Source: Larkinella rosea (GTDB taxonomy: Bacteria; Bacteroidota; Bacteroidia; Cytophagales; Spirosomataceae). Taken from it: DNA of 64,000 nucleotides. The notes under the pieces are model-generated. The model was given only the letters and a program-made list of their open reading frames with translations. It was not told the origin of the DNA and did not search any database. The stretch is taken from positions 1,303,941-1,367,940 of the forward strand of contig NZ_RQJO01000007.1 in assembly GCF_003858635.1 (NCBI RefSeq), in the 5' to 3' direction. Position numbers and translations under genes: made by a program. This document shows, piece after piece, positions 1 to 64,000 of this stretch; positions within the stretch are counted from its first letter, which is position 1, and each line of letters begins with the position of its first letter.

Positions 1-1431
1 ATTCAGCCGAACCGAAAACTTATCGGAAACCTGCGACGCAATGTTCGAACGGATGGTATATCGTTTAAAATCCGAATTATTTACAATCCCGTTCTGATTC
101 AGGTAATTGGACGAAATCAGGTACGTCGTTTTGTCGTTTCCGCCCGAAATCCCCAACTGATATTCCTGCCCTCCGGCTTTGCGCAACACTTCATTTTGCC
201 AGTCGGTACCGCCATTTTGCCGAAACCCGTCGATCTGAGCCTGCGTAAAAACCGGGTTTGAGTTACCCACGGCAGCCCGCGCATTCACCACCTCGGCGTA
301 ATCGACCGCATTCAGCATATCCATTTTCTTCAGCACCTGCGAGGACGAAAACCGGGTGCCGAAGTTCACCTGCATGCTTCCTTTCTTCCCGGTTTTGGTC
401 GTGATGATGATCACTCCGTTGGCGCCCCGGCTTCCGTAAATCGCCGTAGCCGACGCGTCTTTCAACACCTCCAGAGAGGCAATATCGTCCGGGTTGATGT
501 TGTTGAAATCAGCGCCCACAAAACCGTCCACCACATACAATGGGCTGTTATCACCGTTGATCGAGTTGGCGCCCCGGATGCGGATCCGAACATCCCCCCC
601 CGGCGAACCGGAAGCATTGGTCACCTGTACTCCCGCAACCCGGCCTTGAAGAATCTGATCCAGGCGCGTAACGGGCTGTTCCTTAAAATCATCGACGGCA
701 ATCGACGCCAGCGAACCGGTCACATCGCTCTTTTTCTGCGTTCCGTAGCCTACCACGACCACTTCATTCAGGGATTTAATGTCGGCCTGAAGACTGATTT
801 CAAGTGACGAGGTTTGGTTGCTGATGGCCACTTCTCTGGAAATAAAGCCGATGGACGAAATCACGAGCGTGTGATTGCCGTCGGGAACGTTCAGCGTAAA
901 TCGCCCGTTGCCATCCGTCGCTGTGCCGGTGTTGGTGCTTCCTTTCAGCAAAACCGTTGCTCCGGCAATAACGCCCCCAACGTTGTCGATGACCCTCCCG
1001 GTCACGTTATACGCCAGAACGGTGGTCTCGACGGTGATATCTGGTCCCTCCACTCGTTGTCCGGTAGTAATCATTCGCTTCAGCAAAATCTGGTTTCCGG
1101 CGATCTCGTAACTTATTTTTAAAGGAGTCAGTAATTCACTGAGAATCAATTCGAGTTTTCGGTTTTTAGCCACTAACGAAACCGTCCGCTCCGACTGAAT
1201 CAGCTCCGGGCTGTACATAAACCGCACGTCCGATAACTTACTGATTTTTTCGAGCACTGTCCCGATTTTCTGATCCTGAATCTGGACCGAAATCCGGCGA
1301 CTGAGTACGTCCTGCGCGTGGCCGTGATAGGCCACCGCGAGATCCGTAAACGCCACCATGACGGCAAGTTGTAGGAGGCTGATTCTCATAATTATTCGCA
1401 GGGCTTCATGCGAGGGTACGTATTTTTTCAT
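1..1431 (-). CDS. SusC/RagA-type TonB-dependent receptor with STN domain (3' end outside window)
   Basis: Outer-membrane receptor that imports a large ligand, probably a glycan, with TonB energy. I translated the reverse strand from ATG at 1431 and it stays open to base 1, giving the first 477 residues of about 1000. A signal peptide is followed by an STN domain (about residues 45-100), a carboxypeptidase-regulatory-like domain (about 120-195) and the plug, which opens with the family motif EVVVVGYGTQKKSDVTGS and carries RIRGANSING and the SusC-typical DASATAIYGSRGANGVIIITT. The STN domain marks it as a signalling receptor talking to a FecR protein, and a fecR gene lies just upstream (1751-2860). 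A second ATG at 1389 is possible, but ATG 1431 gives the usual basic N terminus (MKKYVPSHEALR). The substrate cannot be told, and any SusD partner would lie left of base 1. Confidence 0.93.
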   Translation of the reverse strand, partial: MKKYVPSHEALRIIMRISLLQLAVMVAFTDLAVAYHGHAQDVLSRRISVQIQDQKIGTVLEKISKLSDVRFMYSPELIQSERTVSLVAKNRKLELILSELLTPLKISYEIAGNQILLKRMITTGQRVEGPDITVETTVLAYNVTGRVIDNVGGVIAGATVLLKGSTNTGTATDGNGRFTLNVPDGNHTLVISSIGFISREVAISNQTSSLEISLQADIKSLNEVVVVGYGTQKKSDVTGSLASIAVDDFKEQPVTRLDQILQGRVAGVQVTNASGSPGGDVRIRIRGANSINGDNSPLYVVDGFVGADFNNINPDDIASLEVLKDASATAIYGSRGANGVIIITTKTGKKGSMQVNFGTRFSSSQVLKKMDMLNAVDYAEVVNARAAVGNSNPVFTQAQIDGFRQNGGTDWQNEVLRKAGGQEYQLGISGGNDKTTYLISSNYLNQNGIVNNSDFKRYTIRSNIASQVSDKFSVRLN

Positions 1432-1648
1432 ACTTTTGACCGTTTTGCTGGTTGTGAAAAATTGGCAAAATCTCTCCCGTATCCTCTTCAGGATAAGTTG
1501 TTTGAACGTCAACTGCAGCGGGACTGTAATTCGGGTGAATGATGCTGGAACATCGTTCACCTTTTTTTGTACTTCGGAGTTATCGCATAGAGATTGGCAG
1601 GGGTTAAAAGTTAAGGGTTAGGAATAGGTTTTCGGTATTCTGTTTTCG

Positions 1649-1664
1649 GTTTACGGTATTCGGT
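1649..1664. repeat. Intergenic repeat word shared with 20067-20082, within an imperfect inverted repeat
   Basis: The 319-bp gap between fecR and susC holds no gene. It contains a stretch (about 1628-1668) built from variants of TTTTCGGT and TTTACGGTATTCGGT, and an imperfect inverted copy at about 1719-1746, so the transcript could fold into a large hairpin. The exact 16-mer at 1649-1664 recurs at 20067-20082, between dinB and the second fecR. A looser version (TTTTCGGTATTCAGTATTCG) lies at 50925-50946. Function unknown; termination, attenuation or a small dispersed element are all possible. Confidence 0.55.
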
Positions 1665-1750
1665 TTACAGCAATATGATTTTCAGTCAGAATCAATGCAC
1701 TCCTTAGTCATGCATCAGCAACCGTAAACTGAAACCCGTAAACGGAGAAA

Positions 1751-2860
1751 CTAGCAAGCTTTGCCGGTTATAAAAATCTGTTGTCCACGAACCTCATAGG
1801 TGGCTTCCAGAATTGTACAGATCCATTGCATTTTTTTCAATAATGGCTCATCGCCGAGTGTGGCCGTGATGCTGCACCGCGCCATTATGTCTTCGTCAAA
1901 AACAATATCAACGCCATATGCCTTTTCCAGATTGGCGAACACCTTCGAAACCGGGGTGGCATTGTAATCGAATTGCTGGTTTTCGATCGGCATATCCAGC
2001 AAAACCGGCGTGCCGACCTGCGTTTTCACCAGGCGGGTTTCGTTCCGTTCGAACGTTGCCTGCTGATTTGGCATCAGGACCATGCCGGCCAGTTCGCGGT
2101 TACTGCGCAACGTTTCGGCCTGTCGGTCGTTCTGCGCAAACACGGATACCTTGCCGGTTTTGACAACCACAATCACCCGTCCCTCACTGCCATACGCTTT
2201 TACGCTAAAACTGGTACCCAACACTTTGGTAATCAACCCATTCGCGATAACAAAGAACGGTTTTTGGGGATTTTTGGAGACTTCAAAAAACGCTTCGCCC
2301 GACAGATAAACTTCGCGTTTATCGCCAGTAAATACTTTTGCGTAATGGAGCTGACTGTTTTTTCGCAGAACGACCGAGCTGCCATCCGGCAACAGGACGT
2401 GTTTCGGAGCTGAACTGTTATTCACTACCCTATCCAACGCGCTGATTTCTTTGGGCAGAGTAGTAGGCTGAGCCGGTTTTTCCGTTGCGGTTTTTTCATT
2501 GAACAAGCTATAAAATGACCAGCTTAAGCCCATCAGGAGCGCAATGGAAGCGGCCAGATTCCACCAGCTTCGTCCAAATGGATGAATGGTTTTAAAGGAC
2601 TCAAGCCGTTTTTCCTGTCGCCGGGCCTCCGCCAATGCCTGCCGGATTTTAGCGGTTACCTGATCGTCCGGGAGATTAACCGGATTTCCTTCAATGGTTT
2701 TGATCGTTTGGCGGGCGTGTTCCAGAATTTCCGGCCGTGACGGGTTTTCCTGTTGCCAATTCTGCCAATAGTCATCCTGATCGGGTGCATCACCCACCGC
2801 CCAGGCTACAAACCGGGGATTTTCCAACAACCACTGAAAAACTGTATTTCTGTCATCCAT
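1751..2860 (-). CDS. FecR-family anti-sigma factor / transmembrane regulator
   Basis: Inner-membrane regulator that passes the occupancy state of an STN-bearing TonB receptor to an ECF sigma factor. The 369 residues show a cytoplasmic N-terminal domain (1-100), one membrane span (about 104-122, WWNLAASIALLMGLSWSFY), a periplasmic FecR domain (about 140-240, with LPDGSSVVLRKNSQLHY and VYLSGEAFFEV) and a C-terminal DUF4974-type STN-interaction domain (about 285-365). It lies 319 bp upstream of the STN-SusC gene on the same strand, so the two very probably form a cis-acting signalling pair. The usual neighbouring sigma gene is missing: upstream is a divergent oxidoreductase pair. Confidence 0.93.
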   Translation of the reverse strand: MDDRNTVFQWLLENPRFVAWAVGDAPDQDDYWQNWQQENPSRPEILEHARQTIKTIEGNPVNLPDDQVTAKIRQALAEARRQEKRLESFKTIHPFGRSWWNLAASIALLMGLSWSFYSLFNEKTATEKPAQPTTLPKEISALDRVVNNSSAPKHVLLPDGSSVVLRKNSQLHYAKVFTGDKREVYLSGEAFFEVSKNPQKPFFVIANGLITKVLGTSFSVKAYGSEGRVIVVVKTGKVSVFAQNDRQAETLRSNRELAGMVLMPNQQATFERNETRLVKTQVGTPVLLDMPIENQQFDYNATPVSKVFANLEKAYGVDIVFDEDIMARCSITATLGDEPLLKKMQWICTILEATYEVRGQQIFITGKAC

Positions 2861-3053
2861 AAAAAATCCGAATCCATCTTGCCTGTATCCTACGCTATTA
2901 TCCCAAAGCCAATCAACAAATACTCACCTCTGACATCTTTTTTCTCATTTTTTTTACGCATTTCCTGCATGAGTAAACCGTACTCCCTAATTGCTTTACC
3001 GATTAAACCTTCATCTTGCTTTTTACCAACTATTTATAAAACCGATCCTATCG

Positions 3054-3596
3054 ATGTCCACTTCATTTATTCCCCGTCGGGAAGCGTTGCAACGGCTCGC
3101 CCTGCTGGTTGGTACCACCCTTTCGCTGCCGGTGCAGGCGGCTTTGCGGGGTGAAACAAGTGCGGGAGTTCCGCTGGTTTTTGCGGCCGATCAGCAAAAA
3201 ATGATCGCTGACCTGGCTGAAGTCATTCTTCCGGCCACCGACACGCCCGGTGCCAAAGCCGCCGGTGTCGATCGGTTCATTGAGTATGTCATCGGACATT
3301 GCACGGTTCCGGCCCAGCAGGAAACGTTTCAGAAAGGATTGCAGCAAACCGACGCCTTCAGCCGGACAGCTTATGGAAAAGCATTTTCGGAATTAGACCC
3401 CACGCAACAGACGGAGATTGTTCGACAATTGACTCAGCGGGAAAAGCAATTTTTCCAGAACATACGCGAACTAACAATTGTGGGCTTCTTCACCTCGGAA
3501 CTCGGAGCCACCAAAGTGGCGGAATATCTCCCCATCCCCGGCCGTTTCCAGGGCGATATTCCGTTAAAACCGGGGCAGAAAGTTTGGGCGATTTAA
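3054..3596 (+). CDS. Gluconate 2-dehydrogenase subunit 3 family protein (gamma-type small subunit)
   Basis: Small subunit of a membrane or periplasmic FAD dehydrogenase; in characterised FAD glucose dehydrogenases the gamma subunit carries the Tat signal and takes the flavoprotein subunit across the membrane. The N terminus MSTSFIPRREALQRLALLVG has a twin-arginine followed by a hydrophobic stretch and an A-x-A-like cleavage zone (PVQAAL). The rest matches the family: a helical QQKMIADLAEVILPATDTPGA segment near residue 45 and a C terminus with LPIPGRFQGDIPL. I chose ATG 3054 because the upstream in-frame ATG (2991) would put 21 unrelated residues before the Tat signal. The large GMC subunit follows 143 bp downstream. 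Confidence 0.88.
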   Translation: MSTSFIPRREALQRLALLVGTTLSLPVQAALRGETSAGVPLVFAADQQKMIADLAEVILPATDTPGAKAAGVDRFIEYVIGHCTVPAQQETFQKGLQQTDAFSRTAYGKAFSELDPTQQTEIVRQLTQREKQFFQNIRELTIVGFFTSELGATKVAEYLPIPGRFQGDIPLKPGQKVWAI

Positions 3597-3739
3597 TCGT
3601 TTAAAGGTTCTGGTTTATCGTCTTTTGTCTTACTCAATGGATTGCCGATCAATGGGTTAATTACAAATCTAAACGATGGACCGGAAACCGGTTTTATTGA
3701 CATAAAAACGAACCTCTATTAATTCGAACGGAAAAAATT

Positions 3740-5443
3740 ATGAATCTGAATATCGACGCCGTAAAAGACATGACCTACGATGCCATCGTGATCGGATCGG
3801 GGGTAAGTGGCGGATGGGCGGCTAAAGAGCTGACGGAAAAAGGATTACGGGTATTGATGCTGGAGCGGGGGCGTCCGCTGGAGCACGTGACGGGTTACAC
3901 CGAAGCCCTGAAAGCGCCCTGGGAAATGCCTGAAAACGTCCGGCTGGGCGACCTGGCTCCCAAATATTCGCAAACTCCGTTGGGATCAGCCTTAACCGTT
4001 CCGACCTACTGGATGCCCGGACAGGAGACTTCCTACCGACAGGACAAACCGTTTCGGTGGCTGCGTCCGTCGATAGTGGGCGGAAAATCCATCATGTGGG
4101 GCCGGCAGTCGTACCGATTTAGCGATATTGATTTCGAAGCCAATGCGAAAGAAGGCATCGGTGTTGACTGGCCCATCCGCTACAAAGACATCGCACCCTG
4201 GTATTCGTACGTCGAAAAAATTGCGGGGATTTCGGGCGAAAAACTCGGCTTACCGCAGCTTCCCGACAGCGAATTTCTGCCACCGATGGATATGTACCTG
4301 GTGGAAAAAGAAGTGCGCAAGCGGATTGAGAAAAATTTTCCGGGCCGCATTATGACCATCGGTCGGACTGCCAATTTATCGGAAGCACAGAAAGTGCATG
4401 TCGAAACGGGTCGCACAGCTTGCCAGTATCGGAATCAGTGCATTCGGGGATGCCCGTATGGAGGGTATTTCAGCACGCAATCCTGTACATTGCCGCCCGC
4501 CGTTAAAACCGGTCGGCTGACCCTCCGCCCCCATTCCGTGGTGACGGAAATCATGTACGATTCCAAAAAACAGCGGGCATCGGGCGTTCGGATCAAAGAC
4601 GCGGAGACGCTGGAAAACCGGGAGTATTTTGCCAAACTCATTTTTGTGTGCGCCAGTGCGATGGCTTCCACGGCCCTGCTCATGAACTCCGTGTCCGACC
4701 GGTTTCCAAACGGCATGGGCAACGATTCGGGTCAGTTGGGGCACAACCTGATGGACCACCATTTCCGGATTGGCGCAACGGGCCAATGGGAAGGCGGGCA
4801 GGACCGGTATTACTACGGGCGTCGGGCAAACGGTATTTACATTCCCCGCTACCGCAACATCGGAGCCGACAAGCGGGATTATTTACGCGGTTTTGGGTAC
4901 CAGGGCGGAGGGGGTCGGCAGGGCTGGCAGCATCACGTAGCCGAACTGTCTTTTGGACCTTCACTGAAAGAGGAACTGACTAAACCGGGGCTTTGGAACA
5001 TGGGGCTAACCGGTTTTGGCGAGCAGTTGCCCGAATTCAAAAACCGCATGTATCTCGACAAAAGCAAACCGGATAAATGGGGCATGCCGATGCTGGCCTT
5101 TGATGCCGAAATTGGCGAAAATGAGAAGAAAATGCGGGTCGATATGATCAACGACGCGCAGGAAATGCTCGAAAAAGCCGGTTTGATCAATGTAAAACCC
5201 TACGATCAGGGCTCGGTTCTGGGTCAGGCCGTTCACGAAATGGGAACCGCCCGCATGGGCCGAGACCCGAAAACGTCGGTGCTCAACGGCAACAACCAGA
5301 TTCACGCGGTCAAAAACGTGTTCGTTACCGACGGTGCCTGCATGACCTCCTCGGCCTGCGTCAACCCCTCGCTGACCTACATGGCCCTCTCCGCCCGAGC
5401 CGCCGATTTCGCTGTGCGGGAATTGAAAGCGCTGCGGATGTAA
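3740..5443 (+). CDS. GMC family FAD oxidoreductase, glucose/gluconate dehydrogenase alpha-type
   Basis: Catalytic flavoprotein oxidising a sugar, sugar acid or alcohol, probably in the periplasm. Its 567 residues start with an FAD-binding Rossmann fold (GSGVSG at 19-24) and end with the GMC C-terminal domain (HEMGTARMGRDP; then SSACVNPSLTYMALSARAAD). It has no signal peptide of its own, in keeping with export together with the Tat-tagged subunit encoded before it. Cysteines 228, 234 and 238 form C-x5-C-x3-C, the spacing that holds a 3Fe-4S cluster in the Burkholderia-type FAD glucose dehydrogenase alpha subunit. The partner multihaem cytochrome c subunit is not in this window, so the electron acceptor is unknown. 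Exact substrate cannot be assigned. Confidence 0.9.
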   Translation: MNLNIDAVKDMTYDAIVIGSGVSGGWAAKELTEKGLRVLMLERGRPLEHVTGYTEALKAPWEMPENVRLGDLAPKYSQTPLGSALTVPTYWMPGQETSYRQDKPFRWLRPSIVGGKSIMWGRQSYRFSDIDFEANAKEGIGVDWPIRYKDIAPWYSYVEKIAGISGEKLGLPQLPDSEFLPPMDMYLVEKEVRKRIEKNFPGRIMTIGRTANLSEAQKVHVETGRTACQYRNQCIRGCPYGGYFSTQSCTLPPAVKTGRLTLRPHSVVTEIMYDSKKQRASGVRIKDAETLENREYFAKLIFVCASAMASTALLMNSVSDRFPNGMGNDSGQLGHNLMDHHFRIGATGQWEGGQDRYYYGRRANGIYIPRYRNIGADKRDYLRGFGYQGGGGRQGWQHHVAELSFGPSLKEELTKPGLWNMGLTGFGEQLPEFKNRMYLDKSKPDKWGMPMLAFDAEIGENEKKMRVDMINDAQEMLEKAGLINVKPYDQGSVLGQAVHEMGTARMGRDPKTSVLNGNNQIHAVKNVFVTDGACMTSSACVNPSLTYMALSARAADFAVRELKALRM

Positions 5444-5445
5444 GT

Positions 5446-5549
5446 GAGAATGAAGAATGTAAAATAATGAACGCCAAATGTTAAAGTGAGTTGAGAGTTT
5501 AGCTTTCACTTTAACATTTGGCGTTCATCATTTTACATTCTTCATTCTC
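5446..5549. terminator. Long perfect-type hairpin filling the gap between convergent genes
   Basis: Arms 5446-5489 and 5506-5549 are 44 bp each, with a single mismatch and a 16-nt loop. The hairpin begins 3 bp after the GMC stop codon and ends 5 bp before the stop codon of the convergent hydrolase gene. It most likely ends transcription from both sides, but the stem is two to four times longer than an ordinary intrinsic terminator. Confidence 0.8.
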
Positions 5550-5553
5550 TTTT

Positions 5554-6411
5554 TCACGCCAGTTTCTCCTTGAACAACGCAATCGTGCGGTCCCAGGCTA
5601 GTTTGGCTGCGGCTTCGTTGTAGCGCGGACCGGCGGTGTCGTTGTGGAAGGCGTGTTGTGCTCCTTCGTAGACGTACAGTTTATACGGCACATTCGCTTT
5701 TTTGAGGGCTTCTTCGTAAGCCGGAATCCCGGCGTTAATCCGCTCATCCATGCCGCCGTAGTGTAACAACATCGCGGCTTTGATTTTCGGCACATCCGCA
5801 GCTTCGGGCTGGCGACCGTAAAACGGAACAGCCGCTTTCAGATCCGGATAATTAACGGCTAATTGATTCGCCATCGCTCCACCCCAGCAAAAACCGACAC
5901 AACCGAGCTTGCCGTTACTGTCGGGGCGACTTTTGAGGTAATCCAGCCCTTTCAGAAAATTCTGCTTCGTTTTTTCCGCGTCCAGTTTTCCGAACAGTTC
6001 CCGCATTTGGGTTTCGTCGGTCGGCGTTCCTCCGGCGGCCGATAACGCATCGGGGGCCATCGCCAGAAATCCGGCGAGGGCCAGTCGTCGGGTAACGTCC
6101 TCAATGTGCGGATTCAGACCCCGGTTTTCGTGAATCACCACCACCGATCCGTACTTTCCATTTGCTTTCGGACGCGCCAGATAGCCTTTCATGGTGGTGT
6201 CGGAACCCGGGTATGTCACCCGTTCGGTCAGAATCCGATCGTCCTGACTGGCAACCGTTTGCGCGTGCGCATAATTCAGTTCCAGCGTCGATAAAACCGC
6301 CAGGGCCGCAGTCATGCTGCCCGTCAGTTTGGCCAGTCGTTGCAGAAAAACATCCCGCTTCAGCGGAACGTGTGTGTACTCGTCGAATAGGTTGATAATG
6401 CGCTGATCCAT
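5554..6411 (-). CDS. Dienelactone hydrolase family protein, exported
   Basis: Alpha/beta hydrolase of the dienelactone hydrolase family (285 residues from ATG 6411). The nucleophile cysteine is in GFCWGGAMANQLA and the histidine in EGAQHAFHND; LHYGGMDERINAGIP carries the likely acid. The N terminus has KRDVFLQRLAKLTGS followed by a hydrophobic segment ending AHA, a Tat-like export signal common in this subfamily. An upstream in-frame ATG at 6510 was rejected because it lies inside the long hairpin 6464-6561. It follows araR on the same strand, but the hairpin between them suggests a separate transcript. Natural substrate unknown. Confidence 0.87.
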   Translation of the reverse strand: MDQRIINLFDEYTHVPLKRDVFLQRLAKLTGSMTAALAVLSTLELNYAHAQTVASQDDRILTERVTYPGSDTTMKGYLARPKANGKYGSVVVIHENRGLNPHIEDVTRRLALAGFLAMAPDALSAAGGTPTDETQMRELFGKLDAEKTKQNFLKGLDYLKSRPDSNGKLGCVGFCWGGAMANQLAVNYPDLKAAVPFYGRQPEAADVPKIKAAMLLHYGGMDERINAGIPAYEEALKKANVPYKLYVYEGAQHAFHNDTAGPRYNEAAAKLAWDRTIALFKEKLA

Positions 6412-6463
6412 GGGTCGAAGGTTTAGGCAGAAAGGTACAAAAATGTTAGTGGTTTTCAGTGTA

Positions 6464-6561
6464 CGGTTTTCGCTGGGCCGACGTTTCGGTGGCTGATGCA
6501 TTCTTGCCAACGTTTTTATTAGTATGCGTCAGCCTCCGAAACGTCGGCCCAGCGAAAACCG
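6464..6561. terminator. Long intergenic inverted repeat downstream of araR
   Basis: Arms 6464-6501 and 6524-6561 (38 bp, two mismatches, 22-nt loop). It starts 3 bp beyond the araR stop codon and lies 52 bp before the hydrolase ATG, so it probably ends the arabinose transcript. The outer arm reads CGGTTTTCGCTGGGCCGACG and is not related in sequence to the other hairpins here. Confidence 0.75.
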
Positions 6562-6564
6562 CTT

Positions 6565-7257
6565 TCATTTCAAATCAAAACTACTTCCCTCCTGCACCAG
6601 TTTCTGGTAGATATTTGGATCGAACTGGTAGTAGAAAGCACCTTTTCGGGAGGAGGTTTTGTCTTTTTCGTTGAGTTTCACCAACCATTCCATCGAATTG
6701 AGCCGCTTGCTGAAATTGCGGTGGTCGAGCGGCTGGTTGTTGATCGCTTCGTACAGGCTGCGGAGCTGGGGAATCGTGAATTTTTCGGGTAACAGCTCAA
6801 ACCCAATCGGTTGCGTTCGCGCCCGGCGCCGGAGTCGCACCAGCGCTTTCTCCACCATGTCGTTGTGATCGAAAATCAGGTCCGGTTTTTGCGAAACCGG
6901 AAACCACTTCGCATTGTGCGAATCGGCAAGCTCCTTGTTGTACTGATCGGTACGAATGAGGGCGTAGTAAGCAATCGACAGCGTGCGGGCCACCGGATCG
7001 CGACGAACTTCGCCGTAGGCATACAATTGTTCCATGTATACCCCAGTCAAACCGGTCAACGTTTCCAGAATCCGTTCGGCGCCTTCATCGACGCTTTCGT
7101 CGTTCTTCAGAAAACCGCCCATGAGCGACCAATTGCCTTTTTCAGGTTCAAATCCCCGTTTAATCAGCAACAGTTGAAGTTCCTGCTGGTCAAATCCAAA
7201 AATAATGCAGTCCAGGGCCACGAAATGTTTTTCGTGCTGATCGTATACAATTTCCAT
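6565..7257 (-). CDS. araR: Nudix-related transcriptional regulator, AraR type
   Basis: DNA-binding repressor of the Nudix-related (NrtR/AraR) family; in Bacteroides a protein of this kind senses L-arabinose and controls arabinose genes. The 230 residues comprise a Nudix fold (1-145) and a winged-helix domain (about 150-220, with EKFTIPQLRSLYEAI and RNFSKRLNSMEWL). The Nudix box is degenerate: GFLKNDESVDEGAERILETL keeps the first G and E but has RI and TL where the catalytic RE and EE should be, so hydrolase activity is probably lost. It is the last gene of the araA-B-D-symporter run on the same strand, which supports the AraR role over NrtR. Likely operator: the palindrome at 13084-13106. Confidence 0.85.
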   Translation of the reverse strand: MEIVYDQHEKHFVALDCIIFGFDQQELQLLLIKRGFEPEKGNWSLMGGFLKNDESVDEGAERILETLTGLTGVYMEQLYAYGEVRRDPVARTLSIAYYALIRTDQYNKELADSHNAKWFPVSQKPDLIFDHNDMVEKALVRLRRRARTQPIGFELLPEKFTIPQLRSLYEAINNQPLDHRNFSKRLNSMEWLVKLNEKDKTSSRKGAFYYQFDPNIYQKLVQEGSSFDLK

Positions 7258-7260
7258 TTT

Positions 7261-7347
7261 ACGTACCCACGGACTTTAGTCCGTGAAATTCTCAATTGAT
7301 AGATGACTTCAAATTAAAAAATCACGGACTAAAGTCCGTGGGTACGT
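7261..7347. repeat. Inverted repeat with nested GGACTAAAGTCC palindromes
   Basis: Arms 7261-7286 and 7322-7347 are perfect 26-bp inverted copies. Each arm is itself palindromic (CACGGACTTTAGTCCGTG in the left arm), so the element can fold as one long stem or as two small cruciforms. It lies between the symporter stop and the araR start. GGACTAAAGTCC-type words occur as REP-like dispersed palindromes in several environmental bacteria, so this may be a mobile palindrome that landed in the ara operon. Confidence 0.7.
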
Positions 7348-9002
7348 TAATAAAATACCGAAAATACCAATAAAACGAGGCAGGTAATGATGACTGCACC
7401 AATCAGGAACGGTTTTGAAACCCGGAACCAGTTGGCTTCCACCGCGAACGCTTTCGGCGAATCGTTCCCTTTGGATTCGGCCAGACTGATCACCACTTGC
7501 AAAATGACGCACGCCCAGAAAACCAGCCCCATGCGGTTGAGGAAGGGAATGTCCGGCGCGTTGAATTTCAGAAAAGTCGAAAGCGGAATACTCAGCAACG
7601 CGGCCGCCAGCGCCCCATTCGAGGTGGCTTTTTTCCAGAAAAAACCGAGCAGGAAAATGGCAAGAATACCCGGCGAGATAAAACCGGTGTATTCCTGAAT
7701 ATACTCAAACCCTTGTCCCAGATTTTTCAGGAATGGACTGATCGCCAGTGCAATGACGAATGAAACCACGATGGCAACCCGACCGCGCCAGACGGTTTGT
7801 TTTTCGGTCAGGTTTTTGTTGAAGAATTTCTGGTGGATGTCGAGCATGTAAATGGTCGAAATGCTGTTGGCTTTTCCGGCCAGCGAGGCCACAATGGCCG
7901 CCGTCAGCGCGGCAAACGCCATGCCTTTCAAACCCGACGGCAGCAGATTGAGCAAAACCGGGTACGAATTGTCGGGCTTAATTACGCCCCCTTCCGTAAT
8001 CCCCCGAACAATGGCCGGATCGGCATTTTCCTGAAACAGGACATAAGCCGCCAGTCCGGGCAATACGACAATAAATGGCATCATGATTTTCAGGAACGAG
8101 GCAAACAGCAAACCATTGCGGGCCGTGCTCAAATTGGCCCCGAGCGCACGCTGGGTAATGTATTGATTGCAGCCAAAATAATTGAAATTCACGATCCACT
8201 GCCCGCCGATCACAAACATCATAAAACCGGGTAACTGGCTATAGGCGTCCGTAAAACCGCCTTTCCCGTCATACACCTGGTATTGTCCCTTGCTGAAAAT
8301 CATGTGCAAATGACTATCGGCTTTCTCACGAATCAGGCCCAGGCCTTCAAAAACACCCGCTCCGGTTCCGACTTTATCGGACAGCAAATCGAGGGCTAAA
8401 TACGTTGTGGCCAAACCGCCAACGACCAGACAAACGACCTGAATGACATCCGTATACCCGATTACTTTCATTCCACCCAACGTAATGAAAACCGCAAAAA
8501 CCGTCAGGAAAACCGCGCAGCTCATAAATCCAAAACCAGTCATTTTTTCCAGACTCAACGCACCCAGGTAAATAATGGACGTCAGGTTGACGAGAATATA
8601 CAGAAAAAGCCAGAAAACCGCCATGATCGTCGCCAGCCGTCCGTCGTAGCGGTTTTGCAGAAACTGCGGCATGGTGTAAATCCGGTTCTTGATGTACATC
8701 GGCAGGAAGTAAATTGCGATGATGATGAGTGAAAAACCGCCCACCAGTTCGTATACCGAAATCGCCAGACCGAGCTGAAACGCCTGCCCGCTCATGCCGA
8801 TAAACTGCTCCGCCGAGATGTTGGACGCAATGATCGACGCGCCGATGGCCCACCACGTCAGCGAACCTTCGGCCAGAAAGAAGTCCTTCGAGTCGGCGGT
8901 TTGCTTGCCCTTGTGCGTGTAAACCCAATAGCCGTAGACGGCCACGATTACAAAATAGACCAGGAAGATTAGGTAGTCGATCGATTCAAGTCCGAGCGTC
9001 AT
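7347..9002 (-). CDS. Sodium:solute symporter (SSS family), probable L-arabinose transporter
   Basis: Polytopic inner-membrane carrier of 551 residues using the sodium gradient to bring in a sugar. About 14 membrane spans are visible from YLIFLVYFVIVAVYGYWVYT near residue 10 to the end (FLIGAVIITCLVLLVFSVFY). SSS signatures include ASIIASNISAEQFIGMSGQA in the second helix, GGFSLIIIAIYFLPMYIKN, and GMAFAALTAAIVASLAGKAN with STIYMLDIHQKF further on, resembling the SGLT branch. Its place between araD and araR makes L-arabinose the likely substrate; the sequence alone does not prove this. Confidence 0.88.
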   Translation of the reverse strand: MTLGLESIDYLIFLVYFVIVAVYGYWVYTHKGKQTADSKDFFLAEGSLTWWAIGASIIASNISAEQFIGMSGQAFQLGLAISVYELVGGFSLIIIAIYFLPMYIKNRIYTMPQFLQNRYDGRLATIMAVFWLFLYILVNLTSIIYLGALSLEKMTGFGFMSCAVFLTVFAVFITLGGMKVIGYTDVIQVVCLVVGGLATTYLALDLLSDKVGTGAGVFEGLGLIREKADSHLHMIFSKGQYQVYDGKGGFTDAYSQLPGFMMFVIGGQWIVNFNYFGCNQYITQRALGANLSTARNGLLFASFLKIMMPFIVVLPGLAAYVLFQENADPAIVRGITEGGVIKPDNSYPVLLNLLPSGLKGMAFAALTAAIVASLAGKANSISTIYMLDIHQKFFNKNLTEKQTVWRGRVAIVVSFVIALAISPFLKNLGQGFEYIQEYTGFISPGILAIFLLGFFWKKATSNGALAAALLSIPLSTFLKFNAPDIPFLNRMGLVFWACVILQVVISLAESKGNDSPKAFAVEANWFRVSKPFLIGAVIITCLVLLVFSVFY

Positions 9003-9077
9003 ACGAGTTAGGAAGGTTTAGGAATAACCCAGTCATCGCCGGGCCGTCGATACGGCTAACGGCCCTGACTAGGTTTG

Positions 9078-9782
9078 TTAATAATCTTGTCCGTAGTAAG
9101 CGTCTTTGCCGTGTTTCCGGAAATAATGCTTATCGATCAGGCTTTGTTTGATGGTCGGTGTACCGGGATTGATTGTCAGGGTGAGGTACGCCATTTTAGC
9201 TAGTTCTTCCAAAACCGTGGCGTTGTAAACCGCCTTGGCCGGATTTTTCCCCCAGGCAAACGGCCCGTGACAAGCGACCAAAACCATTTCAACTTCCTCC
9301 GCTGAAAGGTTTTGATTTTTAAACACATCCAGAATTTGATTCCCGGTTTCATGTTCGTAATCGCCCTGAATCATGGCATCGGTCATCACCTCCGTCACCG
9401 GAATGGATGCCACCAGATGGTCGGCGTGGGTCGTGCCCAGGTTCGGAATTTCGCGCATGGCCTGTGCCCAGGCGACGGCATAGGTCGAATGCGTATGGCA
9501 AATGCCGCCAATATGTTCAAAATGCCGATACAGCAAGGTGTGGGTTTTGGTATCCGACGAAGGGCGCATCGTCCCTTCGACCACCCGGTTTTCCAGATCG
9601 ACAATGACAATATCCGCCGGTTTTAATTCATCATAAGGAATACCGCTCGGCTTGATGCCGACGACACCCGCTTGCCGGTCAATCCCACTGACGTTGCCAA
9701 ACGTATAAATTGCCAGCTTCTGCCGCGGAATTTCCATATTGGCTTCGTACACCTGTTCTTTCAAGGCCTGGTAATTACTCAT
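9078..9782 (-). CDS. araD: L-ribulose-5-phosphate 4-epimerase
   Basis: Cytoplasmic zinc enzyme converting L-ribulose 5-phosphate to D-xylulose 5-phosphate, the last step of arabinose catabolism before the pentose phosphate pathway. The 234 residues match the class II aldolase/epimerase fold. Zinc ligands are seen as H96 and H98 (ICHTHSTYAVAWAQA) and H172 (VACHGPFAWGKNP), very close to the E. coli positions 95, 97 and 171. The substrate-loop motif FGNVSGID is at 28-35. Start ATG 9782 is 13 bp after the araB stop, so the two are surely co-transcribed. Confidence 0.96.
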   Translation of the reverse strand: MSNYQALKEQVYEANMEIPRQKLAIYTFGNVSGIDRQAGVVGIKPSGIPYDELKPADIVIVDLENRVVEGTMRPSSDTKTHTLLYRHFEHIGGICHTHSTYAVAWAQAMREIPNLGTTHADHLVASIPVTEVMTDAMIQGDYEHETGNQILDVFKNQNLSAEEVEMVLVACHGPFAWGKNPAKAVYNATVLEELAKMAYLTLTINPGTPTIKQSLIDKHYFRKHGKDAYYGQDY

Positions 9783-9795
9783 ATTAAATTGATTA

Positions 9796-11436
9796 TCAAG
9801 TATTTTTTTCGATAAAATCGCCCAGGCTTAGGTATCGCTGATAGAGAACATCGTATACTTTCGCTCGTTCGGGGCGAGGGGTAAAAACCGCATCGAAAGC
9901 GGAGGCCATGGCCCGTTGCGCTTCGGCAAAAGTCGGGTAAATACCGGCGGCAACGGCGGCACAAACGGCGGCTCCCCGCGCACAACACTGGTCGGATTCG
10001 GCCACGTTGATCGGTACATTCATGACATCGGCCAAGGTCTGCATCACGAACGCTGATTTCCGCGCGACACCCCCGATGGCAATCACCTGACGAATGGGAA
10101 CGCCTTCCTCCACAAACCGCTCAGCGATCCGACGCGCGCCATAAGCCGTTGCTTCCACCAGTGCCTTGAAAACGTGAGCGGAACTGCTGCCGAGGTTTAA
10201 ACCGGAAATTGCCCCTTTCAACGTGTGATTGGCATCGGGCGTCCGACGACCGTTCAGCCAGTCGATAGCAATGACATCCGTTTCGCTCACCGGCAATTGA
10301 CTCGCCTGCTCGGATAAGTAAGGAATCAGGGCGGTTTGTAAGGCAGCAATTTCATCGGCCTTCCCCTGTTGGTTCAATAAACCGGCAATCGGTTCCAAAA
10401 TGAGTCGACCAAACCAGGCGTAGAGATCGCCAAAGGCGGATTGGCCCGCTTCCATGCCGAGCATCCCCGGCACAATGGAGCCGTCGACCTGACCGCAAAT
10501 CCCGCGAATCAGCAAATGGCCCACGTCCTCGGATGGTGCCATGAGCATGTCGCAGGTGGAGGTCCCGATGACTTTCACCAGCGCATACGGCTCGATATTG
10601 GCCCCAACGGCTCCCATGTGGGCGTCGAAACTCCCCACACCGATGACGACATCGGCTGGAACACCGAGTTTTTCGGCCCATTCTGCCGAAATCGTGCCCA
10701 TCGGTTCATCGGAAGTGTACGTCTGAGCAAACAGGCGATTGCGCAAACCGGCGAGCAGCGGGTCGAGGGCAGTCAAAAATTCTTGCGAAGGCAGGCCCTG
10801 AAATTCTTCGTGCCAGAGGGCCTTATGACCAGCCGCCGTCCGGCTGCGTTTCAAGGTCAGCGGATTGGTGTTTCCGGTCAAAACCGCCGAAATCCAGTCG
10901 CAGTGTTCGATCCACGAAAAAGCCGATTTTCGAACGGCTTCATCCACGCGCAGTGTCCGCAGAATTTTGGCCCAAAACCATTCCGAGGAATAAATACCGC
11001 CGACGTATTTCGTAAAATCCGTATCCCAGCGGTGCGCCAGTTGGTTGATTTCCTCCGCTTCCCGATTGCCCGTATGATCTTTCCAGAGAATAAACATGCC
11101 GTTCGGGTTGTCGGCAAACTCGGGAAGCAGCGCCAATGGCGTTCCGTTTTCGTCGACCGGCCCGGGCGTGGAACCCGTCGTATCGACTGAAATCCCTTTG
11201 ATGCCGGCAATCATTTCGGGCGAAACCTGACTCAGGGTTTCCCGAATCGATTTTTCCAGTCCTTCCAGGTAATCGAGCGGATGCTGCCGAAACTGCGAGC
11301 GGGCGGGATTGCAATAGGCCCCGGTTTTCCACCTCGGGTATTCGTGAACCCCCGAAGCCACTTCCTCACCCGTCCGGGCATCGACCAAAACTGCCCGTAC
11401 CGAATCCGTTCCAAAATCTACACCAATTACAAACAT
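9796..11436 (-). CDS. araB: Ribulokinase
   Basis: FGGY-family sugar kinase phosphorylating L-ribulose with ATP. The 546 residues begin with the phosphate-1 motif GVDFGTDSVRAVLVDARTG and hold the ADP-binding domain motifs GTSTCDMLMAPSE (about 280) and IAIGGVARKSAFVMQTLADV (about 455). The length and the WLNGRRTPDANHTLKGAISG segment fit the ribulokinase subgroup rather than xylulokinase or glycerol kinase. It lies between araA (86 bp upstream) and araD. The gap before it holds an imperfect inverted repeat (about 11455-11525). Confidence 0.96.
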   Translation of the reverse strand: MFVIGVDFGTDSVRAVLVDARTGEEVASGVHEYPRWKTGAYCNPARSQFRQHPLDYLEGLEKSIRETLSQVSPEMIAGIKGISVDTTGSTPGPVDENGTPLALLPEFADNPNGMFILWKDHTGNREAEEINQLAHRWDTDFTKYVGGIYSSEWFWAKILRTLRVDEAVRKSAFSWIEHCDWISAVLTGNTNPLTLKRSRTAAGHKALWHEEFQGLPSQEFLTALDPLLAGLRNRLFAQTYTSDEPMGTISAEWAEKLGVPADVVIGVGSFDAHMGAVGANIEPYALVKVIGTSTCDMLMAPSEDVGHLLIRGICGQVDGSIVPGMLGMEAGQSAFGDLYAWFGRLILEPIAGLLNQQGKADEIAALQTALIPYLSEQASQLPVSETDVIAIDWLNGRRTPDANHTLKGAISGLNLGSSSAHVFKALVEATAYGARRIAERFVEEGVPIRQVIAIGGVARKSAFVMQTLADVMNVPINVAESDQCCARGAAVCAAVAAGIYPTFAEAQRAMASAFDAVFTPRPERAKVYDVLYQRYLSLGDFIEKNT

Positions 11437-11522
11437 GGTTTTGGGAATTAGGAGTGATGAATGATGAACGCTGCATGAATGGGAGCGCCTTGAGTCAGCA
11501 CTCCATCATGCATCGATCATCA

Positions 11523-13019
11523 TCAATAATTCTTATAGTAGGCTTCGTTCCAGCGCAGTTCCTGTTTGAATGCGTGAATCCGGGTTTCTTCGTTGATCAG
11601 GACGTATTCGACGCCCGCCATTTCGGCAAAATCTTCCATGTATTCGGACGTAATCGCTTTGCTGAAAACCGTGTGGTGGGCACCACCGGCCAGAATCCAG
11701 GCGGCAGCCGCCGTTTTCAGGTTGGGTTTGGCGTCCCACAACACGCGGGCAACGGGCAGTTTGGGCAGCGGTTTTTCCGTCGGCACCACGTCTACTTCGT
11801 TGACTAACAGCCGAAAGCGGTTTCCCATATCCACCACCGAGGCATTGATGGCGGGGCCGGGTGCGACGTTGAAAACCAGCCGAACCGGGTCCGATTTGCC
11901 GCCGATCGACAGGGGATGAATTTCGCAGGACGGTTTTCCGTCGGCAATCGACTCGTCGATTTCGAGCATGTGGGCTCCTAAAACCCGTGAACCGTTCGGC
12001 GAAAGGTGATAGGTATAGTCTTCCATGAACGAACTACCGCCCGGAAGTCCCACGCCCATCACTTTGATGGCCCGGCCCAACGCTGCGGTTTTCCAGTCGC
12101 CTTCGCCCCCGAAACTGTAGCCGTCGGCCATCAGTCGTTGTACGGCAATTCCGGGAAGCTGGTTCAGGCCGTGCAGGTCTTCGAACGTATCGGTAAATCC
12201 TTTGATTTTGTGATCTTCCAGAAAACCGCGTAACCCGATTTCAATTTTTGCGGCACCCCGGAGCGATTCATGGCGGAGTCCGGCGCTTCGCAATTCGGCA
12301 ACGATTTGATATCGCTGTTCATATTCAGACACTAACGTATTGATTTCCTGATCACTTACCTGGCTGACATACGCCACCAGATCCCCAATGCCATAGCCGT
12401 AAACGGAATAACCGAACTTAATCTGGGCTTCCACTTTATCCCCTTCCGTAACGGCAACTTCCCGCATGTTGTCACCAAAGCGGGCAAACCGGGCACCCTG
12501 TAAATCATGCCAGCCCGCAGCTACACGTGCCCAGACGTTCAGCCGTTCGTGGACTTCCGGGTCTTCCCAGTGTCCGACAACGACTTTGCGTTCCAGCCGC
12601 AAACGGGAGTTGATAAACCCGAATTCCCGGTCGCCGTGCGCCGATTGATTGAGGTTCATGAAGTCCATGTCGATGTTTTCCCAGGGAATGTCGCGGTTAA
12701 ACTGGGTATGCAGGTGCAGCAGCGGTTTGTGCAAAATCTTCAGGCCGTTGATCCACATTTTAGCGGGTGAAAACGTATGCATCCAGGTGATCAGCCCGAT
12801 GCAATTGGGTGCGCTGTTGGCTTCCAGACACAAGCGGTAGATTTCGTCGGGGCCCGTCAGAACGGTTTTGAACACAATCTTTACCGGGATTCCGGACGAT
12901 TCGTTCAGCGCATCCACGATCGTGCGTGAATGTTCCGCAACCTGTTGGAGGGTTTCTTCACCGTATAAATGCTGACTGCCGGTTACAAACCAGGCTTCAA
13001 GATGGTCAATAAAAATCAT
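11523..13019 (-). CDS. araA: L-arabinose isomerase
   Basis: Manganese-dependent enzyme turning L-arabinose into L-ribulose, first step of the pathway encoded here. At 498 residues it has the normal length. Metal-binding acidic and histidine residues lie in the expected segments: [41 protein letters not shown] and [12 protein letters not shown]. The N-terminal [19 protein letters not shown]-type signature is seen as [20 protein letters not shown]. It is the first gene of the ara unit; a TANNTTTG box (13073-13080) and a 23-bp palindrome (13084-13106) sit upstream, so transcription probably starts about 50 bp before the ATG under AraR control. Confidence 0.97.
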
Positions 13020-13072
13020 TGCAGGATTATTAGGTTGCGTGCGCCTTTCTACGAACGATCGGGCTTCGAGGG

Positions 13073-13080
13073 CAAATATA
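13073..13080 (-). promoter_or_regulatory. Candidate -7 box of the araA promoter (TATATTTG)
   Basis: On the reverse strand this reads TATATTTG, an exact match to the Bacteroidota -7 consensus TANNTTTG, 54 bp upstream of the araA ATG. The matching -33 region would fall on or next to the palindrome 13084-13106. No good TTTG is seen at the ideal distance, which is usual for regulated promoters. Confidence 0.6.
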
Positions 13081-13083
13081 TAA

Positions 13084-13106
13084 ATAAATGTATTTTATAC
13101 GTTTAT
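13084..13106. promoter_or_regulatory. Candidate AraR operator, 23-bp palindrome
   Basis: ATAAATGTAT-TTT-ATACGTTTAT: two 10-bp arms with one mismatch around a 3-bp centre, directly upstream of the -7 box of araA. A dimeric winged-helix repressor such as AraR would bind a site of this size and would block RNA polymerase at the -33 region. I saw no second copy in front of araB, the symporter or araR, so one operator may control the whole unit. Confidence 0.65.
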
Positions 13107-13174
13107 GAAATCACAAAATTATTACTCGAAATAATCCAGTGTTGAAGGCGGATTTTAGCTGGAAATAAAAAGGC

Positions 13175-13204
13175 ATAAAAAAACAGGAAGCGACTGTTCC
13201 TGTT
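13175..13204 (-). terminator. Intrinsic terminator of the RNA helicase gene
   Basis: Read on the reverse strand: an 8-bp stem (AACAGGAA / TTCCTGTT) with a 7-nt loop followed by a run of T. It lies 38 bp after the helicase stop codon and separates that gene from the araA promoter. Confidence 0.85.
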
Positions 13205-13241
13205 CGTGCAATTTATACATGGATTAAAGTCCGCCGGACCC

Positions 13242-14483
13242 TCAGGACGGCTTTCCGCTGCTTTTCGGGCGTTTGGAAGAACTTTTTCGAGTACCAGGTC
13301 GTCTTTTTCGTTGCGGGAACGAGCCGCTTTTCCCCGGATTGTATTCTATCGTTTCGCCGAGATGTGCGGGTAAAGGGACTTTGGTGACGGGTGCGCCGAT
13401 GAGCCGTTCGATGGCAGAGAATTTCCGTTGTTCGGTTTCACTGATGAAGGTGTAGGCAATGCCGGTGGTTTCGGCACGGGCCGTGCGGCCAATCCGGTGC
13501 ACGTAATCTTCGCCATCATGCGGAACGTCGTAGTTGATCACCAGATCGATATTGTCGATATCAATACCGCGGGAGAGAATATCGGTGGCCACCAGAATCT
13601 TCAGTTTCCGACTCCGGAAAGCCAGTAACACCTGTTCCCGTTCGGTCTGTTCGAGGTCGGAATGAATGGCTTCGGCGGCAAAACCGGCTTGTTTCAGTTC
13701 GCGGGCGAGTTGTTTGACATTCTCTTTTCGGGAGCAAAAGATCAGTACGGACGGGAAATTATGCTCTTTCAGCAAGAATTTGACCAGCGCAATTTTCTGA
13801 TTTTGATAAACCACAAATGCCTCCTGAACAATCTTGGCGGGCGGTTTTGACAGCGACAGGGTAATTTCCTCCGGCGCGTGCAGAATTTTCCGGGCCAGCT
13901 CCCGGATTTTCGGCGGCATCGTGGCCGACAAGAGCAAACTCTGGCGTTTGGTCGGGAGAAATGAAATAATTTTCACGATGTCGCCGTAAAAACCCATGTC
14001 CAGCATGCGGTCGGCTTCGTCGAGAATCAGGTACTGGAGTTTGTCGATTTTGGCGTACCCCATGTTCAGGTGACTGATCATGCGCCCGGGCGTACAAATC
14101 ACGATGTCGGCACCACCCGACAAGGCTTGCCGCTCCGTGCTGTACGAAGCGCCATCGCCCCCGCCGTAGACGGCGATTGAGCTAACGGAAGTAAAGTACG
14201 AGAATCCTTCCAGGTTTTGGGAAATCTGGATAGCCAGTTCCCGCGTTGGCACAATGACGAGTGCCTTGATGTTATCATCGGGCCCGGCCGTGGTAATTTT
14301 ATTTAGGATGGGCAGCAGATACGAAGCGGTTTTTCCCGTACCAGTCTGGGCCGAAACGATGAGATCTTTACCCGCCACGATCAGCGGAATGACTTGTTCC
14401 TGTACAAGAGTCGGTGTATCGTAATTCATGGCGTCGATGCCTTCCATCAACCGGTCATCGAAGCCAAAGTCTGAGAATTTCAA
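13242..14483 (-). CDS. DEAD-box RNA helicase, RhlE-like
   Basis: ATP-dependent RNA helicase (413 residues) for ribosome assembly or RNA turnover. All core motifs can be read in order: Q motif region (FSDFGFDDRLMEGI), motif I AQTGTGKT, Ia PTRELAIQ, GG (YGGGDG), II DEADRMLDMGF, III SAT, IV LIFCSRKENVKQL, V ATDILSRGIDIDNID and VI HRIGRTAR. The tail after about residue 375 is basic and low in complexity (FPQRKRRPGTRKSSSKRPKS), typical of RhlE-type helicases. It stands alone with its own terminator. Confidence 0.94.
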   Translation of the reverse strand: MKFSDFGFDDRLMEGIDAMNYDTPTLVQEQVIPLIVAGKDLIVSAQTGTGKTASYLLPILNKITTAGPDDNIKALVIVPTRELAIQISQNLEGFSYFTSVSSIAVYGGGDGASYSTERQALSGGADIVICTPGRMISHLNMGYAKIDKLQYLILDEADRMLDMGFYGDIVKIISFLPTKRQSLLLSATMPPKIRELARKILHAPEEITLSLSKPPAKIVQEAFVVYQNQKIALVKFLLKEHNFPSVLIFCSRKENVKQLARELKQAGFAAEAIHSDLEQTEREQVLLAFRSRKLKILVATDILSRGIDIDNIDLVINYDVPHDGEDYVHRIGRTARAETTGIAYTFISETEQRKFSAIERLIGAPVTKVPLPAHLGETIEYNPGKSGSFPQRKRRPGTRKSSSKRPKSSGKPS

Positions 14484-14618
14484 GCTAAAAAACTAAAGGT
14501 TAAATGTAGATTTTGGTCAATATAACATTTTTTCGGGCATTAAACCAAATACCGTTTAGTAAGTTAGTGTTCCCGGCTTCTTTAACGGCGGGGGAAATTG
14601 GCTTCCGGTTTTACTTTA

Positions 14619-14655
14619 AAACAAAAGAGCATCACGGGTTGAACGCGATGCTCTT
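14619..14655 (-). terminator. Intrinsic terminator of the FtsX-type permease gene
   Basis: Reverse strand: stem AAGAGCATC / GATGCTCTT (9 bp, perfect, 13-nt loop) followed by TTGTTTT. It is 20 bp past the permease stop codon. Confidence 0.85.
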
Positions 14656-14675
14656 CAGGATAAACACGACTTGGA

Positions 14676-17396
14676 TTATTCGCTTCGCAAACTTTTCACG
14701 GGATTGATCAAGGCGGCTTTAATGCTCTGAAAACTAACCGTTAACAGGGCAATGGCTATGATGAGCAATGCTGCCAATGCAAACATCCACCACTCGATCG
14801 AAATCTTGTAGGCAAATCCCTGTAACCAGTGGTTCATGGCGTATCCGGCCAATGGGGAAGCAATCAGGAGGGCAATCGCGATCAATTTGAGAAAGTCTTT
14901 GGAGAGCAGCCCGACAATGCTACCGACCGACGCGCCCAGCACTTTCCGAACCCCGATTTCCTTGGTTCGCTGCTGAGCCGCAAAAGCCGCCAGGCCGAAC
15001 AAACCGAGGCAGGAAATCAGAATGGCAATGCCGGTAAAATAGCTCACAATCGCGGACGTTCGGGCGTCAGTCTGGTAATTCCGCTGGAAATCCTCGTCGA
15101 TAAACGAATATTCGAACGGTTCGTCGGGGACCTGTTCTTTCCATTTTTGCTCCACAAACGCCAGAACGTTGTCGACCTGCGCCGTATTGACGTGAACAAT
15201 CAGGTAGTTGTAGCTGTTCGCATCGTTCATCAGCAGAAAAGCGTACGGCTGAATCGGCTGATGAAGATCTTCAAAGTGAAAATCTTTCACGACACCCACG
15301 ATTTCCAGCGAAGCGTCGCCTTTGTCACCGAATTTCAGTTGATACCCGACGGCTTTTTCCAGTGGAATGCCCAATTTGCGCAACGTGGTTTCGTTGACCA
15401 CCATCCGCAAATTGGTATCACCGGGAAATTTTGGCGAAAAAATCCGTCCTCGGAGCAATTGGAAACCCATCAAATGCATAAAATCCGGTCCCACAAAGTT
15501 GGTTTTGACGTACTGGGCCTGGCCAACATTCTGGTCGGGACGGTATAAACCAACGTCGCTTGGGCTCCGGATACCGGGGTAAAATTTGGTGCCTGATGCG
15601 CCCGTTACCTGATTGTTTTGCCGGATTTCACTTTGCAAACTCGCATACGCTTTGTGGGCCTCATCGCTACGGAGCGGAATCACCAGTTGTTGCTCTTTCG
15701 TAAAACCCAACGGCTGGTTCTGCAAAAACCGCATCTGCTGCTGAATGACCACCGTGGCAAATACGAGGCCGACGGAAATTACAAACTGAAAGACCACCAG
15801 CCCCCGGCGCAGCGCAATGGCGGAAATGCTGTTGACAAACCGGCCTTTAAGTACCTGAACCGGATTGAAAACGGAAAGATAAAAAGCCGGATAACTCCCT
15901 GCCAGTAAACCGGTTAGAAGCGTAAGCCCAATAAAAGAGCCGATGATTGCCGGTTCAATCAGTTCCCGAAAGTTCAGTTGCTTCCCGGTCAGTTGGTTAA
16001 AAACCGGCAACAGAACGGCCACCAGCCCGAACGCAAGCACCAGTCCGATAGCTGATAGAAACATCGATTCACCCAGAAACTGCCGGATCAGCAGCCCACG
16101 CCCCGCTCCCATCACTTTCCGGATACCCACCTCGGCGGCCCGTTTCGCCGATCGCGCCGTGGCCAGGTTCATGAAGTTGATGCAGGCAATCAGGAGTGTA
16201 AAAACCGCAATGGAAGCCAGAATATACAGGTAAGTCATGCTGCTGGTTGGCGTAATAATCTCCCGCATCTGCCCGTACAAATGCAGATCAGAAACCGGCA
16301 ACAGCGAGATTTTCTTATCAAAACCCGATCCTTTGAGTCCTTCGCGGGCGTATTTTTCGATGAAAGCGGGCAGTTTCCGGTTCAGCTGTTGCGCGTCGCT
16401 CCCCGGGCGAAGACGCAGGTAGGTGTGGAACATATTGTTGTAATAGAAATTCTGCGATTGTTCCCGCAAAAAACTCCCAACCCAGCCCGCCGACATCGGC
16501 ACCAGAAACCGCGCGTCAATGTGGGAACGCGCGCTTTCGTCGCGGTAGACGCCCGTCACCCGGAAGTTGTCGCCATTGCCGGTTTGTCCGTTAATCTTGA
16601 TGACCCGGTTCAACGCCGGTTTTTCGCCAAACAGTTTATGCGCGACCGCTTCCGACAAGACCACCGAGTGAACATCCTGCAGGGCGGTTTTAGGGTTACC
16701 TTCCGTAAATTGATAGGTAAAGAGGTCAAAAAACGTGGAATCGACCTGATAACCGTTCGTTTCGTAAAACGATTGCACTCGGTGGTCGTCTTCGCGCACC
16801 TGAAGCAGTACTTTGCTTTCGCTAAAATTGGTTTTCAAGCGCGTAACCTGCTCGATTTCGGGAAATTCGGCTTTCAACGCGGCCGCATACGGCGACGACT
16901 GCCGGGGGTTTTCTTCCTGCGCACCCGTCGGATAAATGACGTCACTTTTTACCAAATACAAATTGGCAGCATCCCGATGGTGTTGGTCGAACGACAGCTC
17001 GCTCCGAATGTGCAGCAGCAGTAACATGCAGCAGGTCATGCCAATAGAAAGCCCCAGAATGTTGATGGCCGAAAAGGATTTGCTGCGAATCAGGTTGCGC
17101 CAGGCAACCACCAGATAATTACGAATCATGTCGGGGTGAAGGGGTGAAAGTTGAGGATATTCTGTCGGTTTTCGCTTGTAAAAAAAGGGCGTCAGGTAGT
17201 GCAAAACCGCCCGCCCATACTCCCGCCCGGCCTGCGCCGAACCCACCTGCTCCAGCCGCCTGCAGTATACTTCGTAAAGATCGCCCTGCAAATCTTCCAG
17301 CAGGTGCGGAGCCACAAACCACACCAGCAGCCGGTCGGCCCAGCGCGGTGGTTGGGGCGGTGGGTTTTCAGGATTGTCCTTGGGCAGCAGCTTCAC
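14676..17396 (-). CDS. ABC transporter permease, MacB/FtsX type with prefix domain
   Basis: Inner-membrane subunit of an ABC exporter or mechanotransmission complex (906 residues). The first 90 residues are a cytoplasmic 'permease prefix domain 2' (PRWADRLLVWFVAPHLLEDL, then QAGREYGRAVLHYL). Two copies of the MacB periplasmic plus FtsX unit follow: first spans near 113-130 (INILGLSIGMTCCMLLLLHI) and 390-520, second half with VVFQFVISVGLVFATVVIQQ (about 545) and the last FtsX block with TKEIGVRKVLGASVGSIVGL (about 805). The matching repeat TSMTYLYILASIAVFTLLIA marks the first block. Translation starts at GTG 17396, because an in-frame TGA lies 12 bp upstream. No ATPase gene is nearby, as is common for this group. 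Confidence 0.9.
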   Translation of the reverse strand: MKLLPKDNPENPPPQPPRWADRLLVWFVAPHLLEDLQGDLYEVYCRRLEQVGSAQAGREYGRAVLHYLTPFFYKRKPTEYPQLSPLHPDMIRNYLVVAWRNLIRSKSFSAINILGLSIGMTCCMLLLLHIRSELSFDQHHRDAANLYLVKSDVIYPTGAQEENPRQSSPYAAALKAEFPEIEQVTRLKTNFSESKVLLQVREDDHRVQSFYETNGYQVDSTFFDLFTYQFTEGNPKTALQDVHSVVLSEAVAHKLFGEKPALNRVIKINGQTGNGDNFRVTGVYRDESARSHIDARFLVPMSAGWVGSFLREQSQNFYYNNMFHTYLRLRPGSDAQQLNRKLPAFIEKYAREGLKGSGFDKKISLLPVSDLHLYGQMREIITPTSSMTYLYILASIAVFTLLIACINFMNLATARSAKRAAEVGIRKVMGAGRGLLIRQFLGESMFLSAIGLVLAFGLVAVLLPVFNQLTGKQLNFRELIEPAIIGSFIGLTLLTGLLAGSYPAFYLSVFNPVQVLKGRFVNSISAIALRRGLVVFQFVISVGLVFATVVIQQQMRFLQNQPLGFTKEQQLVIPLRSDEAHKAYASLQSEIRQNNQVTGASGTKFYPGIRSPSDVGLYRPDQNVGQAQYVKTNFVGPDFMHLMGFQLLRGRIFSPKFPGDTNLRMVVNETTLRKLGIPLEKAVGYQLKFGDKGDASLEIVGVVKDFHFEDLHQPIQPYAFLLMNDANSYNYLIVHVNTAQVDNVLAFVEQKWKEQVPDEPFEYSFIDEDFQRNYQTDARTSAIVSYFTGIAILISCLGLFGLAAFAAQQRTKEIGVRKVLGASVGSIVGLLSKDFLKLIAIALLIASPLAGYAMNHWLQGFAYKISIEWWMFALAALLIIAIALLTVSFQSIKAALINPVKSLRSE

Positions 17397-17679
17397 CAGG
17401 TTCAGTCATTAATGGGTCAGAATCGATTAGTTATAATTATGCAAATCAAATCTCCTGCCAATCTGGAAGAAGGGCGATTCTGGCTAAATCTGGCGCATTT
17501 GATCGCATGAAATCCGGCGGGATTGTCCAGAATCGGACAGTATATGTACTAATCTGGACAGCGAATTCGTAAATCAAATTAAAGTTCTGCTGATAAATGT
17601 TAATTTTACGGTTATCGCGTTTTTATTATCTCCTTCAATGATTTTTTTGCATCTTTGAGGGTATAAACTGCAGGTTCTT

Positions 17680-18267
17680 TTGGCGCAATTCTCCTCACAT
17701 ACAGACGATTCGATTCTGTGGCAACACTTTCGGGTGGGTGATGAAGAAGCCTATACCGAGCTGACCCGGCGGTATTACCGCAAGCTGATTCATTACGGAC
17801 GAAAGTTTACGCCCAATGTGCAATTGGTGGAAGACTCGCTACAGGATGTGCTGGTGCATTTGTGGTTGCATCGCAGGACGCTGAACGACACGCCCTCCGT
17901 GAAGTTTTATTTGCTCAAATCGTTTCGGAATCAGCTGTTTAAAACCCTGAAAACCAACCCAGACCGCATTGAATTGGACAGCCGGTTCGATGAATTACAG
18001 CCCGAATTTTCCAGCGAAGAGGTTTACATTCAGCAGGAAACCGATCAAAGCTTTCGAGCCAAAGTAGGCGAGTTGCTGGCGCAATTGCCGGAACGCCAGC
18101 GGGAAGTGATCTACCTGCGTTTTTTTCAGGGATTGCGCCCCGAAGAAATTGCCGAACTGCTGACGATCAAACCGCAGTCGGTCAGCAACATTTTGCAGCG
18201 GGCATTGGCCAATTTGCGTGAAAACTGGCCCATTTCTTTATTTATCGTCCTTCTTCTTTTGCTCTGA
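17680..18267 (+). CDS. ECF sigma factor (FecI-like), TTG start, hydrophobic C-terminal tail
   Basis: RNA polymerase sigma factor of the extracytoplasmic-function type, 195 residues. Region 2 spans about 25-95 (YTELTRRYYRKLIHYGRKF, DSLQDVLVHLWLHRR) and region 4 about 130-180 (LPERQREVIYLRFFQGLRPE, then KPQSVSNILQRALANLREN). The reading frame has an in-frame TGA 21 bp upstream and no ATG, so TTG 17680 is the only sensible start. The last 13 residues (PISLFIVLLLLL) form a hydrophobic tail able to touch the membrane. It probably drives the FecR-SusC-SusD-sulfatase genes downstream, though two unrelated genes lie in between. Confidence 0.88.
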   Translation: MAQFSSHTDDSILWQHFRVGDEEAYTELTRRYYRKLIHYGRKFTPNVQLVEDSLQDVLVHLWLHRRTLNDTPSVKFYLLKSFRNQLFKTLKTNPDRIELDSRFDELQPEFSSEEVYIQQETDQSFRAKVGELLAQLPERQREVIYLRFFQGLRPEEIAELLTIKPQSVSNILQRALANLRENWPISLFIVLLLLL

Positions 18268-18327
18268 TTGGTTTATTTTGCTGATCAATCCAGCTCACCG
18301 CTCTCAGGATTTCACGCTCAACCCCGT

Positions 18328-19485
18328 ATGATTCGCTTCAAACCCGTTTCGTTTGCTGTCCTTCTGGTCTTATCGGCCTGTCAGCGTCCCGCCCAACAAG
18401 TGACGGCTCCAACTTCGGTCTATTATCCCGCTCCCGGCACGGCCTGGGAACGTCGGAAACCGGAGCAGGTCGGTATGGACGGCGCCGTATTGCAGCAGGC
18501 CGTCGCGTTTGCCAAACAGCAGGAAACCAGGCAAATGCCCCGCGATTTCTCGACGCAGGAAGAAATTTTCGGAACCCTGCTGGGGCCCATTCCCTCCGAC
18601 CGTGCTCCGACCAACGGGATCATTCTCAGGCACGGCTACATCGTGGCAGAATGGGGCGAAACCGATCGCCCGGACCCCACCTACAGTGCCGCCAAAAGCG
18701 TTCTTTCCACGATTGTCGGCTTAACCATCGACCGCGGCTTGATCCGCAATGTCCATGATCCGGTGGTGAATTCCATTCAGGATGGGGGCTACGATTCGGA
18801 GCAAAACCGCAAAGTAACCTGGGAACACCATCTTCGGCAAACAAGTGAATGGGAAGGCGAGTTATGGGGTAAAAAACACGACTTTGTGGGCAAAACGGCA
18901 TACGGGCGCGGAGAACGAAAACCGCGCGAATTGCAACTACCCGGCACTTTTTACGAATACAATGACGTTCGGGTGAACCGGCTGGCGTTGTCGATGCTTC
19001 GGCTCTGGAAAAAACCGCTCCCGAATGTGCTGAAAGACGAAATCATGGACCCCATCGGCGCGTCCAATACCTGGCAGTACGTCGGCTATCCGAACGCCCG
19101 GGTGCCGATTGACGGAAAAATGATGTCGTCCGTGAGTGGTGGAACCCGCTGGGGGGGTGGACTCTGGATCAGCACCCGCGACGAAGCCCGGTTTGGCTAT
19201 CTGGCTTTGCGCAATGGACGCTGGCGGGACAGGCAACTTATTTCAGCGAACTGGTTCAAGGAATCGGTGCAACGCGGCCCGACGGGTCAGGATTACGGCT
19301 ATCTGTGGTGGCTCAATACCGAAAAAAAGGCCTGGCCTGCTTCACCCGCCACCAGTTTTGCGGCCATTGGCGCGGGTTCCAACATCATCTGGATCGATCC
19401 CGAACACGATTTGGTGATCGTCTGGCGGTGGCACGACGGCAATCCCGACGAATTGTTCAAACGCGTTCTGGCCGCCATCAAATAA
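18328..19485 (+). CDS. Serine hydrolase lipoprotein, class C beta-lactamase fold
   Basis: Exported serine hydrolase of the beta-lactamase/penicillin-binding fold (385 residues). From ATG 18328 there is a lipoprotein signal ([19 protein letters not shown], lipobox LSAC). The catalytic SxxK is in [14 protein letters not shown], the second motif is around [14 protein letters not shown], and the C-terminal strand [20 protein letters not shown] fits the fold. Such proteins act as esterases, D-aminopeptidases or amidases rather than true resistance enzymes. The in-frame TTG at 18268, straight after the sigma stop, was not chosen because it would bury the signal peptide. It is 60 bp after the sigma gene and probably co-transcribed. 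Confidence 0.85.
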
Positions 19486-19530
19486 TTATTTTTTTCCAGC
19501 TTTATCCCAATCTATCCACAACCCGAATCG

Positions 19531-20052
19531 ATGTCAACCACCCCAAAAACCGAAGTCTGGCAACGCGGCCCCATACCCGAAGTCCCTCCTCTTTTGCAAC
19601 CGGTAGCTCACGCATTGTTGCAGGCCCGCGAAGAAGTTGAGGGACTGATGAGCGGTTTTCCGGCCAATTATCTCTGGCAAAAACCGGCGGGTGTTGCGTC
19701 GGTCGGCTTTCATTTACAGCACCTTACCGGTGTTTTGGACCGACTTTTCACTTACGCCAAAAACGAATCGTTATCAAATTCCCAACGCGAATGGCTGGCT
19801 TCGGAAGGAAAATCGTTTCACTCGGAAAAACCGGTTCAGGATCTGGTTGCCCGGTTTCATGAACAGGTCGACCAGGCCGTCGAGCAACTGAAAACCACCG
19901 ACGAACAAACGCTGACGGATTTCCGGGGCATTGGCCGGGCACAGCTCCCCTCAACCGTCCTGGGCCTGCTTTTTCATGCCGCCGAACACACCCAGCGCCA
20001 CGTCGGACAACTTTACGTAACCATTCACGTGTTGCGGACGTATCCAAAATAG
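19531..20052 (+). CDS. DinB/YfiT-family metal-binding protein
   Basis: Four-helix-bundle protein of the DinB superfamily, 173 residues, cytoplasmic. The three metal-binding histidines of the family are visible as FHLQHLTGVLDRLF (about residues 58-61) and FHAAEHTQRHVGQLYV (about 150-158). Members include thiol S-transferases (mycothiol- or bacillithiol-dependent), so a thiol-linked detoxification role is possible, but no substrate can be named. It lies 45 bp after the serine hydrolase and 135 bp before fecR, an odd place inside a sigma-FecR-SusCD locus. Confidence 0.85.
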   Translation: MSTTPKTEVWQRGPIPEVPPLLQPVAHALLQAREEVEGLMSGFPANYLWQKPAGVASVGFHLQHLTGVLDRLFTYAKNESLSNSQREWLASEGKSFHSEKPVQDLVARFHEQVDQAVEQLKTTDEQTLTDFRGIGRAQLPSTVLGLLFHAAEHTQRHVGQLYVTIHVLRTYPK

Positions 20053-20066
20053 GGGTACGGTTTTCA

Positions 20067-20082
20067 GTTTACGGTATTCGGT
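20067..20082. repeat. Second copy of the intergenic 16-mer at 1649-1664
   Basis: GTTTACGGTATTCGGT, identical to 1649-1664 and, like it, in an intergenic gap next to a fecR gene. It sits 15 bp after the dinB stop codon, inside a weak hairpin closed by GGGG/CCCC (about 20052-20094). Confidence 0.6.
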
Positions 20083-20187
20083 GCGGTTCCCCGTAATTAA
20101 ATTGAAATATTTTTTGAAAAAATTGATGAGATCGGCCTGGGCTGACTGTCTTGAAAGAAAAACAGGATTTTCAGCCAACGGACGGGC

Positions 20188-21216
20188 ATGGATTATCAGG
20201 ATTTTACAACCTCGGATTTTGTCAAAGACGCATCGTTTCAGCGGTGGGTTATTGCACCGGATGCCGCAACAAATTCATTTTGGGAAACCTGGCTTCAGAA
20301 TCATCCAAACAAAGCTTCTGAACTGGAAGAAGCGCGACAGCTTATTCTGGATCTGAAATTCGGGCAAAACTACAATGCCAATCGCGCGATGGTTGAAGTC
20401 TGGCAGAACCTCCAGGCGGAAATCGCGGCCGAAGAGCGGACCGAAACCGCACCTGTCAAACGTGCTTCCCGTGTTTTGCCGGAAAACGCCTGGCGGGCCG
20501 CAGCGGTTTTTACCGGTATTTTTATACTGTCCTACTTTCTCTTTCAGCTTTACCGGCCGGAACCCACGACGGTGATTGCCACCCGGTTTGGCGAAACCAA
20601 AACCGTTACCCTCCCCGACCAGTCGATCGTTACGCTCAATGCCAATACCCGGTTGACTTTTCCGACGCATTGGGATCCGGAAAAAACCCGGGAGGTCTGG
20701 CTCGACGGGGAAGCTTTCTTTAACATCCGCCAAAAACCGGCCTCCGGGCAAGCCCTGTTCCGCGTTCACTCCAATGCGGTTGACGTGGAAGTTCTGGGTA
20801 CCACCTTCAACGTTAACAACCGGCACGCCCGCTCGCGGGTGGTGCTGGCAACCGGAAAAGTGCGCCTGACCATTCCCAGGACGGACCGCCAGAAACCCAT
20901 TCTGATGCAGCCCGGTGATCTGGTCGAAGTCCCGGAAAATGGTTCGTCCATTATTCAGGCGGTGGTCGATCCCGATTCGTATTCTTCCTGGCGGAATAAC
21001 CGCCTGATCTTCGATAAAACACCCCTCCGCGACATTGCAACCCTGCTCGAAGACACGTACGGCTACACAATCACTTTCACCAAACCGCAACTGGCCGTGA
21101 AGAAATTTTCCGGCAGCGTTCCTGCCCGGCAACCGGAATTGCTGCTGACTACCTTAACCCGGCTGTATGGGTTGTCAATTACCCGCAACAACCGGCAGTT
21201 AACGATTTCTAACTAA
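20188..21216 (+). CDS. FecR-family anti-sigma factor
   Basis: Inner-membrane anti-sigma factor, 342 residues, placed directly before the SusC gene it should sense. Cytoplasmic sigma-binding part 1-110, one membrane span at about 110-130 (WRAAAVFTGIFILSYFLFQL), FecR domain about 145-245 (TLPDQSIVTLNANTRLTFP, VWLDGEAFFNI, VEVLGTTFNVN) and a C-terminal DUF4974 domain about 270-340 (PLRDIATLLEDTYGYTITF). Its likely partner sigma is 17680-18267. The spacing to susC is 42 bp, so they share a transcript. Confidence 0.94.
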   Translation: MDYQDFTTSDFVKDASFQRWVIAPDAATNSFWETWLQNHPNKASELEEARQLILDLKFGQNYNANRAMVEVWQNLQAEIAAEERTETAPVKRASRVLPENAWRAAAVFTGIFILSYFLFQLYRPEPTTVIATRFGETKTVTLPDQSIVTLNANTRLTFPTHWDPEKTREVWLDGEAFFNIRQKPASGQALFRVHSNAVDVEVLGTTFNVNNRHARSRVVLATGKVRLTIPRTDRQKPILMQPGDLVEVPENGSSIIQAVVDPDSYSSWRNNRLIFDKTPLRDIATLLEDTYGYTITFTKPQLAVKKFSGSVPARQPELLLTTLTRLYGLSITRNNRQLTISN

Positions 21217-21258
21217 CCTTATTCAACCTCCGAACCAGTCAATACAACTCCTAAAACG

Positions 21259-24200
21259 ATGCATTACTCTACCTTTAAAAAGTCAGTCTGGCTATTGGTG
21301 GGGCTCACTACGCTCACTGGCCGTAGCGGTTTTTCGCAGGAATTGGCCTCCATCAAAGAACTGACGATTACCAGCACCATTCAGGATAAACGCAAAACGA
21401 CCCAATTACTTACCCGACTACTCTCCCAACTCGGATCGCATTACGGCGTCAGTATTAATTACGACAGCGATTTACTCGAAGGCAAAACGGTAAAAACCGC
21501 CCCACTGGACCTGAAAACCCGTCAGGAAGCGGAACTCGAAGAAACGCTGACTTCGCTATTATCGTCCCAGGGACTGCGGTTCGAAAAATTAAAATCCGGT
21601 TTTTACCTGATCCATTCCGAAAAAGAAAACCGCAAACTGCCGGAACCCAAAACCGGTAGATCGGACAACCGGCGTCTCCTTGAAACTTCGATTCAGGAAG
21701 CCATCGCTTTTCAGGTGAGCGGAAAAGTCTCCGACGAAACAGGGCAGGGTTTGCCGGGAACGAGTGTTGTTCTGAAAGGCACCACCAACGGAACCGTTAC
21801 GGATGCCAGCGGGAATTATTCGCTGAGTGTTCCCGATGAAAACAGCATCCTTGTTTTTTCGTACATCGGCTACGTGGCGCAGGAAGTCGCCATCACCGGG
21901 CGATCCACGGTGGCGGTTACGCTGAAAAAAGACGTAAAATCGTTGAGCGAAATCGTGGTGGTTGGTTACGGAACGCAATCCAAAACGCAGGTAATCGGGT
22001 CCATTTCACAGATCAACGCCGATAAAATCAATAATCGCACGGTCACGCAGTTGTCGCAGGGGTTAACCGGGCAAATGCCGGGAGTGACCATCATTCAGCG
22101 TTCGGGCCAGCCGGGTTCCAGTGGTGGAACCATCCAGATTCGGGGGGTCGGTTCGTTTTCGGCTTCGACGGCCCCACTCATTTTGATCGACGGCATTCCG
22201 GCGAATTCGTTTAATAACGTCGATCCGAACGATGTGGAGTCGGTTTCGGTACTGAAAGATGCCTCGTCAGCCGCCATCTACGGAGCCCGGGCGGCCAACG
22301 GCGTGATCCTGGTAACGACCAAAACCGGTAAATCCGGCAAAATGCGAATTAGTTACAACGGGTACGGCGGGGTTCAGAAAATGACTGCAACGCCCCGGTT
22401 TGTTACTTCGGCGGAGTATGCGCAATTGCTCAACGAAGCCGTTCCGAATTCGTATACAGAAGATCAAATTCAGAAATTCAGAACCGGCAGCGATCCCGAC
22501 AATTACCCGAACAGTGATTTCATGAAAGGGACTTTCAAAAAGCAGGCATCGCAAACCAGCCATAATTTTTCGGTTTCCAACGGGACCGAAAACACCCAGT
22601 ATCTGCTTTCGTTCGGCTATTTGGGGCAGAACGGGATTCTGGATAAAAACAATTTCAACCGGTATAACCTCCGCCTGAACCTGACGAATAAGCTGTCCCA
22701 AAAGGTGAAGTTAACGACCCGGCTTTCGGGCATTCAATCGGTGGACAACCAGCCCGCCCCTCCGGCCACGCTCGATTTTATCGGGATGGATGGAATCATC
22801 AGCAACACGGTTCGGATTCCGTCGATTTACCCGATCCGTTACGCCAACGGCGACTGGGGGACGGGGGTTTCCAACAAGGGAACCTCGGTTTCGTATTTGC
22901 AGAACGATTCTTTTTACAAAGGCAAAACGACCGATCTGGGCGCCAATGCCCGGCTGGATTACACCGTTATTCCGGATCTGACGCTTTCCGCTCTGGGCGG
23001 ATATACCCAGTTGAATCAGCGCGTTACCCGGTTTTTAGCTTCTCAACGGCTCAATTCCACCATTACGCTGGGACCGTCGTCGCTGAACGAAACCAGCACG
23101 AATACCAACTACCGCACGATTCAGGCGTTTGCTGATTACAAAACCAACATCGGATTGCACGAATTTGGCGTTCTCGCAGGCTACTCATTTGAAACGTCGC
23201 TGAGCGAATCGCTCGCGCAGGGCCGGGGCGGTTTGCCTTCCAACACCATAACGGTTATCAACGCCGGGGATGCGAGTTCGCAAACTACCAGCGGCAGTGC
23301 GTCGGAATGGGCGCTGGAATCGTATTTCGGACGAGCTCAATACAATTACGACCGCAAATACCTGGTTGAGGGTGCCGTCCGTTACGACGGTTCATCGCGG
23401 TTTCCAACCAATCGGAAATACGCTTTATTCCCCTCCGTGGCCGTGGGCTGGCGAATCAGCGAAGAAGGCTTTGTGAAGGATCACCTACCCTGGGTCGACG
23501 AGTTGAAGGTGCGGGCATCGCACGGCCGACTGGGGAATCAGAACATTCTCACGAATGGCGACCCCAATTACTATCCGTACCAGAACGTTTTGAATACCGG
23601 GTATAATTATCCGTTTGGCGGGGTCATCACCACCGGGGTTGCGCGCACCACGATCACCGATACGACCCTGCATTGGGAGTCGACCCGGACGACCGACATC
23701 GGCATCGAAGGCAGTTTGTTCAAGCGGTTACTGGCCTTCAGCATCACCCATTTCAACAAATACACCTACGACATTCTGGTCAGCCCGGCATCGAGTGTCG
23801 CCCAGGTTCTGGGCTTTACCGTCGGCCAGAAAAATTCGGGGCGGCTGTCGAACAAGGGCTGGGAATTTACGCTTGATCACCGCCATAAATTCGGCGATGT
23901 TGGGTATTCGGTCGGTTTTAACCTGACGTACACCAAAAATACCATCCTCGATCTGGGAGTCGGCAACGTGAAACAGCCCAATGGTCTGGTCGGAAACGGC
24001 AGCGATCTGTTCATTGGTTATCCACTGCAACTGTACTACGGTTACGTGGCCGATGGCTTGTTTACGAATCAGGACGACATCAACAGCTGGGCCAACCAGA
24101 CGGCGATTGCTCCGAATCCAAAACCGGGTGACATTCGCTACAAAGACATCAGCGGCCCGGATGGAAAACCGGATGGCAAGGTGGACGCCAATTACGACCG

Positions 24201-24708
24201 CACCCTGCTGGGCAGCCAGATTCCGAAATTTACGTACGGAATTAACCTCGGCGCCACTTACAAAGGCTTCGATTTGGGAATTCTGTTTCAGGGTGTTCGT
24301 GGCGTAAGCGGTTACTTAAACAACTACGTCGGCTGGGCACTATACAATCAGGGCACCATTCAGCGCTGGCAAATGGACGAACGCTGGACACCCGCCAATC
24401 CGGATCGCAACGCGGGCTATCCCCGGATGGAAGTGATCACCAACGCCGGAACCAACAATACGCTTTCGTCATCCTTCTGGATTCTGAACGGTTCCTACTT
24501 GCGGCTGAAAAACATCCAGTTGGGCTACACCATACCCGCAACGCTGACCCGAAAGCTCAAACTCTCGACGGTTCGCGTTTACGCCAACGGCGAAAACCTG
24601 AAGCTCTGGAGCAACTACCGCGAAGGCTGGGACCCGGAAATCAATACCGGCGGTTCGTATTACCCGATTCTGGCGAACTACACCTTCGGACTTAACCTCA
24701 CCTTCTGA
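21259..24708 (+). CDS. SusC/RagA-type TonB-dependent receptor with STN domain
   Basis: Complete outer-membrane receptor of 1149 residues, imports the ligand captured by the SusD lipoprotein that follows. Signal peptide (1-26), STN domain (about 45-115: LLSQLGSHYGVSINYDSDLL), carboxypeptidase-regulatory-like domain (about 150-225: VSGKVSDETGQGLPGTSVVL), plug with EIVVVGYGTQSKTQVIGSIS and DASSAAIYGARAANGVILVT, then a 22-strand beta-barrel ending in the aromatic YPILANYTFGLNLTF. The STN domain couples it to the adjacent FecR. With three sulfatases downstream its ligand is probably a sulfated oligosaccharide; that is inference. Confidence 0.96.
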   Translation: MHYSTFKKSVWLLVGLTTLTGRSGFSQELASIKELTITSTIQDKRKTTQLLTRLLSQLGSHYGVSINYDSDLLEGKTVKTAPLDLKTRQEAELEETLTSLLSSQGLRFEKLKSGFYLIHSEKENRKLPEPKTGRSDNRRLLETSIQEAIAFQVSGKVSDETGQGLPGTSVVLKGTTNGTVTDASGNYSLSVPDENSILVFSYIGYVAQEVAITGRSTVAVTLKKDVKSLSEIVVVGYGTQSKTQVIGSISQINADKINNRTVTQLSQGLTGQMPGVTIIQRSGQPGSSGGTIQIRGVGSFSASTAPLILIDGIPANSFNNVDPNDVESVSVLKDASSAAIYGARAANGVILVTTKTGKSGKMRISYNGYGGVQKMTATPRFVTSAEYAQLLNEAVPNSYTEDQIQKFRTGSDPDNYPNSDFMKGTFKKQASQTSHNFSVSNGTENTQYLLSFGYLGQNGILDKNNFNRYNLRLNLTNKLSQKVKLTTRLSGIQSVDNQPAPPATLDFIGMDGIISNTVRIPSIYPIRYANGDWGTGVSNKGTSVSYLQNDSFYKGKTTDLGANARLDYTVIPDLTLSALGGYTQLNQRVTRFLASQRLNSTITLGPSSLNETSTNTNYRTIQAFADYKTNIGLHEFGVLAGYSFETSLSESLAQGRGGLPSNTITVINAGDASSQTTSGSASEWALESYFGRAQYNYDRKYLVEGAVRYDGSSRFPTNRKYALFPSVAVGWRISEEGFVKDHLPWVDELKVRASHGRLGNQNILTNGDPNYYPYQNVLNTGYNYPFGGVITTGVARTTITDTTLHWESTRTTDIGIEGSLFKRLLAFSITHFNKYTYDILVSPASSVAQVLGFTVGQKNSGRLSNKGWEFTLDHRHKFGDVGYSVGFNLTYTKNTILDLGVGNVKQPNGLVGNGSDLFIGYPLQLYYGYVADGLFTNQDDINSWANQTAIAPNPKPGDIRYKDISGPDGKPDGKVDANYDRTLLGSQIPKFTYGINLGATYKGFDLGILFQGVRGVSGYLNNYVGWALYNQGTIQRWQMDERWTPANPDRNAGYPRMEVITNAGTNNTLSSSFWILNGSYLRLKNIQLGYTIPATLTRKLKLSTVRVYANGENLKLWSNYREGWDPEINTGGSYYPILANYTFGLNLTF

Positions 24709-24716
24709 TCCACCGA

Positions 24717-26390
24717 ATGAGTATGAAACGTAATCCTTCTTTTCTTCGAACGACAACGGCGGTTTTTCTGCTGACCAGTCTATTCACGCTCAATTCCTGC
24801 CGCGACGAACTGGATAAAAGTCCGCTCAGCAGCTACGTTAACGAAACCTTCTGGACCAGCGAGAACAACGCCATGCTGGCGCTGGCGGGCGTCTATCGCG
24901 GCAGTATTCAGATGACTGCTGCACCCACGACCGGGGCAGAATTTTCGGCAACCGACTGGTGGTCGTACCACGGTTTGATCATGCTGGACGTTGCCACGGA
25001 CAATGCGTACGACCGGCGGGGCGACAATTCCGGCATCAACCAGCTAACCAACGGCAACCTTGTGGCTACCAATAGTTACCTGGGAAATTACTGGAAAGCG
25101 AGCTACGACCGGATTGCGCGTTGTAACTATTTTATGGAAAACGTATCCAAAACACCGGTTGCGGAAGCCAAATTGAAACGCCTGTTGGCCGAAGCCCGCT
25201 TTATCCGCGCTACCCAATTCTTCTACCTGTCACAAACCTTCGGGGCTGTTCCGCTGGTAAAAACCACCCTGACGCTTGAAGCGGCCAATTCCGTTTCGAA
25301 AACGCCCAAAGCGGAGGTCTTGAAATTCGCAACCGATGAACTGATCGCATCGGCCGTCGATCTGCCCCGTGACAAGGACATTCCAGCCGCCGAACGGGGC
25401 CGGGCGTCCAAACAGGCGGCTCTGGCGTTTCTGGGCCGGGCTCAACTGGCCACCAATGCGTTTGCGGATGCCGCAGCCACTTACAAAACCATCGTTGAAT
25501 TCGGTGATAATGCCATCGATCCGAATTACGCCAGCCTGTTCAATGGCACCAACGAAGGCAGTAAGGAGCTGATTTTTGCCACACAATACCTGAAAGACCA
25601 GGCACCGAACGCCATGGCTCAACACTTTTTTCCGGCCGTCAACGGCGGCTGGCACCTTTTCAACCCGCTGGGCAGCCTGGTGGAATCGTACGAATTTACG
25701 GATGGTACGGTTTTTTCGTATACCGACGCGCGTTACAACCCGAAAGACCCGACGACCAACCGCGATCCGCGTTTACGGGCCAATATTCTGTTCAATCAGC
25801 AGATGTTTCAGAACATCCTGTACGTAACCCACCCGGATTCGACCAAATCCGCCGACCAGTTGACCACCACCAAACAGGCCACGCGCACCGGTTACGGATT
25901 GAAAAAATTCAACTGGGAAGGGCTGACGGGCGATTTGCAAAACTCGGGCGTCGACCTGCCGATCATTCGCTACGCCGAAGTGCTGCTGAGTTACCTCGAA
26001 GCCCGGATGGAAAGCGGGGCGGTGGATCAGGCGTTGCTCGACCAGACCATCAACGCCGTTCGCGGGCGTTCGTCGGTGGGTTTACCGAAAATTACGGAAA
26101 CCGATCCGGCCAAATTACGGGTCATTCTGCGTCGCGAACGCCGGAACGAGCTGGCGTTTGAAGGCATTCGGCTGTGGGATCTGCAACGCTGGAAAATTGC
26201 CGCGGATGTTTTGAAAGGGGATTTTTACGGCGCACCTTTTCCAAATTCAAAAAACCTGCGCAAAAAAAATGCGACTACAACCGATCCGGTTGGCCGTTGG
26301 TACGTAACTTCCAAAGCATTTCGGGCAGGCATCGATGAAACCTGGCCAATTCCGCAAACGGAAGTCAACATTAATCCCAATTTAAAGTAA
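24717..26390 (+). CDS. SusD/RagB-family outer-membrane nutrient-binding lipoprotein
   Basis: Surface lipoprotein that lids the SusC channel and binds the glycan. 557 residues with a lipoprotein signal (VFLLTSLFTLNSCRDELDKS, lipobox LNSC). The N-terminal SusD-like part has NETFWTSENNAMLALAGVYR and the TPR-bearing core LLAEARFIRATQFFYLSQTF, while the C-terminal RagB part holds LPIIRYAEVLLSYLEARM and RRERRNELAFEGIRLWDLQR, all hallmarks of the family. Start at ATG 24717 or 24723; 8 bp after the susC stop. Confidence 0.96.
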   Translation: MSMKRNPSFLRTTTAVFLLTSLFTLNSCRDELDKSPLSSYVNETFWTSENNAMLALAGVYRGSIQMTAAPTTGAEFSATDWWSYHGLIMLDVATDNAYDRRGDNSGINQLTNGNLVATNSYLGNYWKASYDRIARCNYFMENVSKTPVAEAKLKRLLAEARFIRATQFFYLSQTFGAVPLVKTTLTLEAANSVSKTPKAEVLKFATDELIASAVDLPRDKDIPAAERGRASKQAALAFLGRAQLATNAFADAAATYKTIVEFGDNAIDPNYASLFNGTNEGSKELIFATQYLKDQAPNAMAQHFFPAVNGGWHLFNPLGSLVESYEFTDGTVFSYTDARYNPKDPTTNRDPRLRANILFNQQMFQNILYVTHPDSTKSADQLTTTKQATRTGYGLKKFNWEGLTGDLQNSGVDLPIIRYAEVLLSYLEARMESGAVDQALLDQTINAVRGRSSVGLPKITETDPAKLRVILRRERRNELAFEGIRLWDLQRWKIAADVLKGDFYGAPFPNSKNLRKKNATTTDPVGRWYVTSKAFRAGIDETWPIPQTEVNINPNLK

Positions 26391-26407
26391 GTATCCGGTT
26401 AAAACGA

Positions 26408-26470
26408 GTTTATCGTTTGAAGGCACTGGTTTTCGCGCCAACTTTAAACCAGTGCCCTCAAACGATAAAC
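26408..26470. promoter_or_regulatory. Intra-operon hairpin between susD and the sulfatases
   Basis: Arms 26408-26432 and 26446-26470 (25 bp, one mismatch, 13-nt loop), 17 bp after the susD stop and 42 bp before the first sulfatase ATG. Being between co-directional genes of one locus, it could act as a partial terminator or an RNA-stability barrier that makes susCD mRNA outnumber sulfatase mRNA. Confidence 0.7.
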
Positions 26471-26512
26471 GTATATTCACTAAAACAGGTACGTTCCTGC
26501 TCCAATCGCCCT

Positions 26513-28021
26513 ATGAAAAACCGCTTTCTATCGCTATTCTTTACACTTTATGGGATCATCGCTCAGGCTCAGCAAAAACCCAATGTCGTTCTGATTTACG
26601 CCGATGACCTCGGCTATGGTGACGTGAGCTGTTACGGAGCAACCCACGTAAAAACCCCCAACATCGACCGGGTTGCGGCCGAAGGACTCCGTTTCACCAA
26701 CGCGCATGCCACCTCGGCAACCTGCACGCCCTCCCGCTATTCGCTCATGACGGGCCAGTATGCCTGGCGAAAAACCGGTACCGGCATTGCACCCGGCGAT
26801 GCGGCTTTGCTGATTCCGACCGACCGGGTCACGTTGCCGGGTGTATTGCAACGGGCGGGGTATAAGACCGGAGTTGTTGGGAAATGGCACCTGGGACTCG
26901 GACCGAAAGGCGGGCCTGACTGGAATAGTGACATTAAACCGGGACCACTGGAAATCGGATTCAATTACTCGTTCCTGCTTCCGGCCACCGGCGACCGCGT
27001 TCCCTGCGTTTACGTCGAAAACCACCGCATTGTCGGGCTGGATCCCACCGATCCGGTTCAGGTAAGTTACAAGGACCCGATTGGAAATGAACCAACCGGC
27101 AAGGCCAATCCGGAATTACTGAAAATGATGTATTCGCACGGTCACGACCAGACGATCGTCAACGGCGTCAGCCGGATTGGCTACATGAGTGGCGGAAAAT
27201 CCGCGCGGTGGGTGGACGAAGAAATGGCCGACGTTCTGACCGGCAAAGTGAACCAGTTCATCGAATCCAATCAGAAAACCTCCTTTTTCGTTTATTTCTC
27301 AACGCACGACATTCACGTGCCGCGCATGCCCCATTCCCGGTTTGTGGGGAAAAGTGGCATGGGACCGCGCGGTGACGCCATTTTGCAACTCGATTACTGC
27401 GTGGGCGAAGTCATGAAAACGCTCGACCGGCTGGGACTCAAAGACAAAACAATGGTGATTATCAGCAGCGACAACGGGCCGGTGGTCGACGATGGCTATA
27501 AAGACGATGCGGTGGCCAAACTGGACGGACACAAACCGGCAGGCCCCCTTCGGGGCGGAAAATACAGCGCTTTCGACGCCGGTACGCGGGTGCCGTTCAT
27601 CCTTCGCTGGCCGGGAAAAGTCAAAGCAGGAACTTCCGACGCCGTGCTGAGTCAGGTCGATCTGTTGGCTTCTCTGGCGGCTTTAACCGGTCAGAAACTG
27701 AGTAAAACGGAAGCAACTGACAGCTTCAACACCATCGACAGTTTTCTCGGAAAAGATAAAAAAGGCCGTGATTTCGTCATTGAACACGCTCTAAACAATA
27801 CCCTTTCAATTATTAAAGGCAACTGGAAATACATCGAACCCAGCCAGGGACCGGCTTTGCAAAAGGCCACGAATACCGAAACGGGTTATAATTCACAGCC
27901 TCAATTGTACGATTTGAAAACCGATTTAGGGGAGACGAAAAATCTGGCGGCTCAAAATTCGCAGATCTTAGCAGAACTGGCAGCGTTGCTGAAATCGGAA
28001 CGGGAAAAAGATTCGAAGTAA
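26513..28021 (+). CDS. S1-family sulfatase (arylsulfatase A-like), exported
   Basis: Formylglycine-dependent sulfatase removing sulfate esters, 502 residues from ATG 26513. The first 20 residues form a signal peptide (FLSLFFTLYGIIAQAQ). Metal-binding D31-D32 are in VVLIYADDLGYGDVSCYG. The sulfatase signature is C71-T-P-S-R followed by YSLMTGQYAWR, where C71 should be oxidised to formylglycine. HDIHVPRMPHSRF, ISSDNGPVVDDGYKD and LRGGKYSAFDAGTRVPFILR complete the active site. The in-frame TTG at 26417 lies in the hairpin and was rejected. No sulfatase-maturating enzyme is in the window. Specificity cannot be read safely. Confidence 0.94.
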   Translation: MKNRFLSLFFTLYGIIAQAQQKPNVVLIYADDLGYGDVSCYGATHVKTPNIDRVAAEGLRFTNAHATSATCTPSRYSLMTGQYAWRKTGTGIAPGDAALLIPTDRVTLPGVLQRAGYKTGVVGKWHLGLGPKGGPDWNSDIKPGPLEIGFNYSFLLPATGDRVPCVYVENHRIVGLDPTDPVQVSYKDPIGNEPTGKANPELLKMMYSHGHDQTIVNGVSRIGYMSGGKSARWVDEEMADVLTGKVNQFIESNQKTSFFVYFSTHDIHVPRMPHSRFVGKSGMGPRGDAILQLDYCVGEVMKTLDRLGLKDKTMVIISSDNGPVVDDGYKDDAVAKLDGHKPAGPLRGGKYSAFDAGTRVPFILRWPGKVKAGTSDAVLSQVDLLASLAALTGQKLSKTEATDSFNTIDSFLGKDKKGRDFVIEHALNNTLSIIKGNWKYIEPSQGPALQKATNTETGYNSQPQLYDLKTDLGETKNLAAQNSQILAELAALLKSEREKDSK

Positions 28022-28031
28022 GCTTTCGGCC

Positions 28032-29417
28032 ATGAAAAAACGCAGCGGTTTTTACGGGTTGCTGGCTCTGGGACTACTGTTGACCAGTGCCACGATGGTT
28101 CGGGAGCAGCCCCTTCCCAACCTCCGCCCGAACATCATCTGGATTCTGTCGGAAGATATTTCAACGGAATTGTCCTGTTATGGAACGCCGGTTGTGCAAA
28201 CGCCGGTGCTGGACCAGCTCGCGAAAGAAGGCATTCGATTTACGAATGCCTTCACCACCGCCCCGGTTTGTTCGCCCAGCCGCTCGGCCATCATCACGGG
28301 CATGTACCAGACCAGTATTGGCGCGCACAATCACCGCAGTCACCGCGACGACGGGTATCATCTGCCCGCGCCCGTCAAACCGATCACGGATTACCTGCGG
28401 CAGGCGGGTTACTACACCGTGAACGTAAAAACGGCCGCCCCGGGTGTGGCCACTCCCACCAAAACCGACTTCAATTTCATCCCGGATCACCCGGTTTTTG
28501 ACGGCACCGACTGGAATCAGCGAAAAACCGGTCAACCGTTTTTTGCTCAACTGACGATCGACGAGACTCATCGTGGGAAAGCCTGGAAAACGGTGGTAAA
28601 GGCGCACGAACCGCGCATTAACCCGGATGACGTGGTTTTGCCGCCGTATTACCCCGATCATCCAATCGCGCGGGCCGACTGGGCAACGTACCTGGAATCG
28701 ATTCAGCTCATGGACAGCTACGTCGGTAAAATCCTGCAACGCTTGAAAGACGAAGGAATTTCCGAGAATACCGTTGTGATTTTTTCGGGTGACAATGGCC
28801 GTTGCCATGTCCGCGACAAGCAATTTTTGTACGAAGGCGGCATTCACGTACCGCTGATCATCCGGTGGCCGGGTCAGTTAAAAGCCGGACAGGTCAATAC
28901 CGATTTGGTGAGCGCCATCGACGTTTCGGCCACCATTCTGAAACTGGCCGGAGTTGAACCGCCCGCTTATCTGGACGGTCGGGTAATGCTGGGGGCGGGT
29001 ATCAAAAAACGGGAGTACATCGTGGCCGCCCGGGATCGGATGGACGAAACCGTTGACAAGATGCGTTGCATTCGCGACAGGCAATTCAAATACATTCGGA
29101 ACTACCTGCCGGAGCGGCCTTACATGCAGCCAAATAAGTACAAGGAAACCGAATATCCGATGTGGAATCTGCTGAAAGAACTGAATCAGCAGGGAAAACT
29201 GACGCCCGCACAGGCACTTTTTGTGGCCCCGACCAAACCCGCCGAAGAGTTGTACGACCTGAAAACCGATCCGCATGAACTGACGAATCTGGCGACGTTG
29301 CCCAGGTACCGGAAAACGCTGGGCAAAATGCGGACAATTCTGGACAGCTGGGTGCGAACGACCAACGATCAGGGGCAATTTCCCGAACGGAAAATCGGGC
29401 TGTCTCCAAAGCCATAA
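28032..29417 (+). CDS. S1-family sulfatase, N-sulfoglucosamine sulfohydrolase-like
   Basis: Second sulfatase of the locus, 461 residues, 10 bp after the first. N-terminal export signal 1-25. The metal motif reads WILSEDISTELSCYG, with E-D replacing D-D, a variant common among heparan N-sulfatase-like bacterial enzymes. Formylglycine site C80-S-P-S-R with SAIITGMYQTSIGAHNHRSH after it; the histidine-rich GAHNHRSHRDD stretch and FSGDNGRCHVRDKQFLYEGG also resemble that branch. A role in desulfating a glycosaminoglycan-like substrate is inferred from similarity of motifs only. Confidence 0.92.
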   Translation: MKKRSGFYGLLALGLLLTSATMVREQPLPNLRPNIIWILSEDISTELSCYGTPVVQTPVLDQLAKEGIRFTNAFTTAPVCSPSRSAIITGMYQTSIGAHNHRSHRDDGYHLPAPVKPITDYLRQAGYYTVNVKTAAPGVATPTKTDFNFIPDHPVFDGTDWNQRKTGQPFFAQLTIDETHRGKAWKTVVKAHEPRINPDDVVLPPYYPDHPIARADWATYLESIQLMDSYVGKILQRLKDEGISENTVVIFSGDNGRCHVRDKQFLYEGGIHVPLIIRWPGQLKAGQVNTDLVSAIDVSATILKLAGVEPPAYLDGRVMLGAGIKKREYIVAARDRMDETVDKMRCIRDRQFKYIRNYLPERPYMQPNKYKETEYPMWNLLKELNQQGKLTPAQALFVAPTKPAEELYDLKTDPHELTNLATLPRYRKTLGKMRTILDSWVRTTNDQGQFPERKIGLSPKP

Positions 29418-29435
29418 TTTCGAATCCTAATCCGA

Positions 29436-30851
<1,416 letters not shown>

Positions 30852-31225
30852 AACCGCTGCCAGCTGATTTTCATCCGGTTCCCTATTGGCGAAACCCGAT
30901 TACCGCACCCCGACCGGTATGATTTTTCTCAAAAAACCCGGGCACGGCCAACCTTATCCCCGGACTTTTCGATTTGGTCAGGATTTAAATTGAAATAGGT
31001 CTTAAATAAATCTTATTTTTACTTTGCGAAACGCTATTATCGGACGCTGTTTTTCAATTCTTTCTAATTGATTATTCATTGGTAAAAAATACGCCAAAAA
31101 CCGGATCTTTTTTATTGCAGATTCAACCGAAAGCACTTCATTTTTCAGATCTAATTTAGTTTCTTTGTTCCTTTAAGTATACATTTCCTACTGAGTTAAT
31201 ATATTATCAATTTCCAGTATCTGCA
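30852..31225 (+). other. Non-coding gap upstream of the second ECF sigma factor
   Basis: 374 bp with no convincing reading frame. The part from about 30990 is A/T-rich compared with its surroundings, as expected for a promoter zone. A TTTG at about 31160 followed by TATACATTTCC may be promoter elements, but the match to TANNTTTG is poor. No strong terminator hairpin is seen after the last sulfatase. Confidence 0.4.
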
Positions 31226-31876
31226 ATGAGCTCACAGCAGCCACTTTACGGAAAGGAATGTGCCGATACGGAGCGTACCGACGCGACCGCTTCCGGCGAT
31301 GACCGTCTGCTGTGGAAGGCGTTTAAAGCAGGCTCGGATCAAGCTTATGCGTTGATCTACCAGCGTCATTTCCTGCACTTGTACGACTACGGAATGCGGG
31401 TAACGTCGGATGAAGACAGTGTCAAGGATTGCATTCAGGATCTATTTTTACACATCTGGAAAAACCGGCAGAATCTGGCGGACGTTAACTCGATAAAATA
31501 CTATTTGATGCAGTCCGTCAAGCGTCGGCTGATCAGTCAGCATTCCCGGTCAACTAAGCTTTCGTTCACCCTTCAGGATTCGGATTTTCCATCCCCGGAA
31601 ACTGCCGTTTTAACCGAACAGGAACTGATTAATCAGCAAACCCTTCTTGAACAGAACGAAACGGTTATCCGGGCACTGGAGAAATTAACCGTTCGGCAAA
31701 AGGAAGCCATCATCCTGAAATTCTACAATAACCGCCAAAATGACGAAATTGCCCGGGCAATGTCCATTTCGCAGGAGTCGGTTTACAACATCATTTACCA
31801 GGCATTGGGCCGATTAAAGAATACGATCGGCAAAATGTATTTGTTTCTCCTATTGCTCTGGGAAGCTATTTTTTAG
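31226..31876 (+). CDS. ECF sigma factor with hydrophobic C-terminal tail
   Basis: Sigma-70 family ECF sigma factor, 216 residues. Region 2 at about 40-110 (ALIYQRHFLHLYDYGMRVTS, DSVKDCIQDLFLHIWKNRQN) and region 4 at about 145-200 (LTVRQKEAIILKFYNNRQND, then SISQESVYNIIYQALGRLKN). It ends in a strongly hydrophobic MYLFLLLLWEAIF. No anti-sigma gene is adjacent; it could serve one of the two FecR proteins in this window or a distant one. Its last 11 bp overlap the end of the convergent gene at 31866. Confidence 0.9.
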   Translation: MSSQQPLYGKECADTERTDATASGDDRLLWKAFKAGSDQAYALIYQRHFLHLYDYGMRVTSDEDSVKDCIQDLFLHIWKNRQNLADVNSIKYYLMQSVKRRLISQHSRSTKLSFTLQDSDFPSPETAVLTEQELINQQTLLEQNETVIRALEKLTVRQKEAIILKFYNNRQNDEIARAMSISQESVYNIIYQALGRLKNTIGKMYLFLLLLWEAIF

Positions 31877-34800
31877 CAGACATCCCCGCTTTTTTTGCTC
31901 CCTGCACGGTCAAAACGCCCTGCATTACCCGCCAGTGTCCGGGAAATGAACAGATAAACGGATACGTGCCCGGTTCGGTCGGGGCACTGAAATTCAGCCG
32001 AAAGCTTTTTCCGGAATTGACCAGTGGCGTGGCAAACAACACATCCGGCGAATCCGGCACGAAGTTTTTCTCAAAACCGTCTTTCAACCGGGCCATTGCA
32101 TCGGCGGCTTCTCCCACCCGCTGCGCGCTCCCCGGTTTTACAATTACAACATTATGGGGCATTAAATCTGAATTTTCAAACACCAGTGAAACCGATTTTC
32201 CGGCCGGAACCAAAATATTTTTCCGATCGAACGCCATTTTAGCTTCAATGGCCATCACTTTCACTTCCATCGTTCCCATACTTTCCAGCATAGATAACAG
32301 TGCGGGCCGGTTTTTCGCCGGGACTTCCTCCACCCACTTTTTTGCCCGGGCAATGGAGCGGACAAACGCCGGGGAGTCCTGAGCCGTCAATGGCGTAGTT
32401 TGCAGATAATCGATGTACTCCCTAAGCGTTTGTGCCCGGGTTTCACCGTCCATTTTCATGTTCAGCATCAACGGATAAGCTAGTTCCGGCTCGGTCGTCG
32501 CCCATTTTTTTACGTTACCGTAAAAAGACGATTGAAGTCTGGTGTCCGGTAAAAGTGAGAGTGACGTTAGGTAAACGGCCCGGTTCGGCGCGGTTTCCGG
32601 TACGGTTTTCCAGACAGCCTGATCCGATTGTTCGGCGGTGATCAGGGCCGCCATCCCCAAAGCGCGCAGAAACCGGCTGCTGTCCCGACTGATCAGCTGT
32701 TTAAATTCGGGGATCTGTTTGGTAAGTTCCGGTCGGCCCAGCGTCAGCAGCATCCGAACCAACTCGCTTTGGGCCACATCCATACGGGGTTTAGCATTTT
32801 CCAATTGCCGGATGTTTCGTACCAAAACTGGCACCACCCCGGTTTTTTCGGCGGCCGCAATCTGCCGAACCGCTTCCTGTCTTTTCTTCCCGTCGACCTC
32901 CAACCGGGACAGCAGAACGGTCAGGACCTCCGTCGTTTGGGGAATAGCCTCCAACTCCGTCGTAGTCGCCAGATTCAGCAGATAGCGATCGGCCAGCGGA
33001 GATGCGGTTTTCTTTCCTGCTTTTAGACCCGCCAGCCAGACCGGTTTCAGAGCCGTAAAGGTTTCCCGAATCGCGTAATCCAGGTAATAATCCGTTGAAT
33101 ATCTGAATACATCCGAAGCCGCATGGACGCCTTCTTCCGAATTGAAAAAACTCAACGCAACCAGTGCTTCCAACCGAACCCGCGCCGATTCATCATTTAC
33201 CCGCGCCCGCATTAATTCCAGCGAACCGGAAATGCGGTTTCGCCAGTAAAGCAACACTTTGGTGGCGGCCGCCCGCGCCTGATACGCCCGGGCATTCAGC
33301 AATCGCTTCAGCAAATTTTCTTCCACCACGTCAAAATCCTGGTACATCCAAAGCCCTTCCAAAAGGTGAAGTTCATGGTCCGGATCATTTTTGTCGAGTC
33401 CCTCCACCCAGCGTTTCAGTTCGGGCAGCACATCCGCCGGTTTTTGCTCCCGAATCCGGGCGCGCGACCGGTAGCGAAACCGGTCTTCGGGCGCTTTCAG
33501 ATTTTCGAGCAATTCGGGAATGCTTTGCTTCGACAGATCGACCACTTTCAGCAGCGGTTTTTCCTTGTAGGTAATCCGCCAGATGCGACCGTGCGACTTG
33601 TCGCGGGCCGGGTCGCGGGGCGGATTTTCGCCGTGGGAGATGAGCGGATTATACCAGTCAACGAGGTACAAAGCCCCATCCGGTCCGAATTCCAGATCGA
33701 TTGGGCGGAAGTTCGGGTCGGATGATTGCAGAATGGGCTCGACCTCTTTACTCCCAATCCCCGATCCGTTCGGAACAATCCGGTGTTGTTTTGTGCCCTG
33801 AAAACCGATGTTGTTATTGACCAGAAAATCACCCTGAGCATTTTCCGGAAACTGACGGCTGGAGACAATTTCGATCCCCGCCGTAGGCCTAACCCGCGTT
33901 TCCGTGAACATATTGATCCGTGGATGTTTGGCGGGATACGTCACCTGACCGGTCATCGGCGGGGCAAAATAGTTGGAACCATCCGACGCATCGCCAATCA
34001 GGTGGGTGCCCCATTTATCAAAAATACTCCCCCAGGGATTGTAATAGGGATACGAAATGTAATGAAAAAGGCGGGCGGTTCGGGGCTCAAACCGGTAGGT
34101 CGCTCCGCTGTAGGACCGCACCGGCCCGTAGGGAGTTTCGACCTGGGAATTCAGGAAAGTGCCCTCGTTAAAGTACAAAGCGCCGTCCTGTCCGTAGGTA
34201 AATGCGTGCGTCGCATGGTGGCTGTCTTCCGAACCAAAACCGGTCAGAATCACCTCCCGAACGTCGGCTTTGCCGTCGCCATCGGTGTCTTTCAAAAACA
34301 CAATATCCGGTTCCTGAGATACATAGACACCCCCGTTGCCAAATTCAAATCCCAGCGGCAAGTACAAGTCGTCGGCAAAAACCGTATGCTTGTCGGCCTT
34401 GCCGTCGCCGTCGGTGTCTTCCAGAATGACAATTTTATCGTGAACGGGAATCCCTGGAAAATACTGTGGATAGGTCGGCATGGTGGCAACCCAGAGCCGC
34501 CCACGGGCATCAAAATTCATCGCCACCGGTTTTTCAATCGGAAAGTCTTTTTCGGACGCAAACAGGTTGATTTCGTACCCGACGGGCAGCTTAAATTTTT
34601 CGGTCGTTGCGGGCCAGGTTTTTTCATGATGGGCGTGAGCCGCTTCCTGTGCCGCTTTTCCCTGTCGCCCCAACATCGGAACATCCGTCAATAACGTGGG
34701 GTCCAGCGGTTTTCCGCGCTGGTCCACAACCGCAAGGGCTTTCTGGAAGACATCGGCCCCTTTGCCTAACTCCCAAATCACCGAATCCAGTGCCGCCGTC

Positions 34801-35792
34801 ATCTGGTTCAGTTTCCGAAGCTCCGGCGGAAAAGCAATCACGCCGAACGGCTCCCGGCGTCTCCCGTAAATATACTCCCCGTTCACGGCCCTCCAGCGGT
34901 AGAAGAAATGATCGTCTTTCATTTTAATGGCTCGCCGGAGTTTTGTCCTACTATCGGAATCGAAGTCAGGGGCTTTTCCCATTCCCAAAGCCTGGCCCAT
35001 CCAATCGGCCGCCAGACGGTAACCGGCGTCATTCAGGTGAATGCCATTGATGGTGAGCGGTTGGGTCGAAGATTGCATCTGAGCCGACGAGGGCGTAAAC
35101 AAATCGATAAAAACCAATCCGTTTGCTTCGGCGGTTTTCTGCATAACGCTGGAATACAGCGCTAGATTCCGATTATGTTCGGTAGGATTGGGCAACGAAC
35201 CGCCCAGATTTTCGTGGGCAATGGGTGAAACCAGAACCAAAACCGGCGCGGTTCGGCCATTGTAGACATGGTCCTGCAAATTGGCAATAAAGGCATTCAG
35301 GTCTTTTTCGAATTGAGCAATGCCCGCCGGTCCCCGAAACGCTTCATTCATTCCGAAACACAGAAAAATCAGATCCGCCTTCTGATCCGACAGGTCCTGA
35401 TTCAAACCGGCAAAATTGAGCGCCACCGGCATGGTAATTTTCTCGCCTTCGTGGGTGAATCCCTGAAAAGTCACTTCTTTTTTTCCGGACGTTAACCGGG
35501 TGGTCTTTTCACCAAAACCCGGAAAATTCAGCGGTCGGGGCTGCAAACCAACCTCATCGGCGCTCCAACCCATGTTGCGCATGGTCAGGTGCAGGTCAGG
35601 AAATTTCGTCTGAAGGATCGTTTCAAAATAGCCGTAATGCCGCATTCGGTCGGCGAATGTATTGCCGAGCAGCACAATACGATCACCGTTTTTAGGCGAA
35701 AACCGGGGTTTTATCGTTTGACCAAAAACCGCCGAAACCACTGATCCTGAAACCAGTACCGCCAGCAGCAGCAACTTGAACGAAAATTTCAT
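31866..35792 (-). CDS. Giant exported protein: SGNH hydrolase + dehydrogenase-type propeller + HEAT repeats + cupredoxin
   Basis: 1308 residues with a signal peptide (KLLLLAVLVSGSVVSAVFGQ). Residues about 30-275 are an SGNH/GDSL esterase-like domain (RIVLLGNTFADRMRHYGYFE, CFGMNEAFRGPAGIAQFEKD, HLNDAGYRLAADW). About 405-740 match the 'membrane-bound dehydrogenase' propeller seen in Planctomycetes and Cytophagales (GRLWVATMPTYPQYFPG, two DTDGDGKAD loops, FGPDGALYLVDWYNPLI). About 770-1130 are HEAT-like helices. About 1195-1300 are a cupredoxin with type-1 copper ligands: H in MPHNVVIV, and C, H and M in FICSFPGHWRVMQG. I find no CxxCH haem motif. Likely a periplasmic redox enzyme passing electrons to copper; substrate unknown. 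Confidence 0.85.
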   Translation of the reverse strand: MKFSFKLLLLAVLVSGSVVSAVFGQTIKPRFSPKNGDRIVLLGNTFADRMRHYGYFETILQTKFPDLHLTMRNMGWSADEVGLQPRPLNFPGFGEKTTRLTSGKKEVTFQGFTHEGEKITMPVALNFAGLNQDLSDQKADLIFLCFGMNEAFRGPAGIAQFEKDLNAFIANLQDHVYNGRTAPVLVLVSPIAHENLGGSLPNPTEHNRNLALYSSVMQKTAEANGLVFIDLFTPSSAQMQSSTQPLTINGIHLNDAGYRLAADWMGQALGMGKAPDFDSDSRTKLRRAIKMKDDHFFYRWRAVNGEYIYGRRREPFGVIAFPPELRKLNQMTAALDSVIWELGKGADVFQKALAVVDQRGKPLDPTLLTDVPMLGRQGKAAQEAAHAHHEKTWPATTEKFKLPVGYEINLFASEKDFPIEKPVAMNFDARGRLWVATMPTYPQYFPGIPVHDKIVILEDTDGDGKADKHTVFADDLYLPLGFEFGNGGVYVSQEPDIVFLKDTDGDGKADVREVILTGFGSEDSHHATHAFTYGQDGALYFNEGTFLNSQVETPYGPVRSYSGATYRFEPRTARLFHYISYPYYNPWGSIFDKWGTHLIGDASDGSNYFAPPMTGQVTYPAKHPRINMFTETRVRPTAGIEIVSSRQFPENAQGDFLVNNNIGFQGTKQHRIVPNGSGIGSKEVEPILQSSDPNFRPIDLEFGPDGALYLVDWYNPLISHGENPPRDPARDKSHGRIWRITYKEKPLLKVVDLSKQSIPELLENLKAPEDRFRYRSRARIREQKPADVLPELKRWVEGLDKNDPDHELHLLEGLWMYQDFDVVEENLLKRLLNARAYQARAAATKVLLYWRNRISGSLELMRARVNDESARVRLEALVALSFFNSEEGVHAASDVFRYSTDYYLDYAIRETFTALKPVWLAGLKAGKKTASPLADRYLLNLATTTELEAIPQTTEVLTVLLSRLEVDGKKRQEAVRQIAAAEKTGVVPVLVRNIRQLENAKPRMDVAQSELVRMLLTLGRPELTKQIPEFKQLISRDSSRFLRALGMAALITAEQSDQAVWKTVPETAPNRAVYLTSLSLLPDTRLQSSFYGNVKKWATTEPELAYPLMLNMKMDGETRAQTLREYIDYLQTTPLTAQDSPAFVRSIARAKKWVEEVPAKNRPALLSMLESMGTMEVKVMAIEAKMAFDRKNILVPAGKSVSLVFENSDLMPHNVVIVKPGSAQRVGEAADAMARLKDGFEKNFVPDSPDVLFATPLVNSGKSFRLNFSAPTEPGTYPFICSFPGHWRVMQGVLTVQGAKKAGMSAKK

Positions 35793-36014
35793 AAGGGAAA
35801 GGGCAAGGTCGAATAGTATCCTAAAAAGGGCATCGACCGGCCTACCTACCCCACCCGATCCGGTTTTTTGTCACATTTCCTCCAAATCAGTTATCAAGTC
35901 AATCCGACCGGTTTTTCGTCAATTTCCCCCGTTTATCAACCCATCTGAAAAGCAACAAATTTCACGGGTAGTTTTATCCCGATTTCATGGATAACCAACG
36001 TGTATAATACCGGT

Positions 36015-36158
36015 ATGGAGCAGAGCGGAAAAACCAGAAAAACAGATCGCAAACGATCTTTCAGTGAACAAGGGAAGCGGTTGCCCGACCGCGCTTTTGA
36101 CTGGATTGCCTGGATAATAATCAGTATTTTAATTTTATCGGTGCTGGCCTACTTTTAA
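36015..36158 (+). CDS. Small single-span membrane protein, 47 residues
   Basis: Short reading frame found by eye: a very basic, hydrophilic first half (EQSGKTRKTDRKRSFSEQGK) and one hydrophobic helix at the end (WIAWIIISILILSVLAYF). It ends 15 bp before the next gene, with which it is probably co-transcribed. The positive-inside rule places the N terminus in the cytoplasm. A TATAAT-like sequence lies just upstream (about 36002-36007). I do not recognise a family. Confidence 0.55.
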   Translation: MEQSGKTRKTDRKRSFSEQGKRLPDRAFDWIAWIIISILILSVLAYF

Positions 36159-36173
36159 CTGTTTCGTTGACGC

Positions 36174-37022
36174 ATGGAGAAGGATTTGCTGTATAAAGGC
36201 TTTTTTTTCGGTGGAGTTTATGGACTGGCCTTCTTCCTGATTTATCGCTTTGGTCGAAAAACCGCACCCGTACGCGCCGTCTGGCTGTCGGTGGGAAGCT
36301 GGTGCGGACTAATGGTCATTATGCTGACGGTTAATGGCGCGAGTTCGGCCCTCCTGTTTTTTCCTGCTTTTTTTGCGGCCTTGTTTGTAGTCCGGCGAAA
36401 TGCCGAAAATCGTGAAATACGTACGTTGCAAGCCTTCTTTACGGAAAATCGACTATACAAGGCTGAAGCAATTCCGGAACAGGTTTCCAGGCTGCTCGGG
36501 AGTTCGTATTATTCCTGCGCAGTCGGCACCCTCACCGGATGGGGCGGTGAGGAAATCACCTACCACTGGTGGCAGGGCATGACATCGTCGCTGGTTTCAA
36601 CCGGAAAATCCACCATCACCACATTTTCGTATTACCTGGCCGTATCTTTCGCATCGAGTGTCATCAACGATGCATTTAAAAACGCGGTCAGGGCGAAGGC
36701 GGATACGTCCACGCTTTCCATCAAACAAAAATTCAAGCGGTTTTTTGTTCTGGATACCGAAACGCCGGTGCGAATCGCGGAAACCGCAGACGGAAGTTTT
36801 GTCGTGATCTGGCAAACCTGTCACGATGTTCCACATTTTGCCTATTACGTTAGCTGGCTCACAGCCACCCTTTCGGCCAGCAAAAGCGAAACGAACAAGC
36901 GTTCGGCAACGGAAAATAAACGAGTTTCACCAGGCCTTTCTACCAGAGAACTACACGAATCAACACTGGGTCAGGCCCCCAAGTCCATTTCATCCATCCG
37001 CTCTTCCATCCCCCGATCATGA
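36174..37022 (+). CDS. Membrane protein of unknown function
   Basis: 282 residues, no family recognised. Three hydrophobic segments fill the first 75 residues (GFFFGGVYGLAFFLIYRFG; VWLSVGSWCGLMVIMLTV; SALLFFPAFFAALFVV). The rest, up to about residue 240, looks like a soluble domain (LLGSSYYSCAVGTLTGWGGE, FVVIWQTCHDVPHFAYYVSW). The last 40 residues are poor in hydrophobic residues and look unlike a folded protein, whereas the +1 frame there (36880-37048) reads INEFHQAFLPENYTNQHW, so a frameshift near 36880 is possible. The stop overlaps the next start as ATGA, which argues that the present frame may still be used. Confidence 0.7.
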   Translation: MEKDLLYKGFFFGGVYGLAFFLIYRFGRKTAPVRAVWLSVGSWCGLMVIMLTVNGASSALLFFPAFFAALFVVRRNAENREIRTLQAFFTENRLYKAEAIPEQVSRLLGSSYYSCAVGTLTGWGGEEITYHWWQGMTSSLVSTGKSTITTFSYYLAVSFASSVINDAFKNAVRAKADTSTLSIKQKFKRFFVLDTETPVRIAETADGSFVVIWQTCHDVPHFAYYVSWLTATLSASKSETNKRSATENKRVSPGLSTRELHESTLGQAPKSISSIRSSIPRS

Positions 37023-37855
37023 CCCAACTCCTTAAACCAATGACTTTTCTTTCGCTATTTACCGGAATTGTAACAGGTAGCTGGCTGCTCACGGGTTGTG
37101 GAAAAAGTGCCCGGAATGGCTACCGGGTTGAAGATGGTAAAGTCGTGTTATACAGCGGTTTTCCCGCCAGCGTGCGACTTCTGGAGGGCGCTGATGCGGA
37201 GTCGTTTGTGGCCATTACGGATCACTTTGGGAAGGATAAAAATCATGCCTATTTTTACGAGCGCATCATTCCGGATGCAGACCCCGCCACATTTACCTTT
37301 CTGGCGAGTTCCTATTCCCGGGACAAAAACCGGGGGTATTCGTGCGAAAAGTTGATCAGCAACGATGGCGCCCATTTCAACATTGTTCCCAATCCGAACG
37401 AAACCGCAACCTCCGTATCGGCTGAAGGAATCCCCTATGCCCGTGATCGTCGGCAGGTTTACAAAGATACGAATGTTATCGAAGGGGCTGATCCGGCCAC
37501 ATTTACGATGGTTCCGATGTTCAACGGAATTTACCTGACCTACGACCATCGGCGGGTTTATTTCCACGACCAGCCATTGGAAGGCGCCGACGGAGCAACG
37601 TTTCAGAAAGTTTCTGAATTTCATTTTACCACCCAACAGGGCGCGTGGGGCCTGGCGTTGGGCAGGGAAACCCATTGGGAGCGAATGCCGGATGTGGACC
37701 TGGCCACGTTTACCGGTTTGGGAAAAAATCACGCCCGGGACAAAAACCACGTTTATTCCGGAAATTCCGTCCTTAAAAAAGCCGATCCGAATACCTTCCA
37801 GGAAACCGGCAATCCGTCCGTTGATCGTTCTGAAGATACAAATAAAACCCTATGA
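37019..37855 (+). CDS. DKNYY-domain lipoprotein
   Basis: Exported lipoprotein of 278 residues. Signal with lipobox LLTGC (cysteine about 27). The body is a string of DKNYY-family repeats, each with a 'ARDKNHVY'-like unit: FGKDKNHAYFYERIIPDADP, YSRDKNRGYSCEKLIS, YARDRRQVYKDTNVIEGADP, YDHRRVYFHDQPLEGADG and HARDKNHVYSGNSVLKKADP. The fold's biochemical role is not known. It is joined by ATGA overlaps both to the gene before (37019) and to the gene after (37852), so the three proteins are probably made together. Confidence 0.87.
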   Translation: MTQLLKPMTFLSLFTGIVTGSWLLTGCGKSARNGYRVEDGKVVLYSGFPASVRLLEGADAESFVAITDHFGKDKNHAYFYERIIPDADPATFTFLASSYSRDKNRGYSCEKLISNDGAHFNIVPNPNETATSVSAEGIPYARDRRQVYKDTNVIEGADPATFTMVPMFNGIYLTYDHRRVYFHDQPLEGADGATFQKVSEFHFTTQQGAWGLALGRETHWERMPDVDLATFTGLGKNHARDKNHVYSGNSVLKKADPNTFQETGNPSVDRSEDTNKTL

Positions 37856-39360
37856 TACAGCGGTATACCCAACTTCTGGCTTCACTCCTTCTGGTGGTAA
37901 GCGCGGCAACTGGACCGGTTTTTGCCCAGCATTACACGCTTGAAACCGTACCCAATCCAAAGCAAAACCGCAGTTCGGAGTATGTCAGCAACCCGGATCA
38001 TATGCTGTCGGACCGGGCCGTTGACCAGATTAATACGAAGTTGCAGGCACTGGAAGACTCCACGACCGCGCAGGTAGCCGTAGTATGCCTGAATTCCATC
38101 GGAGAAAACGTGCCCAAAGACTTCGCTACGGCGCTGTTTCGAAAATGGGGGTTGGGTTACCAGAAGAAAAATAACGGTTTGCTGATTTTACTCGTAAAGG
38201 ATCAGCACCGCATCGAAATGGAAACCGGCTACGGGCTGGAAGGCATTTTGACCGACGCGCTTTGCCGCCGGATTCAGACCCGGCAAATGGTTCCGCTGGC
38301 TAAATCCGGTGATTTTGACGGAGCAGTCGTCGCCGGTGTTACGGAAATTACCCGCCTTCTCACTGCGCCCGAAGCGGCCCGGGAGGTGTACGATGATTCC
38401 CGAAAAACCGGTCCTCAACCGCTCGACAATTCGGCTATTTTTATCCTGTTTTTGCTGCTCATTCCCTGTCTGGTAATCTTGCGGATACTCAGGTTAATCT
38501 TCAAACGCTCGAATCCGGTGGCGGACCAGCTTGAGAAAGCCGTGGCTAAGTCCAAAGGGCGGATAGCGTGGGGATTTTTGCTTTATTTGATCATGCCGCT
38601 GGCTCTTGGCATTGCCGTCATCAACCTTCGCGAACCCTTATCGCTGCGGGGCTGGCAAATTCTGTTTATTCTGTATGCCTACGCCGGTGTCGTTCGGTGG
38701 GATGCCCGCCGACGGCGCAGCAACTGGTTCGCGAAACTTTTTGGAAGCCTGTCAGAACCCGAACAGTATGCGCATTTGAAAGCTGCCGGGCTCAATGGCT
38801 GGAGTAACATTCTGCTTTTTCCGATTCCCTTTGGCTGGTTTCGTAGTGAGGAAAACCGATTGCTGAACACCCTCCGAAATCACGCCCGCCAGTCGAACGG
38901 CGCAGAATTAAGCAAACTGAGCAACGATCAAAAAACTGCCTTTTTAACTGATTACCAACGAATTGAACAACGCCTGAATACCGTTGACTACGATGTCTGG
39001 CGCAATGAATCCCGTGACATTACGCAGGTCATCGGCTACGAAAACCTGAAAAACAAAGCCTATCAACCCTGCAATAAATGCCATTCAAGAACTCTCTCGT
39101 TCACTAAAAAACGGGTGATTTCGCGGGCCACAACGGAGCGCGAAGGCCGCGGCAGCAACGACTACGATTGCCAGGCTTGTGGTCATCACCGGGAGGTTCA
39201 CTTCACCCTTTCGAAAGTGAGCGAAAGCGCTTCATCGAACTCATCCAACTCCTATTCTTCGTCGGATAACAGCTCTTCCGGGAGTTCGTCGGATGGTTCA
39301 TCCAGCAGCAATTGGGGCGGGGGCAGTTCGGGGGGCGGGGGTTCCGGCAGTGATTGGTAA
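37852..39360 (+). CDS. TPM-domain (YgcG-like) membrane protein with Gly/Ser-rich tail
   Basis: 502 residues. Signal peptide 1-24, then a TPM domain at about 45-165 (LSDRAVDQINTKLQALEDS, FRKWGLGYQKKNNGLLILLV, GYGLEGILTDALCRRIQTRQ); TPM domains occur in photosystem II repair and in presumed membrane quality control. Two membrane spans follow (about 188-207 and 245-285). A cysteine pair CNKC and a second pair CQAC (about 405 and 440) form a probable zinc ribbon. The tail is almost pure Ser/Gly (SSGGGGSGSDW), typical of YgcG proteins. Role unknown; overlaps the DKNYY gene by 4 bp. Confidence 0.87.
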   Translation: MIQRYTQLLASLLLVVSAATGPVFAQHYTLETVPNPKQNRSSEYVSNPDHMLSDRAVDQINTKLQALEDSTTAQVAVVCLNSIGENVPKDFATALFRKWGLGYQKKNNGLLILLVKDQHRIEMETGYGLEGILTDALCRRIQTRQMVPLAKSGDFDGAVVAGVTEITRLLTAPEAAREVYDDSRKTGPQPLDNSAIFILFLLLIPCLVILRILRLIFKRSNPVADQLEKAVAKSKGRIAWGFLLYLIMPLALGIAVINLREPLSLRGWQILFILYAYAGVVRWDARRRRSNWFAKLFGSLSEPEQYAHLKAAGLNGWSNILLFPIPFGWFRSEENRLLNTLRNHARQSNGAELSKLSNDQKTAFLTDYQRIEQRLNTVDYDVWRNESRDITQVIGYENLKNKAYQPCNKCHSRTLSFTKKRVISRATTEREGRGSNDYDCQACGHHREVHFTLSKVSESASSNSSNSYSSSDNSSSGSSSDGSSSSNWGGGSSGGGGSGSDW

Positions 39361-39390
39361 TTTTTAAGTAAACCACTCAATACCACCCGA

Positions 39391-39651
39391 ATGTGGTTCA
39401 AAAATCACTTAAAAAACCGCCGATTGAAAAACCGCATCCGTCACCTTTCGGAAGCCCAACGGCGGGAAATTCTGGATAAATCGCCTTTTGAAGCCGGTTT
39501 TTTTCAGGGCACGGGTTTCGATGTCTTTCGGAAAGATGAACCCGATTTTGAAAAAGCGTACGTGTACGGCCTGGGCCATGTGATGCGGGATGTCGCCGAA
39601 AACTGGATTATCGAACAATACCTGCTGGCTACCCATGATGAAGTGGATTAA
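39391..39651 (+). CDS. Small hypothetical protein, 86 residues
   Basis: Very basic N terminus (WFKNHLKNRRLKNRIRHLSE) followed by an acidic, probably helical body (FEKAYVYGLGHVMRDVAENW). No signal peptide or membrane span and no family recognised. It follows the TPM gene by 30 bp, and its 3' end overlaps the next start codon by 17 bp, suggesting translational coupling. Confidence 0.65.
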   Translation: MWFKNHLKNRRLKNRIRHLSEAQRREILDKSPFEAGFFQGTGFDVFRKDEPDFEKAYVYGLGHVMRDVAENWIIEQYLLATHDEVD

Positions 39652-40816
39652 TGCTTTCGCCAATTTTACATTTTTTTGCGCAGTGTTTGGCAGTATAATG
39701 AATTTTATGGGGAGTTGTAGCTCCGAAAAGCAGGACTATTTTGCGGCAGATGCCCCCGTTCGGTCGGTTGACTTACCCCTTCCGTTTCCAACGAATCTGC
39801 TTTATCAGTCTTCTCCGGATTCTTCGGTCCTGATGGGCACCCGCAAACGGGGACCTGAGCAATTTGAAATCCGTGCCTTTGATTGTAAAACCGCCCAAAA
39901 GCTGTGGCAACTTCCGTTTGCCGGGACGATTGTCGGACAAACCGATTCGCAGATTTTAGTGTACGAAGAACGTACTTCAACTGTGCATTTTGTAAATCCA
40001 CGCGACGGCCGGATTACCCGCAACGTTTCCCCCGAACCAGCGCCTTTGACCAGCCCGTCGAGCCTGTATGGCGGTATGGCTTTTACGGATGACTTTTATC
40101 TGACCACCAAACCGCTGTATCAGAACGTAATCGTCAAAGACCAGATTGACACGTCCTGGAAAATTGGAATCACCGCCAAACGCTGGGAAACGAACGAGAC
40201 CGAGTGGTTTTTGCCGCCCGTAAAGCAAATCGTCATTCTTACCTATGCCCCCGTTATCCAGGGTGACAACGTCCTGGTCGTTAACGCGGAACAGAAAATG
40301 GGCAGTGGACATTCCTACCAGATTGTTTCGCTAAAAACCGGCCGGGAAATTCATCGGTCGGCGACGCAGGGAATCTTTTATTTATTGCGTAATGACCGGT
40401 TTTTCGAACGAACCAGCACATATGTCAGACGCATCGATCCGTTTACCCGGCGGGAAATCTGGCGGATTGATGGTAATTTTTCGCTTGGCTGGCTTTCCGA
40501 AATCGGTGATCAACTTGCGGTTTTATCCCGCCATTCCGATGGTACGCAGAACACGCTGCGCATTTTGAACGCCGGTACCGGACAGGAACGCAGCCAGTTC
40601 AATCTACCGTTCTTCAAAGAAGCTACATTGAAGGGGGCGTATTTGACCCGATTGAATCAGTTACTTCTGCATTTTGAAAGCAGTAACCCCAGGATTCCCG
40701 GTGAACGATTGTACGATTACTGGGTTGGCTACGATCCGAAAAACCGCAGAGCCCGTTGGCGCACTGATTTTCACAGCGAATCTTTCAGCAGTTTACTTCC
40801 ATTTGTAACCTTTTAG
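39635..40816 (+). CDS. Lipoprotein with PQQ-like beta-propeller
   Basis: 393 residues from ATG 39635 (39638 is equally possible). Lipoprotein signal ending in GSIMNFMGSCSSEKQ. The body shows propeller-blade repeats with W-x-L or W-x-I ends: FDCKTAQKLWQLPFAGTIVG, FVNPRDGRITRNVS, YQIVSLKTGREIHR, RIDPFTRREIWRIDGNF and LRILNAGTGQERSQF, closing with YDPKNRRARWRTDF. This is the PQQ-like fold found in BamB-type scaffolds as well as in enzymes; no PQQ-ligand set can be seen, so a binding role is more likely. The in-frame ATG at 39590 lies deep in the preceding gene. Confidence 0.75.
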   Translation: MMKWINAFANFTFFCAVFGSIMNFMGSCSSEKQDYFAADAPVRSVDLPLPFPTNLLYQSSPDSSVLMGTRKRGPEQFEIRAFDCKTAQKLWQLPFAGTIVGQTDSQILVYEERTSTVHFVNPRDGRITRNVSPEPAPLTSPSSLYGGMAFTDDFYLTTKPLYQNVIVKDQIDTSWKIGITAKRWETNETEWFLPPVKQIVILTYAPVIQGDNVLVVNAEQKMGSGHSYQIVSLKTGREIHRSATQGIFYLLRNDRFFERTSTYVRRIDPFTRREIWRIDGNFSLGWLSEIGDQLAVLSRHSDGTQNTLRILNAGTGQERSQFNLPFFKEATLKGAYLTRLNQLLLHFESSNPRIPGERLYDYWVGYDPKNRRARWRTDFHSESFSSLLPFVTF

Positions 40817-40959
40817 CGGTTTTAATTTACCACATGTAGACTCGCAACCGCCACCTGTAAAGCCAAATTCACCCGGTATCGAGTTTCGCTCCCTTAACCC
40901 ATCCGAAACGGTAGTTTTGATTTATTCAACCACCTCATTCCAAACTCAAAACGCCACGC

Positions 40960-41457
40960 ATGGAACCGATTCAAAACCCCACTCCCGCCAGACCAGAGGA
41001 CGTAAAGGCTGCCCTGTACAACGAAAACTACAACCGGGTGACGACCATGATTCAATGTTACGTCGAGTCGATTGGCCTCACCAAAGAACAAACCTACAAC
41101 CCGGACAAGAAAAACTGGCTCTGGAAAAATGGCTCCGCTTCGATTGAAGTCTTTATCCAGACCATCAACTTCGCCAGCGGCACCCGGCGCGATTACCTTC
41201 GGATTTTCTCGCCCCTGCTTCAGGTTCCAACCAACAACCTGCTGGGTTTCTACCGCCACTTGCTCGAACTGAACGACTTACGGCTGGGTGTCAAGCTCTG
41301 CATTGCGCCCAACACCCAAACCGTATTTGCCACCTATGAGCGCGACATTCGGGGCATGGATTACCAGGAACTGACGACTTGCATCATCGACCTCGAATTG
41401 TGGGCCGACGAACTGGACGACCAGCTCAAAGCCCAATTTCCGAACTGGTCCAACTAA
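40960..41457 (+). CDS. YbjN-domain protein
   Basis: Cytoplasmic protein of 165 residues with the chaperone-like YbjN fold related to type III secretion chaperones. Typical parts are IEVFIQTINFASGTRRDYLR and the hinge YRHLLELNDLRLGVKLCIAP, with the amphipathic C terminus ELTTCIIDLELWADELDDQL. No secretion genes are nearby; YbjN proteins elsewhere act as general folding helpers or stress modulators. 143 bp separate it from the propeller lipoprotein. Confidence 0.78.
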   Translation: MEPIQNPTPARPEDVKAALYNENYNRVTTMIQCYVESIGLTKEQTYNPDKKNWLWKNGSASIEVFIQTINFASGTRRDYLRIFSPLLQVPTNNLLGFYRHLLELNDLRLGVKLCIAPNTQTVFATYERDIRGMDYQELTTCIIDLELWADELDDQLKAQFPNWSN

Positions 41458-41488
41458 CCCAGAAGTTGGGTATCCGTGAAAACCCGCG

Positions 41489-41833
41489 ATGAACCGCGCC
41501 GTCTTTTTGTGTTGCGGTTTACGGACGGGGTTTTTGACCGGTTGTTTTAACCGATCCGAAACGCACCCCAAAATCCCGCATCTCCCGGCTGTTGATAGTG
41601 CCGCGATTCGGGTCGGCTCCCGGCCCAATACGGCGGTTCACGCGTTTATCTTTTCGGCGGATAAAACAAAAATCAACAAAGCTACCGGTGATGCGTATCA
41701 GGAAGCGATTCCTAAAGCGCGTTCCGAACAGTTTGCAGAACGGGAGCCCGCCGGACACAAGGCGTATTTTGAGCAGGTTTCGGCCCATTTAGCTCACCAG
41801 TTTAAACGAAATGGTCACACCTGGTTACCATAA
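41489..41833 (+). CDS. Small putative lipoprotein, unknown
   Basis: 114 residues. The N terminus (MNRAVFLCCGLRTGFLTGCF) is a weak lipoprotein signal with FLTGC as lipobox. The rest is hydrophilic (AFIFSADKTKINKATGDAYQ) and unlike anything I recognise. It starts 31 bp after the YbjN gene on the same strand, which is the best support for it being real; the signal peptide is short of hydrophobic residues, so the call is tentative. Confidence 0.45.
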   Translation: MNRAVFLCCGLRTGFLTGCFNRSETHPKIPHLPAVDSAAIRVGSRPNTAVHAFIFSADKTKINKATGDAYQEAIPKARSEQFAEREPAGHKAYFEQVSAHLAHQFKRNGHTWLP

Positions 41834-41888
41834 AACCGTATTCTTACACTAACCTTTTTATCTCTGAATCATTTATTGCTCCTGAAAA

Positions 41889-42647
41889 ATGGCCCTTCGC
41901 AGTTTGTTCATCTCATTGGCGGTTACCGGTTTTCTAGGCTATTCGTTCACCATTGGCCTGACCGATCCCAATTCGCTCCTTAGAAAAATACCGGACTGGC
42001 TCAGTATTCCGCTGCTATTGGGCTGCGGTTTGCTGTATCTGCTGGCAGCCTGGTGGGCGTTCAAAGGGTTTAACGAACACAAAGCAGTAGCCGGGCTTTC
42101 CATGGGCTTTTGCGCATTGGGTCTGGGAATCTACGCACTGGGCTATTCGATGGAAGCGGGAAAAGGAAAGGCGGCAAAAGGACAGTACGATTACGATTTC
42201 AAAACGCTCGATCTGACGGAAACCGCCGTGGTGGCCCACATTGCGCACGAAGCCGGGCTGAGTTTGCAGGATGCGGTTTTTACCGAACACTGGCATCTGG
42301 CCGACACCACGAAGAGTTTCCGCATCTGCGTTCAGAAAGGCCACGTTACCGCCCTCAACGTCTCCAACCATACCATTCACGACCTGAGTTTTTTCTCTCA
42401 TTTGCCCAATCTGGGTGATTTAATTCTGAAAAACTGCAATTTATCGGACTTGAGTGGATTGAAATCAACCAAGCTGGACCGGCTGGACATTTCGGACAAT
42501 CAGGTTGCCGACCTCAAAACGTTACAGGGATGCCCCAACGTCCGCTGGCTGTTTGCCTCCAATAACAAGCTGACGTCAACCGAAGGACTCGCACAGTTCA
42601 GTCAGTTGGTCAGCAAAGACTTATCGGGCAATCCACTCCCCGAGTGA
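41889..42647 (+). CDS. Membrane-anchored leucine-rich-repeat protein
   Basis: 252 residues. Three hydrophobic segments in the first 95 residues (LFISLAVTGFLGYSFTIGL, LSIPLLLGCGLLYLLAAWWA, GLSMGFCALGLGIYALGY). From about 155 it has four to five SDS22-like LRRs: VTALNVSNHTIHDLSFFSHL, NLGDLILKNCNLSDLSGLKS, KLDRLDISDNQVADLKTLQG, NVRWLFASNNKLTSTEGLAQ. These usually mediate protein contacts. Whether the LRR faces cytoplasm or periplasm is not clear. It belongs to the run of unknown membrane proteins from 36015 on. Confidence 0.75.
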   Translation: MALRSLFISLAVTGFLGYSFTIGLTDPNSLLRKIPDWLSIPLLLGCGLLYLLAAWWAFKGFNEHKAVAGLSMGFCALGLGIYALGYSMEAGKGKAAKGQYDYDFKTLDLTETAVVAHIAHEAGLSLQDAVFTEHWHLADTTKSFRICVQKGHVTALNVSNHTIHDLSFFSHLPNLGDLILKNCNLSDLSGLKSTKLDRLDISDNQVADLKTLQGCPNVRWLFASNNKLTSTEGLAQFSQLVSKDLSGNPLPE

Positions 42648-42719
42648 TCCATTCCCATGACCTTCCCCCGCTTTCCCCAGCGTCTGATCGAGTACCAGCC
42701 CCATTAAACCTCCGAAACC

Positions 42720-43343
42720 ATGACTACCCTGCAAGCCCTCGCCGTTGGAGCCTTCTGGCTGGCTTATTATTATTTCGTTCTGCGGAAATACAACACCCTC
42801 GGATTTCGGCTGTTTTCGCTGTTTTTCTTCACCAGCCTCAGCGTTTGTTACTGGTGGTACACCGATTATGTCGACCTGAAAACCGTGGAGGAAAATGGCA
42901 TCGCCACCCAGGGAATTGTCCTAAAAAAAACGAAAGATCAACTTGTTTTCCGATTTACTGATCAGTCGGGCAAATCGGTTGAGCGGACGCAAAACGGCGG
43001 TATTTCCGTCAAAGAGTTTGCATCCGTCCAAACGGACAGCCCAGCCCCTATTCTGTACAGCCCGGAAACAGGTTCAGACGTTGTGTTTTTAACCAGCAGT
43101 TACCAGCGGCAAATTAACGACAACAAATACATTCTGGTTTTTCCCGGTTTGCTGTTCCTGATCGGCCTGGGCTGCGGGATCTTTCTGCGGAAATACCGGG
43201 TTCACGCCCACGAAGGGACGATGTATGAATACGTAACCGACGAAAACGGTAACGTGGTGCTCGACGACGCCCATAGCAGCACGACCAAATCCCTTCGCAC
43301 CTACAGCACGATGTCGAAACTGTTTCAGATTTTCGACCGGTAA
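42720..43343 (+). CDS. DUF3592-like membrane protein
   Basis: 207 residues with two N-terminal spans (LAVGAFWLAYYYFVL, LGFRLFSLFFFTSLSVCYWW), an extracytoplasmic beta-rich domain (about 60-125: VEENGIATQGIVLKKTKDQL, SVQTDSPAPILYSPETGSDV) and one later span (YILVFPGLLFLIGLGCGIFL). The order of spans and the 'conversion-like' middle domain fit DUF3592 proteins, whose function is unknown. The cytoplasmic tail is hydrophilic. 72 bp after the LRR gene. Confidence 0.65.
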   Translation: MTTLQALAVGAFWLAYYYFVLRKYNTLGFRLFSLFFFTSLSVCYWWYTDYVDLKTVEENGIATQGIVLKKTKDQLVFRFTDQSGKSVERTQNGGISVKEFASVQTDSPAPILYSPETGSDVVFLTSSYQRQINDNKYILVFPGLLFLIGLGCGIFLRKYRVHAHEGTMYEYVTDENGNVVLDDAHSSTTKSLRTYSTMSKLFQIFDR

Positions 43344-43418
43344 ACACCGGTTTTCGTTTTCACCAAAAATCGTTGTTGACTGGCAGATACCAGGCACTCC
43401 GCTATATTCGACGGGTCT

Positions 43419-45170
43419 ATGCGTCTAAAACATACACTTCCCCTCAGTTTCCTGCTTTTCACCACCCGGGGTCGTCTCCAGCGATCATCCTACTGGATTG
43501 TTTCCCTATTCATTTTCAGCACGTTTTATGTATTATACACCCTGCTGATTGAATCGATTGGCGACCAATCGACCTATTTTCTCTACCCGCTGCTGCTGGG
43601 TTCGCTGACGACCACGGCGATGAAACGGCTCCACGATTCGAACTGCTCCGGCTATTGGCTGCTGGCGGTTTTAATCCCGGTGCTGGGACCGATCTGGCTG
43701 ATTTATCAACTGGGTTTCAAAAAAGGTGACCGGCAAAAAAACCGCTTCGGAACGGTGCCTGACGAGGCCGCGGATTACTTCAAAAACGATCTGGGCCAGT
43801 TGCGGCCGGGCCTGAAAACCGGGGAACGAATCATCAACGACGTCACGCAACTGAATCCGGTAGTTGTAGCCGAAGTTTTCCGGCCCACTTCCGTGGAGGA
43901 TTTGCGGGAACGACTGCGAATCACCACTGGCCCGGTTTCGGTGGGCGGGGGGCGGTTCAGCATGGGTGGGCAAACCGCCAGTCCGCAGAGTTTACACATC
44001 GACATGCGGGGACTCAATCAGGTGCTGGATTTTTCCAAAGAAAACCGCACCATCAAGGTTCAGGCCGGTATTCGCTGGTGCGACATTCAGCGGTATGTCG
44101 ATCCGCACGACCTCAGCATCAAAATCATGCAGACGTACGCCAATTTCACGGTTGGTGGCTCGCTGAGCGTCAACGTCCACGGGCGGTACATGGGTTTGGG
44201 GCCGCTCATTCTGGCGGTTCGCGCCGTTGAAATCGTGCTGGCGGATGGCTCGTTCGTTCGGGCGAGCCGGACCGAAAACCCGGAAATTTTCTTCGGCGTC
44301 ATCGGCGGTTATAACGGTTTGGGAATTATTGCGACGGCCGAACTCGATCTGGTAGACAACGTGGCCGTTCGGCGCAAAGACCAGAAAATGGCTCGATCCG
44401 ACTATTATTCGTGGTTTCAAACCCACGTTCGTTCCAATCCGGATGCGGTTTTTCACAACGGCGATTTGTATCCACCTGCTTATCGAAACATTCGGGCCGT
44501 CACCTGGCTGAAAACGACCGAACAACCGACCGTCAAAACCCGGCTAATGCCGTTGCGGGAATCGTATCCGCTGGAGCGGTATTTTTTGTGGGCTTTCACC
44601 GAAACGTTCTTCGGCAACTGGCGTCGCGAATACCTCATCGACCCCCTGATTTATCTCCGCAAACCGATTCACTGGCGCAATTACGAAGCCGGTTACGACG
44701 TGGCCGAACTCGAACCGCGCTCCCGAACGAAACGGACGTATGTGTTGCAGGAGTACTTTGTCCCAGTCCGGCAATTCGATGCTTTTACGGAGAGAATGGC
44801 CGAAATTTTCAACCGGTTTGGAGTCAATGTCATCAACGTTTCGATTCGGCACGCGCACGCAGATCCGGGTTCGTACCTGGCCTGGGCGCGCGGGGAAGTT
44901 TTTGCTTTTGTAGTGTATTACAAACAGCGCACATCCGAAACCGCCCGGCAGGAAGTCGGTACCTGGACCCGCGAACTGATCGACGCAGCGGTATCACTGG
45001 ACGGGGCGTATTACCTTCCGTATCAGGCCCACGCCACACCCGCGCAGTTTCACCGGGCCTATCCCGATGCCAAAAAGCTGTTTGCGCTCAAGAAAACCCT
45101 GGACCCGGATTTCCGGTTTCACAACCTATTTTGGAATACGTACTACCAACCCAAAAGCCTTGAATCATGA
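43419..45170 (+). CDS. DUF805 membrane domain fused to FAD-linked oxidase
   Basis: 583 residues in one frame. Residues 1-115 are a full DUF805 unit with four spans and its conserved words: TRGRLQRSSYWIVSLF, TTAMKRLHDSNCSGYW, LLAVLIPVLGPIWLIYQLG and KKGDRQKNRFGTVP. From about 145 an FAD-binding type 4 domain starts (VAEVFRPTSVEDLRERLRIT, VSVGGGRFSMGGQTASPQS, ANFTVGGSLSVNVHGRYMGL), and the C terminus (AHATPAQFHRAYPDAKKLFA, LDPDFRFHNLFWNTYY) resembles the aldonolactone-oxidase / DprE1 class. It should oxidise a sugar-like or lipid-linked substrate at the inner face of the membrane. The stop overlaps the methyltransferase start (ATGA). Confidence 0.86.
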   Translation: MRLKHTLPLSFLLFTTRGRLQRSSYWIVSLFIFSTFYVLYTLLIESIGDQSTYFLYPLLLGSLTTTAMKRLHDSNCSGYWLLAVLIPVLGPIWLIYQLGFKKGDRQKNRFGTVPDEAADYFKNDLGQLRPGLKTGERIINDVTQLNPVVVAEVFRPTSVEDLRERLRITTGPVSVGGGRFSMGGQTASPQSLHIDMRGLNQVLDFSKENRTIKVQAGIRWCDIQRYVDPHDLSIKIMQTYANFTVGGSLSVNVHGRYMGLGPLILAVRAVEIVLADGSFVRASRTENPEIFFGVIGGYNGLGIIATAELDLVDNVAVRRKDQKMARSDYYSWFQTHVRSNPDAVFHNGDLYPPAYRNIRAVTWLKTTEQPTVKTRLMPLRESYPLERYFLWAFTETFFGNWRREYLIDPLIYLRKPIHWRNYEAGYDVAELEPRSRTKRTYVLQEYFVPVRQFDAFTERMAEIFNRFGVNVINVSIRHAHADPGSYLAWARGEVFAFVVYYKQRTSETARQEVGTWTRELIDAAVSLDGAYYLPYQAHATPAQFHRAYPDAKKLFALKKTLDPDFRFHNLFWNTYYQPKSLES

Positions 45171-46027
45171 CTCCGCCGACTTCTGAATTCCACGCCATTT
45201 TCGACCACGCCAGGCCGCGTGATGCCTTTTATCGCTTTCTGCAAGTTGTTTTTCACCTGTATCCGGAGGACAAATTTCATGCATTGATTCAGGAGGTAAC
45301 AAAGTCGGAACTGGCGGACGAGCCGATTTATAAAACCGTCCAGGGCCGCCTTTCCAGCATCAAACCGTTCCTGTCGGAGCTGACGTATGCCCTTCCGGCG
45401 CTCAAAACCCAGAAACGGGAAATGACGCGGCAAATGCTGGAGGTTTTACCGATCGACGCCCGCGTTAACGGCTACCTCGAAATCGGCTCGACGGGCCGCT
45501 ACATCAGCGACCTCCGCAAGCACCTGCCGGTTTCCGGCCCCATTTTCCTGCTGAACGACCAGGCTCCCTCCAACAGCCCCGCCGACATCCTGGAACGGGG
45601 TCAGCTCGGTAAAATCGGCACCTTCGTCCCCGCGAATGATTTCGCCCCGATCAGCCCCGAAGCCATCCCGAGCGAAAGCCTCGATCTGGTGACCTGCCTG
45701 ATCGGTTTGCACCACACGCGTCCCGAAAAGCTGGGCGGTTTTCTGGCTTCCATCCACCGGATTTTGCGACCGGGCGGCTGGTTCATTCTCCGCGATCACG
45801 ACGTTAAAACCCCGGATATGGCCACGTTTGTCTCGCTCGTACACACGGTTTTTAACCTGGGTCTCAACGTCAGCTGGGAAGTTGATCAGCAGGATTACAA
45901 GGATTTTAAACCCATTGACGAATGGAGTCGAATCATCTGCCGGGCCGGTTTTAGAGAAGGCCCCAAACGACTCCTGCAAGCCAACGATCCGTCTGATAAT
46001 ACGCTGGTTCTTTTCACGAAAAACTAA
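45167..46027 (+). CDS. Class I SAM-dependent methyltransferase
   Basis: 286 residues, cytoplasmic. SAM-binding motif I is GYLEIGSTGRYISDLRKH (about 102-119); post-I/II follow in SESLDLVTCLIGLHHTRPEK and LRPGGWFILRDHDVKTP. The first 95 residues are helical and family-specific (HARPRDAFYRFLQVVFHLYP, SELTYALPALKTQKREMTRQ). It is translationally coupled to the FAD oxidase and followed 8 bp later by the 367-residue membrane-anchored protein, so the three work in one pathway. Acceptor unknown. Confidence 0.85.
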   Translation: MTPPTSEFHAIFDHARPRDAFYRFLQVVFHLYPEDKFHALIQEVTKSELADEPIYKTVQGRLSSIKPFLSELTYALPALKTQKREMTRQMLEVLPIDARVNGYLEIGSTGRYISDLRKHLPVSGPIFLLNDQAPSNSPADILERGQLGKIGTFVPANDFAPISPEAIPSESLDLVTCLIGLHHTRPEKLGGFLASIHRILRPGGWFILRDHDVKTPDMATFVSLVHTVFNLGLNVSWEVDQQDYKDFKPIDEWSRIICRAGFREGPKRLLQANDPSDNTLVLFTKN

Positions 46028-46035
46028 AGCCGCCG

Positions 46036-47139
46036 ATGCTTCGACTACCGGTTTTAACAATTTTGATGGTGCTCATCGCCGGTTTTCTATTTTTCCGGAA
46101 AAAGCAGCCTGCACCCACTACTCCAGCGGGCAAGGGATGCGTGGTTCCGAAAGAATGGCTGGTCAGCAACCCGCATCCGGTCACGCCCGCCGAACACCTC
46201 CGCCCGGCCGATCAGACGTTTTTAACCTACCCGGAATGGTTTCTGGTTCACAGCCCGGCCGAAATGGCGGATTTTGCGCACACTCATACGACCACGACCT
46301 TTCCGTTTTTATACCATGTCAAACAGCTCTGGCAGAGCTACGGCATTGTCTATGACCAGATTAAAGGCAGTTTTCCGTTCAATACCGGCTACCACGTCAT
46401 GATTTGGGTGATTGGCGTAAGCACCACGGTGGAATATGCTTTCAAGACGCTGTACGAAACGATCATTGGGCGGCTCACCAATCCGGCAAACGGAGCCGTT
46501 GTTACCGACGAAGATCAGTTCAATGCCCGGTTGATGCAAGATTACGTGGATTTTATTCGGATGCGGCCCTGGTACGAATTTGACTTTGCGTCCCGAATCC
46601 CGGCTTTGTTTCAAACCACTTCCTTCTTTGGTCCTTATTTTCTGCGCAAACTGGATCGCAAGTACATGCTGTTGACCGAATTACTGGTCAAGACCGGATA
46701 CGGTTATCTAATCAAACTGGGAACCAAAGCGTCCTACGACGAAGCCCTTCCCACGACCGCCGTAGTCGTCGATCGGTTTCCGGGGAGCGGGTTAACCAGC
46801 CATCCCGAAATTCAGGTGGTAAAAGCCGAGTCCGATGGATCGGCGCTGTTGCTCTTACCGCGTTATGAAGCGTTTCATCCGGCGGTTGCAGCCCTCGTTG
46901 CGCAGGGTGTTGGATTTCGGGAAATTGCCGGAAATAATTCCGCGATTCTGCTAACGGTCTTAGCGCCCGATACCTGGAACCCCGGATTTCCTGAATGTAA
47001 ACCGGTATTTACCCAACCTATCAAGACAAAACCGGGATTGAAGCGGGTTGCGGTGGTAACGCCCGTACGGTGGCTGGCCCAAACCGTTCGGTTGCTGAAG
47101 GAGCAGTCCGTTAACATCGAGCATATTTACGATTATTAA
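46036..47139 (+). CDS. Membrane-anchored protein of unknown family, third gene of the oxidase-methyltransferase unit
   Basis: 367 residues. One N-terminal span (LPVLTILMVLIAGFLFF) anchors a large domain rich in aromatic residues and histidine: ADQTFLTYPEWFLVHSPAEM, FAHTHTTTTFPFLYHVKQLW, SFPFNTGYHVMIWVIGVSTT, IRMRPWYEFDFASRIPALFQ. No family recognised. The spaced H and E residues in TYPEWFLVHSP and HTHTTTTFPF would suit a metal or active site. Orientation of the domain is probably periplasmic. The conserved look and tight spacing to the methyltransferase suggest a dedicated partner. Confidence 0.8.
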   Translation: MLRLPVLTILMVLIAGFLFFRKKQPAPTTPAGKGCVVPKEWLVSNPHPVTPAEHLRPADQTFLTYPEWFLVHSPAEMADFAHTHTTTTFPFLYHVKQLWQSYGIVYDQIKGSFPFNTGYHVMIWVIGVSTTVEYAFKTLYETIIGRLTNPANGAVVTDEDQFNARLMQDYVDFIRMRPWYEFDFASRIPALFQTTSFFGPYFLRKLDRKYMLLTELLVKTGYGYLIKLGTKASYDEALPTTAVVVDRFPGSGLTSHPEIQVVKAESDGSALLLLPRYEAFHPAVAALVAQGVGFREIAGNNSAILLTVLAPDTWNPGFPECKPVFTQPIKTKPGLKRVAVVTPVRWLAQTVRLLKEQSVNIEHIYDY

Positions 47140-47243
47140 CCCTGGAATGGCGGACTAAAACGGATTGGCTATTTCCGGAAATGGGAAAGTGTCGCTACCT
47201 TGCCAGCGCTCAACTTTCGTTTGTCATTACGCCCAAACCGTCC

Positions 47244-47729
47244 ATGTCCTACACCATACCCGACAATACCCGCATCGGTCACGTTCACCTGAAAGTAGCC
47301 AACATTGAACGGTCGCTGGCTTTTTACTGTGATCTCCTGGGTTTCTCGCTCGTGACCACCTACGGGAAAGATGCCGCGTTTATTTCGGCGGGTGGCTACC
47401 ACCACCACATCGGACTCAACACCTGGTACAGCAAAGATGCGCCCCCGGCACCCGTTCACGGTGTCGGTTTGTTTCATACCGCCATCCTCTACCCCACCCG
47501 CAAGGATTTATCCATTGCCTTCCGGCGGCTGGTGGAGGCCAGGTACACCATTACCGGCGCTTCGGATCACGGCGTTTCGGAAGCGATTTACCTGAATGAC
47601 CCCGACGAGAATGGCGTGGAACTCTACTGGGACCGACCCCGCGAAGACTGGCCCCTGAAACCCGATGGTTCACTGGAAATGTACACGCGTCCCTTGAATC
47701 TGGAAGCACTTTTACGGGAATCACTTTAA
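47244..47729 (+). CDS. VOC-family protein (glyoxalase / ring-cleavage dioxygenase fold)
   Basis: 161 residues from ATG 47244. VOC metalloprotein with two beta-alpha-beta-beta-beta modules: RIGHVHLKVANIERSLAFYC gives the first metal histidine, GVGLFHTAILYPTRKDL the second (H), and YLNDPDENGVELYWDRPRED the metal glutamate. YHHHIGLNTWYSK is the middle strand. Layout fits catechol-2,3-dioxygenase-like VOC proteins, substrate unknown. An upstream ATG at 47181 was rejected because it adds 21 residues with no fold. Stop lies 2 bp from the stop of the convergent OYE gene. Confidence 0.87.
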   Translation: MSYTIPDNTRIGHVHLKVANIERSLAFYCDLLGFSLVTTYGKDAAFISAGGYHHHIGLNTWYSKDAPPAPVHGVGLFHTAILYPTRKDLSIAFRRLVEARYTITGASDHGVSEAIYLNDPDENGVELYWDRPREDWPLKPDGSLEMYTRPLNLEALLRESL

Positions 47730-47731
47730 CG

Positions 47732-48820
<1,089 letters not shown>

Positions 48821-48857
48821 TTAACCACAAGGCCGGGAAAGGAGTTCGCGAAACGAC

Positions 48858-49193
48858 TCAATCATGGATCAAAAAAACGGGACGCTGCAGGATATCGGGT
48901 TGCCATTGCGAATCGTTGGGCCGCCACGGATTTGCCTGGTCCCGCAATGCCTGCGCAATCGTAATCATTTCATTGCCAAGCTTTCCCTGTTCCTGAACAG
49001 TCAGTCGATCAAACCGCTGCTGCCGGATTGGTTCCCAGTAAAAGAGCTCGGTTTTAGCGTCGTAGATTCCGATGGGAATTTTCTTTTTCTTCGCGTACAG
49101 TTTTCGGAGGGCAGTTGTTGCTTCGGAATGCGTATCGCAAAGAATGTGCGCATACTGTTTCTTCACTTTATAAATCACTGAAAATCGATTCAT
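48858..49193 (-). CDS. Hypothetical protein, 111 residues
   Basis: From ATG 49193: MNRFSVIYKVKKQYAHILCD, a beta-strand pair followed by a helix (SEATTALRKLYAKKKKIPIG) and KTELFYWEPIRQQRFDRL. Soluble, no family recognised. I prefer 49193 to the upstream ATG 49235, since the 14 extra residues show no conserved character. It is 61 bp upstream of the OYE gene on the same strand. Confidence 0.55.
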   Translation of the reverse strand: MNRFSVIYKVKKQYAHILCDTHSEATTALRKLYAKKKKIPIGIYDAKTELFYWEPIRQQRFDRLTVQEQGKLGNEMITIAQALRDQANPWRPNDSQWQPDILQRPVFLIHD

Positions 49194-49640
49194 GCTGATG
49201 AAAGTTTGGGCGAACGGGTTAACTTCTGAGCTCAATTCCGATACCGGAATTCGTAAACCGGTTGCTAGCAGTCCAACTGCGGAAAAGAAGCGTTTGTTTT
49301 TGGGAGGATTGGATCAGCCGGTATTCGTTCGCGTTGCTGAAAGGAGGCAATGTTGTATAAATTAAATAAGGCAGCCTCTTTGCCTGTGTAGTATTTAGTG
49401 TAAATCTAGAAACCTATTCGCAGACTATCAAGCGTTTCTCAAAAAGTTTATACTAATGTATTGAAATTTTTCATTTCCACTTAATAGGATTATTCCAACA
49501 CATCTGGTATTGATTGGCGGGTTTTCGATTTTTCACCCGCCGTGATCTGCAACCCGATTTTAGCGCAGCCCATACTACGCGGTCGCATTTTCAATACAAC
49601 AATCACCAAAATACGGACTTCATTGAACCATCAAATCCCC

Positions 49641-49648
49641 TATTTTTG
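49641..49648 (+). promoter_or_regulatory. Candidate -7 box (TATTTTTG) for the TlpA-like gene
   Basis: Matches TANNTTTG; a TTG lies 15 bp upstream (49624-49626), shorter than the ideal spacing. The leader would be about 120 nt long and would run through the remnant at 49668-49748. Confidence 0.4.
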
Positions 49649-49667
49649 TTCCGAAGACATTACATAG

Positions 49668-49748
49668 AGCCGCAAAGACGATTACCTTTATTCCGACTAC
49701 GCCCTCGGCAATCCCTTTTACGACCGGCTTGTCGGTGAAATTACCTGA
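49668..49748 (+). pseudogene. Possible C-terminal gene remnant
   Basis: Between two stop codons the frame reads SRKDDYLYSDYALGNPFYDR and a few more residues to TGA. The aromatic, charged composition looks like the end of a real protein, yet there is no start codon. It may be the tail of a gene that was deleted, or chance. Confidence 0.25.
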
Positions 49749-49774
49749 ATAAGCAGGCACAAAACCAATCCATC

Positions 49775-50920
49775 ATGAAGTTTCTCTTCGTTAGCGCATT
49801 CCTCACCTTATTGTTGATCGACGGATTTGCGCAACCCAAACCAGTTAAAAAACCGGTTCGGCAGGCCCCGGCCGGTGGGTATACCATCACCGGTTTTCTG
49901 AAAAATGCGGCCAACCGGAAAATCTATTTAACCGAGAACGCTTTCTACAAATCCAGGCAGCAATCGGATACCACGGTAGCGAATGCAAAAGGTCAGTTTA
50001 GTTTTAGGGGGAAACTGGATGAAGCCTCTTTTTTCAGTATTCGGGTGGACGGCAAAACCGGTCCTCAGTATTTCTTTCTCGAAAATTCGCCGGTAACCAT
50101 TACCGGCAATGCCGATTCACTCTGGGCCATTAAAGTAGCGGGGTCTAAAGAAGAAAACATTCGGCAAAAAGTGCAGCAACTGATGCAGGATACAGCCATC
50201 GGCAACCGCTTTAAACGGGCCGAATTGAAATACACCAACGCCAGAGCTATCAATGACGGCGTTGCGATGCAGGCGGCAATCAAAGATCGGCAGGAAGTAG
50301 TGGCGCAGGAGTTAACCCGTGTCAAAAAAATCATTTCAACGTACTCAAACTCCGCCGTTGGTGTCAATGTTCTGAGTGTATTGATCAACATGGGCGACGT
50401 TGCCGGAGCGGATAGCTTGTTGACCCTTATGGAGTCGAATGAGATTGGGAAAACCTTACAGGCCCGGTTTTTCCGGCAGCAGATCGATGTCATGAGTCGA
50501 CTCAATATTGGGAAAATGGCACCGGAATTTGCCCAAACCGATACGCTTGGCAATGTCGTAAAACTGTCTTCCTTCAAAGGCAAGTACGTTCTCGTCGATT
50601 TCTGGGCCAGCTGGTGCGGGCCGTGCCGGGAGGAGAATCCCAACCTGGTGCAAACCTACCAGACATTCAAGAATAAGAACTTTACGATATTTTCCGTTTC
50701 GCTCGATAACAACCGGCAAAACTGGCTGAACGCGATCCGGAAGGACAATTTAACCTGGGCCCACGTCAGTGACCTAAAAGGCTGGAAAAATGACGTTGCG
50801 CAACAGTATGGGATCAGTAGCGTCCCCGCCAATCTTCTGCTCGACCCCACCGGCAAAATTGTAGCCCGGAATTTACGAGGCAACGATTTGAATAAAAAAA
50901 TTCAGGAATTGATTCAGTAA
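49775..50920 (+). CDS. TlpA-family thiol:disulfide oxidoreductase with DUF4369 domain
   Basis: Periplasmic thioredoxin-like protein, 381 residues, signal peptide 1-19. DUF4369 domain at about 33-130 (YTITGFLKNAANRKIYLTEN, GQFSFRGKLDEASFFSIRV) and a helical linker to about 240. The TlpA/AhpC-type domain follows (MAPEFAQTDTLGNVVKLSSF) with the active site FWASWCGPCREENPNL and the cis-proline loop GISSVPANLLLD. It probably keeps periplasmic cysteines reduced or helps cytochrome maturation. Its gene stands alone. Confidence 0.93.
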   Translation: MKFLFVSAFLTLLLIDGFAQPKPVKKPVRQAPAGGYTITGFLKNAANRKIYLTENAFYKSRQQSDTTVANAKGQFSFRGKLDEASFFSIRVDGKTGPQYFFLENSPVTITGNADSLWAIKVAGSKEENIRQKVQQLMQDTAIGNRFKRAELKYTNARAINDGVAMQAAIKDRQEVVAQELTRVKKIISTYSNSAVGVNVLSVLINMGDVAGADSLLTLMESNEIGKTLQARFFRQQIDVMSRLNIGKMAPEFAQTDTLGNVVKLSSFKGKYVLVDFWASWCGPCREENPNLVQTYQTFKNKNFTIFSVSLDNNRQNWLNAIRKDNLTWAHVSDLKGWKNDVAQQYGISSVPANLLLDPTGKIVARNLRGNDLNKKIQELIQ

Positions 50921-50983
50921 GGTGGTTTTCGGTATTCAGTATTCGCTATTAGGTCGGCCCGGTGAAAACCGGATATCCCACCG

Positions 50984-53068
50984 TCAATGCCTGATTGGCA
51001 GGTAGACGTGAAAGGTGGCTCCCTGATTGAGTTCGCTTTCGGCAGTAATGATGCCGCCGTGGCTTTCCACAATTTTGCGGCAAAGGGCTAATCCAATCCC
51101 GGTTCCGGTGAACGACCGGCTGTGGTTCAACCGTTGGAAAATGGTAAAAACCCGCTCGGCGTATTCGGGTTCAAAACCGATACCGTTGTCCTTGAATCGA
51201 ATGTGAATGTAAGGCAGATCCTTATTTAGTCCGCGAATCCGATTAATTTCCGACGGCAATACTTCTTCAGCGTCAATGTCAATGACCGGCCTATTCGTCG
51301 AAAATTTGAGTGAATTACCGATCAGGTTTGAAAATAGCTGATTCAAATGCATCGGAATGGCATCGATCACCGGTAAGCCCCGCTGGCGAATGGTGGCCTG
51401 TTTCTGTTCAATCAGCAATTCAAAATCGGTTTCAACATGTTCCAGCACCTGCCGTAGATCGGTTTTTACAAACCGGTCGGCGGTGTTCGATAAACGCGAA
51501 TAATTGAGTACCGCTTTAATCAAATCCGCCATTCGCTGCGCAGAAGTAGTGATTTTGTGGAGGTATTGCGCCTTCGTTTCGTCATCGTCCTGATTCAGTT
51601 GAAGCAGTTCCGAAAATGACTGAATTTTGCGCAGGGGCTCCTGCAAATCGTGGCTGGCAATGTAGGCAAATTGCTCCAGCTCGTGGTTGGTTTTAATCAG
51701 TACCTGGTTGCTTTCGTGGAGTTCCCGCGTTCGTTGCTGCACCATTTGTTCGAGTTCATCGGCGAGCAGGCGATACCGCTCTTTACTTTCTTCCAGCGCC
51801 TTTTGAATCGCAATTTCGGGACGTAAATCGCGCATGACGGCTCCGACGGCCATGGGCAACCCCGTACTCGGATCGTCGATTCGCAGGCAGTTGTTGTAAA
51901 GCGGAAGTATAGCTCCGGTTTTCACGTTCCGGGCTTCGAACCGACCCGACCACCGGCCGAACTGCATCACCGACGGAATAATTTCGGAACTGACAAATTT
52001 AAACTGCTCCGGTGTGTGCAAATCCGAAATCGGAATAAGCGAAACCTCCTGGTCGTGGTCAATCCCCAGCAATTCTTTGCCGGCTTTGTTGATGTAAGAA
52101 TTCCGTCCGTCCATTTCCAGTACCGACATCAGATCGACGCTATTTTCGACGAGCGTCAATAACTTCTGCTGTTTTTCCCGGGCGCGCACTTCTTCGGTAA
52201 TATCCTGAAGTGTGCCGTTAAACCGGCGGGCAATGCCGTTTTCGTCAAAAAAAGCCCTCCCTTTCGCTTTCACAATCCGCTCCCGGTTTTCGGTCGGACT
52301 AATAAGGGTATACTCGACATCATAATAGCCGCCCGACGAGAGTTGCAGGGCGGTTTCGATCGCTTCCGTCACGCGTTGGCGATCTTTGTCGGCAATGATC
52401 GAGAGGGCCAGCGGCAGGTCGATTTCCTTTTCCGGAGCCAGCCCAAACCACGCTTTAAGCCGATCGTTTCCGGTAAAGCGGTTGGTGGCCGGATTCAGGT
52501 CCCAGGTTCCGAGTTCGGCGGCTTCAATGGCAAACTGGAATTGGTCCTTGCTTTCAGCAATGCTTTTCAGCGTGACAACTTTCTCCGTGGTTTCGCAGCA
52601 GGTCACAAATACTCCGCCAACCTCGCCCGATTCATCGTGAGCCGGACTATAACTAAATGTCCAATAGACATCTTCGAGCGTGCCGTTGCGGTAAATCGGC
52701 AGCAATTGATCTTCGCTCCAGGACGACTCCCCCCCGCTCATGACCTGATCGATCAGCGGTTTTATATCCGACCAGATTTCGGGCCAAATTTCTTCCCCCC
52801 GCTGGCCCAGCGCCATGGGGTGTTTGCCATTATTTCCCAGACTTGGGCGGTAGGCATCGTTATAAAAACAAATGAGATCCCTTCCCCAGAACAGAAACAT
52901 GGGGAACCTGGAATGGAGAATGATACTGAGGGTTGTCCGCAGACTTTGCGGCCAGTTTTCGATGGGTCCCAACGGGTTTTTAGCCCAGTCGACCGATCCA
53001 ATTAACTGACCCATTTCGCCCCCACCGGCGAGAAAACGATACGTTGTATTTGGTACTTGTTCTTTCAT
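50984..53068 (-). CDS. PAS-domain sensor histidine kinase, hybrid partner of the adjacent response regulator
   Basis: 694 residues from ATG 53068. No membrane spans, so a cytoplasmic sensor. Three or more PAS domains (about 35-165; 170-295 with FQFAIEAAELGTWDLNPAT; 300-425 with LTLVENSVDLMSVLEMDGRN), then a coiled coil and a phytochrome-like HisKA domain (FAYIASHDLQEPLRKIQSFS; H is the phosphorylation site) and an HATPase domain (LFSNLIGNSLKFSTN, FKDNGIGFEPEYAERVFTIF, GTGIGLALCRKIVESHGG). The in-frame TTG at 53083 overlaps the regulator stop, but ATG 53068 is a better start. 11 bp separate it from the regulator gene, one transcript. Confidence 0.92.
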   Translation of the reverse strand: MKEQVPNTTYRFLAGGGEMGQLIGSVDWAKNPLGPIENWPQSLRTTLSIILHSRFPMFLFWGRDLICFYNDAYRPSLGNNGKHPMALGQRGEEIWPEIWSDIKPLIDQVMSGGESSWSEDQLLPIYRNGTLEDVYWTFSYSPAHDESGEVGGVFVTCCETTEKVVTLKSIAESKDQFQFAIEAAELGTWDLNPATNRFTGNDRLKAWFGLAPEKEIDLPLALSIIADKDRQRVTEAIETALQLSSGGYYDVEYTLISPTENRERIVKAKGRAFFDENGIARRFNGTLQDITEEVRAREKQQKLLTLVENSVDLMSVLEMDGRNSYINKAGKELLGIDHDQEVSLIPISDLHTPEQFKFVSSEIIPSVMQFGRWSGRFEARNVKTGAILPLYNNCLRIDDPSTGLPMAVGAVMRDLRPEIAIQKALEESKERYRLLADELEQMVQQRTRELHESNQVLIKTNHELEQFAYIASHDLQEPLRKIQSFSELLQLNQDDDETKAQYLHKITTSAQRMADLIKAVLNYSRLSNTADRFVKTDLRQVLEHVETDFELLIEQKQATIRQRGLPVIDAIPMHLNQLFSNLIGNSLKFSTNRPVIDIDAEEVLPSEINRIRGLNKDLPYIHIRFKDNGIGFEPEYAERVFTIFQRLNHSRSFTGTGIGLALCRKIVESHGGIITAESELNQGATFHVYLPIRH

Positions 53069-53079
53069 GAAAACCGCTC

Positions 53080-53481
53080 TCAAGCCGCTGGGCGATCATA
53101 CAACAGTTTAGCCAGCCGGTTTGTTAGTGTTGAAATGAGCGGTGGCTTGGTCAGAAAATCAGAAGCCCCCAGGGCTTTGGTTTCCTGAATATCTTTCAGT
53201 TCGGAGGATGTCGAATAAATGATGATGGGAATATGCTCGATGCGGGCGATTTTTTTAAGTTCCATCAGGCATTGTTTCCCGTGCATCCGGGGCATATTCA
53301 GGTCCAGAAAAATATATTTTGGCATAAAAGTCTCCTCTTTCCGGAGCTTCTCCAACGCTTCGCCACAATCATCTGCCACCACACAAGTCAATGTCGGGTC
53401 CACTTTTTTTAAGGCCAGCGTAAACAGTTCCTGATCGTCTTCGTCATCGTCAATCAGAAAACAAGTAACGGGTGCGCTCAT
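53080..53481 (-). CDS. Single-domain response regulator, Rcp1/CheY-like
   Basis: 133 residues, receiver domain only, no output domain. Acidic pocket in IDDDEDDQEL (11-17), phospho-acceptor D60 in YIFLDLNMPRMHG, S90/T91 and K112 (FLTKPPL) complete the site. Such stand-alone receivers next to PAS/phytochrome-type kinases pass phosphate to other proteins. Divergent from the dehydratase gene; 173 bp between them. Confidence 0.92.
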   Translation of the reverse strand: MSAPVTCFLIDDDEDDQELFTLALKKVDPTLTCVVADDCGEALEKLRKEETFMPKYIFLDLNMPRMHGKQCLMELKKIARIEHIPIIIYSTSSELKDIQETKALGASDFLTKPPLISTLTNRLAKLLYDRPAA

Positions 53482-53591
53482 GCAATCAAACGGGTGAGTA
53501 TACGATGCAAGATATTAAACATAGTTGAGAAATAACGACAGGTATTCATTTAGCAAAAACTTTCTAACTTACCGTCTATTATCGGTTCAGT

Positions 53592-53599
53592 TACCTTTG
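53592..53599 (+). promoter_or_regulatory. Candidate -7 box (TACCTTTG) of the dehydratase gene
   Basis: Exact TANNTTTG match 55 bp upstream of ATG 53655. The -33 region (about 53565-53575) has no clear TTTG. Confidence 0.5.
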
Positions 53600-53654
53600 T
53601 AACGAACAAGATTCACTGGCTTTTTTTATAACTCACTAATCCTCAACCTTTAAA

Positions 53655-55361
53655 ATGTATTTACGTTCCCAAGAATGGTTTGGCCGTACCGGTAAAGACG
53701 GTTTTATTTACCGCGCCTGGATGAAAAACCAGGGTTTTCCGCACCATTTATTTGAAGGTAAACCGGTTATCGGTATCTGCAATACATTTTCTGAACTTAC
53801 ACCCTGCAACGCCCACTTCCGCGATCTGGCCGAAGCCGTTAAACGGGGCGTGTGGGAAGCGGGCGGTTTTCCGCTCGAATTTCCGGTGATGTCGCTGGGC
53901 GAATGCCAGATGAAACCGACCACGATGTTGTTCCGCAACCTCGCAAGTATGGACGTGGAAGAGTCGATTCGGGGCAATTCAATGGATGCCGTTGTGCTGC
54001 TCTGCGGCTGCGACAAAACCACGCCCTCGCTGGTGATGGGGGCTTGTAGCGTCGACCTGCCCACCGTTGTGGTGTCGGGCGGTCCGATGCTCGCGGGAAA
54101 ATACAAAGGACGGAACATCGGAACCTCCGACCTGTGGCGGTTTGCCGAAGCGAACAAGAAAGGCGAAATGTCGCAGGAAGAGTTTGTGGCCGCCGAAGCC
54201 TGCATGGCCCGGAGTCAGGGCCACTGCGCCGTGATGGGAACCGCATCGACAATGGCCGCGATGGTTGAATCACTGGGCCTGGCCCTGCCCGACAACGCCA
54301 CCATACCGGCCGCCGATTCGCGCCGGAAAGTGCTGGCCCACATGGCCGGGATGCAGGCCGTTGAACTGGCAAAGAACAACATTCGTCCATCCCAGATTCT
54401 GACGCGCCAGGCATTTGAAAACGCGATCATGGTAAACGCGGCACTGGGCGGTTCCACCAACTTTATCATTCACCTGACGGCCATTGCCGGTCGGATGGGC
54501 GTTCAGTTGTCGATCGACGATTTCGATAAATTATCGGCTCAAATTCCGCTGCTGGCCAATTTACAGCCGTCGGGCGAGCATTTTGTGGAAGATTTGTTCT
54601 ACGCCGGTGGTCTGCCCGCCATAATCAAGGAATTGCAGCAGTTTTTGCACAACGACGCCATGACGATCAATGGACGCACACTGGGCGAAAACAGTCTGAC
54701 CGCCGAGTGTTATAACCGCGATGTCATTGCTTCCGTCGCCGAACCGTTTAAATCGGAGTCGGGCGTAGCCATCCTGAAAGGAAATCTGTGTCCCAACGGA
54801 GCAGTGTTGAAACCGTCGGCGGCCTCCCCCGAACTGATGCAGCACACGGGCCGGGCGGTGGTGTTCGAGAATATCGATGATTACAAAAAGCGCATCGATG
54901 ACCCGGAACTGGACGTTGATCCATCGTGCGTACTGGTGCTGAAAAACGTGGGGCCCAAAGGATACCCGGGTATGCCGGAAGTCGGCAACATGCAACTCCC
55001 GGCCAAAGTGCTGGCGCAGGGTGTTCACGACATGGTTCGGATTTCGGACGGACGGATGAGCGGCACCGGTTTTGGGACGGTGGTTCTGCACGTTTCGCCG
55101 GAAGCAGCCGTTGGCGGGAATCTGGCGCTGGTGCAGAACGGCGACCTGATTACGCTCGATGTGGAAAAACGCCTGCTGCACCTCCACGTCGAACCGGAAG
55201 AACTCGCCGAACGGCTGACGCACTTTCAGCCGATCGATCTGGGGTATGAAAGGGGCTACACCCGGATGTATATCCACCACGTCTTGCAGGCCCACGAAGG
55301 CGCCGACTTCGACTTCCTGCAGGGCAGTTCGGGGCCGGTGGTGAAACGGGACTCGCATTAA
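53655..55361 (+). CDS. IlvD/Edd-family dehydratase, pentonate (L-arabinonate-type) subgroup
   Basis: Iron-sulfur dehydratase acting on a sugar acid or dihydroxy acid, 568 residues. Three cysteines can ligate a 2Fe-2S cluster: C51 (SELTPCNAHF), C119 (LLCGCDKTTPSL) and C191 (SQGHCAVMG). Their spacing fits the known L-arabinonate dehydratase cluster ligands (C59, C127, C200) almost exactly, and K121 is at the place of the carbamylated lysine. RISDGRMSGTGFGTVVLHVS supplies the C-terminal active-site serine. The N terminus (MYLRSQEWFGRTGKDGFIYR) also favours sugar-acid dehydratases over IlvD. No aldonate dehydrogenase partner is adjacent. Confidence 0.9.
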   Translation: MYLRSQEWFGRTGKDGFIYRAWMKNQGFPHHLFEGKPVIGICNTFSELTPCNAHFRDLAEAVKRGVWEAGGFPLEFPVMSLGECQMKPTTMLFRNLASMDVEESIRGNSMDAVVLLCGCDKTTPSLVMGACSVDLPTVVVSGGPMLAGKYKGRNIGTSDLWRFAEANKKGEMSQEEFVAAEACMARSQGHCAVMGTASTMAAMVESLGLALPDNATIPAADSRRKVLAHMAGMQAVELAKNNIRPSQILTRQAFENAIMVNAALGGSTNFIIHLTAIAGRMGVQLSIDDFDKLSAQIPLLANLQPSGEHFVEDLFYAGGLPAIIKELQQFLHNDAMTINGRTLGENSLTAECYNRDVIASVAEPFKSESGVAILKGNLCPNGAVLKPSAASPELMQHTGRAVVFENIDDYKKRIDDPELDVDPSCVLVLKNVGPKGYPGMPEVGNMQLPAKVLAQGVHDMVRISDGRMSGTGFGTVVLHVSPEAAVGGNLALVQNGDLITLDVEKRLLHLHVEPEELAERLTHFQPIDLGYERGYTRMYIHHVLQAHEGADFDFLQGSSGPVVKRDSH

Positions 55362-55368
55362 CTTATGG

Positions 55369-55468
55369 GTTGTTTCACGGAGTTGAGCGGAAGTTGCAGA
55401 GTTAAGCGGAGTTTATTAAATTTTTCTCCGCTTAACTCTGCAACCTCCGCTCAACTCCGCGAAACAAC
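55369..55468. terminator. Long inverted repeat between convergent genes
   Basis: Arms 55369-55410 and 55427-55468 (42 bp, two mismatches, 16-nt loop) between the dehydratase stop and the convergent isomerase stop. Probably a two-way terminator; the sequence is unrelated to the other long hairpins. Confidence 0.78.
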
Positions 55469-55481
55469 TTAACTCTTGTTT

Positions 55482-56417
55482 TTAAACCCCCTCCGCTACT
55501 TTCTTCATTTTCTCCAGACCGGTTTTGGCCACCGCCAGCGCATCCTGGGCGTAGTAGGTTTTATTGAAGAGTTCCAGGGAGAGAACAATGGTTTTGCCGG
55601 ACGTTTTGAGTTGCTTGAGCGTCTCCCGGACCGGTCCAATCCCGTCGCCCGGATACACGCGGTCGGCGTCAACAATGGTTTCGCGGGGCGGATTGGCCGG
55701 GTAATCGTTCAGGTGAAAAACCTCAATTCCCGGTTTTCCTACCAATGGCAGACTGGCCGGACTTGTTCCCCCTTTGTATAAGTGATAGATGTCGAGCAGC
55801 ACGCGCGCCGACGGATGCCCGGCCTGAATGGCAACGTACATGACTTCACTCAATTTGTTCAGATTTTTGGAGCCGCCCCAGAGTTCGAGTTGTGGGACTA
55901 CACCGGTTTTATCGCCCAGTTCCAGAATCGTCCGGTAGCGGTCGGCGGCTTTGTTCAGGTCCAGACCGGGTTGGTTGGTGGCTCCCATCGGTGGGGCAGC
56001 GGTGCGTTTGCAGCCAATCTGCGCCAGCAATTCCATTTCCTGCTTGAGCTGTTCAACGCCTTTGGTTCGGGTCGCTTCATCGTCGACAATCCATTGGGCA
56101 AAACCGATGGCGTTTTCCACTTTCAGCCCCAGATCGCCCAGCAACTTGCGGACATCGGCAACGGTGTGGGTTTTCAGGTAATCCTGAAACGAATTCATCC
56201 AGATTTCAACATGACGGAATCCGGCTTTTGAGGCCACTTCCAGTTCCTTTACAAACCCGAGATTCTGGCCCCGGATGGTGCTGACGTTCAGCGAAAAAGC
56301 AAACGGCGGGGGATCTTTTACCACTTCCGGAGCGGTATTGGCTAACAGCGTTGAGGGCGACATAACGGCTCCGCCAGTCGTGGCGGCTAAAGCGGCAAGG
56401 GTCTGACGACGGTTCAT
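55482..56417 (-). CDS. Sugar phosphate isomerase/epimerase-like TIM barrel, Tat-exported
   Basis: 311 residues. Tat signal MNRRQTLAALAATTGGAVMS with twin arginine. The mature part is an AP-endonuclease-2 / xylose-isomerase-like TIM barrel: FRHVEIWMNSFQDYLKTHTV, QMELLAQIGCKRTAAPPMGA-like segment, LELWGGSKNLNKLSEVMYVA, VLLDIYHLYKGG, VFHLNDYPANPP and VLSLELFNKTYYAQDALAVA carry the metal-binding E, D, H and E. Secreted members often work on sugars released in the periplasm (such as 3-keto sugars), but the substrate is not known. Confidence 0.88.
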   Translation of the reverse strand: MNRRQTLAALAATTGGAVMSPSTLLANTAPEVVKDPPPFAFSLNVSTIRGQNLGFVKELEVASKAGFRHVEIWMNSFQDYLKTHTVADVRKLLGDLGLKVENAIGFAQWIVDDEATRTKGVEQLKQEMELLAQIGCKRTAAPPMGATNQPGLDLNKAADRYRTILELGDKTGVVPQLELWGGSKNLNKLSEVMYVAIQAGHPSARVLLDIYHLYKGGTSPASLPLVGKPGIEVFHLNDYPANPPRETIVDADRVYPGDGIGPVRETLKQLKTSGKTIVLSLELFNKTYYAQDALAVAKTGLEKMKKVAEGV

Positions 56418-56496
56418 GAAAGGCTTTGGAATAAGAACGTTTAAGATCGAAAAGTACGGAATTATGGGGTAAAATAGATAAGAGAGGATTTTTTAT

Positions 56497-56566
56497 TGAC
56501 GATTGACGATCGAACATTGACGATCGACAATGGTCAATGGTCAATGGTCGATGGTCGATCGTCAAA
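56497..56566. repeat. Ten tandem 7-bp units forming an inverted repeat
   Basis: Read as heptads ending in AT: TTGACGAT, TGACGAT, CGAACAT, TGACGAT, CGACAAT, GGTCAAT, GGTCAAT, GGTCGAT, GGTCGAT, CGTCAAA. The left half is TGACGAT-like and the right half its complement, so the block is at once a 7-bp tandem repeat and an imperfect hairpin. It ends 7 bp before the EamA stop codon, upstream of the isomerase gene, and may be a terminator or a slippage-prone locus. Confidence 0.7.
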
Positions 56567-56572
56567 TCTCCC

Positions 56573-57469
56573 TCACCCCACCAACTCCTGCCACGAAATC
56601 AGGCCGATGGCCAGAATGGCCAGGCCCAATCCAATGCGATTGATAGCCAGCAATTTCTCCTTGAAAATCAAAATTGCTGATAAGGCCGCGACCAGAATGA
56701 CGCCGATGTTGTAGAGTGGGTAGACAAACGCGCCATTCCCACCGAACTGCGAAAGCGCCAGGATAAGGGTGTAAAAACTCAGGAAATTGGGGACGCCCAG
56801 CGTAATGGCTCCAATCAGATTCTGGCGCTCAATTTTCTCTTTTCCCTGAATCAACCGAATCGTTAACATCAGCAAACCGGCGAAAATGGCACCAAGCACC
56901 ATCGTCAGCGTTACCTGGAGGGTTTTATCCAATGAGGGAATGTACTTGATGTTCATGTAGTTGATCATCGTGTTGGTCGCGCCGTACATCAGAAAAACCG
57001 CTACCGGCAGCAGCGTATTCCAGCCCAATACCTTAGCGGTTTGTCCCTCTTCTTTTTTGAATGTGCTCAGTCCGACGGCCACCACGGCCAGAATTAAACC
57101 GATGTAATTCAGGGCGTCGAAGGTTTTTCCGCCGGAGCCAAAAACGAACAGACTGAAACAAACCGGAATCACCAGCGACATGTTGTTTGCCAGTGAGGTC
57201 GCCGTAATCCCCATGCGCTGCGTCGAAATTCCGGACAACAGAAAGGTAATGATGAACCCGACACCCAGACCGAAAGCCAGCCACGTCCAGGTTTGGGAAA
57301 AGTCGATGGAAAAAGGCTGTTCGCGCGGCAAGAGCAAAAAACCGGTCAGGAAGCAAACCGGGTAGTTGAACACGATGGCCTGAAAGGTATTGACGTTAAA
57401 CCGGGGAAAAATGCGAAAGTTGAGCAGCAAAAGGACCGAAAGCAGAATGCTCAGGCAGAGAAAAAGCAT
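56573..57469 (-). CDS. DMT-superfamily (EamA) transporter
   Basis: Inner-membrane carrier, 298 residues, ten predicted spans in two EamA halves (first: FLCLSILLSVLLLLNFRIF to YIGLILAVVAVGLSTF; second from TLLPVAVFLMYGATNTMINY to INRIGLGLAILAIGLISW). Polar loops are short. The family exports or imports metabolites; the substrate is unknown. Same strand as, and 155 bp before, the isomerase gene. Confidence 0.87.
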   Translation of the reverse strand: MLFLCLSILLSVLLLLNFRIFPRFNVNTFQAIVFNYPVCFLTGFLLLPREQPFSIDFSQTWTWLAFGLGVGFIITFLLSGISTQRMGITATSLANNMSLVIPVCFSLFVFGSGGKTFDALNYIGLILAVVAVGLSTFKKEEGQTAKVLGWNTLLPVAVFLMYGATNTMINYMNIKYIPSLDKTLQVTLTMVLGAIFAGLLMLTIRLIQGKEKIERQNLIGAITLGVPNFLSFYTLILALSQFGGNGAFVYPLYNIGVILVAALSAILIFKEKLLAINRIGLGLAILAIGLISWQELVG

Positions 57470-57702
57470 AGGAAAAGGCGTAGGAGTAGTTTACACCAAA
57501 GGTAGAAGTCTTTTTTCGGTTGTCGTCCAACTTCAGCCGCAACTATTTCATTTTCTGAAATGATCCGACGAAAATTACCTTTCCTATTCAAAACCGGGTC
57601 GTTCTACCGCGAATCATTCTCTTTCGACAGCCGATCATCCGGTTTCTGCTTGTTCGGATGTCATCCCGGGCTTACATTTAGGTTTCGAAGTTTGGACGAA
57701 CG

Positions 57703-58803
57703 ATGGCGAGCTGGAAAGCGGTTTTGTATTTATTGGCAGCCGGGCAGGGGCTCTTGCTGAGTTTTGCCCTGATTATCAGGGGTGCTCGAAGCCAGCGGGC
57801 CAACCTCTTCCTCGGCCTGATTCTCTACACGATTTCGCTGGAACTGCTGAATGCCTGGGGCATGCAGGTTCATTACCACCGTTCGCCCGATGTAGTTCCG
57901 TTCTGGGTCTTCCAGTCGTATCTGGTCATGCCTCCGGCAATCTGGTTTTTCGCCCACTACAGCACCGTCCCGGATTTTACGTTTCAACGCCGGTACGTCT
58001 GGGCATTTGCACCCGCTCTGCTTGACATTCTCATTCAGCTGAGCTGGACGCTCTACCGCCGGCAAACGGGACACCAGCTGCCTTCCCTGCTCGAAAATCC
58101 GGTCTGGTTCTTTTGTACTGAAATTCTCCCTATTCTGGGCACGGCAACGGCCGTCGGCTGGTTAGGTTCCCAATTAGCCACGCTTTACCCCATTCGCTCA
58201 GAGCGGTTTTTGCCATGGGGAGAGTTTGTAAAACGATACGGACTTTTCGGATTTCTGACGGCCTTAACGGTATTGTGGGCGGCTGGCGTGTTGTTTAGCC
58301 GGCCGATTTTTTCGGAACTTGAGCTGTTGTTGACCCTCTTTTTATTCGCGTACGCGTATTTAGGGTACGCGAATTCGTCCTACTTTGACCTGCGCGTTGC
58401 TGCCAAACCGAAACCGGTCGAGAAAACAACGTTTCCGCAGTTCGACGATGCCAGGCAGTGGCACCGACTGGAGACGGTTTTTCAGCAGGAATCCCTGCAT
58501 ACCCAATCCCGGCTGACGCTGGAGGATGTGGCCGAACGACTGCGACTGCCCGCCCGTTATGTCTCCTACCTGATTAATAAGCAGCATGGCGCCAACTTCA
58601 ATCAGTTTGTGAATTCACTCCGCGTGGAAGCCGTGATCCGGAAACTTGCCGACCCTGCCGAACAACATAAAACCTTGCTGGCGCTGGCTCTCGAAGCCGG
58701 TTTCAATTCCAAATCGACTTTCAATCAGGTGTTTCGGGCACACACCGGGCAGTCTCCCTCCCACTATTTGAGCCAGGTCAGTAAAACCGCTAATCCCGCT
58801 TAA
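57703..58803 (+). CDS. 7TM sensor fused to AraC-type DNA-binding domain
   Basis: 366 residues: seven membrane spans in 1-235 (AVLYLLAAGQGLLLSFALII, LVMPPAIWFFAHY, FAPALLDILIQLSWTLYRR, FGFLTALTVLWAAGVLF, ELLLTLFLFAYAYLGYANS), then a cytoplasmic AraC/XylS domain with two helix-turn-helix motifs (LTLEDVAERLRLPARYVSYL and LLALALEAGFNSKSTFNQVF, then FRAHTGQSPSHYL). This membrane-bound AraC type is typical of Bacteroidota. It probably senses a membrane or external signal and may regulate the peptidase gene downstream. Confidence 0.91.
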   Translation: MASWKAVLYLLAAGQGLLLSFALIIRGARSQRANLFLGLILYTISLELLNAWGMQVHYHRSPDVVPFWVFQSYLVMPPAIWFFAHYSTVPDFTFQRRYVWAFAPALLDILIQLSWTLYRRQTGHQLPSLLENPVWFFCTEILPILGTATAVGWLGSQLATLYPIRSERFLPWGEFVKRYGLFGFLTALTVLWAAGVLFSRPIFSELELLLTLFLFAYAYLGYANSSYFDLRVAAKPKPVEKTTFPQFDDARQWHRLETVFQQESLHTQSRLTLEDVAERLRLPARYVSYLINKQHGANFNQFVNSLRVEAVIRKLADPAEQHKTLLALALEAGFNSKSTFNQVFRAHTGQSPSHYLSQVSKTANPA

Positions 58804-58917
58804 TTTTGGAGATTATTAGTCCGAAATCATAATTCCGGACGTCCGAAAAAGAGTTTTGAGCGCATGACAATCGGTTCGGTAGTTGGTTTGCCGTACTAAT
58901 CAAGCAAGCCCACTATC

Positions 58918-60087
58918 ATGCAAATTCGACGCTTTATTCTGTCAATCGCTCTGTGTTCCATTCTCTCTTTTCAGGCCTTTTGCCAATCCCCGATCGCAAC
59001 CGACACCTCCGCCAACCGAAGCGTTCAGGTGCGGTTTTATAAAAATGTGGAGTTGCTGGGTTTCGTCTACTTTGTGGGGTTTGAAGGCCGGCAACTGGAA
59101 AATGACGAGAGCTTTTTAAAAAGCAAGCCGATCCGAATGAAGGACTGGTATGGCTACGGTTTTCATTTGTACCAACAGTATAAACCGTACCGGGAAAATC
59201 AACACGTCGTCAAAGCCTTGCAACTCGTCGACCACCTCTGGCTGGATTACCTGATTGGGTTGCTGCTCCAGCTGGACGACTTTCCGCGGGCGGTGCTGAC
59301 CGACCAGGTTCCGCAAAGCTCCTACCTGCGATTTTCCAAACAGCAAAACCCGGCAGAGGCTCGTCAGAAAGCCGAGCAATTCATCGAAGCCATGAACCGG
59401 TTTTGCGAGGAGGTCAACTTTGAGGAATACCTGCACAACAACCGCAGCAAGTACGATAACGCGCTGGCGCAGGTTAAAACCGGTTTACCCGACAAGCGGT
59501 TTATTCCCGCGATGGAGTCGTTCTATGCCCAACACTTTCAGGCATTTACGCTCGTTCCGAGTCTCACCATTCCAACCAGCATGGGATTCGGACCGCGGTT
59601 TACGCGCGACGGCCAAACGTTCATTTTTAATGTATTCGGTCCGTTTGATGTGCAATCGTTTACGGACGAGTCGAAGCTCGACATGGGTTTCGGAAACCGG
59701 CAGCAGTTGGTAGAACTGAGCACCCACGAATTTGGCCACTCGTTTGTCAACCACGTGGTTGAACAGACTCCGGCAGAACTGATCCGTGAAACCGAAAAAC
59801 TTTTTCTACCCATTCAGGAACGCATGACGGCGCAGGGGTATCCGGCCTGGAAAGTTTGTCTGTATGAGCACTTTGTTCGGGCGGGCGAGATTGTCATTGC
59901 CCGGAATCTGGGCAAAAAAACGGATGCCCAGCACCTGCTGGATCATTACGTTACCAATCGGAAGTTTATTTATATCCCTGTGATCCTTGAGGAGCTTGAA
60001 GCCTATAACCGGAACCGGACCATTTCGTATCCGGAAGCCGTCGGGAAAGCCATGCAGCGATTGAAATCGCTGGCGCTGAAACCCTGA
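58918..60087 (+). CDS. DUF4932 family exported metallopeptidase
   Basis: 389 residues with signal peptide (FILSIALCSILSFQAFCQ). Zincin motif H270-E271-F-G-H274 in LVELSTHEFGHSFVNHVVEQ is the HExxH site, and the long family core (YGYGFHLYQQYKPYRENQH, SMGFGPRFTRDGQTFIFNVF) fits DUF4932, a group of presumed extracellular metallopeptidases. A third zinc ligand may be in LYEHFVRAGEIVIAR. The 114-bp gap after the AraC gene holds a short inverted repeat (GTCCG...CGGAC, about 58819-58840) that could be its operator. Confidence 0.85.
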   Translation: MQIRRFILSIALCSILSFQAFCQSPIATDTSANRSVQVRFYKNVELLGFVYFVGFEGRQLENDESFLKSKPIRMKDWYGYGFHLYQQYKPYRENQHVVKALQLVDHLWLDYLIGLLLQLDDFPRAVLTDQVPQSSYLRFSKQQNPAEARQKAEQFIEAMNRFCEEVNFEEYLHNNRSKYDNALAQVKTGLPDKRFIPAMESFYAQHFQAFTLVPSLTIPTSMGFGPRFTRDGQTFIFNVFGPFDVQSFTDESKLDMGFGNRQQLVELSTHEFGHSFVNHVVEQTPAELIRETEKLFLPIQERMTAQGYPAWKVCLYEHFVRAGEIVIARNLGKKTDAQHLLDHYVTNRKFIYIPVILEELEAYNRNRTISYPEAVGKAMQRLKSLALKP

Positions 60088-60103
60088 ATTAAATGAATGA
60101 GGG

Positions 60104-60145
60104 TGGTATAAAAGTGTTATATTCGATGGTAACACTTTTATACCA
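60104..60145. terminator. Bidirectional terminator hairpin
   Basis: Perfect 16-bp arms (60104-60119 and 60130-60145; TGGTATAAAAGTGTTA) and a 10-nt loop between the convergent stops of the peptidase and fasciclin genes. Confidence 0.82.
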
Positions 60146-60155
60146 GAATTCCCTT

Positions 60156-60836
60156 TTACTTTTTCTCCGCAGGCATCAAAACCGCATCGATCGAGTGGAT
60201 CGTGCCATTAGTTGCTTCCAGATCTGCCCGGTTGATGTTGGCAGTATTCCCCTGACCGTCGGTGATGGTAATGGCATCGCCCTGTTTACCAACGGTTAAC
60301 GTCCCGCCCGTGACGGTTTTTAATTTCTGGCCATCCTGCAATTGATCCGAAGTCAAATTGCCTTTTACAACATGGTACGACAGCAGCTTAACGAGCTTTG
60401 ACTTAGCGGCCGGTTGGAGCAGCGCGTCGAGCGTTCCGGCGGGCAGTTTGTCGAAGGCTTCGTTCGTCGGCGCAAAAACCGTGTAAGGGCCTTTTCCGGC
60501 CGCCTGGTCATCCAGCCCCGATACCCGTAATGCCCGGAATAAAACCGTATGTTCCGACGATTTGGCGGCACTGATGGCCAGATCCCGGCCCGTCGAACCA
60601 CCCGGTTTCATCCCTCCCCGGGATTCCCGGCCCGAGCCCATTGATCCGTAGGCGTTGGAACTGCTCTGGGTCGAAACCGAGGTACTGCTGCCAAGTGGAT
60701 TGGGTTGCGCAACGGTTGACGAAGAGGAGTTACTGCGCGAAGTCGAGTCTTTAACTTCCTGAGCAAGAGCGGCTTTGTTCGCACCGACGACGAACCCGAA
60801 GGCGAGCGTAAGGGCGAAAACGACTTTTTTCTGCAT
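60156..60836 (-). CDS. Secreted fasciclin-domain protein
   Basis: 226 residues. Signal peptide (VVFALTLAFGFVVGANKAAL), a Ser/Gly-rich linker (about 30-80), then one FAS1 domain (about 88-224) with the H1 motif YTVFAPTNEAFDKLPAGTLD and the H2 region LLSYHVVKGNLTSDQLQDG, ending in GTIHSIDAVLMPAEKK. FAS1 domains mediate adhesion outside the cell. Monocistronic. Confidence 0.93.
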   Translation of the reverse strand: MQKKVVFALTLAFGFVVGANKAALAQEVKDSTSRSNSSSSTVAQPNPLGSSTSVSTQSSSNAYGSMGSGRESRGGMKPGGSTGRDLAISAAKSSEHTVLFRALRVSGLDDQAAGKGPYTVFAPTNEAFDKLPAGTLDALLQPAAKSKLVKLLSYHVVKGNLTSDQLQDGQKLKTVTGGTLTVGKQGDAITITDGQGNTANINRADLEATNGTIHSIDAVLMPAEKK

Positions 60837-61059
60837 GATAAAAAGTGGTTTGGTTTACAAAACGTTGAGAATCTACTACCAACTTTTAACACATTCGGTC
60901 GGTAAATTGTTGTCAGAATACAATTGGGTTAACGGGGCGTGTCTGGAGAATATTTTGTTTCGAGGCATTGAACATCAGTAATCTTATCGTAGAAAAGGGC
61001 AACAAGTTGCGTCCTTTATCAAAAAAGTATCACCTTTGTCTTTATTCAATTTTTTAAAC

Positions 61060-61530
61060 ATGCAAATTTCCAAACACAAAGTTGCCGGCATCCACTACAC
61101 CTTGCGCGACAACGACGGCAATATTCTCGACTCCAGCGAAGGACGGGACCCATTGTATTATCTCCACGGCGAGGGAAACCTGATTCCGGGTATGGAAAAC
61201 GGGCTGGTGGGTAAGTCGACCGGCGACAAATTCCAGATTAAGGTTTCTCCCGAGGAAGGATACGGCGTAACGGATCCGCAAATGATCCAGGCGGTTCCCA
61301 AAACCGCCTTTGGCGGTCAGCCCATTGAGGTAGGAATGCAGTTTCAAACCAATCAGGGTCAAGTGGTTACAGTAACCCAGGTTGGAGATAATGAAGTAAC
61401 AATTGACGCAAACCACCCACTGGCTGGTCAGGAACTCAATTTCGATGTAGAGGTGATCGAGGTTCGGGATGCTACGCAGGAAGAAGTAATGCATAAACAC
61501 GTACACGGACCCGGTGGACATCACCATTAA
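61060..61530 (+). CDS. FKBP-type peptidyl-prolyl isomerase, SlyD-like
   Basis: 156 residues from ATG 61060. FKBP domain split by an IF insert: HYTLRDNDGNILDSSEGRDP, YLHGEGNLIPGMENGLVGKS and the insert QIKVSPEEGYGVTDPQM to VTIDANHPLAGQELNFDVEV. The C terminus is short and histidine-rich (HKHVHGPGGHHH), a nickel-binding feature like that of SlyD. The in-frame TTG at 61036 overlaps a promoter-like CACCTTTG, so ATG 61060 is preferred. Confidence 0.92.
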   Translation: MQISKHKVAGIHYTLRDNDGNILDSSEGRDPLYYLHGEGNLIPGMENGLVGKSTGDKFQIKVSPEEGYGVTDPQMIQAVPKTAFGGQPIEVGMQFQTNQGQVVTVTQVGDNEVTIDANHPLAGQELNFDVEVIEVRDATQEEVMHKHVHGPGGHHH

Positions 61531-61551
61531 TTCATTCCCGTAAATAATCTG

Positions 61552-61598
61552 TCGGTCACCGGTTTTTTTCATAAGTTTGGAGAAAGATCGGTGACCGA
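61552..61598. terminator. Hairpin downstream of the SlyD-like gene
   Basis: Arms TCGGTCACCG (61552-61561) and CGGTGACCGA (61589-61598), 10 bp perfect, followed by T-rich DNA inside the loop. A TAAGTTTG box (61572-61579) for the next gene lies in the loop, so this may also be a regulatory site. Confidence 0.55.
61572..61579 (+). promoter_or_regulatory. Candidate -7 box (TAAGTTTG) for the gene at 61633
   Basis: Matches TANNTTTG, 53 bp upstream of ATG 61633 and inside the loop of the hairpin 61552-61598. Confidence 0.45.
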
Positions 61599-61632
61599 TC
61601 CATTTTATTCCAACATCCTTCTCCTGTACGCC

Positions 61633-62220
61633 ATGAAAAAAATTACCGCTGTTTTTCTCACCGGCTTTTGTGCCGTCAATGCCTTCGCCCAAACCGCCCC
61701 TACTCCCGAGCTTCAGATAAAAACGGCCGTTATGGCAGCGCCTGCCGACAAGCGCGATGGCGCGACGGTTTATGGGTATACGGGTAAAAATGAGATGATT
61801 GTGCTCCGGAAAGGAACGAACGATTACGTTTGCCTGGCCGATGATCCAACCCAGAAGGGCCTGAATGTGTCCTGTTACTACGTGGGGCTGGAACCGTTCA
61901 TGGCACGCGGACGGGAGTTGAAAAAAGAAGGAAAATCACCCGCCGAAATCATGAAAATCCGGGAAGAAGAAGAAAAGGCGGGTAAGTGGAAAATGCCCAA
62001 ACAGCCGTCGTCACTTTTTGTCTACTCAGCTCCTGATTCAAACTACAATGCCGCCACGGGCGAAGTAAAAAATGGCTACCTGCGCTCGGTGGTATATATT
62101 CCGTACGCCACCTCCGAAAGCACCGGTTTGCCCCTCAAAGCTGAAGCTCCCGGCATGCCCTGGATCATGGACCCCGGCACGCACCGGGCGCACATCATGA
62201 TCAATCCGGCGCGGAAGTAA
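61633..62220 (+). CDS. Exported protein of unknown function
   Basis: 195 residues from ATG 61633 with a clear signal peptide (KKITAVFLTGFCAVNAFAQ). Mature part: MAAPADKRDGATVYGYTGKN, VLRKGTNDYVCLADDPTQKG, a charged helix (LKKEGKSPAEIMKIREEEEK) and PWIMDPGTHRAHIMINPARK. The single domain is not one I can name. The upstream ATG 61591 adds only 14 residues before the signal and was rejected. Confidence 0.8.
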   Translation: MKKITAVFLTGFCAVNAFAQTAPTPELQIKTAVMAAPADKRDGATVYGYTGKNEMIVLRKGTNDYVCLADDPTQKGLNVSCYYVGLEPFMARGRELKKEGKSPAEIMKIREEEEKAGKWKMPKQPSSLFVYSAPDSNYNAATGEVKNGYLRSVVYIPYATSESTGLPLKAEAPGMPWIMDPGTHRAHIMINPARK

Positions 62221-62249
62221 ATTTCAGGCTACCTGACTTTCCGGATTGG

Positions 62250-62323
62250 ATGGTTAAACGGGTTGGTTGACGCGTGCGTTCAAAAGAAAGAAAAAGAGTG
62301 CGTCAGCCAACCGGTTTAACCAT
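62250..62323. terminator. Long inverted repeat between convergent genes
   Basis: Arms 62250-62273 and 62300-62323 (24 bp, two mismatches, 26-nt purine-rich loop) between the stops of the exported protein and EcsC genes. Confidence 0.75.
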
Positions 62324-62339
62324 CAGCACCCTATAAACA

Positions 62340-63077
62340 TTACCTTTCTAACGCCCTCCCTTCCGCCCACCGCATTCGGTATGCATTCATGGCGGTTTTC
62401 CCGAGGGACTCGAGTAGGCGGTAATTGGCGACTAAACCGACGGCGGCTCCGATGCCGGGAACCAGTTGCGCCATTTTAACCAAATCAATGTAATCGCGGT
62501 ATTCCTGCTGAAAGGTTCGCCAGTCGAATTGATCGATGTCGTCGGGCAATTGCTGGCTTTTGACCTGCCAGTTAATCATTTGCTGGTAAACCGCCTGCCG
62601 ACGCTCCTGGCTCGAAAACGCCAGCTGGAAAATATGCATGATGTATAACCGCTCCTTGTATTCGTTAATCGGGTAGCCGTAAATGGCCGCTATTTCGAAT
62701 AAGAGCTTCATTTTCAGAGCGAGTAAGAGCGGAAAATCCGCTAGCCCCAGCAAAATCCCTCCCGCTCCCGTCACCCCGCCTTCGGCCGCTCCGGCGGTTT
62801 TATAAAAGGCAATGCGGTCCCGAACGCGCTCCTCCCGTTCCTCCAGTGATAACGGTTCCAGCACCGGCTGGCGGGTCAGAAACTCCGCGCCGAACAAAAC
62901 CGCCCGCGTCATTTGCTTGATGGTGGCCGTAATTGCCTGGTGGACTTTTTCCGGAATAATTTTGTTAATTCGGGTTTGAAGATTCTTGGAAAGGCGGTTG
63001 ACGGTAGACGGTTTCCGCATCATTTTCAGTCGCCAGACATTCAATTCGCGCACAACGGCGTCTTCGTAGTGAGACAT
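62340..63077 (-). CDS. EcsC-family protein
   Basis: 245 residues of the EcsC family (named from Bacillus, function unclear). Family features: NKIIPEKVHQAITATIKQMT near 40, the Gly-rich hydrophobic GAAEGGVTGAGGILLGLADF followed by PLLLALKMKLLFEIAAIYGY, and the late MAQLVPGIGAAVGLVANYRL stretch. The hydrophobic stretches suggest membrane contact. It lies 21 bp downstream of the beta-helix gene on the same strand. Confidence 0.88.
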   Translation of the reverse strand: MSHYEDAVVRELNVWRLKMMRKPSTVNRLSKNLQTRINKIIPEKVHQAITATIKQMTRAVLFGAEFLTRQPVLEPLSLEEREERVRDRIAFYKTAGAAEGGVTGAGGILLGLADFPLLLALKMKLLFEIAAIYGYPINEYKERLYIMHIFQLAFSSQERRQAVYQQMINWQVKSQQLPDDIDQFDWRTFQQEYRDYIDLVKMAQLVPGIGAAVGLVANYRLLESLGKTAMNAYRMRWAEGRALER

Positions 63078-63098
63078 AATTGGTTGGTTGGTTCGAAA

Positions 63099-64000
63099 TT
63101 AACGCGGGCCCTGTCGTCGGCTGGTTTGCCGGACACCGGTTCCCAATTTAGCATTGTTGGTTACCTTATTATATCCTTCGAACGTTGAATTTTCGACGGT
63201 CGTGTTGAAAGAGTCCAGACTTAGTTGAATGGCCGTTTTGGTGCTGTCAGTGGTGACAAAGCGGGTTCCGTCGGTGATCCGACTTTGCTTGATACGGGCG
63301 CCAATGATACCGCTGTTGATAAACTGGCTGTTTCTAACCAGCAATTCGGTTAGTTGTCCGTTGTAATAGCGGATGTTTCCGCCCCGAAAGGTGGTCCCGT
63401 TGACAGTAATCCGGCGCGAACCGGAATTCTCGTAACTAATGTACACATCTTTGTCAAACTCACAACCGGGTCCGATGATGGTTTCCTCCTCGGTGGAACT
63501 ACCCCCGCCATAGTTAGCAAATGAATTACGGGCCAGCGTATGAACGGTTTTCACCCGAGACATGGTAACTGGCCCGCTAAACGTCAGTGCGCCATCGGTA
63601 TCCGTTGCTTCCAACGTCTTCCCACAGTTCCGGGCCGTGAAATTATCAATCGAAATTCGGTAGATATGATGTAACCCTTTCACTGCATTGATGCAATTCT
63701 CCGCTTCGCCGGCACGAATTATTCCTTTGGCCCGCTCTGAAACGCCAAATCCAACCCGAAACCCAATGGCTTTACACTGATTCCAGGTAACCCGATGGTC
63801 CGAATCGGTTTGCTCCCCCTCCGACCAGAAACCGGCGTAAGGGCTGATGCCCTTGGTATTTCGGGCAATACAATGCGAAAAAACCGTACCCGGAGCATTA
63901 TCGCTGTCGAAGGCATCACCAACACAGTCGGTGGCTATGCAGTGTTCAAAGCGCGTATTTTTTGCATAACCACCTGCAATAAATGGTGACTTTCCTCCTA
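63099..64000 (-). CDS. Right-handed beta-helix (pectate-lyase-like) protein, 5' end outside window
   Basis: I read the reverse strand from base 64000 and find no stop until 63099, so 300 residues of the C-terminal side are present and the start lies to the right. The sequence has the ~22-residue periodicity of PbH1 repeats with N/D ladders: NTRFEHCIATDCVGDAFDSD, TVFSHCIARNTKGISPYAGF, VTWNQCKAIGFRVGFGVSER, RISIDNFTARNCGKTLEATD and VNGTTFRGGNIRYYNGQLTE. It is probably secreted and binds or cleaves a polysaccharide; catalytic residues cannot be placed without the N-terminal part. Confidence 0.85.
   Translation of the reverse strand, partial: GGKSPFIAGGYAKNTRFEHCIATDCVGDAFDSDNAPGTVFSHCIARNTKGISPYAGFWSEGEQTDSDHRVTWNQCKAIGFRVGFGVSERAKGIIRAGEAENCINAVKGLHHIYRISIDNFTARNCGKTLEATDTDGALTFSGPVTMSRVKTVHTLARNSFANYGGGSSTEEETIIGPGCEFDKDVYISYENSGSRRITVNGTTFRGGNIRYYNGQLTELLVRNSQFINSGIIGARIKQSRITDGTRFVTTDSTKTAIQLSLDSFNTTVENSTFEGYNKVTNNAKLGTGVRQTSRRQGPR

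Follow-up and report, generated by a model that had tools for sequence, protein, structure and literature searches.

The heptamer AAAACCG, together with CGGTTTT on the opposite strand, is iterated throughout the genome of Larkinella rosea, and because it has changed far less between species than the DNA flanking it, some component of the cell seems to read it. We tentatively propose, rating the chance as close to even, that AAAACCG is the recognition word of a putative sequence-specific DNA reader acting throughout the genome in Larkinella, for which a chromosomal DNA-binding protein of the nucleoid type is the likeliest candidate.

Abundance and placement of the word in Larkinella rosea

The window, by which we mean the whole stretch of 64,000 nucleotides analysed, contains 195 copies (Table 1), compared with 7.5 expected from base composition (order 0) and 61.4 under an order-3 Markov model, a ratio of 3.18, and AAAACCG has the highest order-3 z-score among the 7-mers of the window. 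This confirms the excess noticed in the first-pass annotation, whose counts by eye of 14 (7 + 7), 12 (10 + 2) and 17 (10 + 7) copies match the listed positions exactly, and whose estimate of about 7 copies per 64 kb on both strands from base composition agrees with the computed value. Set against the level of about three times the Markov expectation that it had named, the outcome varies, because the result depends on the model: the window lies above it, the surrounding 400 kb lies below it when unmasked (949 copies against 344 at order 3, 2.76-fold) and above it when the copies are masked before the model is fitted (expectation 217, 4.4-fold). The 8.17 Mb genome carries 19,544 copies (9,738 AAAACCG and 9,806 CGGTTTT), i.e. 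2,391 per Mb or about one per 420 letters, against 2,984 (1,501 + 1,483) for the reversed word; over a synonymous shuffle the enrichment is a modest 3.5-fold. Locally copies can crowd, as in the symporter gene, where three (8488, 8497 and 8509) lie within 28 bp.

Table 1. Word copies and reference genes in the 64-kb window.
Feature	Position	Strand	Remarks
AAAACCG/CGGTTTT word field	1..64000	99 on +, 96 on -	mean 1 per 328 bp; within and between genes
First 14 copies	248..3695	7 per strand	word positions in window
Sodium:solute symporter gene (PF00474)	7347..9002	-	12 copies in 7410-8739
17 copies of 36-41 kb	36258..40823	10 on +, 7 on -	word positions in window
ilvD, dihydroxy-acid dehydratase (PF00920/PF24877)	53655..55361	+	anchor for naming relatives and for picking regions of other Larkinella genomes

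Using gene calls made in this analysis within the 400 kb, we compared the copies with synonymous-codon shuffles. AAAACCG exceeded the shuffle 2.1, 2.2 and 4.1 times in the three codon phases and CGGTTTT 2.4, 6.5 and 7.0 times, and the intergenic DNA (67 kb) held 165 copies where 63 were expected at order 3. These results rule out a codon or amino-acid cause and bear out the earlier statement that copies occur in genes and gaps, on both strands and in all three frames; enrichment in one codon frame only, which had been named as contrary to it, is not what we see. Coding and intergenic DNA of L. rosea are about equally dense (2.34 and 2.45 copies per kb). Orientation relative to the sense strand is uneven in the coding DNA of the 400 kb (337 AAAACCG, 441 CGGTTTT), and in two other Larkinella genomes the intergenic density is below the coding one (0.93 vs 1.49 per kb in G058, 0.92 vs 1.06 in G100).

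The gaps between copies are exponentially distributed (CV 1.01), as for random spacing. No fixed spacing was seen, the 25 pairs lying 16 bp apart genome-wide being about what density predicts by our own arithmetic. Inverted pairs are at background level except for four overlapping AAAACCGGTTTT (0.56 expected) and the gaps between convergent genes show no increase (2.4 copies per kb), which rules out a terminator or hairpin repeat. Word-poor islands are likewise ruled out, since 12 stretches of at least 500 bp (157 kb), defined as unaligned to one 390 kb contig of L. terrae rather than to its whole genome, carry 2.25 copies per kb, compared with 2.44 in aligned DNA.

Conservation between species and the footprint of the word

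Our main comparison, L. rosea with L. terrae, covers 238 kb aligned at 84% identity. There AAAACCG is the best-kept of 901 heptamers, with 406 of 575 copies (0.71) retained, compared with 0.33 for 7-mers as a whole and 0.39 for letter permutations of the word; intergenic copies, at 79.5% identity, are retained in 42 of 71 cases. Synonymous sites, which the first-pass annotation had suggested as a check, proved to be conserved: 713 of 777 synonymous codons inside copies are kept against 536 expected (z 14), placing AAAACCG at rank 1 of 1,639 words, and in the independent pair L. arboricola (G043) and G100 it again ranks 1, of 2,365. Third-position changes at positions 1 to 8 occur at 0.50, 0.19, 0.23, 0.20, 0.34, 0.28, 0.24 and 0.50 of expectation, and return to near normal in the flanks (0.74-1.10). 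Exits from the word number 53 against 278 expected (ratio 0.19) and entries 53 against 24 (2.17). The differences from the word span many substitution types, and a rough polarisation, with small counts and distant outgroups, yields 20 gains and 22 losses. Retention neither rises nor falls steadily as the nearest copy lies farther away (0.69, 0.82, 0.61, 0.68 and 0.74 by quintile).

Comparisons of L. rosea with five more distant genomes rest on nucleotide alignments of only 10-29 kb each. Copies were kept in 27 of 73 cases in G058 (one-mismatch neighbours 0.30; AAAACCG 10th of 23), 29 of 57 in G091 (0.30; 1st of 6) and 13 of 71 in G016 (0.17; 11th of 22), and retention fell below that of the neighbours in G100 (10 of 45 vs 0.28; 2nd of 3) and G043 (7 of 29 vs 0.39; 2nd of 2). 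The pairs G100/G016 (21 kb aligned) and G043/G016 (6 kb) were too short for ranking.

AAAACCG is asymmetric and non-palindromic; in the 400 kb the base 3' of it is C in 0.32 and G in 0.38 of cases, and the footprint extends over about eight bases, A-A/t-A/t-A-C-C-G-C/G/t. One-mismatch neighbours are graded relative to the shuffle (CAAACCG 2.4, ATAACCG 2.1, AATACCG 2.0, AAAGCCG 1.5, changes at positions 5-6 0.8-1.25, AAGACCG 0.55) and thus resemble a binding preference. There is no shortage of one-step precursors (AAAATCG 0.95, AAAACTG 1.25, AAAAACG 0.96), which, for the two T-bearing ones, rules out a very-short-patch-repair word.

Explanations for the maintenance of the word

Under the proposed mechanism the whole word would be physically recognised by some cell component, probably a binding protein, and each copy would bring its own small advantage, a fixation bias of roughly 2Ns = 2, by which gains would be favoured and losses opposed until a balance was reached; the preference of the reader may drift between lineages, with AAAACCG leading in some and AATACCG in others. 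Our gene searches covered methyltransferases only and yielded no candidate reader gene. Several observations count against a reader: some 19,500 selected sites showing no visible dependence on spacing would be odd for a structural role, the enrichment is only modest, AATACCG rivals AAAACCG in four genomes, coding orientation is uneven, intergenic density is lower in G058 and G100, and in the five more distant genomes the word is not always kept above its neighbours. Of the four roles listed in the first-pass annotation, the DNA-binding protein stands as the best reading, a methylase target and a simple mutation bias are weakened, and an uptake signal is disfavoured.

The same marks as selection would be left by a repair- or conversion-type drive. 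In word-directed repair or short-patch conversion, which we consider unlikely though deserving of attention, a repair factor that recognises the word, whether or not methylation takes part, would make the word-bearing strand win, and copies would accumulate without benefit to the cell; the bias indeed seems to act at each copy separately whatever the spacing, and the exit and entry ratios agree equally well with a biased choice of strand and with selection. Elhai's mismatch-repair model for HIP1, as set out in PMC4390886, requires a methyltransferase and predicts that copies level off at around one per kb, whereas Larkinella has none of the four families searched in all nine genomes and L. rosea reaches 2.4 per kb with no sign of saturation. 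A context-dependent mutation spectrum that made the word faster than it destroyed it, with no function involved, would raise the frequency of any favoured word and of neighbours sharing its core, as seen here, and in a sample of the phylum several genomes with a lower density of copies equal or surpass Larkinella in the ratio of word to reversed word (G289, for example, has 1,196 copies vs 180 reversed in 2.5 Mb), so the reversed word is an imperfect control in that sample. Such a spectrum would, however, have to act in an eight-base context at every position and with sharp edges, and the eight consecutive protected positions, the undepleted C-to-T precursors, the varied substitutions and the near-equal gains and losses make this account improbable. 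We think it similarly improbable that AAAACCG is a DNA-uptake word of the DUS or USS kind, whereby word-bearing fragments would be preferred in transformation and replace resident alleles, so that copies rise. The lineage dialects, the density and the graded mismatches are reminiscent of the DUS of Neisseriaceae as described in PMC3630211, which gives 5,918 copies of kingDUS in a 2.4 Mb genome, and accumulation by point mutation with graded mismatches has been argued for uptake words (PMC1939737). Yet the footprint is eight bases, compared with the 12 of DUS and 9 of USS given in PMC3630211, copies are equally dense in coding and intergenic DNA of L. rosea, and, one copy per fragment being enough on the uptake reading, the lack of any drop in retention near other copies (0.69 within 51 bp, 0.61-0.82 in the other quintiles) disfavours it.

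A methyltransferase target, of a family outside those searched or differing between species, appears very unlikely. According to PMC4390886, HIP-type words of cyanobacteria go with matching methyltransferases, and the nine Larkinella genomes were searched for PF00145, PF01555, PF02086 and PF07669; none of these four families is common to all nine. PF00145 occurs in four, including both of the most enriched, L. rosea and G071; PF07669 matches in eight (G100 has no match, and that in G071 is weak, at 23 bits or 25.4 with neighbours); PF02086 occurs in four, L. rosea not among them; PF01555 is counted in seven and passes the cut-off in six, neither of the two most enriched being among these six. 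These results weaken the methylase role suggested earlier, and the graded A-tract preference would also be unlike a methyltransferase site. As a short, asymmetric, over-represented and conserved word, AAAACCG recalls Chi and the chromosome-orienting KOPS and AIMS, of which Chi and KOPS are strongly polar. In the one-contig genome G100, with the G-rich strand taken as leading, 376 copies are leading and 430 lagging (40 stretches, 20 contiguous), in keeping with the lack of KOPS-like polarity noted earlier, and we regard a role of this kind as scarcely credible.

Word dialects in Spirosomataceae

High AAAACCG density is confined, within the family sample, to the genus Larkinella: all nine genomes examined carry 776-2,391 copies per Mb, against at most 534 in the 141 genomes searched from elsewhere in Spirosomataceae. 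AAAACCG is the leading word in L. rosea, L. terrae and L. humicola, and AATACCG is enriched as much or more in G058, G100, G043 and G016. In the same family, Rhabdobacter and Telluribacter have another, near-palindromic word, AAGTACC/AGGTACC, which at 2,316 per Mb is comparably dense in Rhabdobacter and is rarer than its reversed control in each of the nine Larkinella genomes; between G042 (Telluribacter) and G015, of one genus, AGGTACC ranks 1st and AAGTACC 18th of 3,170 for synonymous conservation. Because other words, too, still stand at z near 10 against the synonymous shuffle in 190-330 kb, the moderate z of words in Spirosoma and Fibrella is not claimed. The dialects appear to follow phylogeny among the Spirosomataceae sampled.

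Our results uphold the suggested resemblance to HIP1 and uptake words, in that AAAACCG is a DNA-level, frame- and strand-independent word; it is a member of neither class on present tests. As in HIP1 and the alternate HIPs of cyanobacteria (GCGATCGC), for which PMC4390886 gives about 500-2,500 copies per million bases, a range that includes Larkinella, the word is iterated genome-wide in genes and gaps and has lineage-specific alternates; unlike HIP1, it is not palindromic, belongs to another phylum and shows a graded A-tract preference. Among the matches listed for the open-access literature there was no report of the AAAACCG word, nor of any iterated word for Larkinella or its family Spirosomataceae. 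What HIP1-type words do and how they arose are still debated, and PMC4390886 puts forward a candidate repair model. AAAACCG offers a non-palindromic case outside cyanobacteria, kept base by base. Since Larkinella has several cultured species at useful distances and a sister clade with a different word, and shares none of the four methyltransferase families throughout, a reader should be findable by pull-down with a probe of AAAACCGC repeats and by comparing genera with one another. It is conceivable, though we hold it doubtful, that Spirosomataceae possess a fast-evolving genome-wide word system, in which a fixation bias acting on each copy would maintain lineage-specific short words (AAAACCG with AATACCG for Larkinella, A[AG]GTACC[TC] for Rhabdobacter and Telluribacter, perhaps ACGTACC for Fibrella) and diverging proteins of a single putative DNA-binding family would read them; this would be the bacterial equivalent of uptake dialects, with neither uptake nor methylation involved.

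Abundance of the word in the window, the genus and the phylum

AAAACCG (CGGTTTT on the other strand) is the top heptamer of the window by z-score. The 64 kb hold 99 copies of AAAACCG and 96 of CGGTTTT, against 7.5 copies expected from base composition and 61.4 from an order-3 Markov model, and the local counts of 14, 12 and 17 made by eye in the first-pass annotation were exactly reproduced by counting. The 400 kb around the window contain 949 copies; the order-3 model expects 344, and 217 if it is fitted after masking the copies. The whole L. rosea genome (8.17 Mb) carries 9,738 + 9,806 copies versus 1,501 + 1,483 of the reversed word, a control of the same composition.

Synonymous codons were shuffled within genes (called by us from open frames on codon-use scores rather than taken from an annotation), preserving protein and codon usage. 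The word exceeded the shuffles in all codon phases and both orientations in L. rosea (2.1-7.0-fold), L. knui (1.8-6.0-fold) and another Larkinella, G100 (1.5-4.6-fold), so that codon choice does not account for the excess, in agreement with the claim made from the sequence. Intergenic copies also outnumber the order-3 expectation (165 vs 63, 71 vs 42 and 66 vs 42, respectively). The word is as dense in intergenic (2.45 per kb) as in coding DNA (2.34 per kb) of L. rosea; intergenic density is the lower in L. knui (0.93 vs 1.49 per kb) and G100 (0.92 vs 1.06).

Among 150 Spirosomataceae genomes, drawn evenly from a larger group and mostly with rounded sizes, the nine Larkinella range from 776 to 2,391 copies per Mb, or 3.3-6.5-fold over the reversed control, and the other 141 reach at most 534 per Mb. 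In a phylum sample of 395 genomes, L. rosea included, the densest other genome (G255; 2,852 copies in 3.7 Mb, control 904) has 771 per Mb, near the lowest Larkinella value. In the same sample, several smaller genomes show 5-6 times the control at ~480-620 per Mb, so that Larkinella is not unique by ratio alone; G264 has 1,363 copies versus 220 of the control and G289 1,196 versus 180. Within this sample Larkinella is distinguished by density, not by ratio.

Coordinates of ilvD features
Feature	Location	Observation
ilvD	window, 53655-55361	protein 99% identical to Larkinella terrae, 91-96% to six further named Larkinella records
ilvD	G003:C2:4273949-4275648	two overlapping pieces in different frames, as if frameshifted

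Conservation, footprint and turnover

L. rosea and L. terrae align over 238 kb at 84.0% identity. Of 575 copies in this alignment 406 are intact; the retained fraction, 0.706, compares with 0.332 for heptamers as a whole and 0.393 for permutations of its letters, and is the highest among the 901 words frequent enough to be ranked. At codons that encode the same amino acid in both genomes, 713 of 777 within copies are kept versus 536 expected, which ranks first of 1,639 words, and 42 of 71 intergenic copies are kept at a background identity of 79.5%. The synonymous change ratio over bases 1-8 is 0.50, 0.19, 0.23, 0.20, 0.34, 0.28, 0.24 and 0.50, and 0.74-1.10 in the flanks on either side; the protected footprint is eight bases with sharp edges. 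In an independent pair, L. arboricola and G100 (208 kb, 85.4% identity), AAAACCG again ranks first, of 2,365 words, followed by AAACCGT (2nd), AAAGCCG (3rd) and AATACCG (5th); its effect is smaller in this pair (change ratio 0.55). Compared with five more distant genomes (10-29 kb aligned each), the word came first once and was unremarkable in others.

One-mismatch neighbours show graded enrichment in L. rosea. Substitution at position 5 or 6 abolishes the excess and position 1 is loose; at positions 2 and 3 T is tolerated ahead of C and G is disfavoured, position 4 prefers A, position 7 G and then A, and position 8 is mainly G or C. AAAACCG is common to other Larkinella species and its companion words vary by species: AATACCG in L. 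knui, and AAAGCCGT, AATACCGT and AAAACCGT in G100 and L. arboricola. By ratio to shuffle, AATACCG is enriched at least as much as AAAACCG in L. knui (3.2 vs 3.1), G100 (2.8 vs 2.3), L. arboricola (3.2 vs 2.6) and L. soli (2.8 vs 1.9).

Synonymous exits from the word are rarer than expected (53 vs 278, 911 sites) and entries more frequent (53 vs 24, 114 sites), in a measure that assumes time reversibility. A fixation bias S predicts that entry minus exit equals the log of the entry/exit ratio; the values, 1.98 and 2.43 (estimated errors ~0.3 and 0.2), agree roughly in an informal comparison, which cannot tell selection and biased repair apart. When the 48 single-step differences that had an outgroup were roughly polarised, the outgroups being distant, 22 were losses, 20 were gains and 6 were unclear; a further 153 single-step differences lacked an outgroup, and 150 multi-step differences stood outside the count. 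Copies therefore seem to be near balance. Many substitution types take part in the turnover.

Candidate readings of the word

That eight bases in a row are protected, for either orientation within genes and likewise between genes, suggests that the word is recognised in its entirety by something, whether the bias arises from selection or from repair. We favour, tentatively and at slightly less than even chances, the reading that the word would be the binding site of a putative chromosomal protein, under weak selection copy by copy. Word-directed repair, with which the fixation bias is equally compatible, ranks next and appears unlikely.

Polar words, terminators and fragment-level uptake are opposed by the word's indifference to spacing and orientation. 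Gaps between copies in the 400 kb are exponential (CV 1.01) with no preferred spacing, inverted pairs there are at background level save four overlapping palindromes, and density is 2.8 per kb in tandem, 2.0 in divergent and 2.4 in convergent intergenic gaps. Across 40 stretches of G100, a single 6.56 Mb contig with its two replichores delimited by GC skew, the leading strand carries 376 copies and the lagging strand 430. Retention did not vary systematically with how far away the next copy lies. L. rosea DNA without alignment to the L. terrae contig used has 2.25 copies per kb versus 2.44 in aligned DNA. PMC4390886 describes cyanobacterial HIP words as generally accompanied by matching methyltransferases, whereas none of the four methyltransferase families searched is common to all nine Larkinella: PF00145 occurs in four, both most enriched genomes included, PF01555 in seven (six above cut-off), PF07669 in eight and PF02086 in four.

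Other over- and under-represented words

Several words are depleted in the window, namely GCCGGC (18 vs 103 expected), CCGCGG (16 vs 73), CGCCGC (0 vs 61) and CTAG (20 vs 134, order 1), and CAGCTG and CTGCAG are likewise depleted against the coding shuffles in Larkinella regions (L108-L207); restriction avoidance is one possible reason. In loci of ~22 kb from Ohtaekwangia koreensis and from a Bacteroidetes MAG (L074, L076) TACTATA is present 22 and 21 times, and TGACTAA has 16 copies in 21.7 kb of Spirosoma lacussanchae (L031; z ~10). ACGTACC (Fibrella/Fibrivirga) and ACGTAGC (Spirosoma), over-represented in ~22 kb loci (L033, L034, L024, L044), are possibly weaker iterated words comparable to AAAACCG and AAGTACC/AGGTACC.

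AAGTACC/AGGTACC is a highly iterated word different from AAAACCG. Rhabdobacter roseus (L069) has 15,982 copies of AAGTACC in 6.9 Mb versus 1,323 of the reversed control, and the word is nearly palindromic in 22 kb (A[AG]GTACC[TC]). Among 222 family genomes AAGTACC is raised to 355-798 per Mb in five more, of four genera (AAGTACC/AGGTACC was noted in G024, G017, G015 and G042), and it lies below the reversed control in all nine Larkinella. Between the Telluribacter G042 and its genus-mate G015 (155 kb, 85.4% identity), AGGTACC ranks 1st, AGTACCC 4th and AAGTACC 18th of 3,170 words in synonymous conservation, at modest z values (4.4, 3.9 and 3.0). The presence of this second word in Rhabdobacter and Telluribacter indicates that the genome-wide word phenomenon may recur in the family with other words.
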